Origin: Ricordea florida
Taxonomy: Eukaryota; Cnidaria; Anthozoa; Corallimorpharia; Ricordeidae
Assembly: GCA_949710005.1 (NCBI GenBank)
Contig: OX453275.1
Coordinates: forward strand, 25,418,718-25,482,717
DNA: 64,000 nucleotides
Direction: 5' to 3'
A program made the translations under genes and the position numbers. A model generated the notes under the pieces. The model was not told the origin of the DNA, ran no database searches, and saw only the letters and a program-made list of their open reading frames with translations. Of the stretch, positions 1 through 64,000 are shown in pieces (the stretch's first letter is position 1; each line of letters begins with the position of its first letter).

Positions 1-429
1 TTCAAAGTTGCATTTTAAGTCAACTAATCACAACATTGGTTTAAATCACCAATAAAATGGTGTACATCCTTTCATTGTAAGTCTTTTATTTCAAATTTTC
101 CCTTTCTTTCATAACTTGGCTCTCAGAAATTATAATTTTTATGATTAATTGATAATAGGACCTCGTGTCGTCCAATTCACTCTGTAATTATACTCGTGAT
201 AAACAAATCGAACTCCCGCTGCGGTGTTGTTCGATTTTCTTATCCTTCGTATGATTACAGACAAAAATTGAACTCCACTCAGGTCTATTACCATTACTGT
301 TCTCACTAACAAGCATAGACATGAAACATCATGGAGTGGAGTTCATTGGGCGACACTGTCCAACACATGTACATCTCCAGCTTTTTGCAGATCGTACCCA
401 GCCACCCTTATTAGATTTAGTTAAGAATT
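1..429. other. No gene seen; repeat-like DNA
   Basis: AT-rich with stops in all frames. A short inverted pair (TGAACTCCACTC near 268 and GAGTGGAGTTCA near 331) suggests repeat-derived DNA. Confidence 0.4.
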
Positions 430-800
430 AAAACTGTTGGGCCAAGCTATAGACAGCTCATTAACTTACAAGGCACATGTTAAATCTGTATGTGATAAAG
501 TCAATGCTAGATTTGCTGCTCTTAAGACGGTACGTTTTTACCTGCTGACCTGATGATCAACAAGGCCTTCATCCGTACCACACTTGGAATACTGTGCACC
601 TGTTTTAGTGGGACTTTCATCTCAGGGGACTTTCTAATAAGCTAGAATTTACTAATCAGTTTGCTATCAGAACACTAATGAATCTGCCAAAGTCAATTTC
701 ATATGGCGATCTACTTAAGATAGTAAACATCAAGTCCCTGGAGCATCGAAGATACATGCGAGCCCTAATTCTTCTTTATAAATATTTGGGTGTTTCTTCA
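430..800 (+). pseudogene. LINE reverse-transcriptase C-terminal remnant (first copy)
   Basis: Reading about 440-541 gives a short stretch like the end of a CR1/L2-type LINE ORF2 (LGQAIDSSLTYKAHVKS style). Further pieces in other frames run from about 565 to 790 (AFIR, LEYCAPVL, then NLPKSISYGDLLKIVNIKSL). Stops and frameshifts show that it is dead. The first 35 or so residues of the open frame starting at 678 belong to this remnant, not to the LINE that follows. The family assignment is from motif memory. Confidence 0.55.
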
Positions 801-1632
801 GGTACCTGTGCACAGATGACGTCTTTTAGTGTTAAATATTTAGGACTCATTATTGATTGCTCACTGTCTTGGCACGACCATATTGATTATATAAGTAATA
901 AAATTAGCAAAAGTGTAAATGTTATTGCAAAAGTAAAACCCTATGTGACATCCCAATCCTTAATAAGTATTTATTATGCACTTATATATCCCTATTTAAC
1001 TTATGGTTGCGTACTGTGGGGTAATAATTACGAGGCTCCATTGTCACAATTGGTTAGACTACAAAACAAAGCTATTAGAATAATTAACAATGTGCCACTT
1101 CGTGATCATATTACTCCCCATTATGTAAACCTTGGTCTTATTAAGCTTCCTGACATTGTTAAACTGTATACCTGCCAGCTATCATATGACCACTTAACTG
1201 ATGAAAAACCGTCTAATTACACCGTATCTCTGGTATCTGAGCAACATAACTACGCTACTCGAAGTGCATCCTTACAACACTTAAACCCCGGTTTCTCCAG
1301 AATAAATATAAGGAAATTTTGCCCCACTGTTATTGGATGTTACTATTGGAATGACCTTCCTTTATCTATACGCAACTTAGCGACTAGAAAACATTTTAAA
1401 AAAGCACTCTTTCAGTATTATTTTGCTCAATATTAATTAATTTATACTTCTTCTTCTCCTATTGTCAAGTTTAACTTTTTTACCCTAATTTCTATTGTCA
1501 ATTAAAGAAGGGCATCCAATTAGCTTGCTATATTTTTGCCCTTTTCCATTTCTACTCTTACTTGTGTAATTTATATTTATCTTTGTAATTCTGGAATGGA
1601 ATAAATAAATAAAATGAAATGAAATGAAATGA
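678..1632 (+). mobile_element. 5'-truncated CR1/L2-like LINE, C-terminal ORF and 3' tail
   Basis: The open frame 678-1436 encodes 252 residues. From about residue 50 on it matches the end of non-LTR retrotransposon ORF2: VKYLGLIIDCSLSWHDHI, then ALIYPYLTYGCVLWG, then LQNKAIRIINN, and a terminal YYWNDLPLSIRN. Reverse-transcriptase catalytic motifs lie upstream in the full-length family and are absent here, so this is a dead 5'-truncated copy. After the stop there is a short 3' UTR ending in a simple tail of ATAAATAAATAAA and ATGAA units (about 1600-1632), typical of the CR1/L2 clade. The first 35 or so residues come from a different LINE remnant, so the ORF is chimeric and suggests one LINE landed in another. 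Confidence 0.7.
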
Positions 1633-1697
1633 CGTAAAACAATGCCAGACAATAGAAAAGACGTTGCTGAATAATTTACACTCAATGGTGAAACAAT

Positions 1698-1976
1698 GTG
1701 CTACGGTACCTGGAGAAGGAACCAAATCTTTATTTATTACGGGGCCAAACTGCATCAAGGAGTTGTTCTCATAGCGTTCTGGCAATTATGACCTACGAGG
1801 CTATTGTAAGCTCAAAATATTTGCATAAATCTTATTGCTACATAATTTCACGTTTATGGAACAACCTACCTGACAATATAAGAAGAGCGTCCTCTCTTAG
1901 AATTTTTAAAAATTTACTGAACAATGTTAACCTGACTACCAAGGCCAATTGTTGCTGTAATCTTTGTATCGATTAG
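1698..1976 (+). pseudogene. LINE ORF2 tail fragment
   Basis: The open frame contains YIISRLWNNLPDNIRRASS followed by LRIFKNLL. This is the usual closing signature of CR1/L2/Rex1-type ORF2 (LWN-LP--IR---S---FK--L). It lies just past the tail of the preceding LINE and may be the severed 3' end of the remnant at 430-800. It has no catalytic domain. Confidence 0.5.
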
Positions 1977-2110
1977 TTTACATATTTAAATTTTTATAGT
2001 TTAGTTTTTAAATTTTAGATTATAGATTTTCAATTTTCATTTATAGTCTAGTTTTTGTACTTTCGTTGAATAGATAACATCTTTAAATTTTGCTCAGTTT
2101 TTATTTATAG

Positions 2111-2590
2111 CACTGGACGAAAAAACGGATTTACTAATGTTTGCGAAAAGTGCAAATATGTGGTAAATTTGGAGATCTAAATTTGCATTACATTTGCGCT
2201 GTCGGCTAAAGTGTGGGCAAATACATGTATTTGCTAGATAGGTATTGATAGGCAAAAGTCAAGTAAATGTAACGATTTGATACAAATTTGCACCATGTGC
2301 AAATCTTCAACATTTCTTCCAATTTACTCAAATTTAAATCCTTGGCAAAAATGGCAGTTTTCACTGTACTTCAAACGCAGGCAAAAATATTGCAAAACCC
2401 CTAATTTGCATTGGTGTTTGCTCTATTTTTTCCAGGATACCAAAAGACCACTTTCGCATGTTGTTTACTCTTATTTGCCTTAAGAGCAAAAACAATAAAT
2501 TTCAAGATATTTGGCTGTATCATAAATTTGCACATTTGCATCATAATTGTCCATATTTGCAAGGGGAGCAAATATAGTGTACTTCATAAC
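2111..2590 (+). repeat. Non-autonomous DNA-transposon-like repeat, end motif CACTGGACGAAAAAA
   Basis: It begins CACTGGACGAAAAAACGGAT and is then very rich in AAATTTGCA/TGCAAAT words. The same terminus occurs in inverse orientation at 49020-49054 (ends TTTTTTCGTCCAGTG), also next to TTTGCA-rich DNA, so both are probably copies of one family. The right boundary near 2580 is uncertain. I see no coding capacity. Confidence 0.45.
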
Positions 2591-3608
2591 ATCTACTGAC
2601 AATCAAAGGTGATGTGGATGTGACATTTCCTATATGTTTGATTCGTTTTTTGTGACTTAAGTAAATTTCTAGTCTCAACTGTAACATTACATTGGTACGA
2701 TAACATTTTGTACACGCCGCGAGACTCCGCCTAGAAGTCCATTCCCTTATATGCGTCTTTCCTGTCAACTGTTTTATGTGCACTGTCATTTTAATTTAAA
2801 GGAATCAGAAACCCGTTAATTTTTTCGACAATTTTACAGTCACAAATTTCTTCTGTTAGTCTTTTTAGGAGCAACGACGAAGGCAGTGACGCCAATGAAC
2901 CCAATAAGTAAATGAAAAACAACAAATTTTGCACGGCCAGCGCGCTTTTCTTTACAACTTGTACGAACACCACCATACGTTTCCTTTTGCGAAGTTGTTT
3001 GGGGGACGTAAAGACAGGGACAAATTCAATTTTTTTTTTCCGAGTCCGAACTTGGGTGCAATCCCCAAGACTCACTCAAGTTCACCCGTATTCGACATTT
3101 TAAGAGAGTTAACGGAAATAAACGCGCATTCATTTTGGTAGCTAGGGAAGTTTTTGTTCCCGGCCCTCGCCGTTGCTATAAGGCACCCTATATACATGAA
3201 AATGACCGTTCCATTTTGGTTTTATTACAACTCCTATGATCAAATGCGGAAATGTATCCAGATAAGTTGGACAAATTTTATACACTACAAAACATTGCGA
3301 ATTTACAAGCTGGATTCACCCGCTGCATCTGCTTAAAAACGGCGAAACGAACCAAGTAGCAAAATAAAGTAACGAATCCGAAAGAGTATGTGGCCTTATT
3401 GTATGACAGATGATTGAAGTGCGTTAAGCAATGGACCCAAACACCTGAAAAAGTATTCCATAAGCTGCTAAAGTCATTTCACAGGGTAACAACTCGTAAC
3501 CAAATCTTTAATCAAGGACGTTTTTTTGGGTGGGCGATGGTGGTGGGTGTTGCACAAAGTGATTTGGAGAATTGTGCATACCTCCGAAAAAAAAAACCGT
3601 TTTGGATT
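2591..3608. other. No supported gene
   Basis: Only short overlapping frames of about 60-95 codons without recognisable motifs are present. I see nothing beyond AT-rich intergenic DNA. Confidence 0.4.
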
Positions 3609-3910
3609 TCAAACTCAGGGTTGTGATTATTCACTTGTACATAATTTCCTCATGGTCATTTATCCAACAACCTTAATTCAAATTAAAACCGACAATTTTT
3701 GGTATTTGTTGTAGTTTTGACTGCCCACCTAGAGATGACCACATCTCGATGGCGGGCTTCCTAAAAATGACCACATTTTGAAAGCCCAACAGCCAATACT
3801 ACAACAAAACATGGTGAAACTGCTCACAATTTTGTTTGAACATTAACTGAGCCAACAAATTTATGAAAGGCTAGTTTTTCTTACTCTGTTGTTTGCAACC
3901 CTGAGTTTGA
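3609..3910. repeat. MITE copy 1 with 15-bp TIRs
   Basis: The left end TCAAACTCAGGGTTG (3609-3623) is the perfect reverse complement of the right end CAACCCTGAGTTTGA (3896-3910). The interior matches the copy at 4893-5158, including CATGGTCATTTATCCAACAA and AACAGCCAATACTACAACAA. It is non-coding and I see no clear target duplication. Confidence 0.75.
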
Positions 3911-4261
3911 GTTTCACTGATTTTAATACTGTTCATTAAGTACTACCCATTCAATCCAAAGTAGTCATAGTATTTTTGCTGGCTAAAATTCACCTGAATC
4001 CTGGTTATTTGATCTTGGAATACAAGGAGAGTGGGGTGGGCGGCTTCCCAAAAAAATTTTGACAAACAGAGGGTCTTCATATCCTACAGGAGCTACCAAT
4101 CAAATGGTCAAATCTCACCCAACAATCCCCCCCTTCCCCATAAAAAATGAAGACTCTTATTGGGTTACAGGAGCTCTAAGTTGGCCTTGGAACCATGTTT
4201 AGAGGTATAAAGAAAAAAACGAAGGCAGTGAAACAAATTAACATGCAGCATTTATCCTTCT

Positions 4262-4504
4262 GGGCTGGGTTGCTCAAAGCTGGGTTAAGATAACCCAAGG
4301 TTAGTACGAAATATGAATTCAGATATGAAAGTTAATAAAAAAATTCAGTTGAATTCCTTTTGTCTACAATTTGGTGATTGGATACATTAAAAAGAAAAGA
4401 GAAAATTAGCTGACAAAATGCTTTTGATTAAAAGGAAAAAGAAACCAGAGTTAAAATCTAACCCTGGGTTAGTGCTAATTGGTCTTTGAAACAACTGGGC
4501 CCCA
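4262..4504. repeat. MITE with imperfect TIRs
   Basis: The left end GGGCTGGGTTGCTCAAAGC and the reverse complement of the right end (GGGCCCAGTTGTTTCAAAGA) are imperfect inverted repeats. Both are followed by further inverted matter (GGGTTAAGATAACCC and TAACCCTGGGTTAG). The GGGCCCAGTTGTTC style of end is, as I recall, common in marine invertebrate MITEs. It is non-coding. Confidence 0.6.
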
Positions 4505-4892
4505 GTCTTTTTCTGGGTCCAATAATTCTAAATCACATAACCACGTCGAAGTGACTCAATGGTACACAATCTGGGAATGTGTAGCATTCCTCTTCTGTCA
4601 TTTGATAATAATAATAAAGCCTAGGGTCATACAATGGGCAAAAATGTCCAAGTACTAAAACTAAAAATTCAAAATGACAAAGTGGCTGTTCTATACCGTA
4701 AAGATCGAGGGCCCACACTACTTCCCCCTTAAAATATAAAGTAAATACACTACAACAAATCTACTGGACAAAGGTCCAGTAGTCAGATCACTGACTGTAT
4801 TTTTTGTACATCATACTGAAAAGCTACCATGTAAGTAGCAAGGCCACCCACAATACATTAAATTTGCTCCAAAATAAAAAGTCTTGTGGATT

Positions 4893-5158
4893 TCAAACTC
4901 AGGGTTGTGATTATTCACTTTTACATAATTTCCTCATGGTCATTTATCCAACAAATGTAATTCAAACTAAAACTGACAATTTTATTTTTACTAGTATTTT
5001 TTGTAGTTTTCACTGACCACCTAAAGATGACCACATTTTGAAAGCCCAACAGCCAATACTACAACAAAACATGGTGAAATTGCTTTGTATTTCATAAAGT
5101 TTGTGAAAAGTCAGCACAGACATGATTTGTTTGCTGCTCTTTACAACCCTGATTTTGA
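4893..5158. repeat. MITE copy 2 (same family as 3609-3910)
   Basis: It starts TCAAACTCAGGGTTG (4893-4907) and ends CAACCCTGATTTTGA (5144-5158). The interior is clearly related to copy 1 with small indels. It lies in the same orientation 1.3 kb downstream. Confidence 0.75.
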
Positions 5159-5464
5159 GTTCAAATTATGATTTGTCTTTCTAAACTGCTCAAACAGATT
5201 GAAGAGAATTTATGTCAGCCTTAACACAACAAGATAAACTTAGTGCATTTCTTCAACTGAACCTAAACTGTTAAGACCACTAAGGCTTTACACTAACTTG
5301 TTCTAAGAACTTGTTTCTGTAAAATCGCCAATACTTGCTGGACATCAAATGAATGAAAATATGACCTTTTTCTAGTACAAGACTTATTACAAATAGGCAT
5401 ATTCACACAGTGAGATAAACGTTTTGGTGTTTGTTGTTAAATAGGAATAGGATATTTAAAAAAA

Positions 5465-6132
5465 TCATGATTTATGATTTGCTTTGAGCACTGATAGAAG
5501 ATATGAAATAGTACATCTTAACTTTGGATTTGGTTGGAGGCATTTTCTTTGTCCAGCCACAAAATTACTTCCCATTTTCACTTTGCCACTAACATCTTCC
5601 ATGACCAACCCGAGTGAAAACATATCTGAGGCAAAAGATGGTGGCTGACCAAGAACTATTTCTGGTGCTATATGGCGATGTCGTTTTCTGTACTCTTCTT
5701 GTTTCTGTGCAGTCATCGACTTTTGTTTTGAAGGGGCATCTGATAGCCGAATAGCCTTTCTAAAATCAATCAGCATTGGATGGTTCATATTGTTTACCTC
5801 TGTAAGAATAATGTTGTCACTCTTTATATCTCTGTGGAGAAATCTTTTTGAGTGTAAATGTTCTATTGCTTCACACAATTTCAGTAAAATGTTCTCCGCA
5901 GAGTGCTGTGAAAGGGACATCGATTTACTCTGGAGGGCACGGTACAAAGTACAAGAAGAATTGTGAAGATGATAAAAATATGACACAATAAGGTAAGGTT
6001 TTTTTGTCACATTTACCCCAATCAGATGGGGTATTGATGGATGGGAGCATTGTGCTGTAGTATAAGCTTCATATCTGACATCTTGTGCAGAGGACAAATT
6101 ATTTAATACTTTGACAGCCACTGGAATGCTCT
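5465..6132 (-). pseudogene. Protein kinase exon, 3' part, cut by element A
   Basis: This is the C-terminal part of a eukaryotic protein-kinase catalytic domain on the minus strand. Reading from 6132 down, one sees the ATP-lysine strand VAVKVL, the catalytic loop HRDIKSDNI, IDFRKA where a DFG is expected, APEIV (APE motif), the DMFSLG helix and a stop at 5465. The glycine-rich loop is missing here. It lies in the same frame on the other side of element A (27772-27930), separated exactly at a GCTCT duplication, so the element landed inside the exon. DFR in place of DFG removes the usual metal-binding motif, so the protein may already have been a pseudokinase. I infer a host gene with an upstream exon. 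The substrate is unknown. Confidence 0.85.
6128..6132. repeat. Target-site duplication, left of element A (GCTCT)
   Basis: GCTCT at 6128-6132 is repeated directly at 27772-27776, immediately outside the outermost bases of the inverted repeats. The kinase reading frame is continuous if one copy is discounted. Confidence 0.9.
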
Positions 6133-6375
6133 AGTAGTATATAAGAGTAAAAATACCCGGATTTCCATTATCAGAGATTTATCAGAGATTTAATCAGAGA
6201 TTTTTTCTAGTATAATAAAAGTATCAGCGGTACGGAAAATTTAATCAGAGATTTATCAGAGATTTAATCAGAGATTTTATCAATGAATTATTCCGGATTA
6301 CAAAAAATAAAAAAAATAAAAAAAATAAAAATGTTATTTAAAGATTTAGAAAAAATATAAAAAAGTATGGAACAA
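6133..6375. repeat. Element A left TIR with iterons
   Basis: It matches the reverse complement of 27528-27771 almost perfectly (one poly-A indel and a rare substitution). It contains repeated ATCAGAGATTT units, the word ACCCGGATTT, a box TTATTTAAAGATTTAG (6335-6350) and the first three codons of the polymerase gene. The far TIR gives the same start codon context to the Cys/His-repeat gene. Confidence 0.92.
6337..6349 (+). promoter_or_regulatory. TTTAAAGATT box upstream of PolB
   Basis: TTTAAAGATTTAG lies about 18-30 bases before the ATG at 6367. The same box precedes most genes of A and B, so it is a candidate viral promoter element. Function is inferred from recurrence. Confidence 0.6.
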
Positions 6376-9300
6376 TCACAGAATCAAAATGTAAAAGAAT
6401 TGAGACAACTTAATTTTTTGAAAAAGATTGCTAAAAATCATGGTATTAAAGATTATTCTCAAATGAGTAGATCTGAACTTATCAAAAAGATAAGAAATAT
6501 ACCCGGAATAGTTGAAGAGCTTAAAAAGAAAATTAAAAACAAAACACAAAAACCACCAATCCCCGCTCCCCGTAAAAATATTAAAAACAAAACACAAAAA
6601 CCACCAATCCCCGCTCCCCGTAAAAATATTAAAAACAAAACACAAAAACCACCAATCCCCGCTCCCCGTAAAAATATTCAAAACAAAACACAAAAACCAC
6701 CAACCCCAGCTCCCCGTAAAAATATTCAAAACAAAAAATCAAATGTAAAAGAAAAAGTTAAGTTTTTTGAATCTCTTGAGGATACCAAACAGTCGAAAAA
6801 ACCCACAAATAAAAAAATATCTAAAAATTATAAAGTTGCAGACAGAAAAAAGTTTTATGATTCGCTTATAGTTACAACTAATGAAAATCTACCTAATAAA
6901 TCTCAAAAGAAGATAATCAAAAATTATAAAGTTGCAGACCGAGTTAAGTTTTATGAATCACTTAAGGATCTCACCGATGAAAAAGTTATCAAACCAGAGA
7001 AAAACACTAATAAACAAACACAAAAAACCGATGAAATCCCCGAACAAAACATACGACGAAGGACAACAACCCTAAGAATTTTACCAATAAGACAGCCTAT
7101 AATCAGAAATAATCATCAAAATGGGAACGAAAGAGGTGGAAATGTTATTGAAGTTGGGGAAGATCTAAATAATAACTTATCAGAAAGGATTTATAATACA
7201 CTGGAACCACATATAGAAATGCGCTCAAAAATTGTTTCTGGTTTCAGCGCTGTAGTTTATAGAGGAAACGGAGAAATAGCCCAACACAGTACCACATTTT
7301 TAGGAGAGGGGACTTTTACAAGTTTGGCTGAAATAAGAAATTATATAGAAAGGTGTGAAGCAAAAAGGCTAGATTTAGATAATCTTGAAGCATGGGGTAA
7401 AGCATACTTACCACCATCAGAGATGAAAAACACAAAAGGAGTATACCATGGTAAAGTTGAGTTTATTAATGTGACAGTAAAAGTTATCCAAAGCAAAGAG
7501 CGTTTAATGGGGTGTGGGCGATTGCCAGATTGCTTACATAACAGAAAATGTATTTACGCCGTCGATGATAAGGATGATAATATGTGTTTTTGGAGGTGTT
7601 TGGCTATTCTTTTTAGCATTCTTGCTGGTGAAAAAAGACCTGCCGAGGATACCACAAGAAAGGCGCTAAAACTAGCCCGAGATTTTTACAATAATCAAAA
7701 ATTGAGAGTTGAAGATGTTAAGCCAACTAAACTTGTTGATTTAGAGGGTATCGCTAAGATGTTTTCTATTAACATTCGTTTATTTGAAACAGAAGATGTA
7801 AAACAAAATGTTTGGAAATTAGTGTTCGGAAAAAACCAGTTCAAACCAAATTTACCATGTGTAGATATGGGGCTTTATAAAGGTCACTGTTTTTACATAA
7901 AAGATATTGAGATGCTAACTAACCTATGGGAATGTGGTGGATGTCGCCAAAGATTTCCTAGACATGGTAATTTAAACAGGCACGTTACAAAAGAAAGTTG
8001 TACAGGAGGAAAAACAGAAGTAATATGTAAAGGTGAAAAGTTAAAACACATTCCCAACAGCTATGAAAAAGTTTTTTATGGGGGTAATACACAATATAGT
8101 TATTTGGGGTGTATATGGATTGAACTACAGGCTCAAAAAATAGGTAAACACATTCATCACGCTCTCTGTGGTCATGGAGGTGAGAGGTTTGTGCTGATTG
8201 ATAAAAAAGAGATTTTGGTTGACGGATAAGAGCCTGAAACTAATACTATTTTCCAATTCTATGGGTGTTGGTGGCACGGCTGTCCTTGTTCAAGTACAAA
8301 TAAAATAAAATATAATAAAACTTTGGAAGAAGAAAAAGCAATTAAAGACTTGGGATATAATGTCGTCTCAGTTTGGGAGCATGAAGAACGAGAAATAAAA
8401 AATAATATATATACGGGATCTATGTTTATGAAACTTGAAAAGAAATTTTTTCCATACCCTTATTTTATTGTTTACGATTTTGAAGCAATACTACAAAAAC
8501 TTTATGAAAAGATAACTGAAGATTTAACTTTCACCCATAACCATATTCCAGTTAGTGTTGCTATAATCGACAATTTAACAAATAAACCTATCTTCCTTGA
8601 AAATTCAAACCCTGATGAACTTATAAAAGACTTTGTCTCAAAATTAGAAGAACTAAGAAAAATTATTATTGAAAAAGTTAAAAAAGAATATCCATTACCT
8701 GATCAAGATTCTATTCCAAAGAAAGTTTTAGAAGAGTATAAAAAATGGTGTAACCAAGTTCCTGTTTTAGGGTTCAATAGCGGAAAGTATGATATCAATA
8801 TGATAAAAATACATTTTATAAAACACATGACCGATCAAACTAAAGAGATGTTTGCTACAAAGAAAGAGAATAAATATATGTTTTTGGAAACACCCCATTT
8901 CAAATTCTTGGATGTAATGTCGTTCTTGGCCCCCGGACTTTCTTTTGATAAGTGGTGTAAAGCAAACAACTGTGAAGCTAAAAAACTTGTACTTGATTAT
9001 GAAGCGATGGATAGTTATGATAAACTTTTACAAAATGGACCTTCGAAATATGAAGACTTTTATTCAAGCCTACAACAAAAAATAACAATATCCCCAAAAG
9101 AATATGAAGAATATAAGATGGAATTCAAAAAGAGGGGTTGTGTTACAAAGATGGATTGGTTAAGAGAGTATAACTTAAATGATGTTATTCCTTTCAAAGA
9201 AGCTTTAGAAAAAACACGTGCTCTATATTATCCAGATAAAATAGATATATTAAAAGATGCTGTATCCTTACCGGGGGTTTCAATGAAGTATGTTTTAAAT

Positions 9301-11028
9301 AAATATCAAAAAATGAAGAAGAAAGGGGAGCCTGACTTATATTGCCCCGGTCAATACTGCGTTCATAGGTGTAATAAAATTTGTAATAAACTGTTTTGTA
9401 AAAAATGCCATAAGATAATGAAAGATTGTACCACATGTGATAAAAACAAGATTTATAAACTATTGAAAACTGGTATGGTTGGAGGTCCTAGTATTGTGTT
9501 CATGCGATATGCAGAGGTGGGTAAAACAAAGATTCGATCCCATAAATATAAATTTCCGAAAAATTGTGTGGTGGTTGTTGGTTATGATGCAAACGGGTTA
9601 TATCTATACTGTGCGGGTCAAGAAATGCCATGTGGTAAAGGGCAATGTATTGAGGTTGAAAATCCAACAGATCCTGAATATATTAAGAAGATTTGTGATG
9701 ATATTCTCAATAACAAACTTTTTGGATTTTGTCAAGTGGATATCAATGTTCCCGAAAATCTCAAAGAAAAATTTGAAGAGTTCTCTCCGCTATTTGTTGT
9801 AGATAGTGTTCCTGAAGATCTAGTACCAGAACATATGAAAGAATATCAAAAAGCTACAGGGAGAAAACCCATAAAAGATAATAAAAAATTGCTTGGGGTT
9901 ACTAAGGCAAAGAAAATATTGTTATATACACCCCTAATTAAATGGTATCTTAATCATGGATTAGAGGTTACAGCTATACATCACATTTTGAAATATGAAT
10001 CGGGAAGACCTTTTAAATGGTTTCCGGAAGAGGTGAGTAACGCACGAAGAGATGGTGATATAGAGGTTATGGTTGAAAAGTTAAATGAGACCCTAAGGGC
10101 CCCGGAGGAAGCTGTTAATAAAAAAGATATAGATGAATCTAAAGATGAAATTGATGTCGACACTATTATGAATGAATTAAAACAATTTCCTGATGTTGTA
10201 CCATTTATTGAAGAGAACAAGGATCTTAATGTGTTGATTGAAAAACTAAAAACAAAGTATAAAGGTTGTAAAGAATTGGGTGATACTTACAAACTAAAAG
10301 GAAATGCATTCTATGGAAAAATGATAGAAGACAAAGAAAAACACAAGAACACAAGCTATACTCAAGATGAGAAGAAGGTTGATAGAGACTTTCGAGATCC
10401 GTTTTTTGATGATCTGACAGAAATAAATGAAACATTTGAAATAGTAAAACGAAAACATAAGATAAACATAGATCGCCCTTATCAATGTGGTATCGCGGTA
10501 TATCAATTAGCTAAACTTCGCATGTTGGAATTTTACTATGATTTTCTTGATAAATATGTAGATAGAAAGGATTTTGAATTAGTCCAAATGGACACTGATA
10601 GTTTTTACTTGGTTTATTCAGATGAAAACTTGGATAATATTCTAAAACCTGAAATGCAAAAAGAATACTTTAATGGCGGAAAAGAAAAATTCCTTTCAAC
10701 CTCGAAATACCACGACAAGACCCCAGGCCTGTTCAAGGTGGAGTTTGAAGGAACAAGAATTATTGCACTTTCATCAAAATGTTATTTCGCCGATGGAAAA
10801 GGGAAAACAAAAGTTAGTTGTAAAGGAAACAACCAAAAACAAAACGATATGACATGGGAACGATTCTATGAAGCTTTGAACGGGGTAATGGATATGGCAC
10901 AAAATACGGGCTTTATGGTTAACAACAATAAAATTGTGACATATAACCAAATTAAAAAAGGATTGAGCGCGTATTATGATAAACGGAGAGTTAAAGAGGA
11001 TAGAATTCGCACAGAACCTTTGTATTAG
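6367..11028 (+). pseudogene. PolB: Element A protein-primed DNA polymerase B, one internal stop
   Basis: A 1553-codon frame is interrupted by a single TAA at 8227-8229; the frame is the same on both sides. The N-terminus has a SAP/LEM-like helix pair and four 16-residue repeats with PPIPAPRKN (about 6530-6735). Then come three KFY-SL-type repeats and an OTU-like segment (DNMCFWRCLA near 7576, GHCFYI near 7885). A C2H2 finger (CGGC then H-x-H region, 7930-7990) follows, and then a Vsr-like nuclease segment with FQFYGC and HGC just after the stop. The polymerase part shows Exo I YDFEA (about 8470), Exo II NSGKYDIN (8775), Exo III YNLNDV (9170), motif A YDANGLY (9585), KLKGNAFYGK (10290) and motif C MDTDSFY (10590). 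It would replicate the linear element genome by protein priming. The stop makes it probably inactive unless read through. It meets the integrase tail to tail. Confidence 0.9.
6530..6735 (+). repeat. 48-bp tandem repeat encoding proline-arginine motifs
   Basis: Four near-identical units inside the polymerase gene each encode a lysine-rich spacer plus PPIPAPRKN or PPTPAPRKN. The PxxxPR core resembles ligands of CIN85/CD2AP-type SH3 domains (established motif; its use here is inference). Element B has an independent array of similar PIPAPRTN units. Confidence 0.75.
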
Positions 11029-11029
11029 C

Positions 11030-12085
11030 TCATTTCAAAACAGAATTAGGCGGCAACTCAGTATCATCTGGTACAACTTGAAGCTCCTCCCTTACAAAAC
11101 CACGTCTTGGACCATCTTTTAAAAAATATAAAACTGGTTGATTAGGAGAAATCGTACTTCCTGAAATATAATAAATCTGAATACTCCAAATAGGATCAGT
11201 AGCTCTCCGCCTTTCACCACCCTCAAGCTCACCAGGAGCAAGTAAGTATCTAACCCTAACCTCAATTGGTAGTCTCACTTCATCAAGTCCAACAACTCGC
11301 TTATACATTTTAGTTTCAATATCAACCTCTTTCAGTTTTATAGCATCATCAGGCTCTTTACCGGTTAATCTTGTTGGTGTATTATTCAAAGTTTTCAAAA
11401 TATCTGGTAATCGCTTCACCCATACTCTAGACCTTTCATCACTAAAACCTAAAGCCCCGGCTACGCCGATCATTTCTTGTGCATATTGATGACTAAATAA
11501 TCGCTCACTTAATGTTCTATTTGCTCTTTCCACAAATGCTTGAGCTCTATGGTTTCCAGCTTCACTTCTTTGAATGTTTACATTATGATATTTCATAAGT
11601 TTTGTCACAGCACCCATAAATTCTCTTCCAGGATCAACAATCAAAGTTTTAGGATATTTTAACTTTCTAGAATATATTTTTCTAAAAGCATTTGAAATTT
11701 CTCGACTTTCTTTTGAGGTTAATGGCTCAGCATCTTTGTATCTCGAGGCAACATCAATCACAACCAATGCATATCGATATGTTTTTCTTCCAACTCTATC
11801 ATGAGGTAAAAATAATAAATCTGCTTGGTGAATCTGATTAGGTTTATCCACAGTCCAGTGAGGTCTAGGAATATATTTTGGAGGTGGTAGATATATTTGC
11901 CACATTGCCTGTTTTTCAAGCCATTGTTTTGCTACATTTTCACTTACTTTTGCTTTTTCAGCTAATTTAGAGATTGCAGAATATCCTTTCCAATATCCAG
12001 CAGTTGAATAATATATCCGCTCTAAAAGCGGGCTCGGCTTCGCAGATATTTTTGAAAACCTTCGGGATATGTTTTCGTTACTCAT
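11030..12085 (-). CDS. INT: Element A retroviral-type integrase
   Basis: An intact 351-residue protein with the start at 12085. Residues about 36-62 form a helix-turn-helix-like stretch. The catalytic core has D89 (HQADLLFLP), D151 (IVDPGREF) and E186 (FVERANR), giving the D,D-35-E spacing of retroviral and Polinton integrases. I do not see the HHCC zinc motif of retroviruses. Its stop lies one base from the polymerase stop, an arrangement kept in element B. It would insert the linear genome and make the 5-bp duplications. Compared with element B it has two extra segments (about residues 6-22 and 207-215) encoded by GC-rich palindromic inserts. Confidence 0.9.
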   Translation of the reverse strand: MSNENISRRFSKISAKPSPLLERIYYSTAGYWKGYSAISKLAEKAKVSENVAKQWLEKQAMWQIYLPPPKYIPRPHWTVDKPNQIHQADLLFLPHDRVGRKTYRYALVVIDVASRYKDAEPLTSKESREISNAFRKIYSRKLKYPKTLIVDPGREFMGAVTKLMKYHNVNIQRSEAGNHRAQAFVERANRTLSERLFSHQYAQEMIGVAGALGFSDERSRVWVKRLPDILKTLNNTPTRLTGKEPDDAIKLKEVDIETKMYKRVVGLDEVRLPIEVRVRYLLAPGELEGGERRRATDPIWSIQIYYISGSTISPNQPVLYFLKDGPRRGFVREELQVVPDDTELPPNSVLK

Positions 12086-12118
12086 TTAAAGATTACTCCA
12101 CCCTTCCTTAAAATAAAT
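12086..12118 (+). promoter_or_regulatory. Divergent integrase-MCP promoter region
   Basis: Only 33 bases separate the two start codons. TTTAAAGATTAC (12086-12097) points toward the capsid gene; the integrase ATG overlaps its edge. One short region probably drives both genes. Confidence 0.5.
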
Positions 12119-13363
12119 ATGACAACCGTATCTGAAAAAATTAATCCAAACAGAATTCCAAGAGAGCCACTCGGTTTGAAAGCGGAATCAATATTGAATA
12201 GAATTACACTAAATCCGTCATCAGCTGATCCTGGAGAAACACTATATATAAATATTCCAAAACTTACCCAGAATTTAGTTCTCATACCTGGAAGTTTATC
12301 TCTACTATTTAATTTGACTGTTGATGGTCATGTCGATAATACCCTCGTGAATAATGTAGGTAGTAACCTTGTATCCAGGCTCAGGGTTCTTTTTGGTGGT
12401 GAAACACTACAGGATACTCAAAGATACGATCTATTTCAAACCTACCATGACTTATTCTTAACAGATGAAGAACGAGAGGATAGATTAAGGCAAGGTATTT
12501 CTTCTGTAAACATGAGGAAACTCAGGACAAATGCAGGTGATAAGGTAGACACAGATGCAAAAGAAGTAGCCCTTGCAGTAGTACATAACACCAAGTACCA
12601 TATCCCACTAAATCATCCTATTCTCAACGATCATGGGGCTTTCTATCCAAAGGCATTAGATCATCAGCTAATATTTGAGATTACACTAGCTCCAGTTAAC
12701 GATATTGTTGTTTATTCTGATACAACCAAGCCACCAACTTATAAAATCACAAACCTTGAGTTGGAATATTCTTGTATATCAAGCGAATACTTAGCTCGTG
12801 AGGCACAGGCAGCTTATCAGGTTGGTAAAGGATTCTTTTACGAGAATGTCACTCTACACAAAACTTTCACCATATCCAGACCTACTGATAGTGTTATAAA
12901 CCAGCATATTAATCTACCTAGAAGGTCAATTACAGGGATATTATGTTTGTTTACATTACCATATGGTGTAGGAGCACGAGATTCTGAGAATTTTTTCAAT
13001 CCAGGTATCACCTCAATCAATATCGATGTTAATGGTGTACCAAACCGTTTCTACTCTAAGGGAATGGTACCTTCAGACCTCTGGGAGTCGGTAAAGAAAC
13101 GTTTTGGACCGACCGAAGGGCGGCAGTCGGTAAAGGAAAAGGATTTTTATAGTAATAAGTTTGCTCTGTGGATAGATTTGAGAACACACCCAGATAATAG
13201 TATTCATGGAGGGGGTCTGGCATTAAACAATGCACAAGATGGTGTAAAAATAGAAATTAAAAGAAAACTTAGTGGATCTGGTATTATGACCTGTTATATG
13301 TTTGTGGTAGCCGATGCGTTGATGGAGATAATGAATTCAGGTTTGCGCTCCATTATGTACTAA
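12119..13363 (+). CDS. MCP: Element A major capsid protein, double jelly-roll type
   Basis: An intact 414-residue protein, rich in beta strands, with segments typical of Polinton/adintovirus hexon-like capsid proteins as I recall them: RLRVLFGGETLQDTQRYDL, then YHDLFL, SVNMRKLR and a conserved end ALMEIMNS. It would form the icosahedral shell. It sits next to the packaging ATPase, as in Polintons. Start 12119 is supported by the element B homologue at 39179-40417, which begins with a similar EINPNRIP stretch. Compared with B it carries a GC-rich extra segment near 13109-13135, in a loop before DFY-NKFALWIDLR. The assignment rests on context and pattern, not a search. Confidence 0.8.
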   Translation: MTTVSEKINPNRIPREPLGLKAESILNRITLNPSSADPGETLYINIPKLTQNLVLIPGSLSLLFNLTVDGHVDNTLVNNVGSNLVSRLRVLFGGETLQDTQRYDLFQTYHDLFLTDEEREDRLRQGISSVNMRKLRTNAGDKVDTDAKEVALAVVHNTKYHIPLNHPILNDHGAFYPKALDHQLIFEITLAPVNDIVVYSDTTKPPTYKITNLELEYSCISSEYLAREAQAAYQVGKGFFYENVTLHKTFTISRPTDSVINQHINLPRRSITGILCLFTLPYGVGARDSENFFNPGITSINIDVNGVPNRFYSKGMVPSDLWESVKKRFGPTEGRQSVKEKDFYSNKFALWIDLRTHPDNSIHGGGLALNNAQDGVKIEIKRKLSGSGIMTCYMFVVADALMEIMNSGLRSIMY

Positions 13364-13448
13364 GTAAAAAGCGCACCCCGAACGAAGTGAGGAAACTTAC
13401 GCTCTATAATGTATTAGTTAAAAGAAAGACCCGAAGGAAAAAAAAAAG
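13364..13448 (+). repeat. GC-rich palindromic insert between MCP and ATPase
   Basis: In element B only a TTAGTTAAAAG linker separates the two genes. Here there are added tracts, including GCGCACCCCGAACGAAGTG and GACCCGAAGG, followed by the same TTAGTTAAAAG and a poly-A run before the ATG. The tracts resemble the in-frame inserts elsewhere in A. Confidence 0.6.
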
Positions 13449-14078
13449 ATGGAAGAATTAAGAGATAAAATTCCTTTTCATTGCATTATAACTGGACCAA
13501 CAAATTGTGGAAAGACAAAGTACATCATTGATCAGCTCCGAGGACCATTTCGAAAAGTTTTTCAATGTATTGTTCTAATATGTCCAACTTATTCTAAAAA
13601 TAAAACCTATCATAATTTTGCTCGAGGAGATAAACATTTCTATGTATTATCACCAGATGCTAGTAACATTGATGAGATTAATGAGTTATTAACTGATTGT
13701 CAAACTTTATTCTCCGGAACAAATACACTAATAATTTTAGACGACTGTGCTGTTTCGAGTGATCTGAAGAAACGATCAAACAAGTTTATAGATTTAGCAT
13801 TTTCTGGAAGACATCATGGTTTATCCGTTTGGGTTCTCACTCAGCAATTAACATCTATAGCAAAACCATTCCGTGAAAATGTGGCTTGTGTGGTCTCATT
13901 CCATAATCCATCACAAAAAGGTATGAAGATGTTTTTCGAAGATTATGGAGGTGATTTAGACTCTGAAACTAGTAAAAAGTTTATACAACTCCTGAAAACT
14001 GAAAACTATTCTAGACTTTGTTTATCTTTACGTCACCCATTTAATTGCTATTTAGAGATTCCTGAAGTTGTAAATTAA
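13449..14078 (+). CDS. ATP: Element A genome-packaging ATPase (FtsK/A32 type)
   Basis: An intact 209-residue P-loop NTPase. Walker A is GPTNCGKT (residues 16-23), Walker B is LIILDD (94-99), and a VLTQQ segment (129-133) fits the sensor position of the HerA/FtsK/A32 class. It would pump genome DNA into preformed capsids. It follows the MCP directly, the standard Polinton pairing. The homologue in B (38545-39171) has 208 residues and no indel of note; relic C carries a frameshifted copy. Short length is normal for this class. Confidence 0.88.
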   Translation: MEELRDKIPFHCIITGPTNCGKTKYIIDQLRGPFRKVFQCIVLICPTYSKNKTYHNFARGDKHFYVLSPDASNIDEINELLTDCQTLFSGTNTLIILDDCAVSSDLKKRSNKFIDLAFSGRHHGLSVWVLTQQLTSIAKPFRENVACVVSFHNPSQKGMKMFFEDYGGDLDSETSKKFIQLLKTENYSRLCLSLRHPFNCYLEIPEVVN

Positions 14079-14081
14079 AAT

Positions 14082-14240
14082 ATGAAAGAATTTGAAGATG
14101 ATGATGATTATAATTATGAGACGTGCCAAGATGAGTTGGAAAAGTTGATTGATCGAGAACTTATAAAATTTGTAGGTTTATTAGGGCTGGTTGGATTCCA
14201 GAGCTATCTTTTAATACTATATTATCATCTCATTCAGTGA
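14082..14240 (+). CDS. Small membrane ORF, possible partial duplicate
   Basis: A 52-codon frame with an acidic N-terminus (EFEDDDDY) and a hydrophobic C-terminus (VGLLGLVGFQSYLLILYY). The DNA around TTCCAGAGCTATCTTTTA also occurs in the membrane segment of the gene at 14903-15424, so this may be a decayed partial duplicate. Element B has nothing here. I do not know that it is expressed. Confidence 0.35.
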   Translation: MKEFEDDDDYNYETCQDELEKLIDRELIKFVGLLGLVGFQSYLLILYYHLIQ

Positions 14241-14327
14241 TTTCAGCGTAGCTGTTCGGCAAAGCCGTTTTAAAAGAATCTATGTTTTATTACAAGTCTA
14301 AAGACCAGCTGTGATGAAAATTAAAAG
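14241..14327 (+). promoter_or_regulatory. Leader with palindromic tract and TTTTAAAAGAATCTATG box
   Basis: It contains ATTTCAGCGTAGCTG, repeated almost exactly near 26484, and GGCAAAGCC. A box TTTTAAAAGAATCTATG then precedes the next gene. B has the corresponding TTTAAAAGAATCTAT without the GC-rich part. Confidence 0.45.
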
Positions 14328-14867
14328 ATGGCAGAAGTTGAAGATTATATTGAAGAAACAAAAGATGAGGTAAAACATAATGATTATGATAATGAAGTTG
14401 AAATAAAACAAGAATCACTAGCCATTCTCGCATCTCTTGGAACCACAAAGGAATATTTAGGTGTTGATATGAGTCTAGGTGATATAAAAAAATTATCGGT
14501 AAAAGACATTGAAAAATATTATAATCGATATCAGGCAGTATTAGGTAAGAAAATTAGTGGCGGATTAGTAGATTCATCTCTCCAATTAGTTTCACAAGTC
14601 ATTTCTTACTTAGTTCCAGTAGATGATATAGAAGCACTTTGTGTGGATTTGAAGAATGATGATTTGGTTAATCGCGAACTGACAAACATTGTAGGTCTCT
14701 TAGCATTGAAAGCAGGAAGGTTGGCAGCACTTGCTAGCGGACTATTCCAGGTTGCTAAACATGTTAAATTCAACAAAGACCCGAAGGGCCCCGAAGGAAT
14801 ACAAGAAGTTTCAAAGACAATTACAGATAATGCTAACAAAACTGAGCATATAACTGAGCACAACTGA
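14328..14867 (+). CDS. Conserved element protein, 179 residues, function unknown
   Basis: Homologous to 38037-38513 (158 residues) in B and to fragments at 55200-55651 in C. The N-terminus is acidic. The core has SLAILASLG, TKEYLGV and KYYNRYQAVLG, then two hydrophobic helices, the second around LLALKAGRLAALASGLFQ. Near the end a GC-rich insert adds the segment DPKGPEGI, absent in B. I do not recognise the family. Position after the ATPase suggests a virion or assembly protein. Confidence 0.75.
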   Translation: MAEVEDYIEETKDEVKHNDYDNEVEIKQESLAILASLGTTKEYLGVDMSLGDIKKLSVKDIEKYYNRYQAVLGKKISGGLVDSSLQLVSQVISYLVPVDDIEALCVDLKNDDLVNRELTNIVGLLALKAGRLAALASGLFQVAKHVKFNKDPKGPEGIQEVSKTITDNANKTEHITEHN

Positions 14868-14902
14868 TTTAAAGATTCTTTACTTTGAGAAATAAAATAA
14901 TA

Positions 14903-15424
14903 ATGTCAGAAGCTGTTGAACAAATTACAGCCCCGAAGGGCCCCGGAGGAATTGATCCCAAGCCTGAAAATAAAGATTCAAAAAAGAAAGAGAAAGAAAC
15001 CGGCGGAGCCGGAGCCGCCCTACGGGCGAAAGATCCTAAAAAGGTTGCGGCTGGTAAGAAACTAGCTGAATATAACAAAAAAGCAAAAGAAGCACTAGCT
15101 AGAGAGACCCTACGGGCCGCGGAGCAAATGAAACGTGAAGAAAAAATGAAACAGGAAGAAGAAACTAAAAATGAAGAAAATTATAATGAAGATGGTGATT
15201 ATAAGGCTTGGCTTCCAGAGCTATCTTTTACTACTGTATTATCTATTGTTGGAATAGGTTTCACCGCATTTGATATGTTTATGAGATACCGACAAAGTCC
15301 AAAGGAGGATAATAAAAATAGGATACCAGATTTATCTCAAGTTCCAACTAAAGTTCCACCTACAAATATCCCCATCCAACCCTCACAACCAGCATCACAA
15401 CCTCTTAAAATGGGAATGTTATGA
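14903..15424 (+). CDS. Conserved single-pass membrane protein
   Basis: The start is set at ATG 14903 because B (37585-37995) begins at the equivalent MSDE; an upstream TTG at 14885 is not conserved. Residues 1-95 are lysine-, glutamate- and alanine-rich and probably helical (DPKKVAAGKKLAEYNKKAKE conserved in both copies). A single hydrophobic segment, LSFTTVLSIVGIGFTAFDMF, and a proline-rich tail follow. Three GC-rich inserts (about 14930, 15003 and 15106) add segments such as TLRAAEQ that B lacks. TTTAAAGATTCTTTAC lies just upstream. It is probably a virion membrane or scaffold protein (inference). Confidence 0.75.
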   Translation: MSEAVEQITAPKGPGGIDPKPENKDSKKKEKETGGAGAALRAKDPKKVAAGKKLAEYNKKAKEALARETLRAAEQMKREEKMKQEEETKNEENYNEDGDYKAWLPELSFTTVLSIVGIGFTAFDMFMRYRQSPKEDNKNRIPDLSQVPTKVPPTNIPIQPSQPASQPLKMGML

Positions 15425-15429
15425 TGTGA

Positions 15430-15450
15430 TTTAAAGATTTCTTATTGATA
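15430..15450 (+). promoter_or_regulatory. TTTAAAGATTTCTTATTGAT box
   Basis: This extended box lies about 13-30 bases before ATG 15463. Nearly the same 20 bases precede 16206 and 17478. Confidence 0.6.
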
Positions 15451-15462
15451 CAGTAAAAAATT

Positions 15463-15681
15463 ATGTCAACTGAAAACAAACTTGTGAAAACTGTTACTGA
15501 TTCTGCAGTCCTTATCGGATTAGCAGCTGGAGTTGGTTATGTAGCTAAAAAGGCTATGAAAGAATCATTTATGAACGATCCATCCTCAAGTATTACAAAT
15601 TATGCCAAGTGGGTAGCTGTATTGTCAGGTAGTATGTATCTAAAAACATATTTAGAGGATCAAAAGATTTTACCGACCTAA
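15463..15681 (+). CDS. Conserved 72-residue hydrophobic protein
   Basis: It differs from the B homologue (37325-37543) at only a few residues, making it the best conserved protein of the block; C has a frameshifted copy at 56117-56347. Two hydrophobic stretches are seen (AVLIGLAAGVGYVAKKA and WVAVLSGSMYLKTYL) with SFMNDPSSSITNYAK between. It is probably a small membrane protein of the particle; no family is recognised. Confidence 0.75.
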   Translation: MSTENKLVKTVTDSAVLIGLAAGVGYVAKKAMKESFMNDPSSSITNYAKWVAVLSGSMYLKTYLEDQKILPT

Positions 15682-15733
15682 AGGGGAGGAACCTCAAATT
15701 AAGGATTTATAGACCTGAGCGAAGCGAAGAAAC

Positions 15734-16153
15734 ATGGCAGCAATAGCAATGATGGTTGGAGGAGCTATTTTGAACGCTACAGCTTTTGTTGGTGGTTCAT
15801 ATCTTGCAAAATCTCTATCTGGTGATAAAACAGATACAGAACGAATACGACATGATAAGGCATTAGAAAAATATCAAAAAGATTATGCAGAATATCAGGA
15901 AAATAGACAGAAAATAATTTATTGGAAAGAACAACAAAAGGATGCAAAATATCAGGCATCAAAAAATATTTCTAATACCGATGAAGCTTTGAAATTGTAT
16001 AGTCAGACACATAAACCAAAATTCTCTGAAACTCTGAAAGAGCCCCGCTTTGCGGATTATTATAGACCTAGTGACAATCAAAAGATGGGTGAAATGGCAT
16101 ATGTAGGTGGTGGTATGTTAGCTTTAGGTTATATGGTAAGTAAATTCTTTTAG
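15734..16153 (+). CDS. Conserved 139-residue protein with N- and C-terminal hydrophobic segments
   Basis: The N-terminal segment AIAMMVGGAILNATAFVGGS is followed by a charged helix (RHDKALEKYQKDYAEYQE), then a QKMGEMAYVGGGMLALGY hydrophobic end. Homologues are 36909-37301 in B and 56363-56758 in C. A GC-rich insert (about 16039-16055) adds EPRFA-type residues relative to B. A GAGCGAAGCGAAG tract also interrupts the leader just before the ATG. Function unknown. Confidence 0.75.
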   Translation: MAAIAMMVGGAILNATAFVGGSYLAKSLSGDKTDTERIRHDKALEKYQKDYAEYQENRQKIIYWKEQQKDAKYQASKNISNTDEALKLYSQTHKPKFSETLKEPRFADYYRPSDNQKMGEMAYVGGGMLALGYMVSKFF

Positions 16154-16173
16154 AGATAATTGTATGTGATTAG

Positions 16174-16193
16174 TTTAAAGATTTCTTACTGAT
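16174..16193 (+). promoter_or_regulatory. TTTAAAGATTTCTTACTGAT box
   Basis: It is followed by AGTAAAAAATC and the ATG at 16206. The same sequence with one or two changes lies upstream of the B homologue (near 36865-36890, minus strand). Confidence 0.65.
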
Positions 16194-16205
16194 GAGTAAA
16201 AAATC

Positions 16206-17402
16206 ATGGCAGAAGGAGGAGAATTACCAGATTTTGATCCAACCGATCTAGGTGGTGATATTGATAGAGAAAATATGGAAATGGGTACAATATCATCCAC
16301 CACTGGTCTAATTAACCTTGATGATGATGAAGAAACCTCATTTGGTGGTAGGGAATATGAAAAGGATGGTGCTATACCTAAATCACCAAAAACTATTTTT
16401 AGTGAACTTGAAAAAAATCAAGATGAATCTGAAGATGAGATTAAATCATTATTTCCTAATGCAGATACTTCTAATTTTATACATTGGTATGATGAATATG
16501 GACAATTAAAAGTAAAATTGAATAGGAAAGGAGCAAAACCTTACTCATTATTCAAAGGAGGCAAATTGAATGATGAAATTCCTGATACAATCAGAAAAGC
16601 TCTAGGTGTTGATTATGAAACCATGCTTATACAAAATAATAATCTTTTATCACAATTGAATGAAGCTAATGAACAAAATAGGGATTTACTTAATGTGTTA
16701 CAAGGATTGGAAGCAACCACAAAAGTATATCCTATGGAGATTAGTCGATATGAGGAAAAAGAAAAAGAAATCCGTCAATTCGCTGAGAAACAACAAGTGG
16801 AAAAAACGGAAATAAAAAGTCTTTTTGATGCAACTGTTAAACAGAATATAGAATTAAAAATAAGGGTTGATAACCTTTTGAATGAAACAAAACTATACAA
16901 AGATGAAATAGATAAGTATAAGAAGGGACAATCTAATTTAACAAAGTTAGAACAAAGTAATGAACGTTACAAAAATGAGTTAGATAAATTGAGAGAAGTG
17001 TTGAGAAAACAAATAATTTCCAATCAAGAAAAAATTGGTGAAATAGATAAACGAAATGATGAAATACTTAAAAATCTACCATTAAGAGAACGGGTAAAGG
17101 CTATCTTCAAAAAATATGGTTTTACAGTCTTTGCTGTTGTGAGTGCTGTAGGTGTGGTTATTGGTGTAATAATTTCTAATCTTTCTAAAGGTCTAGCCAA
17201 ATTGGGTAAAGGTGTTGGTAATGGGTTGAAAACTATTGGTAAGAAACTAGGTGAAATATTACCTGGAATGGTTGGAGCCATCGTGAGCTTTCTTTTCAAA
17301 ACAGCGGGTGAGGTTATTGGATTTTTAGGTAAGAACGCTTGGTTGTTGATAATGGCTGTGGTTCTATATTTTGTGGAAAGGGTAAAGACCGCGAAGCGAT
17401 AA
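16206..17402 (+). CDS. Long coiled-coil protein with membrane-active C-terminus
   Basis: 398 residues. The N-terminus is acidic. Residues about 140-290 form a long charged coiled coil. The last 105 residues are a conserved hydrophobic domain starting RVKAIFKKYGFTVFAVVSAV, with glycine-rich amphipathic repeats (LAKLGKGVGNGLKTIGKKLG), two further membrane segments and a basic tail. Homologues are 35625-36860 in B and 56784-58127 (broken) in C. I recall the same C-terminal domain in many uncharacterised cnidarian proteins. The layout would suit a tape-like or membrane-remodelling virion protein, but that is a guess. Confidence 0.7.
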   Translation: MAEGGELPDFDPTDLGGDIDRENMEMGTISSTTGLINLDDDEETSFGGREYEKDGAIPKSPKTIFSELEKNQDESEDEIKSLFPNADTSNFIHWYDEYGQLKVKLNRKGAKPYSLFKGGKLNDEIPDTIRKALGVDYETMLIQNNNLLSQLNEANEQNRDLLNVLQGLEATTKVYPMEISRYEEKEKEIRQFAEKQQVEKTEIKSLFDATVKQNIELKIRVDNLLNETKLYKDEIDKYKKGQSNLTKLEQSNERYKNELDKLREVLRKQIISNQEKIGEIDKRNDEILKNLPLRERVKAIFKKYGFTVFAVVSAVGVVIGVIISNLSKGLAKLGKGVGNGLKTIGKKLGEILPGMVGAIVSFLFKTAGEVIGFLGKNAWLLIMAVVLYFVERVKTAKR

Positions 17403-17443
17403 TTTAAAAAAAGAAGAGACGATAACAAACCTTTCCGAATTCA

Positions 17444-17463
17444 TTTAAAGATTTCCTATTGAT
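17444..17463 (+). promoter_or_regulatory. TTTAAAGATTTCCTATTGAT box
   Basis: This is the third copy of the extended box, before ATG 17478, followed by CAGTAAAATACAAT. Confidence 0.6.
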
Positions 17464-17477
17464 CAGTAAAATACAAT

Positions 17478-18125
17478 ATGGAAGACTATAATAAAATTTA
17501 CGGCGTGGCCGGTCCCGAGCAAAGCTCGATTTATCCTCAATTACCAATGAATGGCGATCCACTTAATTTCAGATTACAAAAGTCATGCGAAGTACTACAA
17601 AATCTTGAGAGGGAAATTAAACATTATGAGGATGTTAGGAAAAAATACAATAGAGCAAGAGGTATATTTACAAAAATAAGTGTTAGTAGTGGGGTGTTTT
17701 CAGTTATTCTATCTGCAAGTGGACTTGGAACCTCCCTTACTGGTTTTGGTGCTGTTGTTGGTATCCCATTAGGAGCGGTTGGCGGTATTTGTGGGGGAAT
17801 ATCAGTTGGATTCGGTGCGGCTTCTAAACGACTTTCCCATAAAGTTAGTAAACATGAACAGACAGTTTCTCTAGCAAAAGCAAAAGTAAATACCATTCAC
17901 GACTTGGTTTCAAAGGCACTAAAAGATAACTCTATCTCTGACCAAGAATTTTCTCTAATTTTATCAGAAGTAGAAAAATTTGAAAAACTAAAACTCGAAA
18001 TCCGCCAAAAAACTCATAAAGATACAGAAAAAAACTTAAATATGAATCAGATAAGAACAGAGGTTCGAGCGGAAATATTAAAGGACCTGACCGAAGGGAG
18101 GGGAAGAACAGCTCCCGTACGTTGA
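17478..18125 (+). CDS. Conserved glycine-rich membrane protein with helical tail
   Basis: 215 residues. Two hydrophobic glycine-rich segments (VFSVILSASGLGTSLTGFG and GIPLGAVGGICGGISVGFGA) are followed by a charged helical half (SKRLSHKVSKHEQTVSLAKA). Homologues are 34621-35217 in B and 58172-58609 in C. Residues 9-19 (a GVAGPE segment) come from a GC-rich insert at 17499-17532 that B lacks, and the C-terminus is changed by a CCGAAGG tract. It is probably a membrane or capsid-lining protein; no family is recognised. Confidence 0.7.
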   Translation: MEDYNKIYGVAGPEQSSIYPQLPMNGDPLNFRLQKSCEVLQNLEREIKHYEDVRKKYNRARGIFTKISVSSGVFSVILSASGLGTSLTGFGAVVGIPLGAVGGICGGISVGFGAASKRLSHKVSKHEQTVSLAKAKVNTIHDLVSKALKDNSISDQEFSLILSEVEKFEKLKLEIRQKTHKDTEKNLNMNQIRTEVRAEILKDLTEGRGRTAPVR

Positions 18126-18250
18126 AAATGACATTTGAGAGAACTCCTGTAGGATGTAATTGTTTTGCTGGTATTAGAAAAGAATGGTATTAGAAGAAAC
18201 CGGAGGTGATTTCCTTCGGACCGGCAAGGCTGATTTAAAAACATCATGTT
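18126..18250 (+). promoter_or_regulatory. Leader with GC-rich tract
   Basis: It contains ACCGGAGGTGATTTCCTTCG followed by GACCGGC, an inverted GC-rich tract, and then GATTTAAAAACATC, conserved before the B homologue. Confidence 0.4.
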
Positions 18251-19083
18251 ATGAACAAAAAAGTGGTATTATTTAATGATTTCAGAAACATGTATCCAAG
18301 GGCTGATATAAGCCATTTCACATTTGTGCCTGATTCGTATGGCGGATATATTAAATGGCAGGTTGATGGTACAACAATAATGTCAAATGATGATCCTACT
18401 GGAAAAACATGGATTGATGATCTGTCACCCCGTTTGAAAAGAATTTTATGGAAAGATTTAGGGTTGAGCGAAGCGAAGAACTTGGATGATCCTTCGGGGT
18501 TTACCTCTGATGAAGTGAGTTCATTTCCAAATAGTTTAACATTGACTAATCGATCTTATCCAATACCAGCTGTTAATTTTGATGACTTTTCAACTGACAT
18601 AACAAAAATGCTAACCTCGCTGGATATATACGTTTCAAATACCAAGAAATTCACAGCAAAGATGAGAAACATATTTACATCACAAGTTGTTACTTTCAAA
18701 TTTGGTAAACAGAGTAGAAAATGGTTGAATGCACCTGATATGAATTATTGGCCTCAACAACTTAACTTTGCAGTTTGGTGTGCAACATCTGGTTGTGGTA
18801 TAAGTCCTTTTGAAAGTCTAAATTACCCCAAAGTAGTGAATAGCTTCATTAAATTTCATGTGTATTTCACAATAAGGCGGATATTATATGAATTAAGTCT
18901 TCCCTTACCTGATGAGCAACCTTTTGTAATAAATAATAATCCCTATAGTAAAGTAGCATATCAACGTTTGTGTGCAGAATTTAGCATATCAAAAAACTCA
19001 GACTTTAGATGGAAAGGTGGTAGAAACGACGGATTGGGAGATATATTCCTTGATTATGGTGCAGGATATCATGGAAAAGGAGG
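18251..19083 (+). pseudogene. 511-residue-type structural gene, 5' part, cut by Gypsy
   Basis: The first 277 codons of a gene whose intact homologue is 32984-34519 in B (511 residues). It contains FNDFRNMYPRAD, YGGYIKW, a DDPTGKTWIDDLSPRLK stretch and WLNAPDMNYWPQQLNFAVW. The Gypsy LTR begins at 19084 and the frame runs into it until 19111. The remainder resumes after the second GGAGG at 24899. A GC-rich insert at about 18468-18510 (GAGCGAAGCGAAG and CCTTCGGGG) adds about 14 residues absent from B. I do not recognise the family; size and position suggest a minor capsid or vertex protein. Confidence 0.8.
19079..19083. repeat. Gypsy target-site duplication (GGAGG), left
   Basis: GGAGG at 19079-19083 is repeated at 24899-24903, just outside the two LTRs. 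A 5-bp duplication is usual for Metaviridae. Confidence 0.9.
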
Positions 19084-19236
19084 TGTGGTGTTTCGGGCCC
19101 AAGTAGAATAAAAGATTCCGGCACTTAAACAACGATAACAATTTTTATTTCTCTGTCTCCGAGCACATGCTCCCGTTCTGCATCCCATAATGCACTAGGG
19201 ATCATGTGACTCACATGTCACAATAGAAACACTACA
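19084..19236 (-). repeat. Gypsy 3' LTR (153 bp)
   Basis: Matches 24746-24898 base for base as far as I can see. AATAAA occurs at 19109-19114 on the plus strand; I see no clear minus-strand signal. Confidence 0.93.
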
Positions 19237-19246
19237 TCTCCCCCTA
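19237..19246 (-). other. Gypsy polypurine tract
   Basis: On the minus strand TAGGGGGAGA directly precedes the 3' LTR, the expected place for plus-strand priming. Confidence 0.75.
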
Positions 19247-19362
19247 AGTTATTACAAATGTTAGTACTAGAGAAAAACTAAATGAAAGGTATTACGAACC
19301 TAATTGAAGTCTTTAAAACAAACATACAGTCTCTCTCTTAATGTCTCTTGCACAATCTAAAA

Positions 19363-22300
19363 CTAAGTGCATACGTAGTCTTTCAAATAGGCGGGTGGTT
19401 GTCTAGAACGCGCAGGTCGCAAAACAACTGAATCGCCTGGCAAAGGGTTGGGTGGAGTCTCTTGCACCTCTGCTGCTGGCTGGCTTGCGACTGTCATTGG
19501 ATGCGCTTGTTTCACCTGGTCTGGTTCTTGGGGTTGTTGTGTTGGCTGTACTTGGTCTTCCCTTTCAGTGGTTTCAGGTGCAACAAATTTCTTCATGTGG
19601 GCTATGTTTCGCATTTTATTGTTTCCATTTGTATCTTCAAGTATGACAGCATTTCCATCCTTGTGAATAACTTTGTATGGCTCAGGTTCATAATTGGGTG
19701 AAAGTTTGTTCTCTCGAGCCTGTTTCAGTAGGACTTGATCACCCTCTTCAATGTCGCTGAATTTGGCAGCGCGTGTTCTGTCTGCATACTCCTTCTGTCT
19801 AAGTTTAGCACGAGCATCCCTGTCTTTTAAGAGCAGTTGCCATTGTGCTTCAGTGGCTCGATCCTTGGGGATTTGAACTTTTGGAAGTTTGTCACGCAGC
19901 TTCCTCCCCATCAGTAGTTCTGCAGGTGATATCCCGGTAACAGTGTGAGGGGTAACTCTGTACTGGAAGAGAAAGTCTGCAAGTGCTTTTCGCCAATCTT
20001 TACCCTCTAGACGTGCGATTCTCACAATTTTCAGTAAGGTCTCATTGCAACGCTCTACTTCGCCATTGCTTTGGGGCCAAAAGGGCACGCCCTTTTTGTG
20101 CTCGATTGCTAGATATTCTAGGAATCCCTCAAATTCCTTGGATGCAAATGGAGGTCCGTTGTCACTACGGACAGTCTCTGGTAGACCATGTGTTCTAAAA
20201 ATAGCCTCCATGGGCTTGATTACATGTTTTGCATCTGTTGTCTTGAGAAGGACAGCTTCGATCCAGCGAGAATAGTAGTCTACAACTACCAGGAGGTGAT
20301 CTCCACCTGTAATCTCTAGAAGATCAACCGAGATTTCTTGCCATGGGGAGTCTGGTAGTCTGGTTGATCTCACTGGCTCTGGTTTGGATCGGGGTCCGAC
20401 AAGCTGGCAGGGGTGACATGTTCGTACTACTTGCTCTACTTGCTTGTCCATTCGCGGCCACCATACTTTTTCTCGTAACCTGGCTTTAGTTCGGACCATA
20501 CCTTGGTGTCCTTCGTGAGCCAGCATTATGGTGCGCTTTTGAAGGTTCTGTGGGATGATGATGCGGCTTCCTCTCATCACCACCTGCCCTATCACCCACA
20601 GTTCATCTTTAACTGCTTTGTAAATTGTGCCTTGTAACTGGCTCCAATCATCTGTCATTACAGCCTGACGTAGCTTCTTTAGTGTTGGGTCTTTTTCAGA
20701 AGCGATTTCAACTTCCTTTGGTACCAACGCAGCTGGTACAGCCTCACTTACTACGCTGTACGCAAACTCTTCTGTAGCTTGAGTTTCGTGATCATGGGTA
20801 GAACCAACCGGTAGGCGGCTGAGGACATCTGCAGCATTGTCCTTGCCCCGGATATGTGTCAGCTTGTATTGGAACTGCTGTAAATAGAGAAGCCATCTTT
20901 CTATTCTTGCAGATGGGGGCTTTGACTTTGCTCCGAGTACGATGAGAAGAGGCTTGTGATCAGTGCAGATTTCAAAGCTAATGCCATAGAGGTACAAGTA
21001 GAATTTTTCACAAGCCCACCTTACAGCCAGGGCTTCTCTTTCAAATTGGGAGTACCTCATTTCAACCTTACTCAGCTTCCTGCTGGCATAATATATTGGC
21101 CTGTAGCTTCCATCTTCTTGCTCCTGTTCCAGAATCGCCCCAACTCCCACGGGTGAAGCGTCAGTTGTCAGACGAGTTTCTGCGCCCTGTCTGAAATATG
21201 CCATCACTGGTGCATGAGTCAACCGGTCTTTTATCTCTTGGACTGACTTTGCTTCCTTTACTCCCCACTTCCACTTTCCATGTTTCGTAGTGAGGTCCCA
21301 CAATGGACTCGATATTGTTGCGAAGTTAGGAATGAACTTTGAACAGAACTGCACGGAGCCAAGAAAACTTCTTACTTCTGATGGGTTTTGGGGTGCTGGT
21401 GCCTCAACAATAGCTTTCACACGTTCACTAGACACTTTCAGCCCTTCCCCAGAGAGCACATCACCCATGTAGATCATGCTGCTGACACCAATTTCACATT
21501 TTTCATAGTTAAGTGTAAGCCCACTTTCGTTAAGCTTGCGCATGACCCTCTGTAAGTTTTTATCATGCTCTTCATCATTTGTGCCAACAACTCGCAGGTC
21601 ATCATGGAGGTTGTATGCCCCTGGGCAGTCTTGGATGATCTGCCACACAATTTGCTGGAATTTTTCCGTGGCCATGTTTACACCGAAAAGCAGGCGCTTG
21701 TATCTGTAAAGGCCATTAGGGGCAGCAAAGGTTGTAATGTCCCTTGAGTCTGGGTGTAACTCAATTTGATGGAAAGCCATATTTAAATCTAATTTAGAGA
21801 AAACTTTGGCATTTGAGACTTCTTGGAGTGTTTCTTCTACGGTGGGGACTGGGTGTTTCTCCCGCACAATGGCCTGGTTCGCTTGTCTCATATCCAGACA
21901 GATTCTAATGTCCCCGTTAGGTTTCTCGACCACTACCAAGGGGTTGACCCAGCTGGTAGGTCCCTCTACTTTCTCAATAACATCAAGCTTCAGTAACTCC
22001 TCCAATTTCTCTGTGACTTTCTTTCGTCTACTAAAAGGAATTCTGCGTGGGGGTTGAGCAACTGGCTGCACCTTTTCGTCAATGTGTAACTTGAGTTGGT
22101 ATCCTTTGAGCTTCCCCAGGCCTTGGAAGACTTTGGGAAACTTTGCCCTTAGGGAGGCCTTTCTATCTGCTTGTTTTGGATTGTTACTAGCACCATCAGA
22201 TTCAACATCACAGCTGTTAACAGGGATACCAACCCTTAAAACACCAAGCAATTCAGATGCATCGCGGCCTAATAGCGTGGCAGCTTTACTATGCGTAACA

Positions 22301-23186
22301 TAAAACTCAACGCTCAGGGACTTTTGGGTTTGCGGTACACGTACATCAAGATTACATTTTCCTTTGATTTGGAGTGGCTCTTCAGATGCATAAGCAAAAA
22401 CTCTTTTGTTGCACTCCAACAATTTAACATTACCCCCCGTTATAAGGTTAAATACTTCCTCGGACATCAAATTACAACTAGCACCAGAGTCTATAATGAC
22501 ATTAATAGTCTTATCTGCAATCTCCAGCTTTAGAGTGTTCCTGTCATCTGTCTCCCCAGTGTAAAACACGTAGAAATCATCCTTTCTTGCAGAGTTCCCA
22601 GCAGTCTCGTCCTCAGTTACTTGGCGTACATCACGTTGGCACTGTGAACTTCCTCCACGACTTTGTTTTCTGCCAGAGTTTCCACGACCGCGACTCGAAC
22701 TCCGACTAGAATCTCGCCCTTTACTCTGTTTGGAGAGACAGCACACTTCGAAATGACCCACGTTGCCACATTTCCCGCATTTGTGGTCACGTGAACGAAA
22801 GCATTCCCTCGCGAAGTGTCCCGCTTTATCGCACCGCCAACATTTTCCCCCTTTTTTGACGCTTGGAGATATGTTATTTACTTGGCCATTACGGTTAAGA
22901 ACGAGTGCTTCTTTGTCATGGTATTGGCTAACGATTTCCATTAGTTTGCTCAATGTTAATGTTTCTTCGCGATACAACTTGGCCTTGAGGTTTTTGTCTT
23001 GAATGAAAGAAATCGCACGATCTCTCACCTGGTTATCCCTTTCACCTTCGTATTCACAATGTTCGGCTAATTTCTGCAAGCGTGTGATGAAATTGTTAAT
23101 GGTTTCTCCAGCGGTTGGTTGAGCTGCGAGAAACGCCTGTCTTGCCATCGGCGCGTTTTTTCTCGGTTTGAAATGTTCGGATAGGC
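19363..23186 (-). CDS. gag-pol: Gypsy gag C-terminus and pol polyprotein
   Basis: An open frame of about 1280 codons that has lost its first part to the insertion at 23187. Order: gag capsid end; two zinc knuckles (CWRCDKAGHFAREC and CGKCGNVGHFEVCC); aspartic protease with IIDSGASCN; reverse transcriptase with FSKLDLNMAFHQIEL and LLFGVN and the catalytic pair in NLHDDLRVVG (so LHDD instead of the usual YxDD, both aspartates kept); RNase H with TTDASPVGVGAIL; integrase with the HHCC finger (HEGHQG, then CHPCQ), D in ISVDLLEI, D in VRSDNGPPF and E in NGEVERCNE; then a basic C-terminal extension. No stop lies within it. The domain order is that of Ty3/Gypsy. Confidence 0.95.
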
Positions 23187-24414
23187 CATGGCGAAGAATT
23201 CGAGACATAAGTGGGCGGTCCTATTTTCAAGGGTTCATAATCCGTCAATCAATGGTTTTCCAGCTTTGACTTCCCATTGGCTCACCGTTGCCTTGGAAGG
23301 ATGAAATTTTTATTATCGTTGGTCATTAATGGCTGCTGCGGCGAGTGGAAGGTTCAGGCACTCACACAGCAAGAACTTTTACAGAGATCTCGACAATTTT
23401 TCAACGGCTGCCGTACATAAAACAAGAATTAGAAGAAAAAATCTGTTTAGTCGTGCTTATTTTGACGTCGAAAGACTAATTTCAACAAGGAAATCGGAGG
23501 ACGAAGTAAGTTACATTGATGCGGGATTCACTTGCCTAACATGTGTCGAGGTTACCTTCTAACGAACCGATTATCCCGTGATCTTGAAAGGAACTGGAAT
23601 ATTTGGTGCATTGGCGTGGATTCTCTCCTTACGAATCTTCTTGGGAACCACAGAGGAATATAACAAAGGAATGCATTAAGTGAGTGCATCAAAGTATTCA
23701 CATCGGTGTAGTAGTGTTGCAGTTATTTTAACAAGCCCCAACCAAGAGATGCGACTATTTTAAATGAAGTTTCCCGACTAAGAGTTAATGTCGAAAGTTA
23801 CTTAAAGAATAAACAGCGTGGTGCAGTAACAATAGACTTTAGAAAAAGGGGAGGCTACTTAGCCTGCTTGAGCAAGATGGCGTCAAGGAAAACACAAACA
23901 AACGAGGAACGTTCTTTTCATGGTTCGCCGTTATTACCTGTTTATTCCTCTTACAAAGAAAGCAAAAAAATGGTAAATTTTCCTTGTGAAAACCGCAGTG
24001 GATACCAATCGCCATAATTTGGAGGCATTTCCACCGTAAAGTACGCGAATTTAAGTTATCGAAAAGGATGGAAACTCCAGTCTACGGTAAACTCTGTGGC
24101 GAGGAGTACCGATTCACGGGGACAACATATGGCCTTCTTGGCAAGACCGCCATACTAGATTCTTGTGTGAATATATGCTCGCCGTTTACTCGAAAACCGC
24201 AGCGGAAACAACTTCCAAGGTAGGCATTGTACGGAATTTATTTGAAGCAACATCAGTACTAATCGAGTGAGTTGGAAACCAAGGCACCCAGACAGTTTCA
24301 TCCGAGATATTTCGATTTTTCTTCTTATTCTCACTTAAACTCTCTTACAGAAAATACGCCGAAATTTTCTAATCGCTCGTCAATGCGCATGCCTGTCTCG
24401 AATTCTTCGCCATG
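23187..24414. mobile_element. 1.2-kb TIR element nested in Gypsy gag
   Basis: CATGGCGAAGAATTCGAGAC A (21 bp, 23187-23207) is repeated as its perfect reverse complement at 24394-24414. The gag frame stops being gag-like exactly at both borders and would continue after removal with a 2-3 bp duplication (GC-like). The interior has no transposase; the only open frame on the plus strand (23329-23562, 77 codons) has no motif I know. It is therefore a non-autonomous DNA transposon of unassigned superfamily. Confidence 0.75.
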
Positions 24415-24671
24415 CTGTCCATAGCTTTCTTGTAATCCTTCGCTTCGCCTCGTTTGTCGGCAGGAATTGAGTTATTAAAAACGTCTCTGACTTGGGGCCC
24501 GGCGAGGTGAAGTAGAAGCGCCCTCTTCTGTGTTGGGTCGCTGATTCCCGAGGCAGTCACGTACAATTCGAATTCGTCTTTCCAAGTTAACCATCGTTGT
24601 GCGAGTGTAGCTGGCTCGCCCACAGCGTCGAACGCTTGTAAACCTGGCAGTCCGCTCAAGGATACGGCCAT
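24415..24671 (-). pseudogene. gag: Gypsy gag N-terminal part
   Basis: Starts at 24671 with a gag-like stretch (GLPGLQAFDAVGEP, RWLTWKDEFELY, QKRALLLHLAGPQVRD) and runs to the nested TIR element at 24414. Downstream gag resumes at 23186. Confidence 0.8.
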
Positions 24672-24724
24672 CTGTGCGAGTTTTCCACCGTTTAAACTCG
24701 TTAACCACTTTTTATCCGCTTTTC

Positions 24725-24745
24725 GTCTTTATCCTCGTCGCCAAA
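24725..24745 (-). other. Gypsy primer-binding-site candidate
   Basis: Immediately after the 5' LTR the minus strand reads TTTGGCGACGAGGATAAAG, the usual position and style of a tRNA primer site in Metaviridae. I cannot name the tRNA. Confidence 0.5.
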
Positions 24746-24898
24746 TGTGGTGTTTCGGGCCCAAGTAGAATAAAAGATTCCGGCACTTAAACAACGATAA
24801 CAATTTTTATTTCTCTGTCTCCGAGCACATGCTCCCGTTCTGCATCCCATAATGCACTAGGGATCATGTGACTCACATGTCACAATAGAAACACTACA
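24746..24898 (-). repeat. Gypsy 5' LTR (153 bp)
   Basis: Identical by eye to 19084-19236 and bounded outside by GGAGG (24899-24903). Confidence 0.93.
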
Positions 24899-25750
24899 GG
24901 AGGGGAATATCAAAATGTACATATTATAAGGAATTATGATCATGAAGCAGATCAATGGGCTGGTGAAGGTGGTAAATTTACTGATGACGGTGGTAAGAAA
25001 GAAAAAGGTGACCTAATCTCATTCATTCGTAATGATGACTTTGCTGATTTCAAATATGGTTGGTTTATCCCAACAAGTGGACATGGACTCACTAAAGCTG
25101 GACTTGGTAGATTGAATCGATCTGCTGAAGCTTTTGTTTACTGTATATTGGGAGCACAAGTCAATACTAGAAACTCAATTTATGGTAATGGTGGTGGAGC
25201 TGTAGAGACTCAACAAGAATTCTTGGCTTTATTTGAAAGTAGTGTTATTGAGAATGATATTTCTAGTTCTATCCAAAGATATCAATTAGCTGTACAGGAA
25301 GCGAAATTACGGCTTGATTTAGCTATTGCTCCTGGTGTATGGTTAATGCCGAGTAATATGATAATCAACACTGAAAGCGTGACAGGTTTTAATAACAAAC
25401 TTATGAAAGCGAGTAATGATATGAATTTTGGAGTGAATAATTCACTAAACACTGAAGCAAAACAGGTTGGAATAAGTCATAACATGGGATCTTCAAAGGT
25501 AAAGTTACCTCATATTCGCCTGGAAGGGGAGGCCAGCTTCGCTGATAGAACTAAAACGAAGAAAAACCCTAAGGAATCAAAACCCTCAACGAAAACAGAC
25601 TCAATGAAACAGGAAATCCGCAGGACCCGCTCCGCTGAAAATAATATTGACTCAACGCAACATGAAGATAATGCGCGAAGCGAGCACGAAGTGCGTATAT
25701 TAGCATTTATAGTTGTCGCTGGTGGATTAGCGTGGTATCTATTTCGGTAG
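24899..25750 (+). pseudogene. 511-residue-type structural gene, 3' part after Gypsy
   Basis: The frame resumes at the second GGAGG with YQNVHII-type residues and includes the open frame 25112-25750. It matches the C-terminal half of 32984-34519 in B: SAEAFVYCILGAQVNTRNSI, YGNGGGAVETQQEFLALFE, then IAPGVWLMPSNMI. A C-terminal membrane anchor ILAFIVVAGGLAWYLFR closes it. Three GC-rich inserts (about 25526-25556, 25618-25640 and 25671-25697; the last contains GCGCGAAGCGAGC and CACGAAGTGCG) enlarge the linker before the anchor relative to B. Confidence 0.8.
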
Positions 25751-25846
25751 ATGACTGTTTTTTCAGCTTACGCGTAAGTCGTTTTTTTATCACAGGCGGT
25801 TATTATAGAAAATTTAAAAAGATGAATATGGTTTAATCAAAACAAA

Positions 25847-26482
25847 ATGTTGAGTATTACCATGTATGAGTCTGAAACAAGGATTTATTTAGATCCTCCA
25901 TTGAAAAATCTTAGGGAGATACAACTCCTGGATTGTAATATAAAAACCAAAAGATTGATTAATTTCAAGTATCAAGAGATGTTATTCAATGAAAAGAATC
26001 AAGCCGTCATAATAATACAACCCGGTACATATTCGTTGCGTGATATTCAATCGATCTTTCTTAATGATACTGATAGGGAAAAGATAACAATAATTGAGAC
26101 TGATACTGTTGACTATCTATATTCCAATAAGAACTTAATCATTAAACTTACGAGAGGGTTACAAGTTGGTTTAGGTTTGCCTGAAATTACAAAACCTGGT
26201 AAATTATACCCCATAAATATACAGATTAAGGAACCGCTGAGACTTATGTGTAGTATAGTTGATAATAAGTTGTCATATATGAATAACACCAAATATGGAG
26301 AACTTGTGAAACTCTCACCATCAAACCTACTTGCAAACATACCCTCAAAGGATTATCCAACAATTCCAGTTCGAAAATATGAGACCCTAATAAATCACTT
26401 TGATTTAAGCATCTTAGACAATGAATGGAAAAAACTTGATCTGAAGGGTTCTCCAATAACTTTTAGTTTAAGATTCAGATAA
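25847..26482 (+). CDS. Predicted beta-rich minor capsid-like protein, 211 residues
   Basis: An intact frame with ETRIYLDPPLKNLREIQLL near the start and a beta-rich end HFDLSILDNEWKKLDLKGSP. B has a shorter relative (35228-35614, 128 residues) that keeps the start and end but lacks about 80 middle residues and lies at another place in the gene order. I recall similar ends in cnidarian Polinton proteins thought to be penton-like, but cannot confirm. An AATTTAAAAAGATG box lies upstream. The stop is followed by TTTCAGCGTAGCTG and then a hairpin. Confidence 0.6.
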   Translation: MLSITMYESETRIYLDPPLKNLREIQLLDCNIKTKRLINFKYQEMLFNEKNQAVIIIQPGTYSLRDIQSIFLNDTDREKITIIETDTVDYLYSNKNLIIKLTRGLQVGLGLPEITKPGKLYPINIQIKEPLRLMCSIVDNKLSYMNNTKYGELVKLSPSNLLANIPSKDYPTIPVRKYETLINHFDLSILDNEWKKLDLKGSPITFSLRFR

Positions 26483-26516
26483 ATTTCAGCGTAGCTGGCC
26501 CTTCAGGTCTTTTGTT

Positions 26517-26550
26517 ATGTTATGTAACCCTTACTTGAGTTAGATAACAT
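26517..26550. terminator. Hairpin between convergent genes, element A
   Basis: Arms ATGTTATGTAAC (26517-26528) and GTTAGATAACAT (26539-26550) pair over 12 bases with one mismatch around a 10-base loop. It sits between the convergent 211- and 166-residue genes. Element B has the same stem at 32753-32785. It may serve as a bidirectional 3'-end or termination signal, by analogy with the palindromic mRNA ends of mimiviruses (inference). Confidence 0.55.
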
Positions 26551-27050
26551 TAATTTTCTCCCCAACGTTCTTTCAAATCCCTTGACTCCTCAAAATCAAT
26601 ACACCAATCCATATACCTATCCGGATTCCATGCTACAGACATTAGATCGTCATACAAGTCTTTGTAGAATTTCTTTTTATGTAATACCTTATGTTCATCT
26701 TTTTCTATTGTAATCACAAATGAATAAATAATAAAATTATTAATATTATATTCTATCTTATCATCATCATTACCACAATAAAAAATTACTAATTCAAGCT
26801 CTTCTTCATTGAACATCAAACCCTCTTCAAAATCTAAAATACATTCACCACAAAAAATATTATCATTCTTAACATAATAATTTAAACAACAACAATAATC
26901 TCCTTCTTCAATAATAAACCCACGATTTTTTGAGATCTTTTTTAACAAATCTTCATTGATTGACTCTATAAAATCATAAAAACCCAGTTCTTTTTCATTA
27001 AAATACTCAAAATTAATAATTCTGTTTTCATTATATTGTTCAAATAACAT
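26550..27050 (-). CDS. Unrecognised acidic 166-residue protein
   Basis: An intact frame rich in E, D, N, Y and F. A cysteine cluster GDYCCCLNYYV is followed by FCGEC, and the C-terminus has SVAWNPDRYMDWCIDFEE. Patterns of the W-x-P-x-R-x-x-x-W-C-x-D type are, from memory, common at the ends of uncharacterised proteins of nucleocytoplasmic large DNA viruses. No homologue exists in B or C. ATTTAAAGATAT (27071-27082, minus) precedes it. Function unknown. Confidence 0.6.
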   Translation of the reverse strand: MLFEQYNENRIINFEYFNEKELGFYDFIESINEDLLKKISKNRGFIIEEGDYCCCLNYYVKNDNIFCGECILDFEEGLMFNEEELELVIFYCGNDDDKIEYNINNFIIYSFVITIEKDEHKVLHKKKFYKDLYDDLMSVAWNPDRYMDWCIDFEESRDLKERWGEN

Positions 27051-27070
27051 TTTTTTTATTTTATATTTTA

Positions 27071-27082
27071 TATCTTTAAATC
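27071..27082 (-). promoter_or_regulatory. TTTAAAGAT box upstream of the 166-residue gene
   Basis: On the minus strand GATTTAAAGATA lies about 20-30 bases before the ATG at 27050 and directly after the stop of the next gene. Confidence 0.5.
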
Positions 27083-27536
27083 ATAATTCATTTTTTATTT
27101 TTTCGCGACATTCTTTACAATGCGCCTTCTGTTTTTTATGTTCACATATTTGAGATCCTCCACAAACTTTACAATGTGTTTTCTGTCTGTTGTGTTCACA
27201 TATTTGAGATCCTCCACAAACTTTACAATGTGTTTTCTGTCTGTTGTGTATACAAAATTGTGATCCTTTACATTCTTTACAGCAATACTTAATTTTGTTG
27301 TGTATACATAATTGCGACCCACAACACTCTTTACAAAAATATTTACTCTTTCTATGAATACAAAAATAATTATTATCGATAGTATCTTTTTGAATTAGAT
27401 TAATAATCTCTTCATCTGAAAATTTCGTAGCCGCTTTAATTAAATCTGCTTTATTCATTCTTGATCGGCCTTTAATTTTCAACTCTTTTGCGATTTTTCT
27501 CAATTGTATAAAATATAAACTATTTAGTTGTTCCAT
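27081..27536 (-). CDS. SAP-like plus Cys/His-repeat protein
   Basis: 151 residues. The N-terminus resembles a SAP/LEM-type helix pair (QLRKIAKELKIKGRSRMNKADLI), related to the start of the polymerase. Five repeats of about 18 residues follow, of the form C-x-H-x4-K-x2-CKxC-x-GSQ-x-C, probably zinc-binding. I recall such arrays in giant viruses and protists. The start codon lies in the TIR, so its promoter is the same sequence that drives the polymerase. The B relative (32295-32743) is broken. It may bind the element's ends or DNA (inference). Confidence 0.7.
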   Translation of the reverse strand: MEQLNSLYFIQLRKIAKELKIKGRSRMNKADLIKAATKFSDEEIINLIQKDTIDNNYFCIHRKSKYFCKECCGSQLCIHNKIKYCCKECKGSQFCIHNRQKTHCKVCGGSQICEHNRQKTHCKVCGGSQICEHKKQKAHCKECREKIKNEL

Positions 27537-27771
27537 ACTTTTTTATATTTTTTCTAAATCTTTAAATAACATTTTTATTTTTTTTATTTTTTTTTATTTT
27601 TTGTAATCCCGAATAATTCATTGATAAAATCTCTGATTAAATCTCTGATAAATCTCTGATTAAATTTTCCGTACCGCTGATACTTTTATTATACTAGAAA
27701 AAATCTCTGATTAAATCTCTGATAAATCTCTGATAATGGAAATCCGGGTATTTTTACTCTTATATACTACT
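27528..27771. repeat. Element A right TIR
   Basis: Reverse complement of 6133-6375 with one poly-A length difference. It includes the box AATCTTTAAATAAC (27557-27570) for the Cys/His-repeat gene and the same ATCAGAGATTT iterons. GCTCT follows at 27772-27776. Confidence 0.92.
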
Positions 27772-27930
27772 GCTCTTGTAATTCTTCTTAACGCACCAAC
27801 CAAAAACACCCTCCCCAAGTTGATCCTGTATTGTATTTTCCTCTTTATCTTTTAAAGAGTTCAATTGATGCCACTCAATCTCAGGAACATTGGACATTAC
27901 ATTCACATCTGTGCCAATCAAGGAAAAAAT
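27772..27930 (-). pseudogene. Protein kinase exon, 5' part with glycine-rich loop
   Basis: On the minus strand a pyrimidine tract and TTTGTTTCAG (intron acceptor, ending at 27931) lead into 53 codons that end at the GCTCT target site. They include LGEGVFGWCVKK, the glycine-rich ATP loop missing from 5465-6132. The frame continues exactly into that part across element A. Together they would make a kinase exon of about 273 codons. This proves the pre-insertion site and the direction of the host gene. Confidence 0.88.
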
Positions 27931-29406
27931 CTGAAACAAAGGTAAAAAAAAAAATCACTAAACTCACTAAAAATAACCAGTAATTCAAAATTTCTTTGAT
28001 AATACTGTGAAATTAAATCCATTGCATTTAACTTGTGTTGCCTAAAGAAATTCCTAATACAGAGGTTGCAGTTGAAATAGCAATTATTTATAATTATGTG
28101 ATCTGCTATCATTGCAACAGTGAAAATATATAGATTTGTTTGATGTAGCAGTTTTGTTCAGCATTTTCAACAGAAAAGAAACACAATATGTGACTGGTTC
28201 TTCAATATTATTAGTGATCAATGCAATTATTTGTAAATAAAGCAGATGTTATTAATGACTTCTGAGTAGTATTTCTCTTTGCTATATTTCTTTGCTACAT
28301 ATATGTACTGAGTAATTCAAAAGTTTCGTTGGGACAGACAAGTTCCATAGCCATTTCAAAATGGGTTTTTACCTTTGAGTTCCATGTATCCCTGGGAATT
28401 TAACTCTCTTAGCCACCACCATTTTCCCACCCATGAAAAGTTAATTTAAGCCCTACTTTGCAAAATTAGGCATAACATCTTAACCTTTTTCCTTAATGCT
28501 GTGTAATTCATTTTTGATGTCAAATACAAATATTTAATAACAACCACAATATACAGTTGACCTTTTTGATTGGAAAAACTCTATAAGGGAGAAACTAAAG
28601 TTTGTAATGCCAAAAGTTTTAGCCATCTTTCTTATATATTCATTGCAATGGTGCTGTATGTAGTAACAAGTTTTTGAAGTTTCCTAAATGCCCTATGCTT
28701 TCAATCATGGCTTTCCTCACTAACTGTAGGGACAAATGAGTGTAGTAGCATGATTGCAACAGGTGAGAAAATGGTAAGGGAAAAAAATTGTTCAGGGTCA
28801 GTGAAAAGTTGGGGAATTTCAAATAAAGTCAGGAAAAGCTTAAGTATTTGAGAGAAGTCAAGGAAAAGTGAAATTTAACAGTACTGAGTAAATTTTTGCC
28901 AATTCAGCAATGGTTTGCTGTAACGAAGAATGTGACAGGAAATGCATTGGATTGGTAGAATTACATGACTGATTAAAACTGATTTTGGGTATCCAAGAAA
29001 ATAAATCCTTTTTCCATGACTTTCTTATCTTAAGAAACTATAAATCCATGTACACTGCATGTCACTTTCTGAAAGCATATTAAATAAATGGGTGAAGAGG
29101 TTGGCTGTGAGGGGGGGTTTGAGCCCATTACCAGGATTAATTTGTGATTTTTCAAATTTAGTTCGTAAGGGGAATTTTACATTTTTCAGGGAAAAGTCAG
29201 GGAATTTCAAAATCCTGTGGCTGTGGCAACCATTACTAGATTCTAAGCCTAAAAGAAGAAATGGTATTGTTCAGAGTTCAGTAATTTTTACCACCTCTGA
29301 TACAAACCCTATGCAGAAGAAAACTGTAGTTCTTGTAATAGCAGAGGAACCTTTTCCCAGATTAGGACATACACCCCCACCCCATAACAGTATATTATGT
29401 TACACA
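27931..29406. other. Host intergenic or intronic DNA
   Basis: AT-rich. Repeated TCAGGGAATTTCAAA-like words near 28810 and 29195 suggest old repeats. No gene seen. Confidence 0.4.
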
Positions 29407-29452
29407 TAAAATAATAATAATAATAATAATTATCATACAATAATAATAATCA
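29407..29452. repeat. ATA microsatellite
   Basis: Runs of AATAATAATAATAATAAT at 29410-29430 and 29441-29450. Confidence 0.85.
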
Positions 29453-29851
29453 GAATAAATACAAGAAATGAGAAAATACAAAAAGTGTTAATAATATAAT
29501 AATAAGTAGATACATAAATTGGGGTTTTATTCCTCGGGAAAAAACATAACGAGTTCTTTAAAAACTAGCTTCGCGAGGTTTTGCGGGAGTCGTATTTCTA
29601 GTATAAAATTGTATTATATTCGTTTCCTCATCGGATTGGGTAAGATTTCCGCACAGGTCCCTACTTCAATATGCATGCTGTAGCCGTACAGTTTCGTTCT
29701 CAGAAATGTTTGCACGCGCCTTTTCCAAGACAATTCAACTACTGCATGCATAATGAAGTAGGAACCTGTGAGGAAATCTTGCCAAAAGTTACACGCGTGA
29801 GTTGCATCGCTCGCAATTAGTCCGCCCACACGATTAATTTTACTTGCTTAC

Positions 29852-30247
29852 CTTTGCCTGCGTCCCAAATCTGGAGGCGCTTGGTTGGTTTCCGCCACTC
29901 CTTCTGAGCAACAAATCTTTGTTTTCCTTCCACTTTAAATAATACTTCCGCGCAAGAAAAAGCAGTCGTTCACGTTGCTTAGTTTCCATCCGCAATCGGT
30001 CGGTGAGAACCTCGATGACTGCATTTGCCGTAAACTTACATTTATCATTTTCTTTTCTTCTTTGAAGTCGTTTCCTTTTCTTGGCTTGACTTCTCATGCG
30101 ACGACGCTCGGTAGCGGTATTCTCTCTCCATTTAAACGGGGTTCGTTTCTTCTGTTCGACTTCCATGATCGAAACACGACCACATATTCCCGCCGAAATG
30201 TAACAAAACAGCGCCAAAGTAAGATAGGTACGTAGTGTATGGGACAT
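29852..30247 (-). CDS. Putative first coding exon, basic protein
   Basis: An open frame from ATG 30247 (or the internal ATG at MEVEQKKRTPF) ending at 29852 in GGCAAAG followed by a consensus donor GTAAGC. The protein is very basic and helical (RRRMRSQAKKRKRLQRRKEN, then a leucine/arginine-rich helix). It resembles DNA-binding or coiled-coil starts but I do not recognise it. No second exon was identified downstream. It may be host or transposon-derived. Confidence 0.4.
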
Positions 30248-31925
30248 AATGTACCCACATCAAAGTGCGACCTTTGGACTGCCAAGACATAACACTTTTT
30301 AACAAAAGTTTAAAAAGGACATTGATAATAATCGAAACTTTCGTCTACTGAAGCAACTAGCATTAACCAAAACTCAGCCCCAATATTAGATAAATACACA
30401 ACAAGACCAAAGGAATACAGGATATTAACACATCATTTTAATTTCAGTTCACCAAACAATAAAGCAAGTAATTAAATGTGTAATCCGATCACATGGCGCG
30501 TTCGTCTCCGATACGTTACCGTTCGTTATCCGAAGATTTCGCTCGCCGACCTCGTGATTTCTGCCCTTTGGATCCTATTCCCACCTATGCTGTGGAGGAC
30601 CAATGGAACGTCGTACATCTTTCGTAGTGGTTAAAATTTTACTAGATTCTTGTGACTGAAAGTCATTTGAATTTTAGGCGCGGTTACTTCGAGCGAACGG
30701 TTTCAGCAAGCTCAGTGCAACTCGCCATATTTTCTCGATATTTTTTCTCATTGTAACCATCTGATTTCTCCTTTATGTCTGCTATGGCAAAGCAAAAGCC
30801 CTCCAGGTCAAGGCATGTCCTTTACACTACCCAGTCTAGGCCGAAAAAAAGCAAGGTCCTGCTTCGTCGTCTATTGGAAATTTTTACCTCTTTCCCTGAC
30901 TGTTTCGTTGTTAAATCATTCTTTATAAGGCTCATGTGAGGGACATCTATTGTTCGCTGACCAATGAGGATGGGGAAGATGTTAAATAGGATCTTTCACA
31001 CGAGTAAGTTTACGTTCTTATCGTTTTATTTCTGTTTTTGTTTATTTTTTTATATCGTGTTGCCAGTTTACTAGTTGAGATGCTTACATTATGCAGTGTT
31101 TGTTTTGAGTTTTGTGTTGTTGTTGGAGCTCATAAACTGTATCAAACAAAGTACAATGGTTTTTAGCAAAAAGCAAACTTCTATCACTATTTTTAAAAGA
31201 AGAGTACAAACTCTTAATTTGATATTGCTTATTGGGAGCCACCAGCCTTTCTCATATGCACCCTTTCATTATGGAAATAATATGGGATTACCTTAAATTG
31301 GGATCTTGTGCACAAAAACAATCCTCTTTGAATAAGAATACCACGCTTAGCCACAGTTCTAACACAATTTGTTCTATTGAATTTTAGCTTTAATCAGAGA
31401 TAACCAGGTTGTACATGCAGCTATATATAGATGGAGTGCAAAGCACTCACATTTCTGTGCCAGTATCCCTCATAAGGGGTAAGTGTATTCAGATTTGGCT
31501 CTGTAGGATGTAGTAACTGTACATCATATGTATTAATATGGTGGAAAATGACATGAATCTTTGTCCAACTTGAACCTTGAGTCTTCTGGGGCGAATCCAG
31601 GGTTTTAGCATAAGGGGTTCGATGAAAGGGCAAGGTGTTTCGTCAAACTCGGGATCAACATAAAGCATTCTTTGGTATCTTTCCGCAAAAAAATGAACTA
31701 GTCACAGCATCATAGTCAATAGGCTTTTTGTAATGAATGTTCATCATAGCCTAACCTAACAGTCTTTCCGTTGTCATGTTGGTGTGTAAATATCCTTTAA
31801 CAAGTTTCAAAGCTGTATTTTTTTCTTGCTTGTTATCAGCCAAATTGACTGGTTTAGTGCAAGCAATTCACAGCAAACAGTTAATGTTAGGGAAAATGTC
31901 TGTGAACCAAAAATGTATATGTTTT
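30248..31925. other. No supported gene
   Basis: Intergenic DNA with short frames only, ending at element B. Confidence 0.4.
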
Positions 31926-31930
31926 TATGG

Positions 31931-32398
31931 CGTAGTAGGTTGGAGTAGTTTAACCCGGATTTTTTTTTTATCAGGAATTTATCAGGAATTTTATCAGGAA
32001 TTTATCAGGGATTTTATCAGGGATTTTATAAAAATTTTATCAGGATTTTTTTTTATCAGGAATTTATCAGGGATTTTATCAGGGATTTTATAAAAATTTT
32101 AACCCGGATTTTTTTTTATCAGGAATTTATCAGGGATTTTATCAGGATTTTATCAAAATTTTATCAGGATTTTTTTTTTATCAAGGATTTTATCAAGGAT
32201 TTTAACCCGGATTTTTTTTTATCAAGGATTTTATCAAGGATTTTTAAAAAATGAATTTGAAAAATAGTTTAAAGAGATAAATATATACCAACAAATGGAC
32301 AAGAAGACAGTGAAGCAACTGAAAATCCTTGCCAAAGAGCAGGGTATTAAAGGATATTATCGATTGAAAAAAGCTCAACTTATCGAAGCGTTGGGTAA
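31931..32398. repeat. Element B left TIR with iterons and shared gene start
   Basis: It contains many TTTATCAGG(A/G)ATTT units, ACCCGGATTTTTT repeated, GTTTAAAGAGATAAATATA and then the first 34 codons of the Cys/His-repeat gene. The same sequence, codons included, lies at 45328-45770, where it starts the polymerase. The 25-bp length difference is due to iteron copy number. Confidence 0.9.
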
Positions 32399-32743
32399 TA
32401 TAGACACCACCGTACCTAGACCAACCCCCCCAAATGAACCGATACCTGAGATTAATAAAACAAAAAATAATAAGTATAACTGTATTCATGGAAAGTATAA
32501 ATATTATTGTAAGGATTGTGTGGGATCTCGAATATGCTCTCATAATCGAAGGAAAGATCGATGTAGAGAATGCGACGGCTCTAGTATTTGCGAGCATAAT
32601 TGAATGAGAAACGTATGTAAAGAGTGTGGGGGATCTCAAATATGTATTCATGGAAAACAAATATGGTGGTGTAGGTTATGTATATGCGAACACAACAGAT
32701 ATAAGTCGAAGTGTACAGAGTGTCACACAACACAAGAGACATA
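32295..32743 (+). pseudogene. Element B SAP-like plus Cys/His-repeat protein, broken
   Basis: The first 34 residues are identical to the start of the B polymerase (KQLKILAKEQGIKGYYRLKK). A short proline-rich linker and C-x-H/CKDC repeats follow. The frame is interrupted by TGA at 32601-32603; repeat-like coding continues in frame to a TAA near 32743, with one repeat shortened. Homologue of 27081-27536 in A. Confidence 0.75.
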
Positions 32744-32752
32744 AAAAACACT

Positions 32753-32785
32753 ATGTTATATAACGCAAGTCAGTGTTACATAACA
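32753..32785. terminator. Hairpin next to convergent genes, element B
   Basis: Arms ATGTTATATAAC (32753-32764) and GTTACATAACA (32775-32785) pair with one mismatch around 10 bases. Stem and position correspond to 26517-26550 in A, while the surrounding DNA differs. Between it and the next gene (32786-32983) I see nothing coding. Confidence 0.55.
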
Positions 32786-32983
32786 AAATTTACCTTTTGA
32801 CTCATCTATAGAATTTGCATTGACGTAATCACATTCCTGAGCGACGTTAGAAACCAGCCTTTTAAAAGTAAACTTCAAATCTACTTTCCAACTTGCTTGT
32901 TGCTATGTCGTAAAAGTATGTAATCTATTGTTCTTCACGTGGGCACTAATTTACACACAATCATAATCACGTGAAATAGTCAT

Positions 32984-34519
32984 CTACCGAAATAGATACC
33001 ACGCTAATCCACCAGCTACAACTATAAATGCTAATATATTCTTTTCATGTTGCGTTGAGTCTGGTCGCATTGAGTCTGTTTGCGTTGAGTCTGTTTTCGT
33101 TGAGGGTTTTGGTTTCGTTTCAGTTCTATGAGGTAACTTTAACTTTGAAGATCCCATGTTATGTTTTATTCCAACCTGTTTTGCTTCAGTGTTTAGGGAA
33201 TTATTTACTCCAAAACTCATATCACTAGTAGCTTTCATAAGTTTGTTATTAAAACCAGTCACGCTCTCTGTATTGATTATCATATTACTAGGCATTAGCC
33301 ATACACCAGGAGCAATAGCTAAATCAAGCCGTAATTTCGCTTCTTGGACAGCTAATTGATACCTTTGGATTGAACTAGAAATGTCATTCTCGATCACACT
33401 ACTTTCAAACAGGGCTAAGAATTCTTGTTGAGTCTCGATCGCTCCACCACCATTACCGTAAATCGAGTTTCTAGTGTTGACTTGCGCCCCCAATATGCAG
33501 TAAACAAAAGCTTCAGCAGATCGATTCAATCTACCAAGTCCAGCTTTAGTGAGTCCATAACCACTTGTTGGGATAAACCAAGCATATTTATAATCGGCAA
33601 AATCGTCATTACGGATAAATGAGATGAGATTACCTTTTTCCTTCTTACCTCCATCATCAGCGAATTTACCACCTTCACCAGGCCACTGATCAGCTTCAAC
33701 ATCATAGTTCCTTACCATATGTACATTTTGATATCCGCCACCAGCTCCATTATATCCAGAACCATAATCTATGAATATATCACCCAAACCCCCATTTCTT
33801 CCACCTTTCCATCTAAAGTCAGAGTTTTTTGAGATACCAAATTCAGCACACAATCTTTGATATGCGACTTTATTATAGGGATTATTATTTATTACAAAAG
33901 GTTGCTCATCAGGTAGGGGAAGACTCAATTCATACAGTATTCGTCTTATAGTGAAATACACATAAAACTTAATGAAGCTACTAACGACTTTAGGATAGTT
34001 GAGACTTTCGAAAGGACTTATCCCACAACCAGAGGTCGCACACCACACTGCAAAGTTCAGTTGTTGAGGCCAATAATTCATATCAGGTGCGTTCAACCAT
34101 TTTCTACTCTGTTTACCAAACTTGAAAGTCACAACTTGGGATGTAAATATGTTACGCATCTTAGCGGTGAATTTCTTCGTATTGGACACATATATATCTA
34201 ATGAGGTAAGCATGTTTGTGATATTACTTGTAAAGTCATCAAAATCAATGGCAGGTATTGGGTAAGATCGATTGGTCATAGTTAAACTCTTTGGGAATGA
34301 ACTCAATGCATCATCATCCAATCCTAAATCTTTCCATAGAAGTTTTTTCAAACGGGGTGATAGGTCTTCGGTCCATGTTTTGCCAGTGGGGTCATCATAA
34401 GACATGATTGTTGTCCCATTAACTTTCCACCTAATGTAACCACCATATTGATCAGCTACAAATACGAATTGACTGTGATCAGCCTTTGGATACCTATTTC
34501 TGAAATCATTGAGTAACAT
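32984..34519 (-). CDS. 511-residue structural protein, intact copy
   Basis: It shows what the split gene of A should look like: an N-terminal LLNDFRNRYPKAD and YGGYIRWKVNG module, a central WLNAPDMNYWPQQLNFAVW, GNGGGAIETQQEFLALFE, a Thr/Ser-rich linker and a single C-terminal membrane anchor (ILAFIVVAGGLAWYLFR). Start codon 34519 follows a GATTTAAAAACATC box. I do not recognise the fold. Size, membrane anchor and position suggest a surface or vertex protein (inference). Relic C has two tandem copies of its N-terminal module. Confidence 0.8.
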   Translation of the reverse strand: MLLNDFRNRYPKADHSQFVFVADQYGGYIRWKVNGTTIMSYDDPTGKTWTEDLSPRLKKLLWKDLGLDDDALSSFPKSLTMTNRSYPIPAIDFDDFTSNITNMLTSLDIYVSNTKKFTAKMRNIFTSQVVTFKFGKQSRKWLNAPDMNYWPQQLNFAVWCATSGCGISPFESLNYPKVVSSFIKFYVYFTIRRILYELSLPLPDEQPFVINNNPYNKVAYQRLCAEFGISKNSDFRWKGGRNGGLGDIFIDYGSGYNGAGGGYQNVHMVRNYDVEADQWPGEGGKFADDGGKKEKGNLISFIRNDDFADYKYAWFIPTSGYGLTKAGLGRLNRSAEAFVYCILGAQVNTRNSIYGNGGGAIETQQEFLALFESSVIENDISSSIQRYQLAVQEAKLRLDLAIAPGVWLMPSNMIINTESVTGFNNKLMKATSDMSFGVNNSLNTEAKQVGIKHNMGSSKLKLPHRTETKPKPSTKTDSTQTDSMRPDSTQHEKNILAFIVVAGGLAWYLFR

Positions 34520-34620
34520 TTTATTATTTGTTTAGAATAAGATGTTTTTAAATCAACACCGTTCTTTTCTAATACCAACCGCATAATTCCATCCTACAGG
34601 CGTTCTCTCAAATGAAAATT

Positions 34621-35217
34621 TCAACGTTCGGGACCGGTTAACTCCTTTAAAATTTCTGCGCGAACCTCTGTCCTTATCTGAGACATATTTAAGTTTTTTT
34701 CTGTATCTTTCCGGTTTTTTTGACGGATTTCGAGTTTTAGTTTTTCAAACTTGTCCACCTCTGCTAAAATTAGAGAAAATTCTTGGTCAGAGATAGCGTT
34801 ATCTTTCAGTGCCTTTGAAACCAAGTCGTGAATGGTGTTCACTTTTGCTTTTGCTAGAGAAACTGTCTGTTCGTGTTTACTAACTTTATGTGAAAGTCGT
34901 TTAGAAGCCGCACCGAATCCAACCGAAATACCACCACAAAGACCACCCATCGCCCCTAATGGTATACCAACAACAGCACCAAAACCAGTAAGAGAGGTTC
35001 CCAGTCCACTTGCAGATAAAATAACTGAAACCACCCCGCTACCAACACTGATTTTAGTAAATATCCCCCTCGCTCTATTGTATTTTTTCCTAACATCATT
35101 ATAATGTCTAATTTCCTTCTGAAGATTATGTACTACTTCACACGATTTTTGAAGTCTGAAATTATTTTGGTCACCATTCATAGGCACTTGTGGATAAATT
35201 CTATTGTAGTCTTCCAT
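34621..35217 (-). CDS. Element B glycine-rich membrane protein
   Basis: 198 residues, homologue of 17478-18125. It has the same two glycine-rich hydrophobic segments and the helical tail (SKRLSHKVSKHEQTVSLAKA), but no GVAGPE insert after the first residues and a different short C-terminus. Function unknown. Confidence 0.72.
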   Translation of the reverse strand: MEDYNRIYPQVPMNGDQNNFRLQKSCEVVHNLQKEIRHYNDVRKKYNRARGIFTKISVGSGVVSVILSASGLGTSLTGFGAVVGIPLGAMGGLCGGISVGFGAASKRLSHKVSKHEQTVSLAKAKVNTIHDLVSKALKDNAISDQEFSLILAEVDKFEKLKLEIRQKNRKDTEKNLNMSQIRTEVRAEILKELTGPER

Positions 35218-35227
35218 ATTTTACAAA

Positions 35228-35614
35228 TCAACAGGAAATCTTTAAATGAATTCGTAAAGGTTTGTTATTCAAGTCAAACTTTTTTCCCTTTTTATCTAAA
35301 ATCCACAAAGTAAAGTAGTTGACCGGATTTTTGGTTTGTGGAATTCTTAAACAAGGATTCTCTTGAGATGGAATAACAGCTAGTAATTGTGAGGGTTTAA
35401 GTTCTATATTTACACCTATTTGCATACAACAATTGGAATATGAAGACTTTGGCTCTATAAGATCACACATTAAGTACATAGGATTTCTATACGACGCTAT
35501 ATCCGAGTAACTAAATTGCATTTGTATCTCTTTTACTTGGGTTAAGGGAGGATCTAGATAAATTCTTGTTTCAGGAGTTAGCATATCGATAGTTAGAAAC
35601 GTTGTATCATTCAT
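35228..35614 (-). CDS. Short relative of the 211-residue minor capsid-like protein
   Basis: 128 residues with ETRIYLDPPLTQVKEIQM at the start and a beta-rich end. Compared with 25847-26482 it lacks about 80 middle residues. It lies between the coiled-coil gene and the glycine-rich gene, where A has nothing. Either it moved or one element gained it independently. Its start follows the coiled-coil gene by 11 bases. Confidence 0.6.
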   Translation of the reverse strand: MNDTTFLTIDMLTPETRIYLDPPLTQVKEIQMQFSYSDIASYRNPMYLMCDLIEPKSSYSNCCMQIGVNIELKPSQLLAVIPSQENPCLRIPQTKNPVNYFTLWILDKKGKKFDLNNKPLRIHLKISC

Positions 35615-35624
35615 GTTTTTTTAC

Positions 35625-36860
35625 TTAGCGCCTCTTCTTTTTAAATTGTTCCACAAAATATATAACCACGGCAACTATCAACAACCAAGCGTTCTTACCT
35701 AAAAATCCAATAACCTCACCTGCAGTCTTGAACAGAAAGCTCACGATAGCTCCGACCATTCCAGGCAATATTTCACCAAGTTTCTTACCAATCGTTTTAA
35801 AACCGTTACCAACACCTTTACCCAATTTGGTTAGACCTTTAGAAAGATTAGAAACGATAACACCAATGACAACACCTACAGCACTCACAACGGCAAATAC
35901 TGTGAACCCATACTTTTTGAAGATAGCCTTCACACGATCACGAAGAGGCATCTTATCAAGTATTTCATCATTTTGTCTCTCTAGATCTCTTATTTGTTCT
36001 TGATTGGAAATTATCTGCTTCTTCGCAAGTTTTTCCAATTCATTAACCTTGGTCAGTAACCGATCCCTACTTTGTTCTACCCTTCTTAAATTTGACAGCC
36101 CATTCTTATTCTTGTCGAGTTCATCTTTGTATTGATTTAATTCACCTTTAAGTTTATCAACCTCTGTTTTAGCTTCTATCTTCTGTTTAACAGCTACATC
36201 TAAATAGCTTTCAATTTCCGCGATTCTGGTTTGATGTTGCTCGATGATTCTACGCTGCTCTTTATCATTATCAATATAACGTTGTATCTCCAGATCATTT
36301 GTTTCCAAGGTTGATACTAACCCATTTAATGCATTACTTAAATCCTTAATTTTTTCATTCTTTTCATTCAAATCAGCAATTAGTTTATTATTATTCAGAA
36401 CAAGACTATGAGAATCCATGCCAATTGCTCTCTTGATTGACAAAGGAAGTCGGTCATAATCTACCAAATCCCTTTTGAAGTCAATAAGTAAATGTTCCTT
36501 ATTGTTAACTTGATCAGTCAATCTAACCCATACACCCCTATCATCGATTCTTGAACTGAATGGTGAATTTAGTGGTTCGAAATTGTAGAACTTCTCTTTT
36601 ATTTTTTTTAAAGCGCGAGCCCTATTGTCTTCTTTACTTTCCTTAATCAGTGGGGATTCTTCATCATCATCATCATCATAATAACCACCCACACCACCAA
36701 AATCAGGGTCAGTTGGAATAGTGGTGGATGAAAGTGTGTTTAATTGGATACCATTATCACCACCCGCATCATAGGAATCATTTAGTATAGTCGGATCTAA
36801 ATCAGGATCATTCTCATCATCATCATCTGGATAAACTGGTATATCTGGCTCTACATTCAT
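35625..36860 (-). CDS. Element B coiled-coil protein with membrane-active C-terminus
   Basis: 411 residues, homologue of 16206-17402. The last 105 residues (from RVKAIFKKYGFTVFAVVSAV) are nearly the same as in A, while the acidic N-terminus and coiled coil have diverged much more. TTTAAAGATTTCTTACTGAT lies upstream on the minus strand. Confidence 0.72.
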   Translation of the reverse strand: MNVEPDIPVYPDDDDENDPDLDPTILNDSYDAGGDNGIQLNTLSSTTIPTDPDFGGVGGYYDDDDDEESPLIKESKEDNRARALKKIKEKFYNFEPLNSPFSSRIDDRGVWVRLTDQVNNKEHLLIDFKRDLVDYDRLPLSIKRAIGMDSHSLVLNNNKLIADLNEKNEKIKDLSNALNGLVSTLETNDLEIQRYIDNDKEQRRIIEQHQTRIAEIESYLDVAVKQKIEAKTEVDKLKGELNQYKDELDKNKNGLSNLRRVEQSRDRLLTKVNELEKLAKKQIISNQEQIRDLERQNDEILDKMPLRDRVKAIFKKYGFTVFAVVSAVGVVIGVIVSNLSKGLTKLGKGVGNGFKTIGKKLGEILPGMVGAIVSFLFKTAGEVIGFLGKNAWLLIVAVVIYFVEQFKKKRR

Positions 36861-36908
36861 AATTTTTTACTAATCAGTAAGAAATCTTTAAACTGCTCAC
36901 ACAATTAA

Positions 36909-37301
36909 CTAAAAGAATTTACTAGCTATATAACCCAATGCTAGCATACCACCACCCACATATGCCATCTCACCCATCTTTTGATTGCTACTAGGTCTAT
37001 AATAATCAGAGAATTTTGGTTCATGTGTCTGACTATACAATTTCAAAGCTTCATCGGTATTAGAAATATTTTGTGAAGCTCGGTGTTTAGCATCCTTCTG
37101 TTGAGAGTACCAATCAATGAGATTCTGTCTCTTTTCCTGGTATGTAGCATAATCTTTTTGATATTTTTCTATTGCCTTGTCGTGTCGTATTCGCTCTGCA
37201 TCTGTTTTATCACCTGAGAGATATTTTGCAAGATACGAACCACCAACGAAAGTAGTTGCATTCAAAATAGCTCCACCAATCATCATTGCTATTGTCGCCA
37301 T
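36909..37301 (-). CDS. Element B 130-residue protein with terminal hydrophobic segments
   Basis: Homologue of 15734-16153. It goes straight from LYSQTHEPKF to SDYYRP where A has about nine extra residues. TTAAAGATTTTACATATTGA precedes the ATG, a leader that A has replaced by a GAGCGAAGCGAAG tract. Confidence 0.75.
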   Translation of the reverse strand: MATIAMMIGGAILNATTFVGGSYLAKYLSGDKTDAERIRHDKAIEKYQKDYATYQEKRQNLIDWYSQQKDAKHRASQNISNTDEALKLYSQTHEPKFSDYYRPSSNQKMGEMAYVGGGMLALGYIASKFF

Positions 37302-37324
37302 TTATTGATCAATATGTAAAATCT

Positions 37325-37543
37325 TTAAGTTGGCAAAATCTTTTGATCTTCTAAATAAGTTTTTAGGTACATACTACCGGATAGGACAGCGACCCATTTA
37401 GCATAGTTTGTAATACTTGAGGAGGGATCGTTTATAAATGATTCTTTCATAGCCTTTTTAGCTACGTATCCAACACCTGCAGCCAATCCGATAATGATGG
37501 CTGAATCGGTAACAGTTTTCACAAGTTTGTTTTCATTTGACAT
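37325..37543 (-). CDS. Element B 72-residue hydrophobic protein
   Basis: Nearly identical to 15463-15681. Two hydrophobic segments, same length. Strong conservation suggests purifying selection on a structural role. Confidence 0.75.
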   Translation of the reverse strand: MSNENKLVKTVTDSAIIIGLAAGVGYVAKKAMKESFINDPSSSITNYAKWVAVLSGSMYLKTYLEDQKILPT

Positions 37544-37584
37544 GATTTTTATTGTGGATAGAGAAAATCTTTAAACTACTTTCC

Positions 37585-37995
37585 TCAGAGCATTACTATT
37601 TTCGGAGTTGGTTGGGTAGTGGTATGTGAGGGTGGTGGTTGGGTAGGAATATTTGAGGGTGGTGGTTGGGTTGGTGGTTTTCTGTTTTTGTAGTACCTCA
37701 TAAACATGTCAACTGCAGTAAACCCTATTCCAACAAGAGATAACACAGTAGTAAAAGATAGCTCTGGAATCCATGCTTTAGATTCGCTCTCTGCATTTAT
37801 ATTTTCTTCCTGTTTAGTCTCCGCTTGTTCCTTTTCACGTTTCATTTCCCTAGCTAACGCTTCTTTAGCTTTTTTGTTATATTCTGCTAGTTTCTTACCG
37901 GCAGCGACCTTTTTAGGATCTTTCTCTTTAACAGCTTTCTTATTTTTAGGAGGAGGGGGATCCATTGTAATTTGTTCAACAACTTCATCAGACAT
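37585..37995 (-). CDS. Element B single-pass membrane protein
   Basis: 136 residues, homologue of 14903-15424. It has DPKKVAAGKKLAEYNKKAKE, one membrane segment (LSFTTVLSLVGIGFTAVDMF) and a tail of PPPSNIPTQPPP-type repeats. It shows the native lengths without the GC-rich inserts of A. Confidence 0.75.
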   Translation of the reverse strand: MSDEVVEQITMDPPPPKNKKAVKEKDPKKVAAGKKLAEYNKKAKEALAREMKREKEQAETKQEENINAESESKAWIPELSFTTVLSLVGIGFTAVDMFMRYYKNRKPPTQPPPSNIPTQPPPSHTTTQPTPKIVML

Positions 37996-38036
37996 GATTA
38001 TTTATTTCCCATAGTAAATAATCTTTAAATCATATC

Positions 38037-38513
38037 TCAGTTTTGCTGCTCATTAGTCTGCTCATTTTTGTTGATTCTAATGTGCTTAGCAACCTGGAAT
38101 AGTCCACTAGCAAGTGCTACCAATCTTCCACCTTTTAATACCAAGAGACCTATAAAGTTTGTCAGTTCACGCTTAACCAACTCATCATTCTGTAAGTCTT
38201 TGCTAAGCTCTTCGGTGTCATCTACAGGAACCAAGTAAGAAATGATATGAGACGCTGCTTGAAGAGCTGACTCTACTAATCCACTACTAACTTGCTTGCC
38301 TAATACTGCTTGGTATCGATTATAATATTTTTCAACTTCTTTTGCTGTGAGTTTCTTGATATCACCTAGACTCATCTCAACGCCTAAATATTCCTTTGTA
38401 TTCCCAAGAGATGCGAGAATAGCTAGTGATTCTTGTTTGATTTCAACATCATTATCTTTGGTATCATCTTTTACCTCTGGCTGTTCTTCCATATAATCTT
38501 CAACATTTGTCAT
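38037..38513 (-). CDS. Element B homologue of the 179-residue protein
   Basis: 158 residues. Same core (SLAILASLGNTKEYLGVEM, KYYNRYQAVLG, LVALASGLFQVAKH) with a short different end. It lies 31 bases downstream of the ATPase gene, where A has about 250 bases. Confidence 0.75.
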   Translation of the reverse strand: MTNVEDYMEEQPEVKDDTKDNDVEIKQESLAILASLGNTKEYLGVEMSLGDIKKLTAKEVEKYYNRYQAVLGKQVSSGLVESALQAASHIISYLVPVDDTEELSKDLQNDELVKRELTNFIGLLVLKGGRLVALASGLFQVAKHIRINKNEQTNEQQN

Positions 38514-38544
38514 CTTTTAATTTTCTAATAATATATAGATTCTT

Positions 38545-39171
38545 TTAAATCACCGCGGGAATCTCTAAATAACATTGGAATGGATAACGTAAACACAAAC
38601 ATAGTCTCAAATATTTTTCAGTTTTCAGCATTTCTACAAACTTTTTACTAGTTTCAGAGTCTAAATCACCTCCATAATCTTCGAAAAGCATCTTCATACC
38701 TTTTTGTGATGGATTATGGAATGTAACCACACAAGCCACATTTTCACGGAATGGTTTTGCTATGGATGTTAATTGTTGTGTCAATACCCATACTGATAAT
38801 CCATGATGCCTTCCAGAGAATGCTAGATCTATAAACTTGTTCGAGCGTTTCTTTAGATCTTTCGATACAGCACAGTCGTCTAAAATTATTAGTGTATTTG
38901 TACCAGAGAACAAAGTTTGACAATCAGTTAATAACTCGTTAATCTCATCGCTGTTACTAGCATCTGGTGATAATACTAAGAAACGTTTATCTCCGTGAGC
39001 AAATTTATGATAAGTTTTATTTTTAGCATAAGTCGGACATATGAGAACAATGTATTCAAAAACTTTTCGAAATGGTCCTATGAGCTGATCCGTAAGGTAT
39101 TTTGTCTTTCCACAATTTGTAGGACCTGTTATAATGCAATGAAAAGGAACTTTATCTCTCAGTTCTTCCAT
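38545..39171 (-). CDS. ATP: Element B packaging ATPase
   Basis: 208 residues. Walker A GPTNCGKT near residue 16, Walker B LIILDD, and VLTQQ. Closely similar to 13449-14078. It starts 7 bases after the MCP stop with TTAGTTAAAAG as the only leader, so the two may be cotranscribed. Confidence 0.88.
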   Translation of the reverse strand: MEELRDKVPFHCIITGPTNCGKTKYLTDQLIGPFRKVFEYIVLICPTYAKNKTYHKFAHGDKRFLVLSPDASNSDEINELLTDCQTLFSGTNTLIILDDCAVSKDLKKRSNKFIDLAFSGRHHGLSVWVLTQQLTSIAKPFRENVACVVTFHNPSQKGMKMLFEDYGGDLDSETSKKFVEMLKTEKYLRLCLCLRYPFQCYLEIPAVI

Positions 39172-39178
39172 CTTTTAA

Positions 39179-40417
39179 CTAATACATAATTGATCTTAAG
39201 TTTGAATTCATGATCTCCATCAACGCGTCGGCTACCACAAACATGTGACAGGTGATATTTCCTGTTCCTCCAACTTTTTGTTTCATTTCAAGTTTTACTC
39301 CATCTCGTGTGTTGTTCAAAGCCATACCTCCTCCATGAATACTATTGTCATGGTGAGTTCTCAAGTCAATCCATAGAGCAAACTTGTCGACATAAAAATC
39401 ATTTAGCTTTACACCCTCTTTACCGAAACGTTTCATTACCGAATCCCAGAAGTCTGACGGTTTCATTCCCTTGGAGTAGATACGGTTTGGCATGCCGTCA
39501 ACGTTAATGTCGATTGATGTTATATTTGGATTGACAAACTTCTCAGAGTCTCGTGCTCCTCCAACATATCTCTCTGTGAACAAGCACAATATCCCTGTCA
39601 TTGATCTCCTAGGTATATTAATGTACTCGTTTATGAAACTGTCATTTGGTTTGGAGATGGTAAAAGTTTTTTGGAGAAGTACATTCTCATAAAAGAATAC
39701 TTTACCAACCTGATAAGCTGACTGAGCCTCATTAGCTAAGTATTCACTTGAGATACAAGAATATTCCAACTCGAGGTTTTCGATTTTGTAAGTTGGAGTC
39801 TTGGTCTTGTCAGAATAAACAACAATATCTGAAACTGGGGCCAGTGTAATCTCAAAGATTAGTGAATGAGGTAACGCCTTTGGATAGAAAACCCCATGCT
39901 TGCTGAGAATAGGATGGTTGAGTGGAATACGGTACTTGGTGTTGTATACTGTTGCAAGAACTACTTCCTTATCATTTCCTGAGTTTACCTTATCACCCGC
40001 ATTTTTCCTAAGCTTCCTCATGTTTTCAGAAGAAATACCTTGTTTTATTCCATTCTGACGATCTTCAGCTGTTAAGTATAAGTCATGGTAGGTTTGAAAG
40101 AGATCGTATCTTTGAGTATCCTGTAGTGTTTCTCCACCAAAAAGAACCCTGAGTCTGGATACAAGGTTACTACCTACGTTATTCACAAGGGTGTTGTTAA
40201 CATGACCATCAACAGTCAAGTCAAATAGTAGAGATACACTTCCTGGGACAATCACTACATTCTGAGAAAGTTGTGGAATATTTATATATAGTGTTTCTTC
40301 AGGATTAGCGGATGATGGATTTAGTGTAATTCGATTCAGTGACGATTCCGCTTTCAAACCGAGAGGCTCTAGTGGAATCCTGTTTGGGTTAATTTCTTCA
40401 GATATAGCTTGTGACAT
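39179..40417 (-). CDS. MCP: Element B major capsid protein
   Basis: 412 residues, alignable along its length with 12119-13363. The N-terminal EINPNRIPLEPLGLKAES and C-terminal ALMEIMNSNLRSIMY are shared. It lacks the GC-rich loop insert of A. Same double-jelly-roll assignment and same limits. Confidence 0.8.
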   Translation of the reverse strand: MSQAISEEINPNRIPLEPLGLKAESSLNRITLNPSSANPEETLYINIPQLSQNVVIVPGSVSLLFDLTVDGHVNNTLVNNVGSNLVSRLRVLFGGETLQDTQRYDLFQTYHDLYLTAEDRQNGIKQGISSENMRKLRKNAGDKVNSGNDKEVVLATVYNTKYRIPLNHPILSKHGVFYPKALPHSLIFEITLAPVSDIVVYSDKTKTPTYKIENLELEYSCISSEYLANEAQSAYQVGKVFFYENVLLQKTFTISKPNDSFINEYINIPRRSMTGILCLFTERYVGGARDSEKFVNPNITSIDINVDGMPNRIYSKGMKPSDFWDSVMKRFGKEGVKLNDFYVDKFALWIDLRTHHDNSIHGGGMALNNTRDGVKLEMKQKVGGTGNITCHMFVVADALMEIMNSNLRSIMY

Positions 40418-40452
40418 GGTTTATTTTAAAAGATAGTATTATTATTCTTTAA

Positions 40453-41442
40453 ATGAGTAACGAAAACATGCTATCAAAAATATACTATTCAACTTATGGA
40501 TATTGGAAAGGTTATTCTGCCATTCCTAAATTAGCTGAAAAAGCAAAAGTCAGTGAAGATGAGGCTAAACGATGGCTTGAGAAACAGGCGCTGTGGCAAA
40601 TCTATCTACCAGCTCCAAAGTATATCCCTAGACCGCACTGGAATGTGGAAAAGCCTAATCAGATTCATCAAGCAGATCTATTATTTTTACCGCATGATAA
40701 AGTTGGAAGAAAGACATATCGATATGCTCTGGTTGTGATTGATATTGCCTCGAGATACAAAGATGCAGAACCACTAACCTCTAAAGAAAGTAACGAGATT
40801 TCAAAAGCTTTAACAAAAATATACTCCAGAAAGTTAAAATATCCTAAAACATTAATTGTTGATCCTGGTAAAGAATTCATGGGAGATGTAACAAAACTTA
40901 TGGAAAAACATAATGTAACCATACAACGGTCTGAAGCTGGAAACCATAGAGCTCAAGCATTTGTTGAAAGAGCAAATAGAACATTATCAGAAAAACTATT
41001 TAGTCATCAATACGCACAAGAAATGATTAGTGATGATAGGTCTAGAGTTTGGGTAAAACGATTACCTGCTATTTTGAAAACTCTGAATAGTGTACCAACG
41101 AGAATAACTGGTAAAGATCCTGAGAAAGCTATTAGATTGAAAGAGGTTGATATTGATCCTCCAAAGTATAAGCGAGTTGTTGGACTTGATGAGGTGAGAC
41201 TACCACTGGGGGTTAGAGTTCGGTATCTATTAGCTCCTGGCGAACTTGAGGGTGGCGAACGTAGACGTGCTACAGATCCCATTTGGAGTATTCAGGTTTA
41301 CAATCTTTCTAGGAGTGTGGTGTCACATAATCAGCCTGTGTTGTATTATCTAGAGGACGGTCCTAGGAGGTCATTCGTTAGAGAAGAGTTGCAGGTTGTA
41401 CCAGAAGATACTGAGCTGCCGCCTAATTTTGTGTTGAAATGA
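40453..41442 (+). CDS. INT: Element B integrase
   Basis: 329 residues. The DDE triad is visible (HQADLLFLP, IVDPGKEF, FVERANR). It is shorter than the A protein because both GC-rich insert segments are absent (YAQEMISDDRSRV here). It diverges from the MCP across a 35-base region and meets the polymerase stop with one base between, as in A. Confidence 0.9.
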   Translation: MSNENMLSKIYYSTYGYWKGYSAIPKLAEKAKVSEDEAKRWLEKQALWQIYLPAPKYIPRPHWNVEKPNQIHQADLLFLPHDKVGRKTYRYALVVIDIASRYKDAEPLTSKESNEISKALTKIYSRKLKYPKTLIVDPGKEFMGDVTKLMEKHNVTIQRSEAGNHRAQAFVERANRTLSEKLFSHQYAQEMISDDRSRVWVKRLPAILKTLNSVPTRITGKDPEKAIRLKEVDIDPPKYKRVVGLDEVRLPLGVRVRYLLAPGELEGGERRRATDPIWSIQVYNLSRSVVSHNQPVLYYLEDGPRRSFVREELQVVPEDTELPPNFVLK

Positions 41443-41443
41443 G

Positions 41444-44400
41444 CTAATACAAAGGTTCTGTGTGAATTCTGTCGTCTGTCACTATGCGTTTATCGTAGTA
41501 GGCGCTCAATCCTAATTTATTTTGAGTGTATGTCACAATTTGATTATTGCTAACTCTAAAGCCGGTATTTTGCACTTTATCTTTCACCCCGTTCAAAGCT
41601 TCGTAGTACCGATTCCATGTCATATCATTTTGCTTTCTAGAGGTCCCTTTACAACTAAACTTTGTTCGCCCGTCCTGGTCCTCGGCGTAATAGCATTTTG
41701 GCGCAAGAGCAATCATTCGAGTTCCTTTAAACTCCAGCTTGAACAGCCCTTGGGTCTTGTCGTGGTATTTTGAGGTTGACAGGAATTTTGCTTTCCCTCT
41801 ACTAAAGTATTCGTTTTGTAGTTCGGGTTTGATAATCTTGTCAAAGTTTTCATTCTAAAGAGCCATGTACATAGAATCCGTATCCATTTGAATAAGTTCA
41901 AAATCTATTCGATCGATATATTTATCTATGAAGTCATAGTAAAACTCCAACATTCGTAGTTTGGCCAATTGGTATACCGCGATGCCACATTGATAGGGAC
42001 GGTTTATAGTGACCTGCCGCTTTCTTTCTTTCAGCTCGTACGTGTCATTTATGACTTCTAAATCCTCAAAGAAAGGACTTCTAAAAGCCTTATCAACCTC
42101 CTCCTCGTCTTTAGTATATCTTGTTTTTGTGTGTCGTTCGAGGTCTTCAATCATTTTACCATAAAAAGAGTTCCCTTTTAGTTTGTAAGTATCCCCCAGT
42201 TCTTTGCAACCTTCATACTTGGAATTCAGTTGTTCAATCAACGCTTGAAGGTCTTTGTTCTCTTCAATCAAGGGGACTATAGAAGGGAATTGCTTCAATT
42301 CATTCATAGTGGTGTCCACAACATCTCTCTCGTTTTCATTAACAGCTTTGCGTAACTTTGCGGTCATAACCTCGATATCCCCATCTCTTTGAGCGCTACT
42401 GACTTCGTCTGGGAACCATTTAAAAGGTCTTCCTGCTACATATTTTAAAATCTTGTGTACAGCTGTTACCTCTAAACCATGGTTAAGATACCATTTCAGT
42501 AGGGGTGTATATAACAATATCTTCTTTGCCTTAGTCACCCCAAGCAATTTTTTAGTACCTTTTAGAGTTTTTCTGCCAGTGTCTTTTTGGTATTGTTTCA
42601 TATGTTCAGGGACTAGCTCTTCTGGAACACTATCTACAACGAACAACGGTGAAAACTCTTCAAATTTTTCTCTGAGATTTTCAGGGACATGGATATCCAC
42701 TTGACAAAAACTGAAAAAGTTATTAGCGAGAATGTCTTCACAAACCTTGTTAACATATTCAGAATATGTTAATTATATGTTCAATTATGAATAAAACACA
42801 ACCCCGCTTTTGGAATTCGATCTTAAATTCTTCATATTCTTGAGGAGACACTGTGATTTTCTGTTGGAGGCTTGAGTAAAAGTCTTCATATTCAACAGGG
42901 CCTACGTGAGAAAGCTTCTCATAACTATCCAACCATTCGTAAGGAAAGACAAGTTTTTGTGCTTTACAGTTGTTTGATTTACACCACTTATCAAAAGAGA
43001 GTCCCGGGGCTAAGTAGGACATCACATCTAAAAATTTAAAATGGTCAGTTGTCAGGAACATATAACTATTCTCTTTCTTCGCCACAAAAATCTCTCCAGC
43101 TTGCTCGGTCATGTGCTTTACAAAATATTCTTTAATCATATTTATATCATACTTTCCACTATTGAACCCTAAAACAGGAACTTGATTACACCACTTTCTG
43201 TACTGCTCTAACACGTTCTTGGGAATAGAATCTTCATCAGGCAGCGGGTATTCTTTTGTAACTTTTTCGACAATGGCTTTCCGACGGTGTTCTAAATCTG
43301 TAATAAAGTCTTTGATAAGCTCTTCTGGGTTCGAGTTTACAAGAAAGGTAGGTTCGTTTGTAAAATTATCGGTGATAGCAACACTAACTGGAATATGTTT
43401 GGTGTTGAAAGTCAGGTCGGCAGTCATCTGTTGAGAAAGTTTTCTGAGCAATGCTTCAAAATCGTAAACAATAAAATAAGGGTATGGGGTAAATTTCTTT
43501 TCAAGTCTTATATCACTTAATTTAGGTTTTTCATGCTCCCAAACCGAGACAACATTATACCCCAAGCTTCTAATCGTCTGTTCCATTTCAAGAGTTTCAT
43601 TGTATCTCTTTTCATCGTCACTTGAACAGGGGCAGCCGTGCCATTTACACCCATAGAATTGAAAAACGGTCCTAGTCTCCGGCTCGTATCCATCAACCAA
43701 AATCTCCTTTTTACCGTTCTTCACACACCGCTCGCCTCCATGCCCACAGAGAGCGTGATGAATGTGTTTGCCTCTAGTCTTAGACTGCGCTTCGATCCAT
43801 CGACACCCAACATAACTAAATTGGGTATTACCTCCATAAAACACCTTTTCTGAACTGTTCATGATGTGTTTGAACTTTTCCCCTTTGCATATCAATTGTG
43901 TCTTTCCTCCCGAACATCTTTTTTCTGTGACGTGTCTATTGTAATTATCATGTCTGTTAAATCTTTGCTCACACCCAGAACATTCCCAGAGTTCTGTTAA
44001 AAGATTTATATTCTTGATGTAGAAACAGTGACCATTATAGAGTCCAATGTCTACACACTGTAAATTCTGTTTGAACTGGTCTTTACCGAACACTAGTTTC
44101 GAAACCTTTTGGTCTTTTGGTTCATACAGACGGATGTTAACAGAAAACCTCTTAGCGATACCCTCAAAATCAACAAGTTTCGTTGCCCTCACATCTACAA
44201 CTTGCATTTTTGGGTTATCGTAAAAATCTCGGGCCAGTTTTAGCGCCTTTCTGGTAGTGTCCTCGGCAGTTCTAGGTTTCTTATCACGATACCCCATGTA
44301 AATAGCGAGACACCTCCAGACACAGAGATTGTCATCATTAGTATCAATGGCGTGAATGCATTTCTTATTACGTAGCCAATCTGGTAAGGGTCCACACCCC

Positions 44401-45431
44401 ATTAGTGGCTCCTTGCTATGGATTACTTTTATCATAATCCTAGTGAACTCAACCCTGCCCTGGTAGACGCCTGGGGTTTCAACAACCTCTGTTGCTGGTA
44501 GGTACGCGCTACTCCACACTTCGGAATTCTCCAAATCTAACCTTTTGGTCTCGCACCTTTTGATATAAGCCTCTATTTTGGATAAACTTGTAAAAGTCCC
44601 CTCCCCACGAAGGGTTTTCTCATAATCAACTATTTCTCCACCCCCACGATGAATTCTAGCCGTAAAACCGTAAACAATCCTTGAACGCATCTCTATTTCC
44701 GGTCTGAGTTCGTTAAAAATCATGTTTGATAAGTCATTGTTCATATTGGCATTAACCTCTTTGAGATTTGGGTTTGTTGGGGTTTCAATTAAGTTTGTCT
44801 GTTCTTCCTCACTCTCAGATATACTTACCTGTCTTCCAGGTTGTGGTGGTCTGTTATTAGTAAGTTCGGAGATATTTTTATTGATGAGATCCGCAAGCGC
44901 TTCACCAACAGACTTAACTCGATCCACCACTTTCAATGTCTGATTCTTTATCCAATTAAACGTGTTGTTAGTTGTTTGGGGGATGGCGTTAACTAACCGC
45001 TTGCCAATATCTATGAAACTAGATACAATATTTTTTCTAGGGGTTGGGATAGGGATATTAGTTCTAGGGGCCGGGATAGGTCTTTGCGGCTGGTTGGGGA
45101 TATTAGTTCTAGGGGCCGGGATAGGTCTTTTCTGCTGGTTGGGGATATTAGTTCTAGGGGCTGGGATAGGTCTTTGCTGCTGGTTGGGGATATTACCTGA
45201 TGCTTTGATGGGTCTGACTATAAGGAGTGTTGGGGGCCGCCGTTTAGTACGTGGTGTTGGAATCGGTGGGGGTTGAGGAAGTTTAGTACGCGGTTTTGGA
45301 ATCGGTGTATTTCGCTGGGTCTCGCTTTTACCCAACGCTTCGATAAGTTGAGCTTTTTTCAATCGATAATATCCTTTAATACCCTGCTCTTTGGCAAGGA
45401 TTTTCAGTTGCTTCACTGTCTTCTTGTCCAT
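41444..45431 (-). pseudogene. PolB: Element B DNA polymerase B, deletion and stop
   Basis: It starts at 45431 with a SAP-like domain and a PIPAPR-rich repeat array, then the OTU-like, C2H2 and Vsr-like segments (DGYEPET and FQFYGC intact here). Exo I (YDFEALL) and Exo II (NSGKYDIN) follow. At about 42770-42790 roughly 180 codons present in A are missing, including Exo III and polymerase motif A; AT-rich filler of about 25 bases marks the junction and stops the frame at 42759. It resumes at about 42735 (KVCEDIL region) with KLKGNSFYGK and MDTDSMY, then a TAG at 41855 before the last 137 codons. It must be inactive. Confidence 0.9.
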
Positions 45432-45770
45432 TTGTTGGTATATATTTATCTCTTTAAACTATTTTTTCAAATTCATTTTTTAAAAATCCTTGATAAAATC
45501 CTTGATAAAAAAAAATCCGGGTTAAAATCCTTGATAAAAAAAAATCCGGGTTAAAATTTTTATAAAATCCCTGATAAAATCCCTGATAAATTCCTGATAA
45601 AAAAAAAATCCGGGTTAAAATTTTTATAAAATCCCTGATAAAATCCCTGATAAATTCCTGATAAAATTTTTATAAAATCCCTGATAAAATCCCTGATAAA
45701 TTCCTGATAAAATCCCTGATAAATTCCCGATAAAAAAAAAATCCGGGTTAAACTACTCCAACCTACTACT
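45328..45770. repeat. Element B right TIR
   Basis: Reverse complement of 31931-32398 apart from iteron number. It carries the polymerase start. TATGG follows at 45771. Confidence 0.9.
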
Positions 45771-45952
45771 TATGGAAAAAACGTTTTATCTTTATTGAGC
45801 AGCAGAGGCTTAAATTGGTTATGAATACATTGCATTTAAGATTGACTGTAATTTTTTTTTATATTTTTTACAAGTCTTGGTCCTTTTAAGAAATGGTGTT
45901 TTCAGTTATGGTGATAACAGTCAATACATTTTTATCTGTTTTCCTGAATGAC

Positions 45953-46066
45953 AGCTGCTATTAGGACCCATTTTAAGACTAAGAAGAGGCAGGAAAAAGT
46001 CAAACAAGCTAATAAGGACAAAGAAGTGCTAAAGGAGCAGCGAATCAGGAACAGAAAGAATGCAGT
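45953..46066 (+). CDS. Putative host exon, lysine-rich
   Basis: Bounded by a pyrimidine tract with ACAG (to 45952) and a donor GTAAGT at 46067. It encodes a basic helical stretch (KKRQEKVKQANKDKEVLKEQ). It splices in phase 0 to the exon at 47037. Family unrecognised. Confidence 0.5.
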
Positions 46067-46150
46067 AAGTATACAGTGTAAAAAAGTTCATTGTTTCTCT
46101 CAAGCCATTACTGTGAAACCAGGTCAAGTGTACCCCCAAGATTGCCTTAA

Positions 46151-46841
46151 GGTTACCGTATACCTTCGCGGGTGTCCTTCGCGAAAAAAAATATTACCGC
46201 GCTGTCTTAAATACAACCACTACAAATTATATATCAATGTCAAGGTTATAGAATGCTCTATTCGATAAAAATTGTTTCGCTTCAATTGTTCTTAATAGTA
46301 AGGCGAGCGCGACCTAAAAGCGCAAAACGACCGATGTCCCTTTGAGCGAATTTATCGGGTATCAAACTCAACCGCGTAAACAAAACTACTGCATTATATC
46401 ATTCACAAGGCATCAATCATCAAAACCGTGTCAGGGATTTCCGTTTTTTAAAATTGATCCCCCGCAATAGCCATTGTTGTGAAAGGTATCGGTAAATTTT
46501 TGATCATCAAAATTGACAGAAAAATTGCGAAGCAACCAATAGAAATATCGAAAAAGCCTCACACGGTTTTGAAGATTAATGCCTTGTGATTGATATAATG
46601 CAGTAGTTTTCATTCTAAGGTCGAATTCCATACCCGATAAATTCGCTCAAAGAGACGTCGGTCGTTTTGGGGTTTTGGGACGCACTCTCTTTACGGTTAA
46701 AAAAAATCAAAGCGAAATAATTTTTACCGGATAGTGCATTTCATTAGCTTTGTACTGATATATAGTTTGTGGTTGTTACATTTAAGACAGCGCGCAAATA
46801 TTTTTTTTCGCGAAGGACACCCGCGAAGGTATACGGTAACC
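46151..46841. repeat. TTAA-flanked foldback element in the intron
   Basis: Long inverted arms begin GGTTACCGTATACCTTCGCG and end with the complement, running inward for about 280 bases with only a short spacer around 46430-46555. TTAA stands at both outer borders (46147-46150, 46842-46845), the duplication of piggyBac/Kolobok-type elements. It is non-coding. Confidence 0.75.
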
Positions 46842-47036
46842 TTAAATGAATTCACTATTAGAAGTTGAATCTGTTGATAGTTTTAGATTTTAGTTTTATA
46901 TGCAAATTCCTGCATGTGTAATGAGCAGTGAAATTTATTGGCTAGGTTTTTTTTTTGTTTGAATTTCTGCCAGCTGAGTTTTGTTGAAATAATTGTAAAT
47001 GATGATATCACTCATAAATAATTTTTGTTTGTTACA

Positions 47037-47283
47037 GAAACGACTAAAGAGACAAAAGGCACTTGTACAATCTACCTCCAGTCCAAAAGAGGAGAAGAGC
47101 AGATTTAAAGATTGTTTAAGTGTAGAGTATATGTCTTCAGAACATTCTGTCTCTGAAGACAACTCAGATCAAGAAAACAGTTCTGAGGATGAGAATGTAC
47201 CCAGGAAGAAAGAGGTGCTAAGTAGGAAGCCTCTACCTTGGAGGAACCTAGAACTAGATGCCCCTGAATTTGCTCTGTTGTAA
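47037..47283 (+). CDS. Putative terminal exon, acidic serine-rich
   Basis: Preceded by TTTTTGTTTGTTACAG. It opens KRLKRQKALVQ, continues with MSSEHSVSEDNSDQENSSED and ends LPWRNLELDAPEFALL with a stop. A basic start, a serine/aspartate block and an LPWR motif recur, as I recall, in uncharacterised cnidarian proteins that may be transposon-associated. With 45953-46066 it forms one reading frame. Confidence 0.5.
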
Positions 47284-48100
47284 GGAAATGAAAGTGATTC
47301 CAAAGCTCTTGAAAAACTCCATTGTTATTCATGACAGGTCATATTTACAGATATGTGTAGCTTGGCCAACAATGGTTATGTTGAAATGCTTTGGAATACT
47401 TACAGCTAGTCATTTCGTTTAAGGACCCACAATTTCCTTACAACAGGGCAACAGACCATTCTTTAAACATACACAAGAATGATTTTCTTAAGTGATTTGC
47501 TTTGAATGCAATTTCCCTTGCTTTACAAATGATGAAAAATAACTTTTTAACATTACTTTTATTATTTATGTAAATAAAATCTTTCTAATATGCAATTACA
47601 CAGTGTTATATCATACAAAAATCAGAAATTGGTGGAAATTATAAGCCCTTTTTATGGAGGCCAAGGTTAAAATGCCACCAGAATTATAAATTTTGTTTCT
47701 TTATAAAGTGATAATTATATTATTTTGTACTAAGAAAAATGCTTTTTTTAGAGTTCTAATTAGATTGAAGAAGATTTTGTCATGGAATATAATAGTTTTA
47801 ATGAATAAAAGTCTCTCCATAAATAACTATTGTTTGGAAAAAGGAAATGATGGCTATAAGTATTGATCTGATACGTACTTATATATATATTAACATACTG
47901 AAATTGGGAAAAATATGGAAAGCTGTATATACACCGTAGTTTGTAATTATTTGTTCTGCTTTCAGAAAATTAAAAGATGTCTGAGCTAACTTCGGTTTAT
48001 GGAATTAATCATTTAAACAGAAATCAATGCTTGGTCACTAATGGCATTCACCTCAATAATGTTAAAGTCTGAAGACATATACTTGTTAAGAACTCAGACT
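47284..48100. other. No supported gene
   Basis: AT-rich 3' flank and intergenic DNA. Confidence 0.4.
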
Positions 48101-49054
48101 TTTTAATGCAATTATTTGCTGTCCGGTGAAACATGCTCAATATTGAAAGGCGTATGGCATTTACTGGAACCCAATGAAACGTATTCAAACGTTGGACGTT
48201 GAATATTATTTGCTACCTGAACAAAACATGCTCTAATTTAAGAGTTTAAAGACATTTGGTAACCCTAGCAAAGTTTCCACTTTGACTATATTTGCTACCT
48301 GATCAAACATGTTCAATATTAAGAGATTTGACGACGTTTGCCGGCCCAAGCAAAGTTGGACTTTTGGTTATACTTGCTACCTGAGCAAAAAACTGTACAA
48401 AAATAAGAGTTTGATCAGATGTGCTGCCCGAGCAAACTCTTTTAAAACTTGAATTTTAACCACATTTGCCGCTCCAAGCAAACTTTCTCGAATTTAGAGT
48501 TTGATCAAATTTGCAACCCCTAGAAAATTTGGTCAAAGTTGTGGTTTTCCTAACATTAGCTCCGTGAGCATACATGTGTAATGCCGAAAGTTTGGTAACA
48601 TTTGCTATACAAACAATCCAGTTCGCTGATAAACATTTGATCATCATAACCACCCCAAACAAACATTGTTCACATTTAATACTTTGCTCATATTTGCAAC
48701 GTTGTGTAAACTTTATGAAAATAACAGGTTTACATACTTTTACAAATGGTGCAAAACTGCTCAAAACAAGAGATTTGTGCTCATGTTTGCCCAGTATGCA
48801 AAGATAGTTCAAACGAACACATTTGCGTACATATTTGAACCATCGGTAAATGATCCCTAAATTCATGACTACACATTATCTTTGCACAAAGATGTAAATC
48901 TTGTGCAAATGCGGCATTTACCGGCATTGCTACGGATAGCAAATCAGGTGCAATATCAGTCTTTGCACTTGCGCAAAATTGTGCAAATGTGGTATTTGCT
49001 ACACCTTTGCTGTAGTTTGTTTACCCTTGTAAATCCATTTTTTCGTCCAGTGTA
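48101..49054 (-). repeat. TTTGC/GCAAA-rich repeat ending TTTTTTCGTCCAGTG
   Basis: It contains irregular repeats of about 60-70 bases around TTTGCTACCTGAGCAAA-like palindromes and ends with the inverse of the 2111 terminus. The left border is not defined. No coding capacity. Confidence 0.45.
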
Positions 49055-49239
49055 GCATACACTTTCATATTTAAACGAGCCCCGGGCTCACTGGTGAAAT
49101 GTGTCTAAATAAACTACTTACTTGTTAATAAAGGTGGTAAAACGAATTTTGGAATTTGTTAACGTTCCTCCATACTTTTGATAATCAACCTTCGCTTTCG
49201 ACCAACGTAGCGTAAACTTCTAAGCACAAAACTGTGGGC

Positions 49240-49580
49240 AATCAAGAGAAAATGAGGTAAGAGAATGCATCTTCCTTACTGGGTTCTCTTACTATGATAA
49301 GAGGACAGAATCAAGAGAAAATGAGATAAGAGAACGTATCTTCCATACTGGGTTCTCTTACTATGATAAGGGGACAGAATCTATTTTTAGATCCGGAAAC
49401 TTTTTTAACTGACCAATGACTGATGTCCTTCTCATCACGTGGTTGTAATTTCAATGCGCCATGGGGAAACCGAGCAGACATGGAACGAGATATAAATAGA
49501 TTCCGTGCTAAAAATAGATTCTGTCTCCCTTATCACAGTATGGAAGATGCGTTCTGTTACCTCATTTTCTCTTGCCGACA
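49240..49580. repeat. Direct and inverted repeat cluster
   Basis: AATCAAGAGAAAATGAG is followed by a GGGTTCTCTTACTATGATAA unit occurring twice in tandem (about 49240-49310 and 49310-49385). A complementary copy lies around 49530-49575 (TTATCACAGTATGGAAGATG). It looks like a degenerate foldback repeat. Confidence 0.6.
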
Positions 49581-50940
49581 TATACAAAACGTTTTTAATT
49601 TAAAAGCGTTTGAAAAAATGAAGAGCAAAACTCAGGCTTCTGTAGTGAGTTTCTTAGCACTCAGTCACTCTATGCTTTCTCTCTTTCACCCTAGATTACC
49701 GCTGAGGTTGATGGGACATCTTTTGCGAAAATACCGTGACAAATTTTGAAGTCTACCCAACGTTAATAACTTATTAGCCCGAAAAGTAGATACGTAACAG
49801 TTTTGATACCGTATTTGTTTGTATTCGCTAATTTGCTTTTCTGATTCACCGAATATTGGACAATATGAAAGTTTGGAAATAAGTTTAGCAGGTGGAGAAG
49901 ACAATGGTGCAAGCTTGTGTTGCAGCGTCGGTTTTGTTAAATATGAATTATTTAGCGTGAAGTGTCAGTTGAGGTAACGAGTTGGCAGAATAGTGAAGCT
50001 CACTTGACGTAAAAGTTGAGGCAAAATAATCCAGCGTGTAAGAGTGGTTTGTCTTGAAAGGAAAATGCTTTTCTGCACCACTGTGGTCTTTTTATTGGCT
50101 GCAACCAGAGGCAAGGTTTTGGGTTCGGAGGGGTGTTCTTAATTATTTCATAGATCCGAGGAACACATTCTGAAACAAAGTAGAAGTTTGCAACAAGTGA
50201 TGTGCGAGTATTTCAGCTCAGTATACCAATTTAATCTATGCAGGGAAATTAAGATACAGGTGCAAAAGACTCAAAAAACAAAAAAGTGTTATAGAAAAAA
50301 GGCTGGTTTTGCGACATTTCTTTGCGACGAAAATATCTATAACAAAATTGTTTTCAGCTCTGATTATTTCTCCTCCTTTCAAAAAAAAAATTAACATCTA
50401 ACATTCTTGCTTTTCAAACCCACGGCCAAGTCAAAACTCCACTTTTAAGAACAGACGTTCAGTCCGAGACGAAAGTACTAAATTTGGCTTCTTGTTCTCC
50501 AAAAACTCTGTAATCAAGGTGTGTTCAAATGTTTGTAAGTTGCATTCAAATCTAGTACAAACCCAAAATTCTCTCTCAATTGAAATTAAATTACGCTTCA
50601 AAGAGTCTTAATAGGTTTTTGAGTCTCGGTAGCTTGAAAAATTTGTCGTAAGTCTCGAGAAGAGAGTCTTAGGGATAGCCACTTGTGGGCTCATGTGTCA
50701 ACTCATCGAGGTGACGTGATTTATTTGGAAGCTGTTCTGGTAGCCCGCATATTTTTGGCGGGAAATTGCGTTGACGATTGAAAAAGAAATTTTCAGTTCA
50801 TTGTCTTTTGAGACACAATATTACTACTCTACACTGTTAAAGTTTTACTAAAGGATAAACGAAACAATTTCTATTGCTATGTCAACAAACAATAGCAGAG
50901 AAAATATAATTTGCAGAACACAGGGTTGAGGTGAAGAGCA
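49581..50940. other. No supported gene
   Basis: Short frames only; no recognisable motif. Confidence 0.4.
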
Positions 50941-50973
50941 ACGGGAAAGAGAGCAAGAATTAACTGAGGAAGA

Positions 50974-51261
50974 ATGAGGGAAGTAGATCGCCAAAGAAGG
51001 CTCGCTCGGGAAAGAGAAAGGAGACGAAATTATAGCGAAGAACGCCGACAAGCAGAAAGAGCCCGGGCTCGAGAAAATAGACAAAATGTTAACGAAGAAC
51101 GCCTAGAAGCGGAAAGATTCCGTGCTGTGGAAAACAGACAAAATTGTAGCGAAGAATGCCGAGAAGCGGAAAGACTTCGTGCTGTGGAAAACAGACAAAA
51201 TTTTAGCGAAGAAAGCCGAGAAGTGGAAAGACTCCGTGCTATGGACCACAAATTTGCATAA
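50974..51261 (+). CDS. Tandem-repeat arginine/glutamate-rich ORF
   Basis: 95 codons, made largely of 20-residue (60-bp) repeats of the ENRQNxSEE-REAER-RA type. The composition resembles the arginine-rich starts of some transposon helicase proteins, but no domain follows. It may be a simple-repeat frame without function. Confidence 0.3.
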   Translation: MREVDRQRRLARERERRRNYSEERRQAERARARENRQNVNEERLEAERFRAVENRQNCSEECREAERLRAVENRQNFSEESREVERLRAMDHKFA

Positions 51262-52593
51262 GTTTTGTCTGCATAATATTTGCTCACTGATGCGTGACTC
51301 AGCACTCGCACTTTCCACTTTCCCTTAAACTTGACACTTGACTTGGAAAACCGACTTCTAAACAAACCTTCTTCAGAAAAATGATCTTCTGAATGCACTA
51401 CTTTTGAATGAGAAGCAAACTGATGAAAGATTTCAAATTTTTATGTCCTTTAATCATATAAACATCTCCCCTGTCGACGGCTAAGAAATACTCCCGCGGG
51501 AAATTTTTTTGGCGGCAAATTGCAGAATGTAGCGCTTTCACTGGCAGTTTTTCGCGTTGTCGACGTTGTCATTTAGTGTGTCGATTGAGAACTTTGGTTT
51601 CAACGCCGTTGTTTTCGTAAAAAATGTTCTTCTAAATTGTAAAATGTCTCAAATGTATGTTAGTCATTCACGTGTTGCGTTGGACCAGGTCTACTTATAG
51701 TTCACACTTTTACGGTTATTTATTTCTTTTGTTAAGTAACTACCGCTGATTGTAGTGAATAAATGAAGGCAGTAATTTTTTAAACTTACAATGTAATTAA
51801 GAAAAGAATAATTAATAATTATTTTTTCATTCTCGTGAAAAATGTTTTTCGGGCTGGTAGATGTTGGTTACAGCTTGCCCAAAGGGCAAGCTGTAAAATT
51901 AATTTTCTTTGCACCCTGCTTGGAGTAAACATTTATTTTACCGAGGTGTTCGTTTTAACACGAAAATGACAAGAGTTGTGTCCTACATTTCCCAGTAGCG
52001 TGTACAAATCTTTTAAATACATTTACGCAAATAGAATGGTTAATTTCATCAGGAATAGAATACAGTACATTGATAATTTGTGTTTTTTGTAGAATATACT
52101 CCATGACTTTGTAGGTAGAAAGACCGTTCTAATGGCAGACGAAAGTTTGACACTTAACTATAGTTAAAAACGTTTGTGAATTCCTTCGCAATATTTTAGA
52201 ATGGTTTTACAGTTTAAAGTGAAATGAAAGTACTAACGGGAGCCCCGCTTTTAGGCTTGGCTAAATCTATATATTATATTATACATTATAAAATGTTCGA
52301 GTAATTGCGCGCGCTGTGATTGGTCAGTTCGAGTTCATTATAACTCCATAAAGCACTCTGCTTACGTCACGCGCGTGCATTATAACTCAACATATGCACG
52401 CAAGCTACGTCACGAAATAACAAAACGTTTGTTTCTTGCCACAAAGGGAACGATTTTACTTTTCATTCAGCATTTAAGCCAATAAAAAGAAAGCATGTAC
52501 ATGTAAGGAGAATACTTATTGTGATTAATTAAAATTCGCAATCCTTTTCTTGTTTAATATGTCTTTATGTTAATGTGGTGGTTTACATTTTAT
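51262..52593. other. No supported gene
   Basis: Intergenic DNA. Near 52290-52400 it has GCGCGCGCTGTGATTGG and CACGCGCGTG, palindromic words typical of cnidarian repeats. Confidence 0.4.
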
Positions 52594-52790
52594 AAAAGAA
52601 ATAAAAAAACGCGCCCTTCGTGCATTGTTGAGTTATATAAGCACTTGGGAATTTTTAAGAACACTCGAGAAGTGCGAGAAGCACTCGGCTGCGCCTCGTG
52701 CTTCTCTATGCACTTCTCTGGTGTTCTTAAAAATTCCCGCGTGCTTATATAACTCAACAATGCACTCGGGCGCGTTTTTTATTTCTATAA
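52594..52790. repeat. Large perfect-like hairpin (foldback repeat)
   Basis: Arms of about 90 bases share TGCATTGTTGAGTTATATAA and GAATTTTTAAGAACAC with their complements on the other side of a short GC-rich loop near 52690. It would fold into one long stem. Confidence 0.85.
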
Positions 52791-53120
52791 GAACGATAGA
52801 TAGAACAGATTTGTTTTTCTCCTGTACCACTGGCGCCAGGCTTGCTTGTTTTCTTTTTTATAACTTTTTAAACCGCCGATTTTTTCCAAGTTAACCCGTT
52901 CACAGTTCATTACAAATTTTAGGTGGCAATTTTTTCGTTGTGCACTCGCGTCTTCCAGAAAACCTGAAAAATACTCATTTGACGTTGCTGTTTTGCAGAA
53001 GACGGCAAAGAAATCTACCAGACTGTATTTTGCACGTGCAGTTTCATTGTTTCGCTCATCAACGGTATTGCTTGGTGCCGCTGTAGTCGACGTGCCCGTT
53101 TCAAACGTCGAACTTTTCAT
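52785..53120 (-). other. Unassigned open frame next to an inverted repeat
   Basis: 111 codons with KYSLVDFFAVFCKTATSNEY, FVMNCERVNLEKIGGLKSY and AWRQWYRRK. The composition is protein-like, and I recall similar stretches in repeated cnidarian sequences, but no family can be named. It may be an exon of a repeat-borne gene. Confidence 0.35.
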
Positions 53121-53212
53121 GTGCTGAATCTAATGCTAATTAAGAAAATCTTTTGTTCGAGGTAATTTTCTCTAAATTGGACACATGAAAAGTTCGACGT
53201 TTGAAACGGGCC
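53094..53212. repeat. Inverted repeat with 29-bp arms
   Basis: GCCCGTTTCAAACGTCGAAC and the following TTTTCATGTG at 53094 are matched by CATGAAAAGTTCGACGTTTG with AAACGGGC at 53184-53212. The arms flank about 60 bases. Confidence 0.75.
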
Positions 53213-53499
53213 TTTTGGATTAATTTAACAAACTATGCCTATGGATAAACGTCACGAACTGAAAGAGGAAACTAAGCATTCAGAGAAAGTTAGATTTATC
53301 GAGACAGAGTTGTTCTGAACTTTCCTGTGTATTTTTCACGATGATTCAGCGTGTGTCGTGCTTTTTTGTTAATAGGGAGTTTAAGATGCAGGAAAGCGGA
53401 CGCCTTGAAGAACGCCGAGCTCGAAGAGGGACTGGGTCAAGTACACGGTTTTCGTGGCGGCAAAATTAAGTTAAACGGCGATTGGATGTGGGCACGGTG

Positions 53500-53725
53500 G
53501 AGGAAAAGGAGTTTTATGATACCAAATTCGCGTTATGGATTGACTTAAGGACTAACCCAGACAACGCTATCCACGGCAGTGGCCCTATCGGTGAATAGCA
53601 CCAGGGATGGTGCTAGACTCGTTATTAGGAGAGAGACTACTAACTAAAACAGGAGAGAGGTATTTACTGTCAGTGACTCCTTAATGGAGATAATGAATGG
53701 TGAATGAAAATCTATTAAGTACTAA
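53500..53725 (+). pseudogene. MCP: Relic C capsid protein, C-terminal remnant
   Basis: KEFYDTKFALWIDLRTNPDN and a later SLMEIMNG in another frame match the last fifth of the MCPs at 12119-13363 and 39179-40417. Broken by stops and at least one frameshift. Confidence 0.75.
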
Positions 53726-53736
53726 CTGATATCATC

Positions 53737-54533
53737 ATGAGCCTTTGTGAAAACTGCGGTGGAAATTATCTAGTCCAGGTGGAATTAGATACTGTTTGTT
53801 TCGGTTGCGGAGCCAATTTCGGTAGTTACATAGATTGTACTCCTGAATGGATGAATAAAGAGGATGGTATTGATCGCAATAGATGCAATATACCACACGA
53901 CCGGAAGGCTCGTTGAGCACTGGAATTCATATTAGGCATGATGCTAACTATAGTAATGCAGAGCGTTCCTCAACGTGAACGAGCATTACGTCTCATAAAT
54001 CAGACGATATACACTATGTCTGCGTAAACAATAATATTTCAGAATGTATTATACAGCGTGCCAAACACCAGTACAATAGGCTATTAGACAGTCTCCGAAA
54101 AAAGAAATTACCGAGACCAAGAGGAAAACACGATTTGGGATTACAGGCGGCAAGCGTGTATTTCGCCTTAAGGGAATACGGTAAACCCCAAACATATAGA
54201 GAAGTGGCCAAATTTCTGGGGATAAGACCCAATTATGTTATAATTAGTAGAGTGATGAAAATTTCATGTGAGCTCTCTATTACATATTCTGATTATATTG
54301 AATATTGCTGCCGAAATTTAGATCTAAACTCGGATTCGATAGATCTGGTTTACCAATTGGCTGATCATGTTGACGAGTTACTCCTTATTGACAGAAACCG
54401 CCCGCCGACCACAGTTGCAACATGCATCTATTATATAGTAGTGGAATATGATTTGCTAGTGGATATTAGCCAGATATATCTCATATATGTAGGGTTACTG
54501 GATCTACTATTAGAAGGTTATATCGACTATTAA
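53737..54533 (+). pseudogene. TFIIB-like transcription factor, frameshifted
   Basis: The first frame (53737-53916) is a zinc ribbon with CENCGG and CFGCG, as at the start of TFIIB/TFB. Later frames (about 54040-54533) give two cyclin-like repeats. The first has LGLQAASVYFALREYGKPQT then YREVAKFLGI; the second has RPPTTVATCIYYIVVEYDL. Stops or frameshifts lie near 53916 and about 53990-54040. Giant viruses encode TFIIB homologues, whereas I know of none as a standard Polinton gene. A and B have no counterpart between capsid and ATPase. It would recruit RNA polymerase to viral promoters. Confidence 0.75.
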
Positions 54534-54545
54534 TTAGATATAGAG

Positions 54546-55185
54546 ATGGATGAGTTAATTAAGAAATAAGTTACCATGGCCTTATTATTACAGGACCAAC
54601 CAATTGCGGTAAAACTCAATACTTATTCGATCAATTACGCGGAACAATTAGAGGTGCATTTGAAAACAATGTTCTTATTTGCCCAACTTATATTTCTAAA
54701 CGGACTTATCGCGGTTTTGCTAAAAACGATAGGTCAGTGATTTATAGTCGCATCTCCGGATGCAAGTAATAGTGATGAGATTGACCAATTCAGTGTTAAC
54801 TGATTGTGAAACTTTGTTTTCGGGTACTTATACATTAATCATTTTAGATGATTGCGCTGCCAGTATTGAAGTTAAACGGAGAAGTAATATGTTTATTAGC
54901 CTAGCTTTTTCTGGTAGACATCAGGGTTTATCAGTTTCGGTATTAACCCAAGAATTAACTTCCATTGCAAAACAATTTAGAGGTAATGTTGCGGGAGTCG
55001 TGGCAATTCATAATCCATCCCAAATAGGTACCAAAATGCTGTTTGAAGATTTTTCTGGAGATTTAGATCCGGAAACTCGTAAACGATTTGTAGAGCTGTT
55101 GAGATCAGAAAAACATTCTAGATTATGTTTGTTTTTAAGATTTCCATTTCAATGCTATCTAGAGATTCCCGAGGTTAGTGGCTGA
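54546..55185 (+). pseudogene. ATP: Relic C packaging ATPase, frameshifted
   Basis: It starts MDELIKK, then shifts frame; the Walker A GPTNCGKT is readable near 54592 and LICPTY after it. Another shift at about 54735-54760 leads into the open part with LIILDDC (Walker B) and VLTQE. Homologue of 13449-14078. Confidence 0.85.
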
Positions 55186-55189
55186 AGAA

Positions 55190-55651
55190 TATATGGAGAG
55201 TTCAACTCTGAGAGCGAGGTAACAAAAGATAACCTTGAAGACGATCTTGAAGCCAAAAGAGAAAGTTTAGCTATTTTAGCGAGTTTGGGAGCTACCAAAG
55301 AATATTTAGGTCAAAAACTTTCTCGCAAAAACGTAGAAAAATATTATAGTCGTTATTAAGTTGTTTTAGGGTATCAAGTGAATAGTGGGTTAGTAGATTC
55401 AGCCCTATATGTCACATCTAGAGTGATGAGTTATCTGTTACCAATATGACTGTGGAAGTTTGTGCAATGATCTTCAAGAAGACCAACTGCTTTATCGTGA
55501 GCTAAGTAACATTGCGGGATTATTAGTTATTAAAGGTGGAAGATTGGTAGAATTAGCTAGCGGATTATTCAAAGTTGCTGAGCACATAAAATTAGGAGAA
55601 GAAGATGAGAATGCTAGCAAAATCGTAGAACTTGATAGCACAGCCGGCTGA
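55190..55651 (+). pseudogene. Relic C homologue of the 179-residue protein
   Basis: Readable pieces: KRESLAILASLGATKEYLG, NSGLVDSAL, then the open end GGRLVELASGLFKVAEH. Interrupted by stops near 55360 and 55448. Confidence 0.75.
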
Positions 55652-55691
55652 GAAGGTTAATTAAAGATTACTAGAGCATTTAATTATATTT

Positions 55692-56069
55692 ATGGCAGAA
55701 CCTGTTAAAGAGACTGAGCAGATTACTAAAGAACCGAATCTAGTGATGTTGGAAAAAATACATCCTAAGAAAGTAGAACTGAGCAGGAAAGAGGTTACAG
55801 GAATACAATGAACGAGCTAGAGAGGCTTTAAAAAGAGAACCGAACATGAAGGAGAAATGGAAATACGCGAAACACAATCAAGTCCACGCATTGTGGATAC
55901 AAGTTTTACAACAGCCATCTCTTTAATCGCTATGGGTCTAACAGCATTAGATTTATTTATGCGATATTTCTTAAAGCCAAAACCGGAAAAGGAACTAGTT
56001 AAAACTGTAGAGCCGGAAACACCTAAACCAGAACCTGAAACTAAACGAGTTCAAATAGGAATGCTATAA
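55692..56069 (+). pseudogene. Relic C single-pass membrane protein
   Basis: Starts MAEPVKETEQITKEPN, breaks near 55810, and resumes with the membrane segment FTTAISLIAMGLTALDLFMR. TTAAAGATTACTAGAG lies upstream. Homologue of 14903-15424. Confidence 0.7.
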
Positions 56070-56116
56070 GTTAAGCTATTTGAAGATTCCATAATTTAGA
56101 CTTAGTCTTTAATATT

Positions 56117-56347
56117 ATGTCAGGTGAACAGAATAAGTTGGTACAAACAGTGATGGAGCGTCCGTTTTAGTTGGAATATCAGCAGGAGTTGGTTATATTC
56201 ATTGGTGAAAAGTTATTGAAGGAATCGTTTCTAAATGATCCCAGTCGTAGCATTACAAATTACGCTAATTGGGTCGCGGTTTTAGCTGCAAGCATGGCCT
56301 TAAAAGATTATCTGGAAACTCAAAAGATTCTACCTAAAAGTATCTAA
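56117..56347 (+). pseudogene. Relic C 72-residue-type hydrophobic protein
   Basis: Starts MSGEQNKLVQTVM; a frameshift and stop follow near 56165. Later NDPSRSITNYANWVAVLAAS matches 15463-15681. Confidence 0.7.
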
Positions 56348-56362
56348 TTAATCAATATACAG

Positions 56363-56756
56363 ATGGCATCGATAGCATTAATGATTGGTGGAGCTATTTT
56401 AAATGCTACTGCTTTCGTTGGAGGCAGTTATCTCGCAAAATTTCTATCTGGTGGTAATGTTGACGAGGAACGGAAGAGACATGATAAGGCTATTGAAAAA
56501 TATCAAAAAAATCATATTGAATACCTGGAAAAGCGACAGAAACGGATGGATTGGTACGAGCAGCAAAAAGATAATAAATATCAGGCTCAGCAAAACATGT
56601 CAGATACTGATAAGGCATTGCAATTATATAGCCAGACACACCCTGATTATACGTTACGCGAGCCTCATTTTTCAGATTATTATAGGCACAGTAGCAGTTT
56701 CTGTTGGCGGTGGAATGTTAGCACTGGGTTATCTAGCAAGTCGATTCTTATAATTT
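56363..56756 (+). pseudogene. Relic C 139-residue-type protein, frameshifted near the end
   Basis: Open from MASIALMIGGAILNATAFVG to the SDYYRH region, then the hydrophobic end (GGGMLALGYLASRFL) is in another frame after about 56695. Homologue of 15734-16153. Confidence 0.75.
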
Positions 56757-56783
56757 AGAGATTCCATGATCCGATTATATTAA

Positions 56784-58127
56784 ATGACCGAAGGAGGATT
56801 AGATTTTCCAGATCCCGATGATACCAATCCATTTGGTTTGGATGACGGTCATGGAGACATAGAAGATTCTAAAGTACTCAACCAAGATGAAAATACAATA
56901 GAAACATCAACAACACAGAGTCAATTGAGGGTACAGCACCCTATTTTATCTCCTGTAAATACTGAATTGCGGCCGATGGAGGCTAAATATGATGAACAAG
57001 TGGCAGATCGCGAAGTTTGGGAAATAATTAAGAACGAATTGCCTAAAGCTGACCGGAACAATGGTGTATTTACTGCACGGATAGATGAGTGGGGTAGTGT
57101 TTTAGTGAAACATATTGGTACAGATAAGAGATTGCTTGAGCACACTTTGTTGGATTACCGCGGAAAATTAAATTCTTAGATTAGGCAAAAAGATAATGGC
57201 AGCCCTTGGACCGCAACAACAGAGGAGATCCTTAAAGAAAATGAACGCTGTAAAGAAGCACTTGCAGATTATAAGTCACGTTATCAAGGGTTATTCCAAG
57301 CGGCAGAGAGTTTGTGTTTTCAGGTTCTGACAAGTGAACAATAGATCCAAATTTATCAGAGAAGGATACGAGAATTGCAGAGTTTAAATGAGAAACTACA
57401 TGGAGAGCAAGCTGAAAGAGAGGGTGTTGAAAGAGAGCTGATTAAGTTACGTGAGCAATTAGAAAGAAAGCAAAGCATAAGAAATGAAACTAAAGGCCGG
57501 TTGGTGGAGGCAGTTAATAAAACACAACAAACTGAAATACAAAACAAGGAACTAAGGAAAATAATAGATAAACTGAATAAAGAGATTGACCAACTCAAAA
57601 AAACCTTAGATAAAAGCGAAGAAAATAAAGCTGAACTCAAACAAGTTAAGGCGGAAAGAGATAAAGTTATAAAGCAATGTAAGGAACTAAAAGAGCTTTG
57701 CAAGAGACAAGGAAATGTAACTGATAAACAAATCAGTGAAAAAGAAAGGCAGAATGAGGAAATAAGAGATAGAATGTCATTGAGGGATCGAGTAAAGGAG
57801 ATTTTTAAGAAATACGGCTTCACAGCTTTTGCTATGCTTAGTGCTGTTGGTGTGGTTATTGGGATTATCGTAGCAAATCTAAAGACAGGATTGACAAATG
57901 TGGCAAAGGGCGTTGGTAACGGGCTATAGGCGATTGGAAAACAGCTTGGTAACATATTACGTGGAAAACAGCTTGGTAACATAATACCCGGAATGATTGG
58001 TTCCATAGCGAGTTTCGTATTCAGAACAGGAGGTGAAGTTGTCGGATTCTTAGCAAAAAATGCATGGCTATTAATAGTAGCATTGCTTGTATTTGCTATG
58101 GAGCAATTTAAACGTAAGAATAAGTAA
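56784..58127 (+). pseudogene. Relic C coiled-coil and membrane protein, broken
   Basis: The N-terminal acidic part (56784-57179) ends at a stop. The coiled coil is open again from 57375 and the conserved end begins RVKEIFKKYGFTAFAMLSAV. A TAG at 57927-57929 and a short direct duplication (GGAAAACAGCTTGGTAACAT twice, 57937 and 57963) precede the last membrane segment. Confidence 0.75.
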
Positions 58128-58171
58128 GCTACCACATAATATTTTTAAGAGTTCGTAACTGAGTTATATAA

Positions 58172-58609
58172 ATGGGCAACTTAACATTTCAGACTGAGTT
58201 ACGAGATAGAGGTAATGGAGGAAAATTCAGACTAGCACAGGCGCGGGAGATATTACAAAGTCTAGAACATGAAATCACGCATTATGAAAGTACAAGGAAG
58301 AAATATAAGAGGCTCAGGAATCTAGCGGTGGGAGCCACGGCGGGAATTTCCATAGTACTCTCTATAACTGGATTTAGTATTATCCTTGACAGGATTGGGG
58401 CTGTTGGTGGTTTATTCGGGGTTATTGGTAGTACTACATCTGTTGTAAAATTTTCTATAAAGATAGCAAAACATGCGCGAAAAACTGACCCAATTAGCTC
58501 GAACAACGTTAATATATTTGAGGATTTGATGTCGCGATGTTTAAATGACGATAAAATATCTGAACAAGAATTTACACTTATCCTGGTGGAAGAAAGAAAA
58601 TACAAATAA
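58172..58609 (+). pseudogene. Relic C glycine-rich membrane protein, probably truncated
   Basis: 145 codons with IVLSITGFSIILDRIGAVGG and a shortened helical tail that ends earlier than in A or B (DDKISEQEFTLILVEERKY). Confidence 0.65.
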
Positions 58610-58718
58610 GATGAAGCTTGGCATCAGAGAAAATGAGAGTAGATACGGGCGATATCAGAACTGGCGTCTGGAAGGAAATGATAGAGGAAGTTAAAAGATC
58701 TTATTTTATTATGATAAT

Positions 58719-59240
58719 ATGACATTACTTGATGAATTCAAGAAGCAATATCGAAATGCGGGTATGTCAAAGTTTAAATTTGTTTCCGACAGCAGCGGCG
58801 GATATTTCTACTGGAAGCCATATAAGCTTTATAAGCATTAATTATGAGTTACGAAGACTTGACGGGGAAAAAATGGGCTGATTATCTTCCCAGTGATATA
58901 CAAAGTGAATTAGATACAGATCTTGGTCTTATTAAATCAGTACCTGATAATACGGAGAAGGGTATAATAAATACAGTTAACAAAAGTATTGAATTAGTTA
59001 ATGAATTTAAAAAGCGGTACCCGAGAGCTGATATGTCTAACTTGAAGTTTCAATTCGTTAAGGATAATCATGCCGGAAGTATCTACTGGGTATACAATAG
59101 ACTGACGTCGTGATGATTTATTTAGGAAAACTTGGACTGAATATCTCAGTCCTGAAGTACAGACTAAATTAAATAAGGATCTTGGTATTACTTCAACTAT
59201 TAGTACTAAGAGTTCATTCCCAGATAGTAAATTTTTATCA
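58719..59240 (+). pseudogene. Relic C 511-residue-type gene with duplicated N-terminal module
   Basis: Two tandem versions of the N-terminal module are readable. The first has LLDEFKKQYRNAGMSKFKFV, GGYFYW and then MSYEDLTGKKWADYLPSD; the second has LVNEFKKRYPRADMSNLKF, then TWTEYLSPEVQTKL. Stops separate them and the gene ends at the repeat junction near 59240. Confidence 0.65.
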
Positions 59241-59248
59241 TGGTGCCA

Positions 59249-60289
59249 CTTTAAAGGTGAGAAACAATTATGGTAATTTGTGAGTGATATTGTTTGCAAC
59301 GCTATAAATGTCTGGGACGACATCTATGGACCGCCGACCGGTTAGCTCAGTTGGTAGAGCACCGTACTACCGTGCGGGAGGTTGCGGGTTCAAACCCCGG
59401 CCGGACCAACACTCAGGGTCTTGAAAATAACTGAGGAGAAAGTGCTGCCTTTCCAATGACATCTGTCAATGGTTAGACTTTCTAGTCTTCTCGGATAAGG
59501 ACGATAAACCGTAAGACCCGTCTCACAACACTTGTTCCTAATAATCTGTGGGACGTTAAAGAACCCACACACTGCTCGAAAAGAGTAGGGGACGTAGTTC
59601 CCGGTGTGGTGGTCCGTCTAGGTGTGGTTTCATCTGACAATTCATACATGGGTTGGGTGGGTGTGTGAGATCATATATGGACTGATAGCGGCAGCCAGAG
59701 GCGCCTTTACATGCTGACGTCCGATCTCACCCAATAGAAGTGTAAAGCGCCTTTGAACATATTCACATATGAGAAAGTGCGCTATATAAATTAATTATCA
59801 TTATGTCTGGTTTACGATCGTTACTTAGAAACCTGTTAATCATAATATTGATAAGACTGATCAAAGGTCAGAGATACAATCATTTGTTAGATATGTAAGG
59901 ACCTTTGCTTTAAGTGAAAGAAAAATTTTACTTATGCGTTTGACATTCTTAAAACTGTAGTTTCAGAATTACTTACAGCTAGCGAGTTATTTCACAAGTT
60001 GGAAAGGTAGCCACCTGTTGTGAAAACAATTGGGTTATTTACCGCTAAATTTTATATCTGTAAGTGTAAACAAAACACTACACAACTTTCATTACGAGTT
60101 TGCAAAGCTGAAGTTAGGTCCACTTAATGACTGATCAGAACGAGAAGTTAGTTGTGATAGGAAATAAGTTTACATGGTTTGATCCATAAATGAGAACTGA
60201 GTTGGAGCCACGCTGTGTATCAAAACAAACACTTCATACTGAAGTACAGTATCATTCAGTAACTTTCCGTAGAATGATCATGCAAGTCG
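59249..60289 (+). repeat. Inverted repeat arm 1 (with SINE)
   Basis: Apart from the SINE at 59331-59803, this arm is the reverse complement of 61217-61783 (about 567 bases, with small differences). It begins TTTAAAGGTGAGAAACAATT. Confidence 0.85.
59331..59803 (+). mobile_element. tRNA-derived SINE
   Basis: A tRNA-like head has an A box (TAGCTCAGTTGGTAGAG, 59343) and a B box (GGTTCAAACCC, about 59388). A body with GGGACGTTAAAGAACCCACA follows, a core I associate with the Nin-type conserved SINE domain. The 3' end GCGCTATATAAATTAATTAT is typical of LINE-dependent SINEs. The matching position in arm 2 (near 61698-61702) lacks it, giving the empty site. Confidence 0.85.
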
Positions 60290-60511
60290 TGTGGTTTGAT
60301 AGAATAATGGAAAGCTACGACCCATACACACTGCATAGTACAACACTCAGTATCATGGAGAACGTTTCAGTAGCCTTCCATTCCAAAGGATAGTCACAGT
60401 AGTTTATTTGGTTTACTGATGAGAAAGTTAAAACCACACTTTCTTGAAAATTGAAAACAACATTTTCATAGAATAAAATCGCTCAATAGACTTCCGAAGG
60501 TATGGTTTGAT

Positions 60512-60580
60512 CCATAAATGAGAACTGAGTTAGAGCCACGCTGTGTATCAAAACAAACGCTTCATACTGAATAATTCAGA
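60512..60580 (+). repeat. Direct repeat of an arm segment
   Basis: TTTGATCCATAAATGAGAAC and the following bases repeat 60178-60250 in the same orientation, up to TTCATACTGAA. Confidence 0.8.
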
Positions 60581-60589
60581 ATAATGCAA

Positions 60590-61216
60590 CGCCTTCTAGT
60601 GGATTGTATATCCGCTCAAAAAATGAAATAGTTCCTCGATTTTTGCGTCAATCAGAATACTTTAGACTGAGCTACGCGTATGGAAACAAAAACTTGAATC
60701 AATATGAATGAGGTTTGATTCGGCAAGACTTTAAGGTACAATATCACGATGCGGAAGTGCTTAAATAACCATTTTTCTTAGATCGGCGTGTTAAGTTGTC
60801 GTCTTTTAAAAATCGCGTTAACTCGACCAATTCTAGTGTTGGTTATTGGCTTCTCCCATAAAGAGAACGACTAATGGCTTGCTATCAAAGCATCAGACGA
60901 CTAAATCTTATCTTTTGCAAAGCGTTTCGGTCGAGTTCATAAAAAATGTGTGAGATGATTTATGCTATTCCGTGACCAGTAATTTATCATGCGTTCTCAC
61001 AAAGTCTTTAATTTAGTAAAGTTACATGTTTTTCTTCTTATATTTCTTCTTCATATTTTTCGTCTTCATCTTTCACTTGGTATTTACGATTTGAAGCATT
61101 GTTATCATTTCCTTTTCACGCAGTTGCAAATTAGTATCTTGTATATCCCAGGATTTCAAACAATTCTTTTTCTAAAGCTTGAACAGAGCATAAGAACAAA
61201 TGATTCATTTGAGCGA
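60590..61216 (+). repeat. Long direct repeat, copy 1
   Basis: About 625 bases nearly the same as 61968-62600, for example AATGAAATAGTTCCTCGATT and GATCGGCGTGTTAAGTTGTC. No gene seen. Confidence 0.85.
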
Positions 61217-61783
61217 CTTGCATGATCATTCTACGGAAAGTTACTGAATGATACTGTACTTCAGTATGAAGTGTTTGTTTTGATACATAGCGTGGCTCTA
61301 ACTCAGTTCTCATTTATGGATCAAACCATGTAAACTTATTTCCTATCACAGCTATCTTCTCGTTCTGATCAGTAATTAAGTGGACCTAACTTCAGCTTTG
61401 CAACCTCGTAATGAAAGTTGTGTAGTGTTTTGTTTACACTTACAGATATAAAAATTTAGCGGTAAATAACCCAATTGTTTTCACAACAGGTGGCTACCTT
61501 TCCAACTTGTGAAATAACTCGCTAGCTCTAAGTAATTAAACAACAGTTTTAAGAATGTCAAACGCATAAATAAAATTTTTCTTTCACTTAAAGCAAAGGT
61601 CCTTATATATCTAACAAATGATTGTATCTCTGACCTTTGATCAGTTTTATCAACATTATGATAAACAGGTTTCTTAGTAACGATCATAAACCAGACATCC
61701 ATAGACATAGTCCCAGACATAAATAGCGTTGCAAACAATATCACTCACAAAGTACCATAATTGTTTCTCACCTTTAAGCCAGG
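61217..61783 (-). repeat. Inverted repeat arm 2 (without SINE)
   Basis: Complement of 59249-60289 minus the SINE. Open frames within it are repeat-derived only. Confidence 0.85.
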
Positions 61784-61967
61784 TTAATGGTTGTGGCTTT
61801 CTCACATAAATATCGGTTTCCCTGTCCAATTTTAAGGCTTCCCATAACAGTTAACTAAAATAAGGTAAGCCTGTTATTTCTCGGTAAAAAAAAACTTGTT
61901 TGCATTGGCTGAAGAGTTGATTACAACCATTTCCAGTTTTGCCATATAAATCATGATAAGTCAATTA

Positions 61968-62600
61968 TGCTACGCCTTCAAGTGGAATGTACATCCGCTC
62001 ATAAAATGAAATAGTTCCTCGATTTTTGCTCAATCAGTATACTTTAGACTGAGCTACGCGTACGGAAACAAAAGCTTGAATCAATATGAATGAGGTTTGA
62101 TTCGGCAAGACTTTAAGGTACAATATCACGATGCGGAAGTGCTTAAATAACCATTTTTCTTAGATCGGCGTGTTAAGTTGTCGTCTTATAATAATCGCGT
62201 TAACTCGACCAATTCTAGTGTTGGTTTTGGGTTCTCCCATAAAGAGAACGACTGATGGCTTGCTATCAAAGCATCAGACGACTAAAACTTATCTTTTGCA
62301 AAGCGTTTCGGACGAGTTCATAAAAAATGTGTGAGATGATTTATGCTATTCCGTGACCAGTAATTTATCATGCGTTCTCAGAAAGTCTCTAATTTAGTAA
62401 AGCTACATGTTTTTCTTCTTATATTTCTTCTTCATATTTTTTGTCTTCATCTTTCACTTGGTATTTACGATTTGAAGCATTGTTATCATTTCCTTTTCAC
62501 GCAGTTGCAAATTAGTATTTCTTATCCATGCCCAGGAATTTAAACAATTTCTTTGAAAAGCTTCAACACAGCATAAGAACAAATGATTCATTTGAGCGTA
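61968..62600 (+). repeat. Long direct repeat, copy 2
   Basis: Second copy of 60590-61216 with scattered substitutions; ends near CAAATGATTCATTTGAGCG. Confidence 0.85.
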
Positions 62601-62795
62601 AAATGAAAATATATTGATCAAGCTAACAAAATCCACTTTATGAATGAGGTATTATGCAGAAATTGATTTTGAATTTGTCAGTTCGTAGACGTTCTTTGGT
62701 TAAGAAAAAAGGGAAAATATACCACGTTGCGGAAATCATAGCATCGTTAACAAATAGAGTCAATAATCGCGAGAAAACAGCAAAAAACGTAAGTT

Positions 62796-63863
62796 CAAGG
62801 CTGTGCTCTAACGGCGCCCGGTCGCCAGAGGCGACTAACATTTGGCTTCGGGCGACTGAAAAAAATTGCCAGTCGCCCGGCCGGGCACTCTTGTTTTGTA
62901 GTTCAGTTCTTTAGCAAAGAAGGCAAAAATATGTGACATGCTGTTTTCAGTTTATTGTGTTAACAAAGCACACTGAAATTAGCGTTTTGGAACCAAACAC
63001 GGTCGCTTGTTTACGTTCGCACGCTCGAATCTGAAGTTTCGTTCCACGTGATTTAACAAATATGTAAAACGATATCTCCGACACAATGCACGAACGTCAA
63101 TTTCCCATTTAATGTTTTTTTTCATCGTTTATATTAGGGTTTCAAATATTTTCGACAGCACAGTACGTGAATTATTGTTTTTAGAAAGTCTTTGTTTATG
63201 CAAATTTTTCTTGTCGGCTTAATTAATTTGTCCGCACAGCGGCCTGGAATGGTTTGTTTTATTTCCTTCGAATACACAACTCGAAAATAAAATGGCTAAT
63301 GCTTGGTAACTGCAAGAAATAATTTATGTAATTTCTAGGAATAGCATAGTTGTATTAATTTCCCCATTACGTTTTGACGCTTTCACCATTTGCAATGGCT
63401 AAATTAAGTTTCGCGGCAAATATTACCGAATCCCACGTGTGAATGAAAAATATGGAATATCGTGGTTTAAACTTGTGTAGAATTATGCAATGGGATGCAG
63501 CAATCTCATTGGTGTAGCAGCCACTAAATTAAACTCTAATTTTTAACGTTCAAGTTGATGAGCTCAGAGCCAGGTTTTGAAGGCATATTTTGTTACAATG
63601 ACTTTGTACAGTTCTTTGTACAGTAACAAAACCTCATTGTTAGTATATTCTTGGCCAATCTTGTAAAAAGTATTCTTCTCGAAAAAGGTGGCTACATGTA
63701 ATTTGAAAGGAAACTGAGTATTAAATTACATGGTTAATAATTATTATTAATGAATTAATTTAATTAATATTTTCGGGCGACCAACGTTAAGGGGTGGGCA
63801 CCCTGGCTTACACGGTTGGGAGCCCGAAGGGCTCCCTAAAATTTTCCTTAGAACACAGCCTTG
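62796..63863. mobile_element. 1.07-kb non-autonomous TIR element
   Basis: CAAGGCTGTGCTCTAA (62796-62811) pairs with TTAGAACACAGCCTTG (63848-63863) with one mismatch, and AAGTT flanks both sides (62791-62795, 63864-63868). The inner ends carry GCGCCCGGTCGCC and GGAGCCCGAAGGGCTCC palindromes. No transposase frame is present. Superfamily unassigned. Confidence 0.7.
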
Positions 63864-64000
63864 AAGTTCACTTTGCTTTCCGTTATTGTAGATTCTCAGT
63901 AGACTTGCTTTAACAAGCAGACAAACCTTGATTTCGCAGCAAGGATTGTACTCTGTCAATCAGTTGTTCTGTGGTGTATTTCAAACCATCCAGTTTGACA

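Follow-up and report, generated by a model that had tools for sequence, protein, structure and literature searches.

The window, i.e. the whole stretch of 64,000 nt from the corallimorpharian Ricordea florida analysed here, contains a Polinton (element A) whose 161-bp terminal inverted repeats are identical and which has a 5-bp target duplication GCTCT; it is split by a Gypsy-like element at positions 19084-24898. The features by which Polintons are recognised (integrase, packaging ATPase and capsid genes, terminal inverted repeats) are all present. In a Pfam scan of the element A proteins, rve and Pox_A32 scored above the cut-off and Capsid_N below threshold, while a polymerase match was not found; the PolB gene is presumed to be one, its name being taken from an earlier note on this DNA and from general knowledge. 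The MCP has 571 relatives, a search of IMG/VR found no relative of it, and g17478 has a relative in Nematostella vectensis (P0196, 60%).

Many further copies of this Polinton exist in the same genome (538 Mb). Pieces of 20 of them were compared, corresponding to 20 of the 42 matches besides A's own and chosen mostly by match rank, with copies from a further 19 places left out. The compared copies are mostly about 80-95% alike, and dN/dS in the MCP and integrase genes was 0.08-0.24.

Short inserts in element A

Relative to its homologue B, element A contains about two dozen additional short inserts (Table 1). The earlier note had described GC-rich palindromic inserts, mostly in frame, in the genes of A; this observation is confirmed and extends further than first described. 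Codon alignments of A against B placed A-only in-frame inserts at, or a few bases from, the positions given there, namely at 10084 in PolB, at 11467 and 12070 in the integrase gene (minus strand), at 14930, 14999 and 15107 in g14885, at 16028 in g15734, at 17496 in g17478 and at 18464, 18491, 25514, 25613 and 25673 in the penton-like gene. In these alignments B has fewer extra segments than A, and those it has are not palindromic words.

Several details need revision. The insert proposed in MCP lies in a loop of variable length, where a CCGACCGAAGGG-like word is present in 6 of 22 rows and the residues differ in other copies; of the 120 MCP relatives listed, 4 have TEG at the loop. The inserts are absent from B but not private to A, since many other Polinton copies carry them. 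The palindromic words exist, but as parts of larger modules that often consist of paired hairpins. Finally, the inserts are mostly but not always GC-rich: one repeated 18-nt insert, which resembles GAATCTAAAGATGAAATT and occurs at four sites, is AT-rich.

Table 1 Element A and its short inserts in the window. Site counts come from alignments anchored to sites and not from an unanchored word table, which marks L014 at the PolB site although L014 is empty there in the alignment; rows are aligned sequences and L numbers other Polinton copies
Feature	Position	Strand	Occurrence or basis
Polinton element A, carrier	6133..27771	+	terminal inverted repeats, target duplication, Pfam domains
21-nt module in PolB gene	10087..10107	+	filled in 4/19 rows: A, L011, L012, L030
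24-nt insert in integrase gene	11445..11468	-	only A among 22 rows; different 12-nt insert in L019; near-match of module in g15734 of L018
29-nt double-hairpin-like insert, integrase 5' part, ATAT flanks	12017..12045	-	only A among 19 rows
Remnant of second integrase module	12060..12070	-	alignment; whole in L016, L018, L019
CCGACCGAAGGG-like word, variable loop of MCP	13109..13123	+	6/22 rows
Intergenic GC-rich tract	13372..13392	+	inside 54-nt excess over L027
28-nt insertion holding 24-nt double hairpin, ATPase/g14328 junction, TTT flanks	14241..14268	+	same in L013, L016, L018, L030; L028 and L029 empty
23-nt intergenic module AAGTCTAAAGACCAGCTG...	14294..14316	+	also L014, L030; in L022 elsewhere, at MCP/ATPase junction
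21-nt module near g14328 3' end	14777..14797	+	A, L020, L022, L030 among 22 rows; variant shifted 4 nt in L011, L012, L014
21-nt module in g14885	14929..14949	+	A and L014 among 22 rows
Double hairpin in g14885	14999..15028	+	A and L018 among 22 rows; compensatory stem change
21-nt module in g14885	15105..15125	+	7/22 rows: A, L013, L014, L015, L016, L018, L020
21-nt insert in g14885	15288..15308	+	15 nt in L013, L018, L020
Intergenic GACCTGAGCGAAGCGAAG	15712..15729	+	part of 28-nt insertion in L015
27-nt double hairpin in g15734	16028..16054	+	A, L015, L016
21-nt insert, g16206 3' end	17378..17398	+	same insert in L013
28-nt double hairpin with ATTTA target repeat, g17478	17496..17528	+	A, L013, L016, L018, L030; folds into two triloop hairpins; insert peptide shared by 5 of the 120 relatives listed
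18-nt insert, g17478 3' end	18089..18106	+	A and L018; variants in L012, L013, L020, L022
40-nt intergenic excess with GC-rich words	18189..18228	+	shuffled-fold p 0.13
GCGAAGCG insert, penton-like gene	18464..18478	+	A vs B
CCTTCGGGG insert, penton-like gene	18491..18507	+	A vs B; same in L012, variant in L021
Insert, 3' part of penton-like gene	25517..25544	+	A vs B only
24-nt insert, penton-like gene	25614..25637	+	22/24 letters shared with g14885 of L012 and L015
Hairpin pair CGCGAAGCG and GCACGAAGTGC, penton-like gene	25673..25695	+	hairpin scan, A vs B
Intergenic CAGCGTAGCTG word	26484..26507	+	hairpin scan

Hairpin structure, recurrence and target repeats

GC-rich triloop hairpins with at least 3 G-C pairs numbered 13 in the left part of A compared with a mean of 6.1 in 100 shuffles, and those with at least 4 G-C pairs numbered 7 compared with 0.43. 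The right part of A has 4 hairpins (0.81 shuffled), and B has one (8.0 shuffled). Per about 9 kb, the count ranges from 24 in L018, 18 in L016, 14 in L013 and 13 in both A and L030 over 11 in L015 and L022 to 0 in L024, L027 and L029. The host stretch 46500-64000 also contains hairpins with four or more G-C pairs (6 versus 0.92 shuffled), the sequences of which differ from the Polinton modules.

The insert family measures about 18-36 nt and is common to many Polinton copies. Its units are often built as double hairpins or as modules of 18-21 nt. The best-preserved class, 24-29 nt long, consists of two short GC-rich hairpins, mostly with 3-nt loops, joined by a linker (for example GGTCC or GGGCC). 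Such double hairpins occur 52 times in 280 kb of Polinton pieces versus 0.6 in shuffled sequence, and twice in the host and Gypsy sequence, which totals 34 kb (0.4 shuffled); they are absent from B and from the insert-poor copies (63 kb). Single imperfect hairpins are widespread, and only 17 of 81 GC-rich inserts folded better than their shuffles at p 0.05, compared with 1/29 AT-rich inserts and 8/200 random segments. GNA/TNC loops were found in 24 of 58 distinct hairpins, versus 10% in shuffles, and other loops in the remaining 34. Genome-wide, two module words had 232 and 704 matches, their reversed controls 0 and 54; among 1394 matches, 704 have a GNA loop, as against 54 of 111 in the control, and the variable stem pair is complementary in 96 of 100 listed matches. 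All sampled genome matches (8/8 and 20/20, i.e. 28/28) lie within Polintons, the sample being the first listed, all on contig C1 and representing about 20 places if joined within 10 kb. Module-word searches of IMG/VR yielded 2 matches, both in GC-rich contigs, and then 5, approximately the chance number by our estimate and without Polinton genes.

Among the 20 further copies, individual inserts vary in presence, and cleanly empty sites stand next to filled ones. When the insert-poor L027 was used as the reference, 162 flank-supported insertions of 9-80 nt were called in 19 other sequences, 77 of them with a GC content of at least 0.55; in the reverse direction there were 15 insertions in L027, none GC-rich. 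Events with single-reference support (135/273) and inserts outside 12-45 nt were dropped before repeats were counted, 45 nt being the set upper bound for insert length and 80 nt that for gap collection.

Modules also recur at unrelated sites and in both orientations. Variants of the 21-nt module occur in A at 10087, 14777, 14929 and 15105, and L032 and L034 have one in their penton-like gene. An identical 32-nt module is found in the integrase gene of L016 and, on the opposite DNA strand, in g14328 of L018, while the 28-nt g17478 module is also present between the penton gene and g25847 in L046 and L047. Sharing was judged from the sequences themselves and not from shared-length figures, in which words of both strands are counted and a site may appear twice under different references. 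Hence, the segments share more than GC content, which the earlier note had named as a point on which its reading could fail: modules of 21-32 nt recur. On trees of the flanking sequence, insert presence required 4 changes at the PolB site, where clustering was no better than with shuffled labels and where L019 and L028, which lie outside the 19-row alignment, were scored empty from insertion calling; 3 changes each were required for g17478 and the integrase 5' site. We read this conflict as recombination between copies, to which repeated insertion or precise excision may be alternatives.

Of the 81 distinct GC-rich inserts, 18 are flanked by direct repeats of at least 3 nt, for which the null is 5.3%, and 11 by repeats of at least 4 nt, for which it is 1.5%; the repeats are spread over 12 different sites. 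Because each variant of a site entered the count separately, these tests are not independent. Among double hairpins found by structure, 20/45 have flanking repeats of at least 3 nt, with a mean of 0.10 and a maximum of 0.22 under shuffled pairing. The length of the repeat varies from 0 to 8 nt rather than being fixed, with 0 nt in 21 and 1 nt in 34 of the 81 GC-rich inserts. Double hairpins often have 3-8 nt direct repeats of an AT-rich target, the best ones 4-6 nt, and the 18-21 nt modules 0-2 nt. The target is present once in empty copies and repeated at many filled sites, which points to insertion in A rather than loss from B. AT-rich inserts have repeats of at least 3 nt as well (5/29, given without a null), hence the repeat is not peculiar to hairpins.

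The length was a multiple of three in 54 of 62 coding GC-rich inserts versus 7 of 16 intergenic ones, with 3 inserts of mixed class left out of this count.

Mobility and its possible mechanism

Among the A proteins scanned with Pfam, nothing resembling a mobilising enzyme was found, and the case for mobility therefore rests on the distribution of copies. On this basis, and in agreement with the earlier suggestion of a mobile mini-palindrome in the style of Rickettsia or organelle hairpin elements, which modules at unrelated sites support, we consider it highly probable that the inserts constitute a mobile family. They probably move in extrachromosomal Polinton DNA, a view drawn from the sampled genome matches in Polintons and from the frame rule, which indicates selection on working Polinton genes; movement would take place while the Polinton is extrachromosomal and replicating. 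Protein-primed replication with displaced single strands is a trait of Polintons. These strands would be degraded, whereas mini-hairpins with GNA loops, for which nuclease resistance has been described (PMC4686876), could survive as short fragments. Other Polinton molecules might capture such fragments at staggered breaks, where fill-in of the overhangs would yield the direct repeat, and recombination between Polinton copies would then shuffle filled and empty sites. Insertion by capture of nuclease-resistant fragments is a tentative proposal when taken by itself. As a whole, non-autonomous mobile mini-elements that live in Polintons and are captured as such fragments are the best explanation, and we lean towards it.

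The 5-bp target duplication of A itself and the 4-6 nt repeats at the best double hairpins would equally suit transposition by an enzyme, if the Polinton integrase or a host transposase recognised the hairpin ends, pasted the module and made the target duplication. We regard this as unlikely, given that repeat length varies from 0 to 8 nt, that the module ends (C...G hairpin bases) are, by eye, unlike the Polinton end AGTAGTAT, that Pfam recognised no other enzyme gene in the A proteins scanned, and that sampled genome matches occur only in Polintons. Alternatively, a hairpin in RNA or nascent DNA could be copied elsewhere by an RNA route or replication template switching, with no free DNA fragment. 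The 18-21 nt modules, almost without a target repeat, are consistent with this, and an RNA route has been suggested for elements of Allomyces and yeast (PMC2800124, PMC4478555). The 3-8 nt target repeats at 12 sites, the occurrence of both orientations and the finding that no reverse transcriptase was seen in A outside the Gypsy-like insert speak against it, making it quite improbable.

Hairpins that were never mobile could also have formed where they stand, through slippage or quasi-palindrome correction, and be shared among copies by descent and recombination. Template switching produces inverted repeats (PMC6649704), single imperfect hairpins are frequent, and insert presence does not track the flanking trees; nevertheless, this origin is disfavoured as very unlikely by a 21-nt module that has variants at several unrelated sites, by the identical 32-nt module in two genes and by genome-wide module words far above the reversed controls. 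A role as working signals that end or process transcripts, in the style of giant viruses, would be in line with the hairpins at the ends of Marseilleviridae mRNAs (PMC5413956) and with the several intergenic inserts, yet it is extremely unlikely because the majority of distinct inserts lie in genes (72 coding versus 35 intergenic) and related Polinton copies are entirely without them. The idea that the inserts are ancestral residues lost by B, the other outcome that the earlier note would have taken as a refutation, can practically be discarded. B and the insert-poor copies lack the inserts, a pattern that alone cannot polarise gain versus loss, but filled sites carry target direct repeats, modules recur at unrelated sites, most other copies are empty at each compared site and, for some inserts, A is the only filled sequence among 19-22 rows.

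If the inserts are mobile by fragment capture, they might represent 24-29 nt of selfish DNA without gene or transposase, the sole replicative trait of which is its fold. This view we hold to be doubtful. Two mini-hairpins would outlast the destruction of single-stranded viral DNA and be recaptured at staggered breaks, and selection would favour stable hairpins, through GNA loops and compensatory stem changes, rather than act on sequence.

Relation to known palindromic elements

To our knowledge, short mobile hairpins of organelles have been debated for decades without a known mechanism. Translational bypassing elements of yeast mitochondria are short hairpin inserts in coding sequence that are skipped in translation and so are free of any need to keep the frame; in contrast, the in-gene inserts found here are mostly multiples of three, as expected if they are translated. 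In fungal mitochondria, double-hairpin elements and GC clusters resemble the Polinton inserts as short GC-rich palindromic modules that occur sporadically between relatives and that merge and shuffle (PMC4478555, PMC2800124). The Polinton inserts likewise fold, in the best-preserved cases, into two triloop hairpins and have filled and empty sites in close relatives, but they are nuclear, as all sampled matches lie in Polintons instead of an organelle, mostly within genes and in frame, and associated with target repeats that vary in length up to 8 nt, whereas Allomyces elements are said in these sources to be without flanking duplications (PMC4478555, PMC2800124). Among the repetitive hairpin-forming elements of sponge mtDNA, a few similarly lie in protein genes without frameshift, but these elements are organellar and mostly intergenic, and a transposition mechanism could not be inferred, according to the account cited (PMC2800124). 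Rickettsia palindromic elements are alike in keeping the frame in unrelated genes, but they are bacterial and about 150 bp long (PMC10969869), far from the length seen here. Coding palindromes of Nematomorpha mitochondria are inverted repeats in protein genes as well, but perfect ones of up to 284 bp and not short inserted words (PMC6649704). The fixed-length target duplication of MITEs is not seen.

A search of the open-access literature found no earlier report of such inserts in Polintons, and the earlier note likewise knew of none. A single genome here offers hundreds of module copies in nuclear Polintons. Since filled and empty sites occur in such similar copies, gain, loss and target choice as well as repeat length and structure become directly measurable. 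In-frame inserts also show how viral proteins can acquire short segments. Should the restriction to Polintons hold outside the sample as well, it would link movement to the replication of the virus. If the selfish nature of the fold is true, the modules would count as some of the smallest mobile DNAs that have target duplications, and they would be a novelty for Polintons and for eukaryotic DNA viruses.

Elements A and B and the state of insert sites in other copies

The genome holding the window comprises 537.8 Mb in 48 contigs. The identical terminal repeats and 5-bp duplication of A, the insert-carrying Polinton, mark its integration as young, and the Gypsy-like element interrupting its penton-like gene, with a 1281-aa ORF on the minus strand, is a young insertion as well. 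Despite the young integration, the PolB reading frame of A is broken into two ORFs (6367-8229 and 8323-11028), and it is likewise split in the homologue B, which has the opposite orientation. Tandem copies of a 48-bp unit encoding KNIKNKTQKPPIPAPR occupy 6556-6718 in the N-terminal part of the A PolB gene, and a PIPAPR repeat in B resembles them.

Features of element A and filling of insert sites among Polinton copies
Feature	Position	Observation
Element A (Polinton)	6133-27771	Identical 161-bp terminal repeats; 5-bp duplication GCTCT
Gypsy-like LTR element within A	19084-24898	LTRs identical over 153 bp; duplication GGAGG
PolB site	10087	Filled in 4 of 19 aligned rows
Integrase site	11445	Filled in 1 of 22 rows (A only)
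Integrase site	12017	Filled in 1 of 19 rows (A only)
MCP word		Found in 6 of 22 rows
Site	14777	Filled in 4 of 22 rows; adjoining site 4 nt away filled in 3
Site	14929	Filled in 2 of 22 rows
Site	14999	Filled in 2 of 22 rows
Site	15105	Filled in 7 of 22 rows
Double hairpin in g17478		ATTTA-CGGCGTAGCCG-GTCC-CGAGCAAAGCTCG-ATTTA
Double hairpin in g14885		AATT-CCGGCTCAGCCGG-GCC-CGCTCTTCGAGCG-AATT
Double hairpin in g14328		ATAT-CCGCCTGGAAGGCGG-GCC-CGGCTCCGCCG-ATAT

Codon alignment of A and B confirmed the in-frame inserts that the earlier note had described in A. GC-rich triloop hairpins are abundant in A and scarce in B: the left part of A contains 13 versus 6.1 in shuffles (with 4 or more G-C pairs, 7 versus 0.43) and B contains 1 versus 8.0. 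A PolB piece of A had at least 42 matches in its own genome, and the comparison set was made up of 20 Polinton copies, each represented by roughly 9 kb. Hairpins with 3 or more G-C pairs and a 3-nt loop reached a maximum of 24 per copy (L018) and numbered 0 in copies L024, L027 and L029. With L027 as reference, 162 flank-supported insertions (9-80 nt) were found in 19 other sequences, 77 of them with a GC content of at least 0.55, versus 15 insertions, none GC-rich, in L027. GC-rich insertions numbered 68 in others versus 1 in the reference for L029, 84 versus 1 for L024 and 57 versus 1 for B. It is the other Polinton copies that decide the direction of the change.

Anatomy and spread of the modules

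The best-preserved inserts are double hairpins. A structural scan of 280 kb of partly overlapping Polinton pieces yielded 52 (45 distinct when flanks are counted) versus 0.6 in shuffled sequence. The scan found none in 63 kb of insert-poor copies, none in B, and 2 versus 0.4 in host and Gypsy sequence totalling 34 kb. Other modules, e.g. AGACCCNAMGGGCCSCGGAGG, measure 18-21 nt. Fold energy by itself is a weaker witness, falling below mononucleotide shuffles (p 0.05) in 17/81 GC-rich inserts, 1/29 AT-rich inserts and 8/200 random segments. Outside the Polintons, perfect hairpins lie at 51868-51896 and, with a CCCGAAGGG core, at 63818-63836.

The same modules recur at unrelated places. Variants of a 21-nt module occupy four sites of A, a fifth site 4 nt from one of these in L011, L012 and L014, and, in both L032 and L034, a place in the penton-like gene. 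The L016 integrase gene and g14328 of L018 share an identical 32-nt module on opposite strands. In L046 and L047, the g17478 module also lies in the stretch that separates the penton gene from g25847. Genome-wide, the word CCCKAMGGGCCSCGRAG occurs 232 times versus 0 for its reversed control and CRGCGNAGCYGGTC 704 times versus 54. Sampled matches lay amid Polinton genes (8/8 and 20/20); the sample was drawn from the top of the list, falls entirely on contig C1 and represents about 20 places once matches less than 10 kb apart are joined. A varied insert peptide was present in 5 of 120 listed relatives of g17478 (P0121, P0122, P0123, P0131, P0143), and TEG at the variable loop in 4 of 120 listed MCP relatives. 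An 18-nt module like GGTTCCTCCTTTCAGTCGG was observed in integrase, MCP and g17478 (L011, L013, L018 and others), and its reverse complement between genes.

Selection on genes and features of the fold

Among distinct inserts within genes, 54/62 GC-rich and 10/10 AT-rich ones have a length that is a multiple of three, as do 7/16 and 5/19, respectively, between genes. Three of the inserts that break the rule are variants belonging to a single site at the ATPase gene end. A compared with nine other sequences gives a dN/dS of 0.08-0.24. The inserts have thus come through selection for functional genes.

With the loop of CRGCGNAGCYGGTC freed to any three bases, 1394 matches were obtained versus 111 for the control, so the 704 matches with GNA make up about half of the loops, at a random expectation of 1 in 16. 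Across 20 copies and A, GNA or its complement closes 24 of 58 distinct GC-rich triloop hairpins, versus 10% in shuffles, and the other 34 have non-GNA loops. Complementarity at the variable stem pair is preserved in 96 of 100 listed CRGCGNAGCYGGTC matches, which share descent and hence are not independent; one of the other four is a G-T wobble. At site 14999, a compensatory pair change distinguishes A from L018. DNA mini-hairpins with a GNA or GNNA loop and at least two G-C pairs are described as very heat-stable and strikingly nuclease-resistant (PMC4686876).

Target repeats, possible capture and related elements

Among 81 distinct GC-rich inserts, each backed by at least two references, direct repeats of at least 3 nt flank 18, from 12 sites (null 5.3%), and repeats of at least 4 nt flank 11 (null 1.5%); 55 have 0 or 1 nt. 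Repeats of at least 3 nt flank 5/29 AT-rich inserts. Repeats of 3-6 nt flank 20/45 structural double hairpins, versus a mean of 10% and a maximum of 22% with flanks re-paired. A nuclease-resistant hairpin fragment might be captured at a staggered break, which would explain why the fold is conserved more than the sequence, why modules occur in both orientations and with target repeats of variable length, and why they seem confined to Polintons. Capture alone does not account for modules of 18-21 nt, which show little target repeat, or for the AT-rich 18-nt module. The latter, GAATCTAAAGATGAAATT-like, occurs at four unrelated sites in L011, L012, L014, L021, L022 and A without a GC-rich hairpin and calls for a separate explanation.

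Insert presence is mosaic on flanking-sequence trees, with 4 changes and no clustering at the PolB site, 3 at g17478 (27/500 shuffles as low) and 3 at the integrase 5' site. This is compatible with recombination between copies, and repeated insertion or excision would allow it too. The trees of neighbouring genes disagree for PolB, integrase and g17478 flanks in 20 copies, so the Polinton copies are mosaics.

Among the titles examined in the open-access literature, none reported such inserts in Polintons, Mavericks or adintoviruses. Rickettsia palindromic elements are likewise described as frame-keeping, but measure about 150 bp (PMC10969869). The double-hairpin elements of fungal mitochondria and the GC clusters of yeast come closest; sporadic presence and merging are described for them, with short flanking repeats for the GC clusters (PMC4478555, PMC2800124). 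A few sponge mtDNA hairpin elements lie within genes without a frameshift (PMC2800124). Because their home is not an organelle, we do not class the Polinton inserts as organelle hairpin elements; they behave like them.
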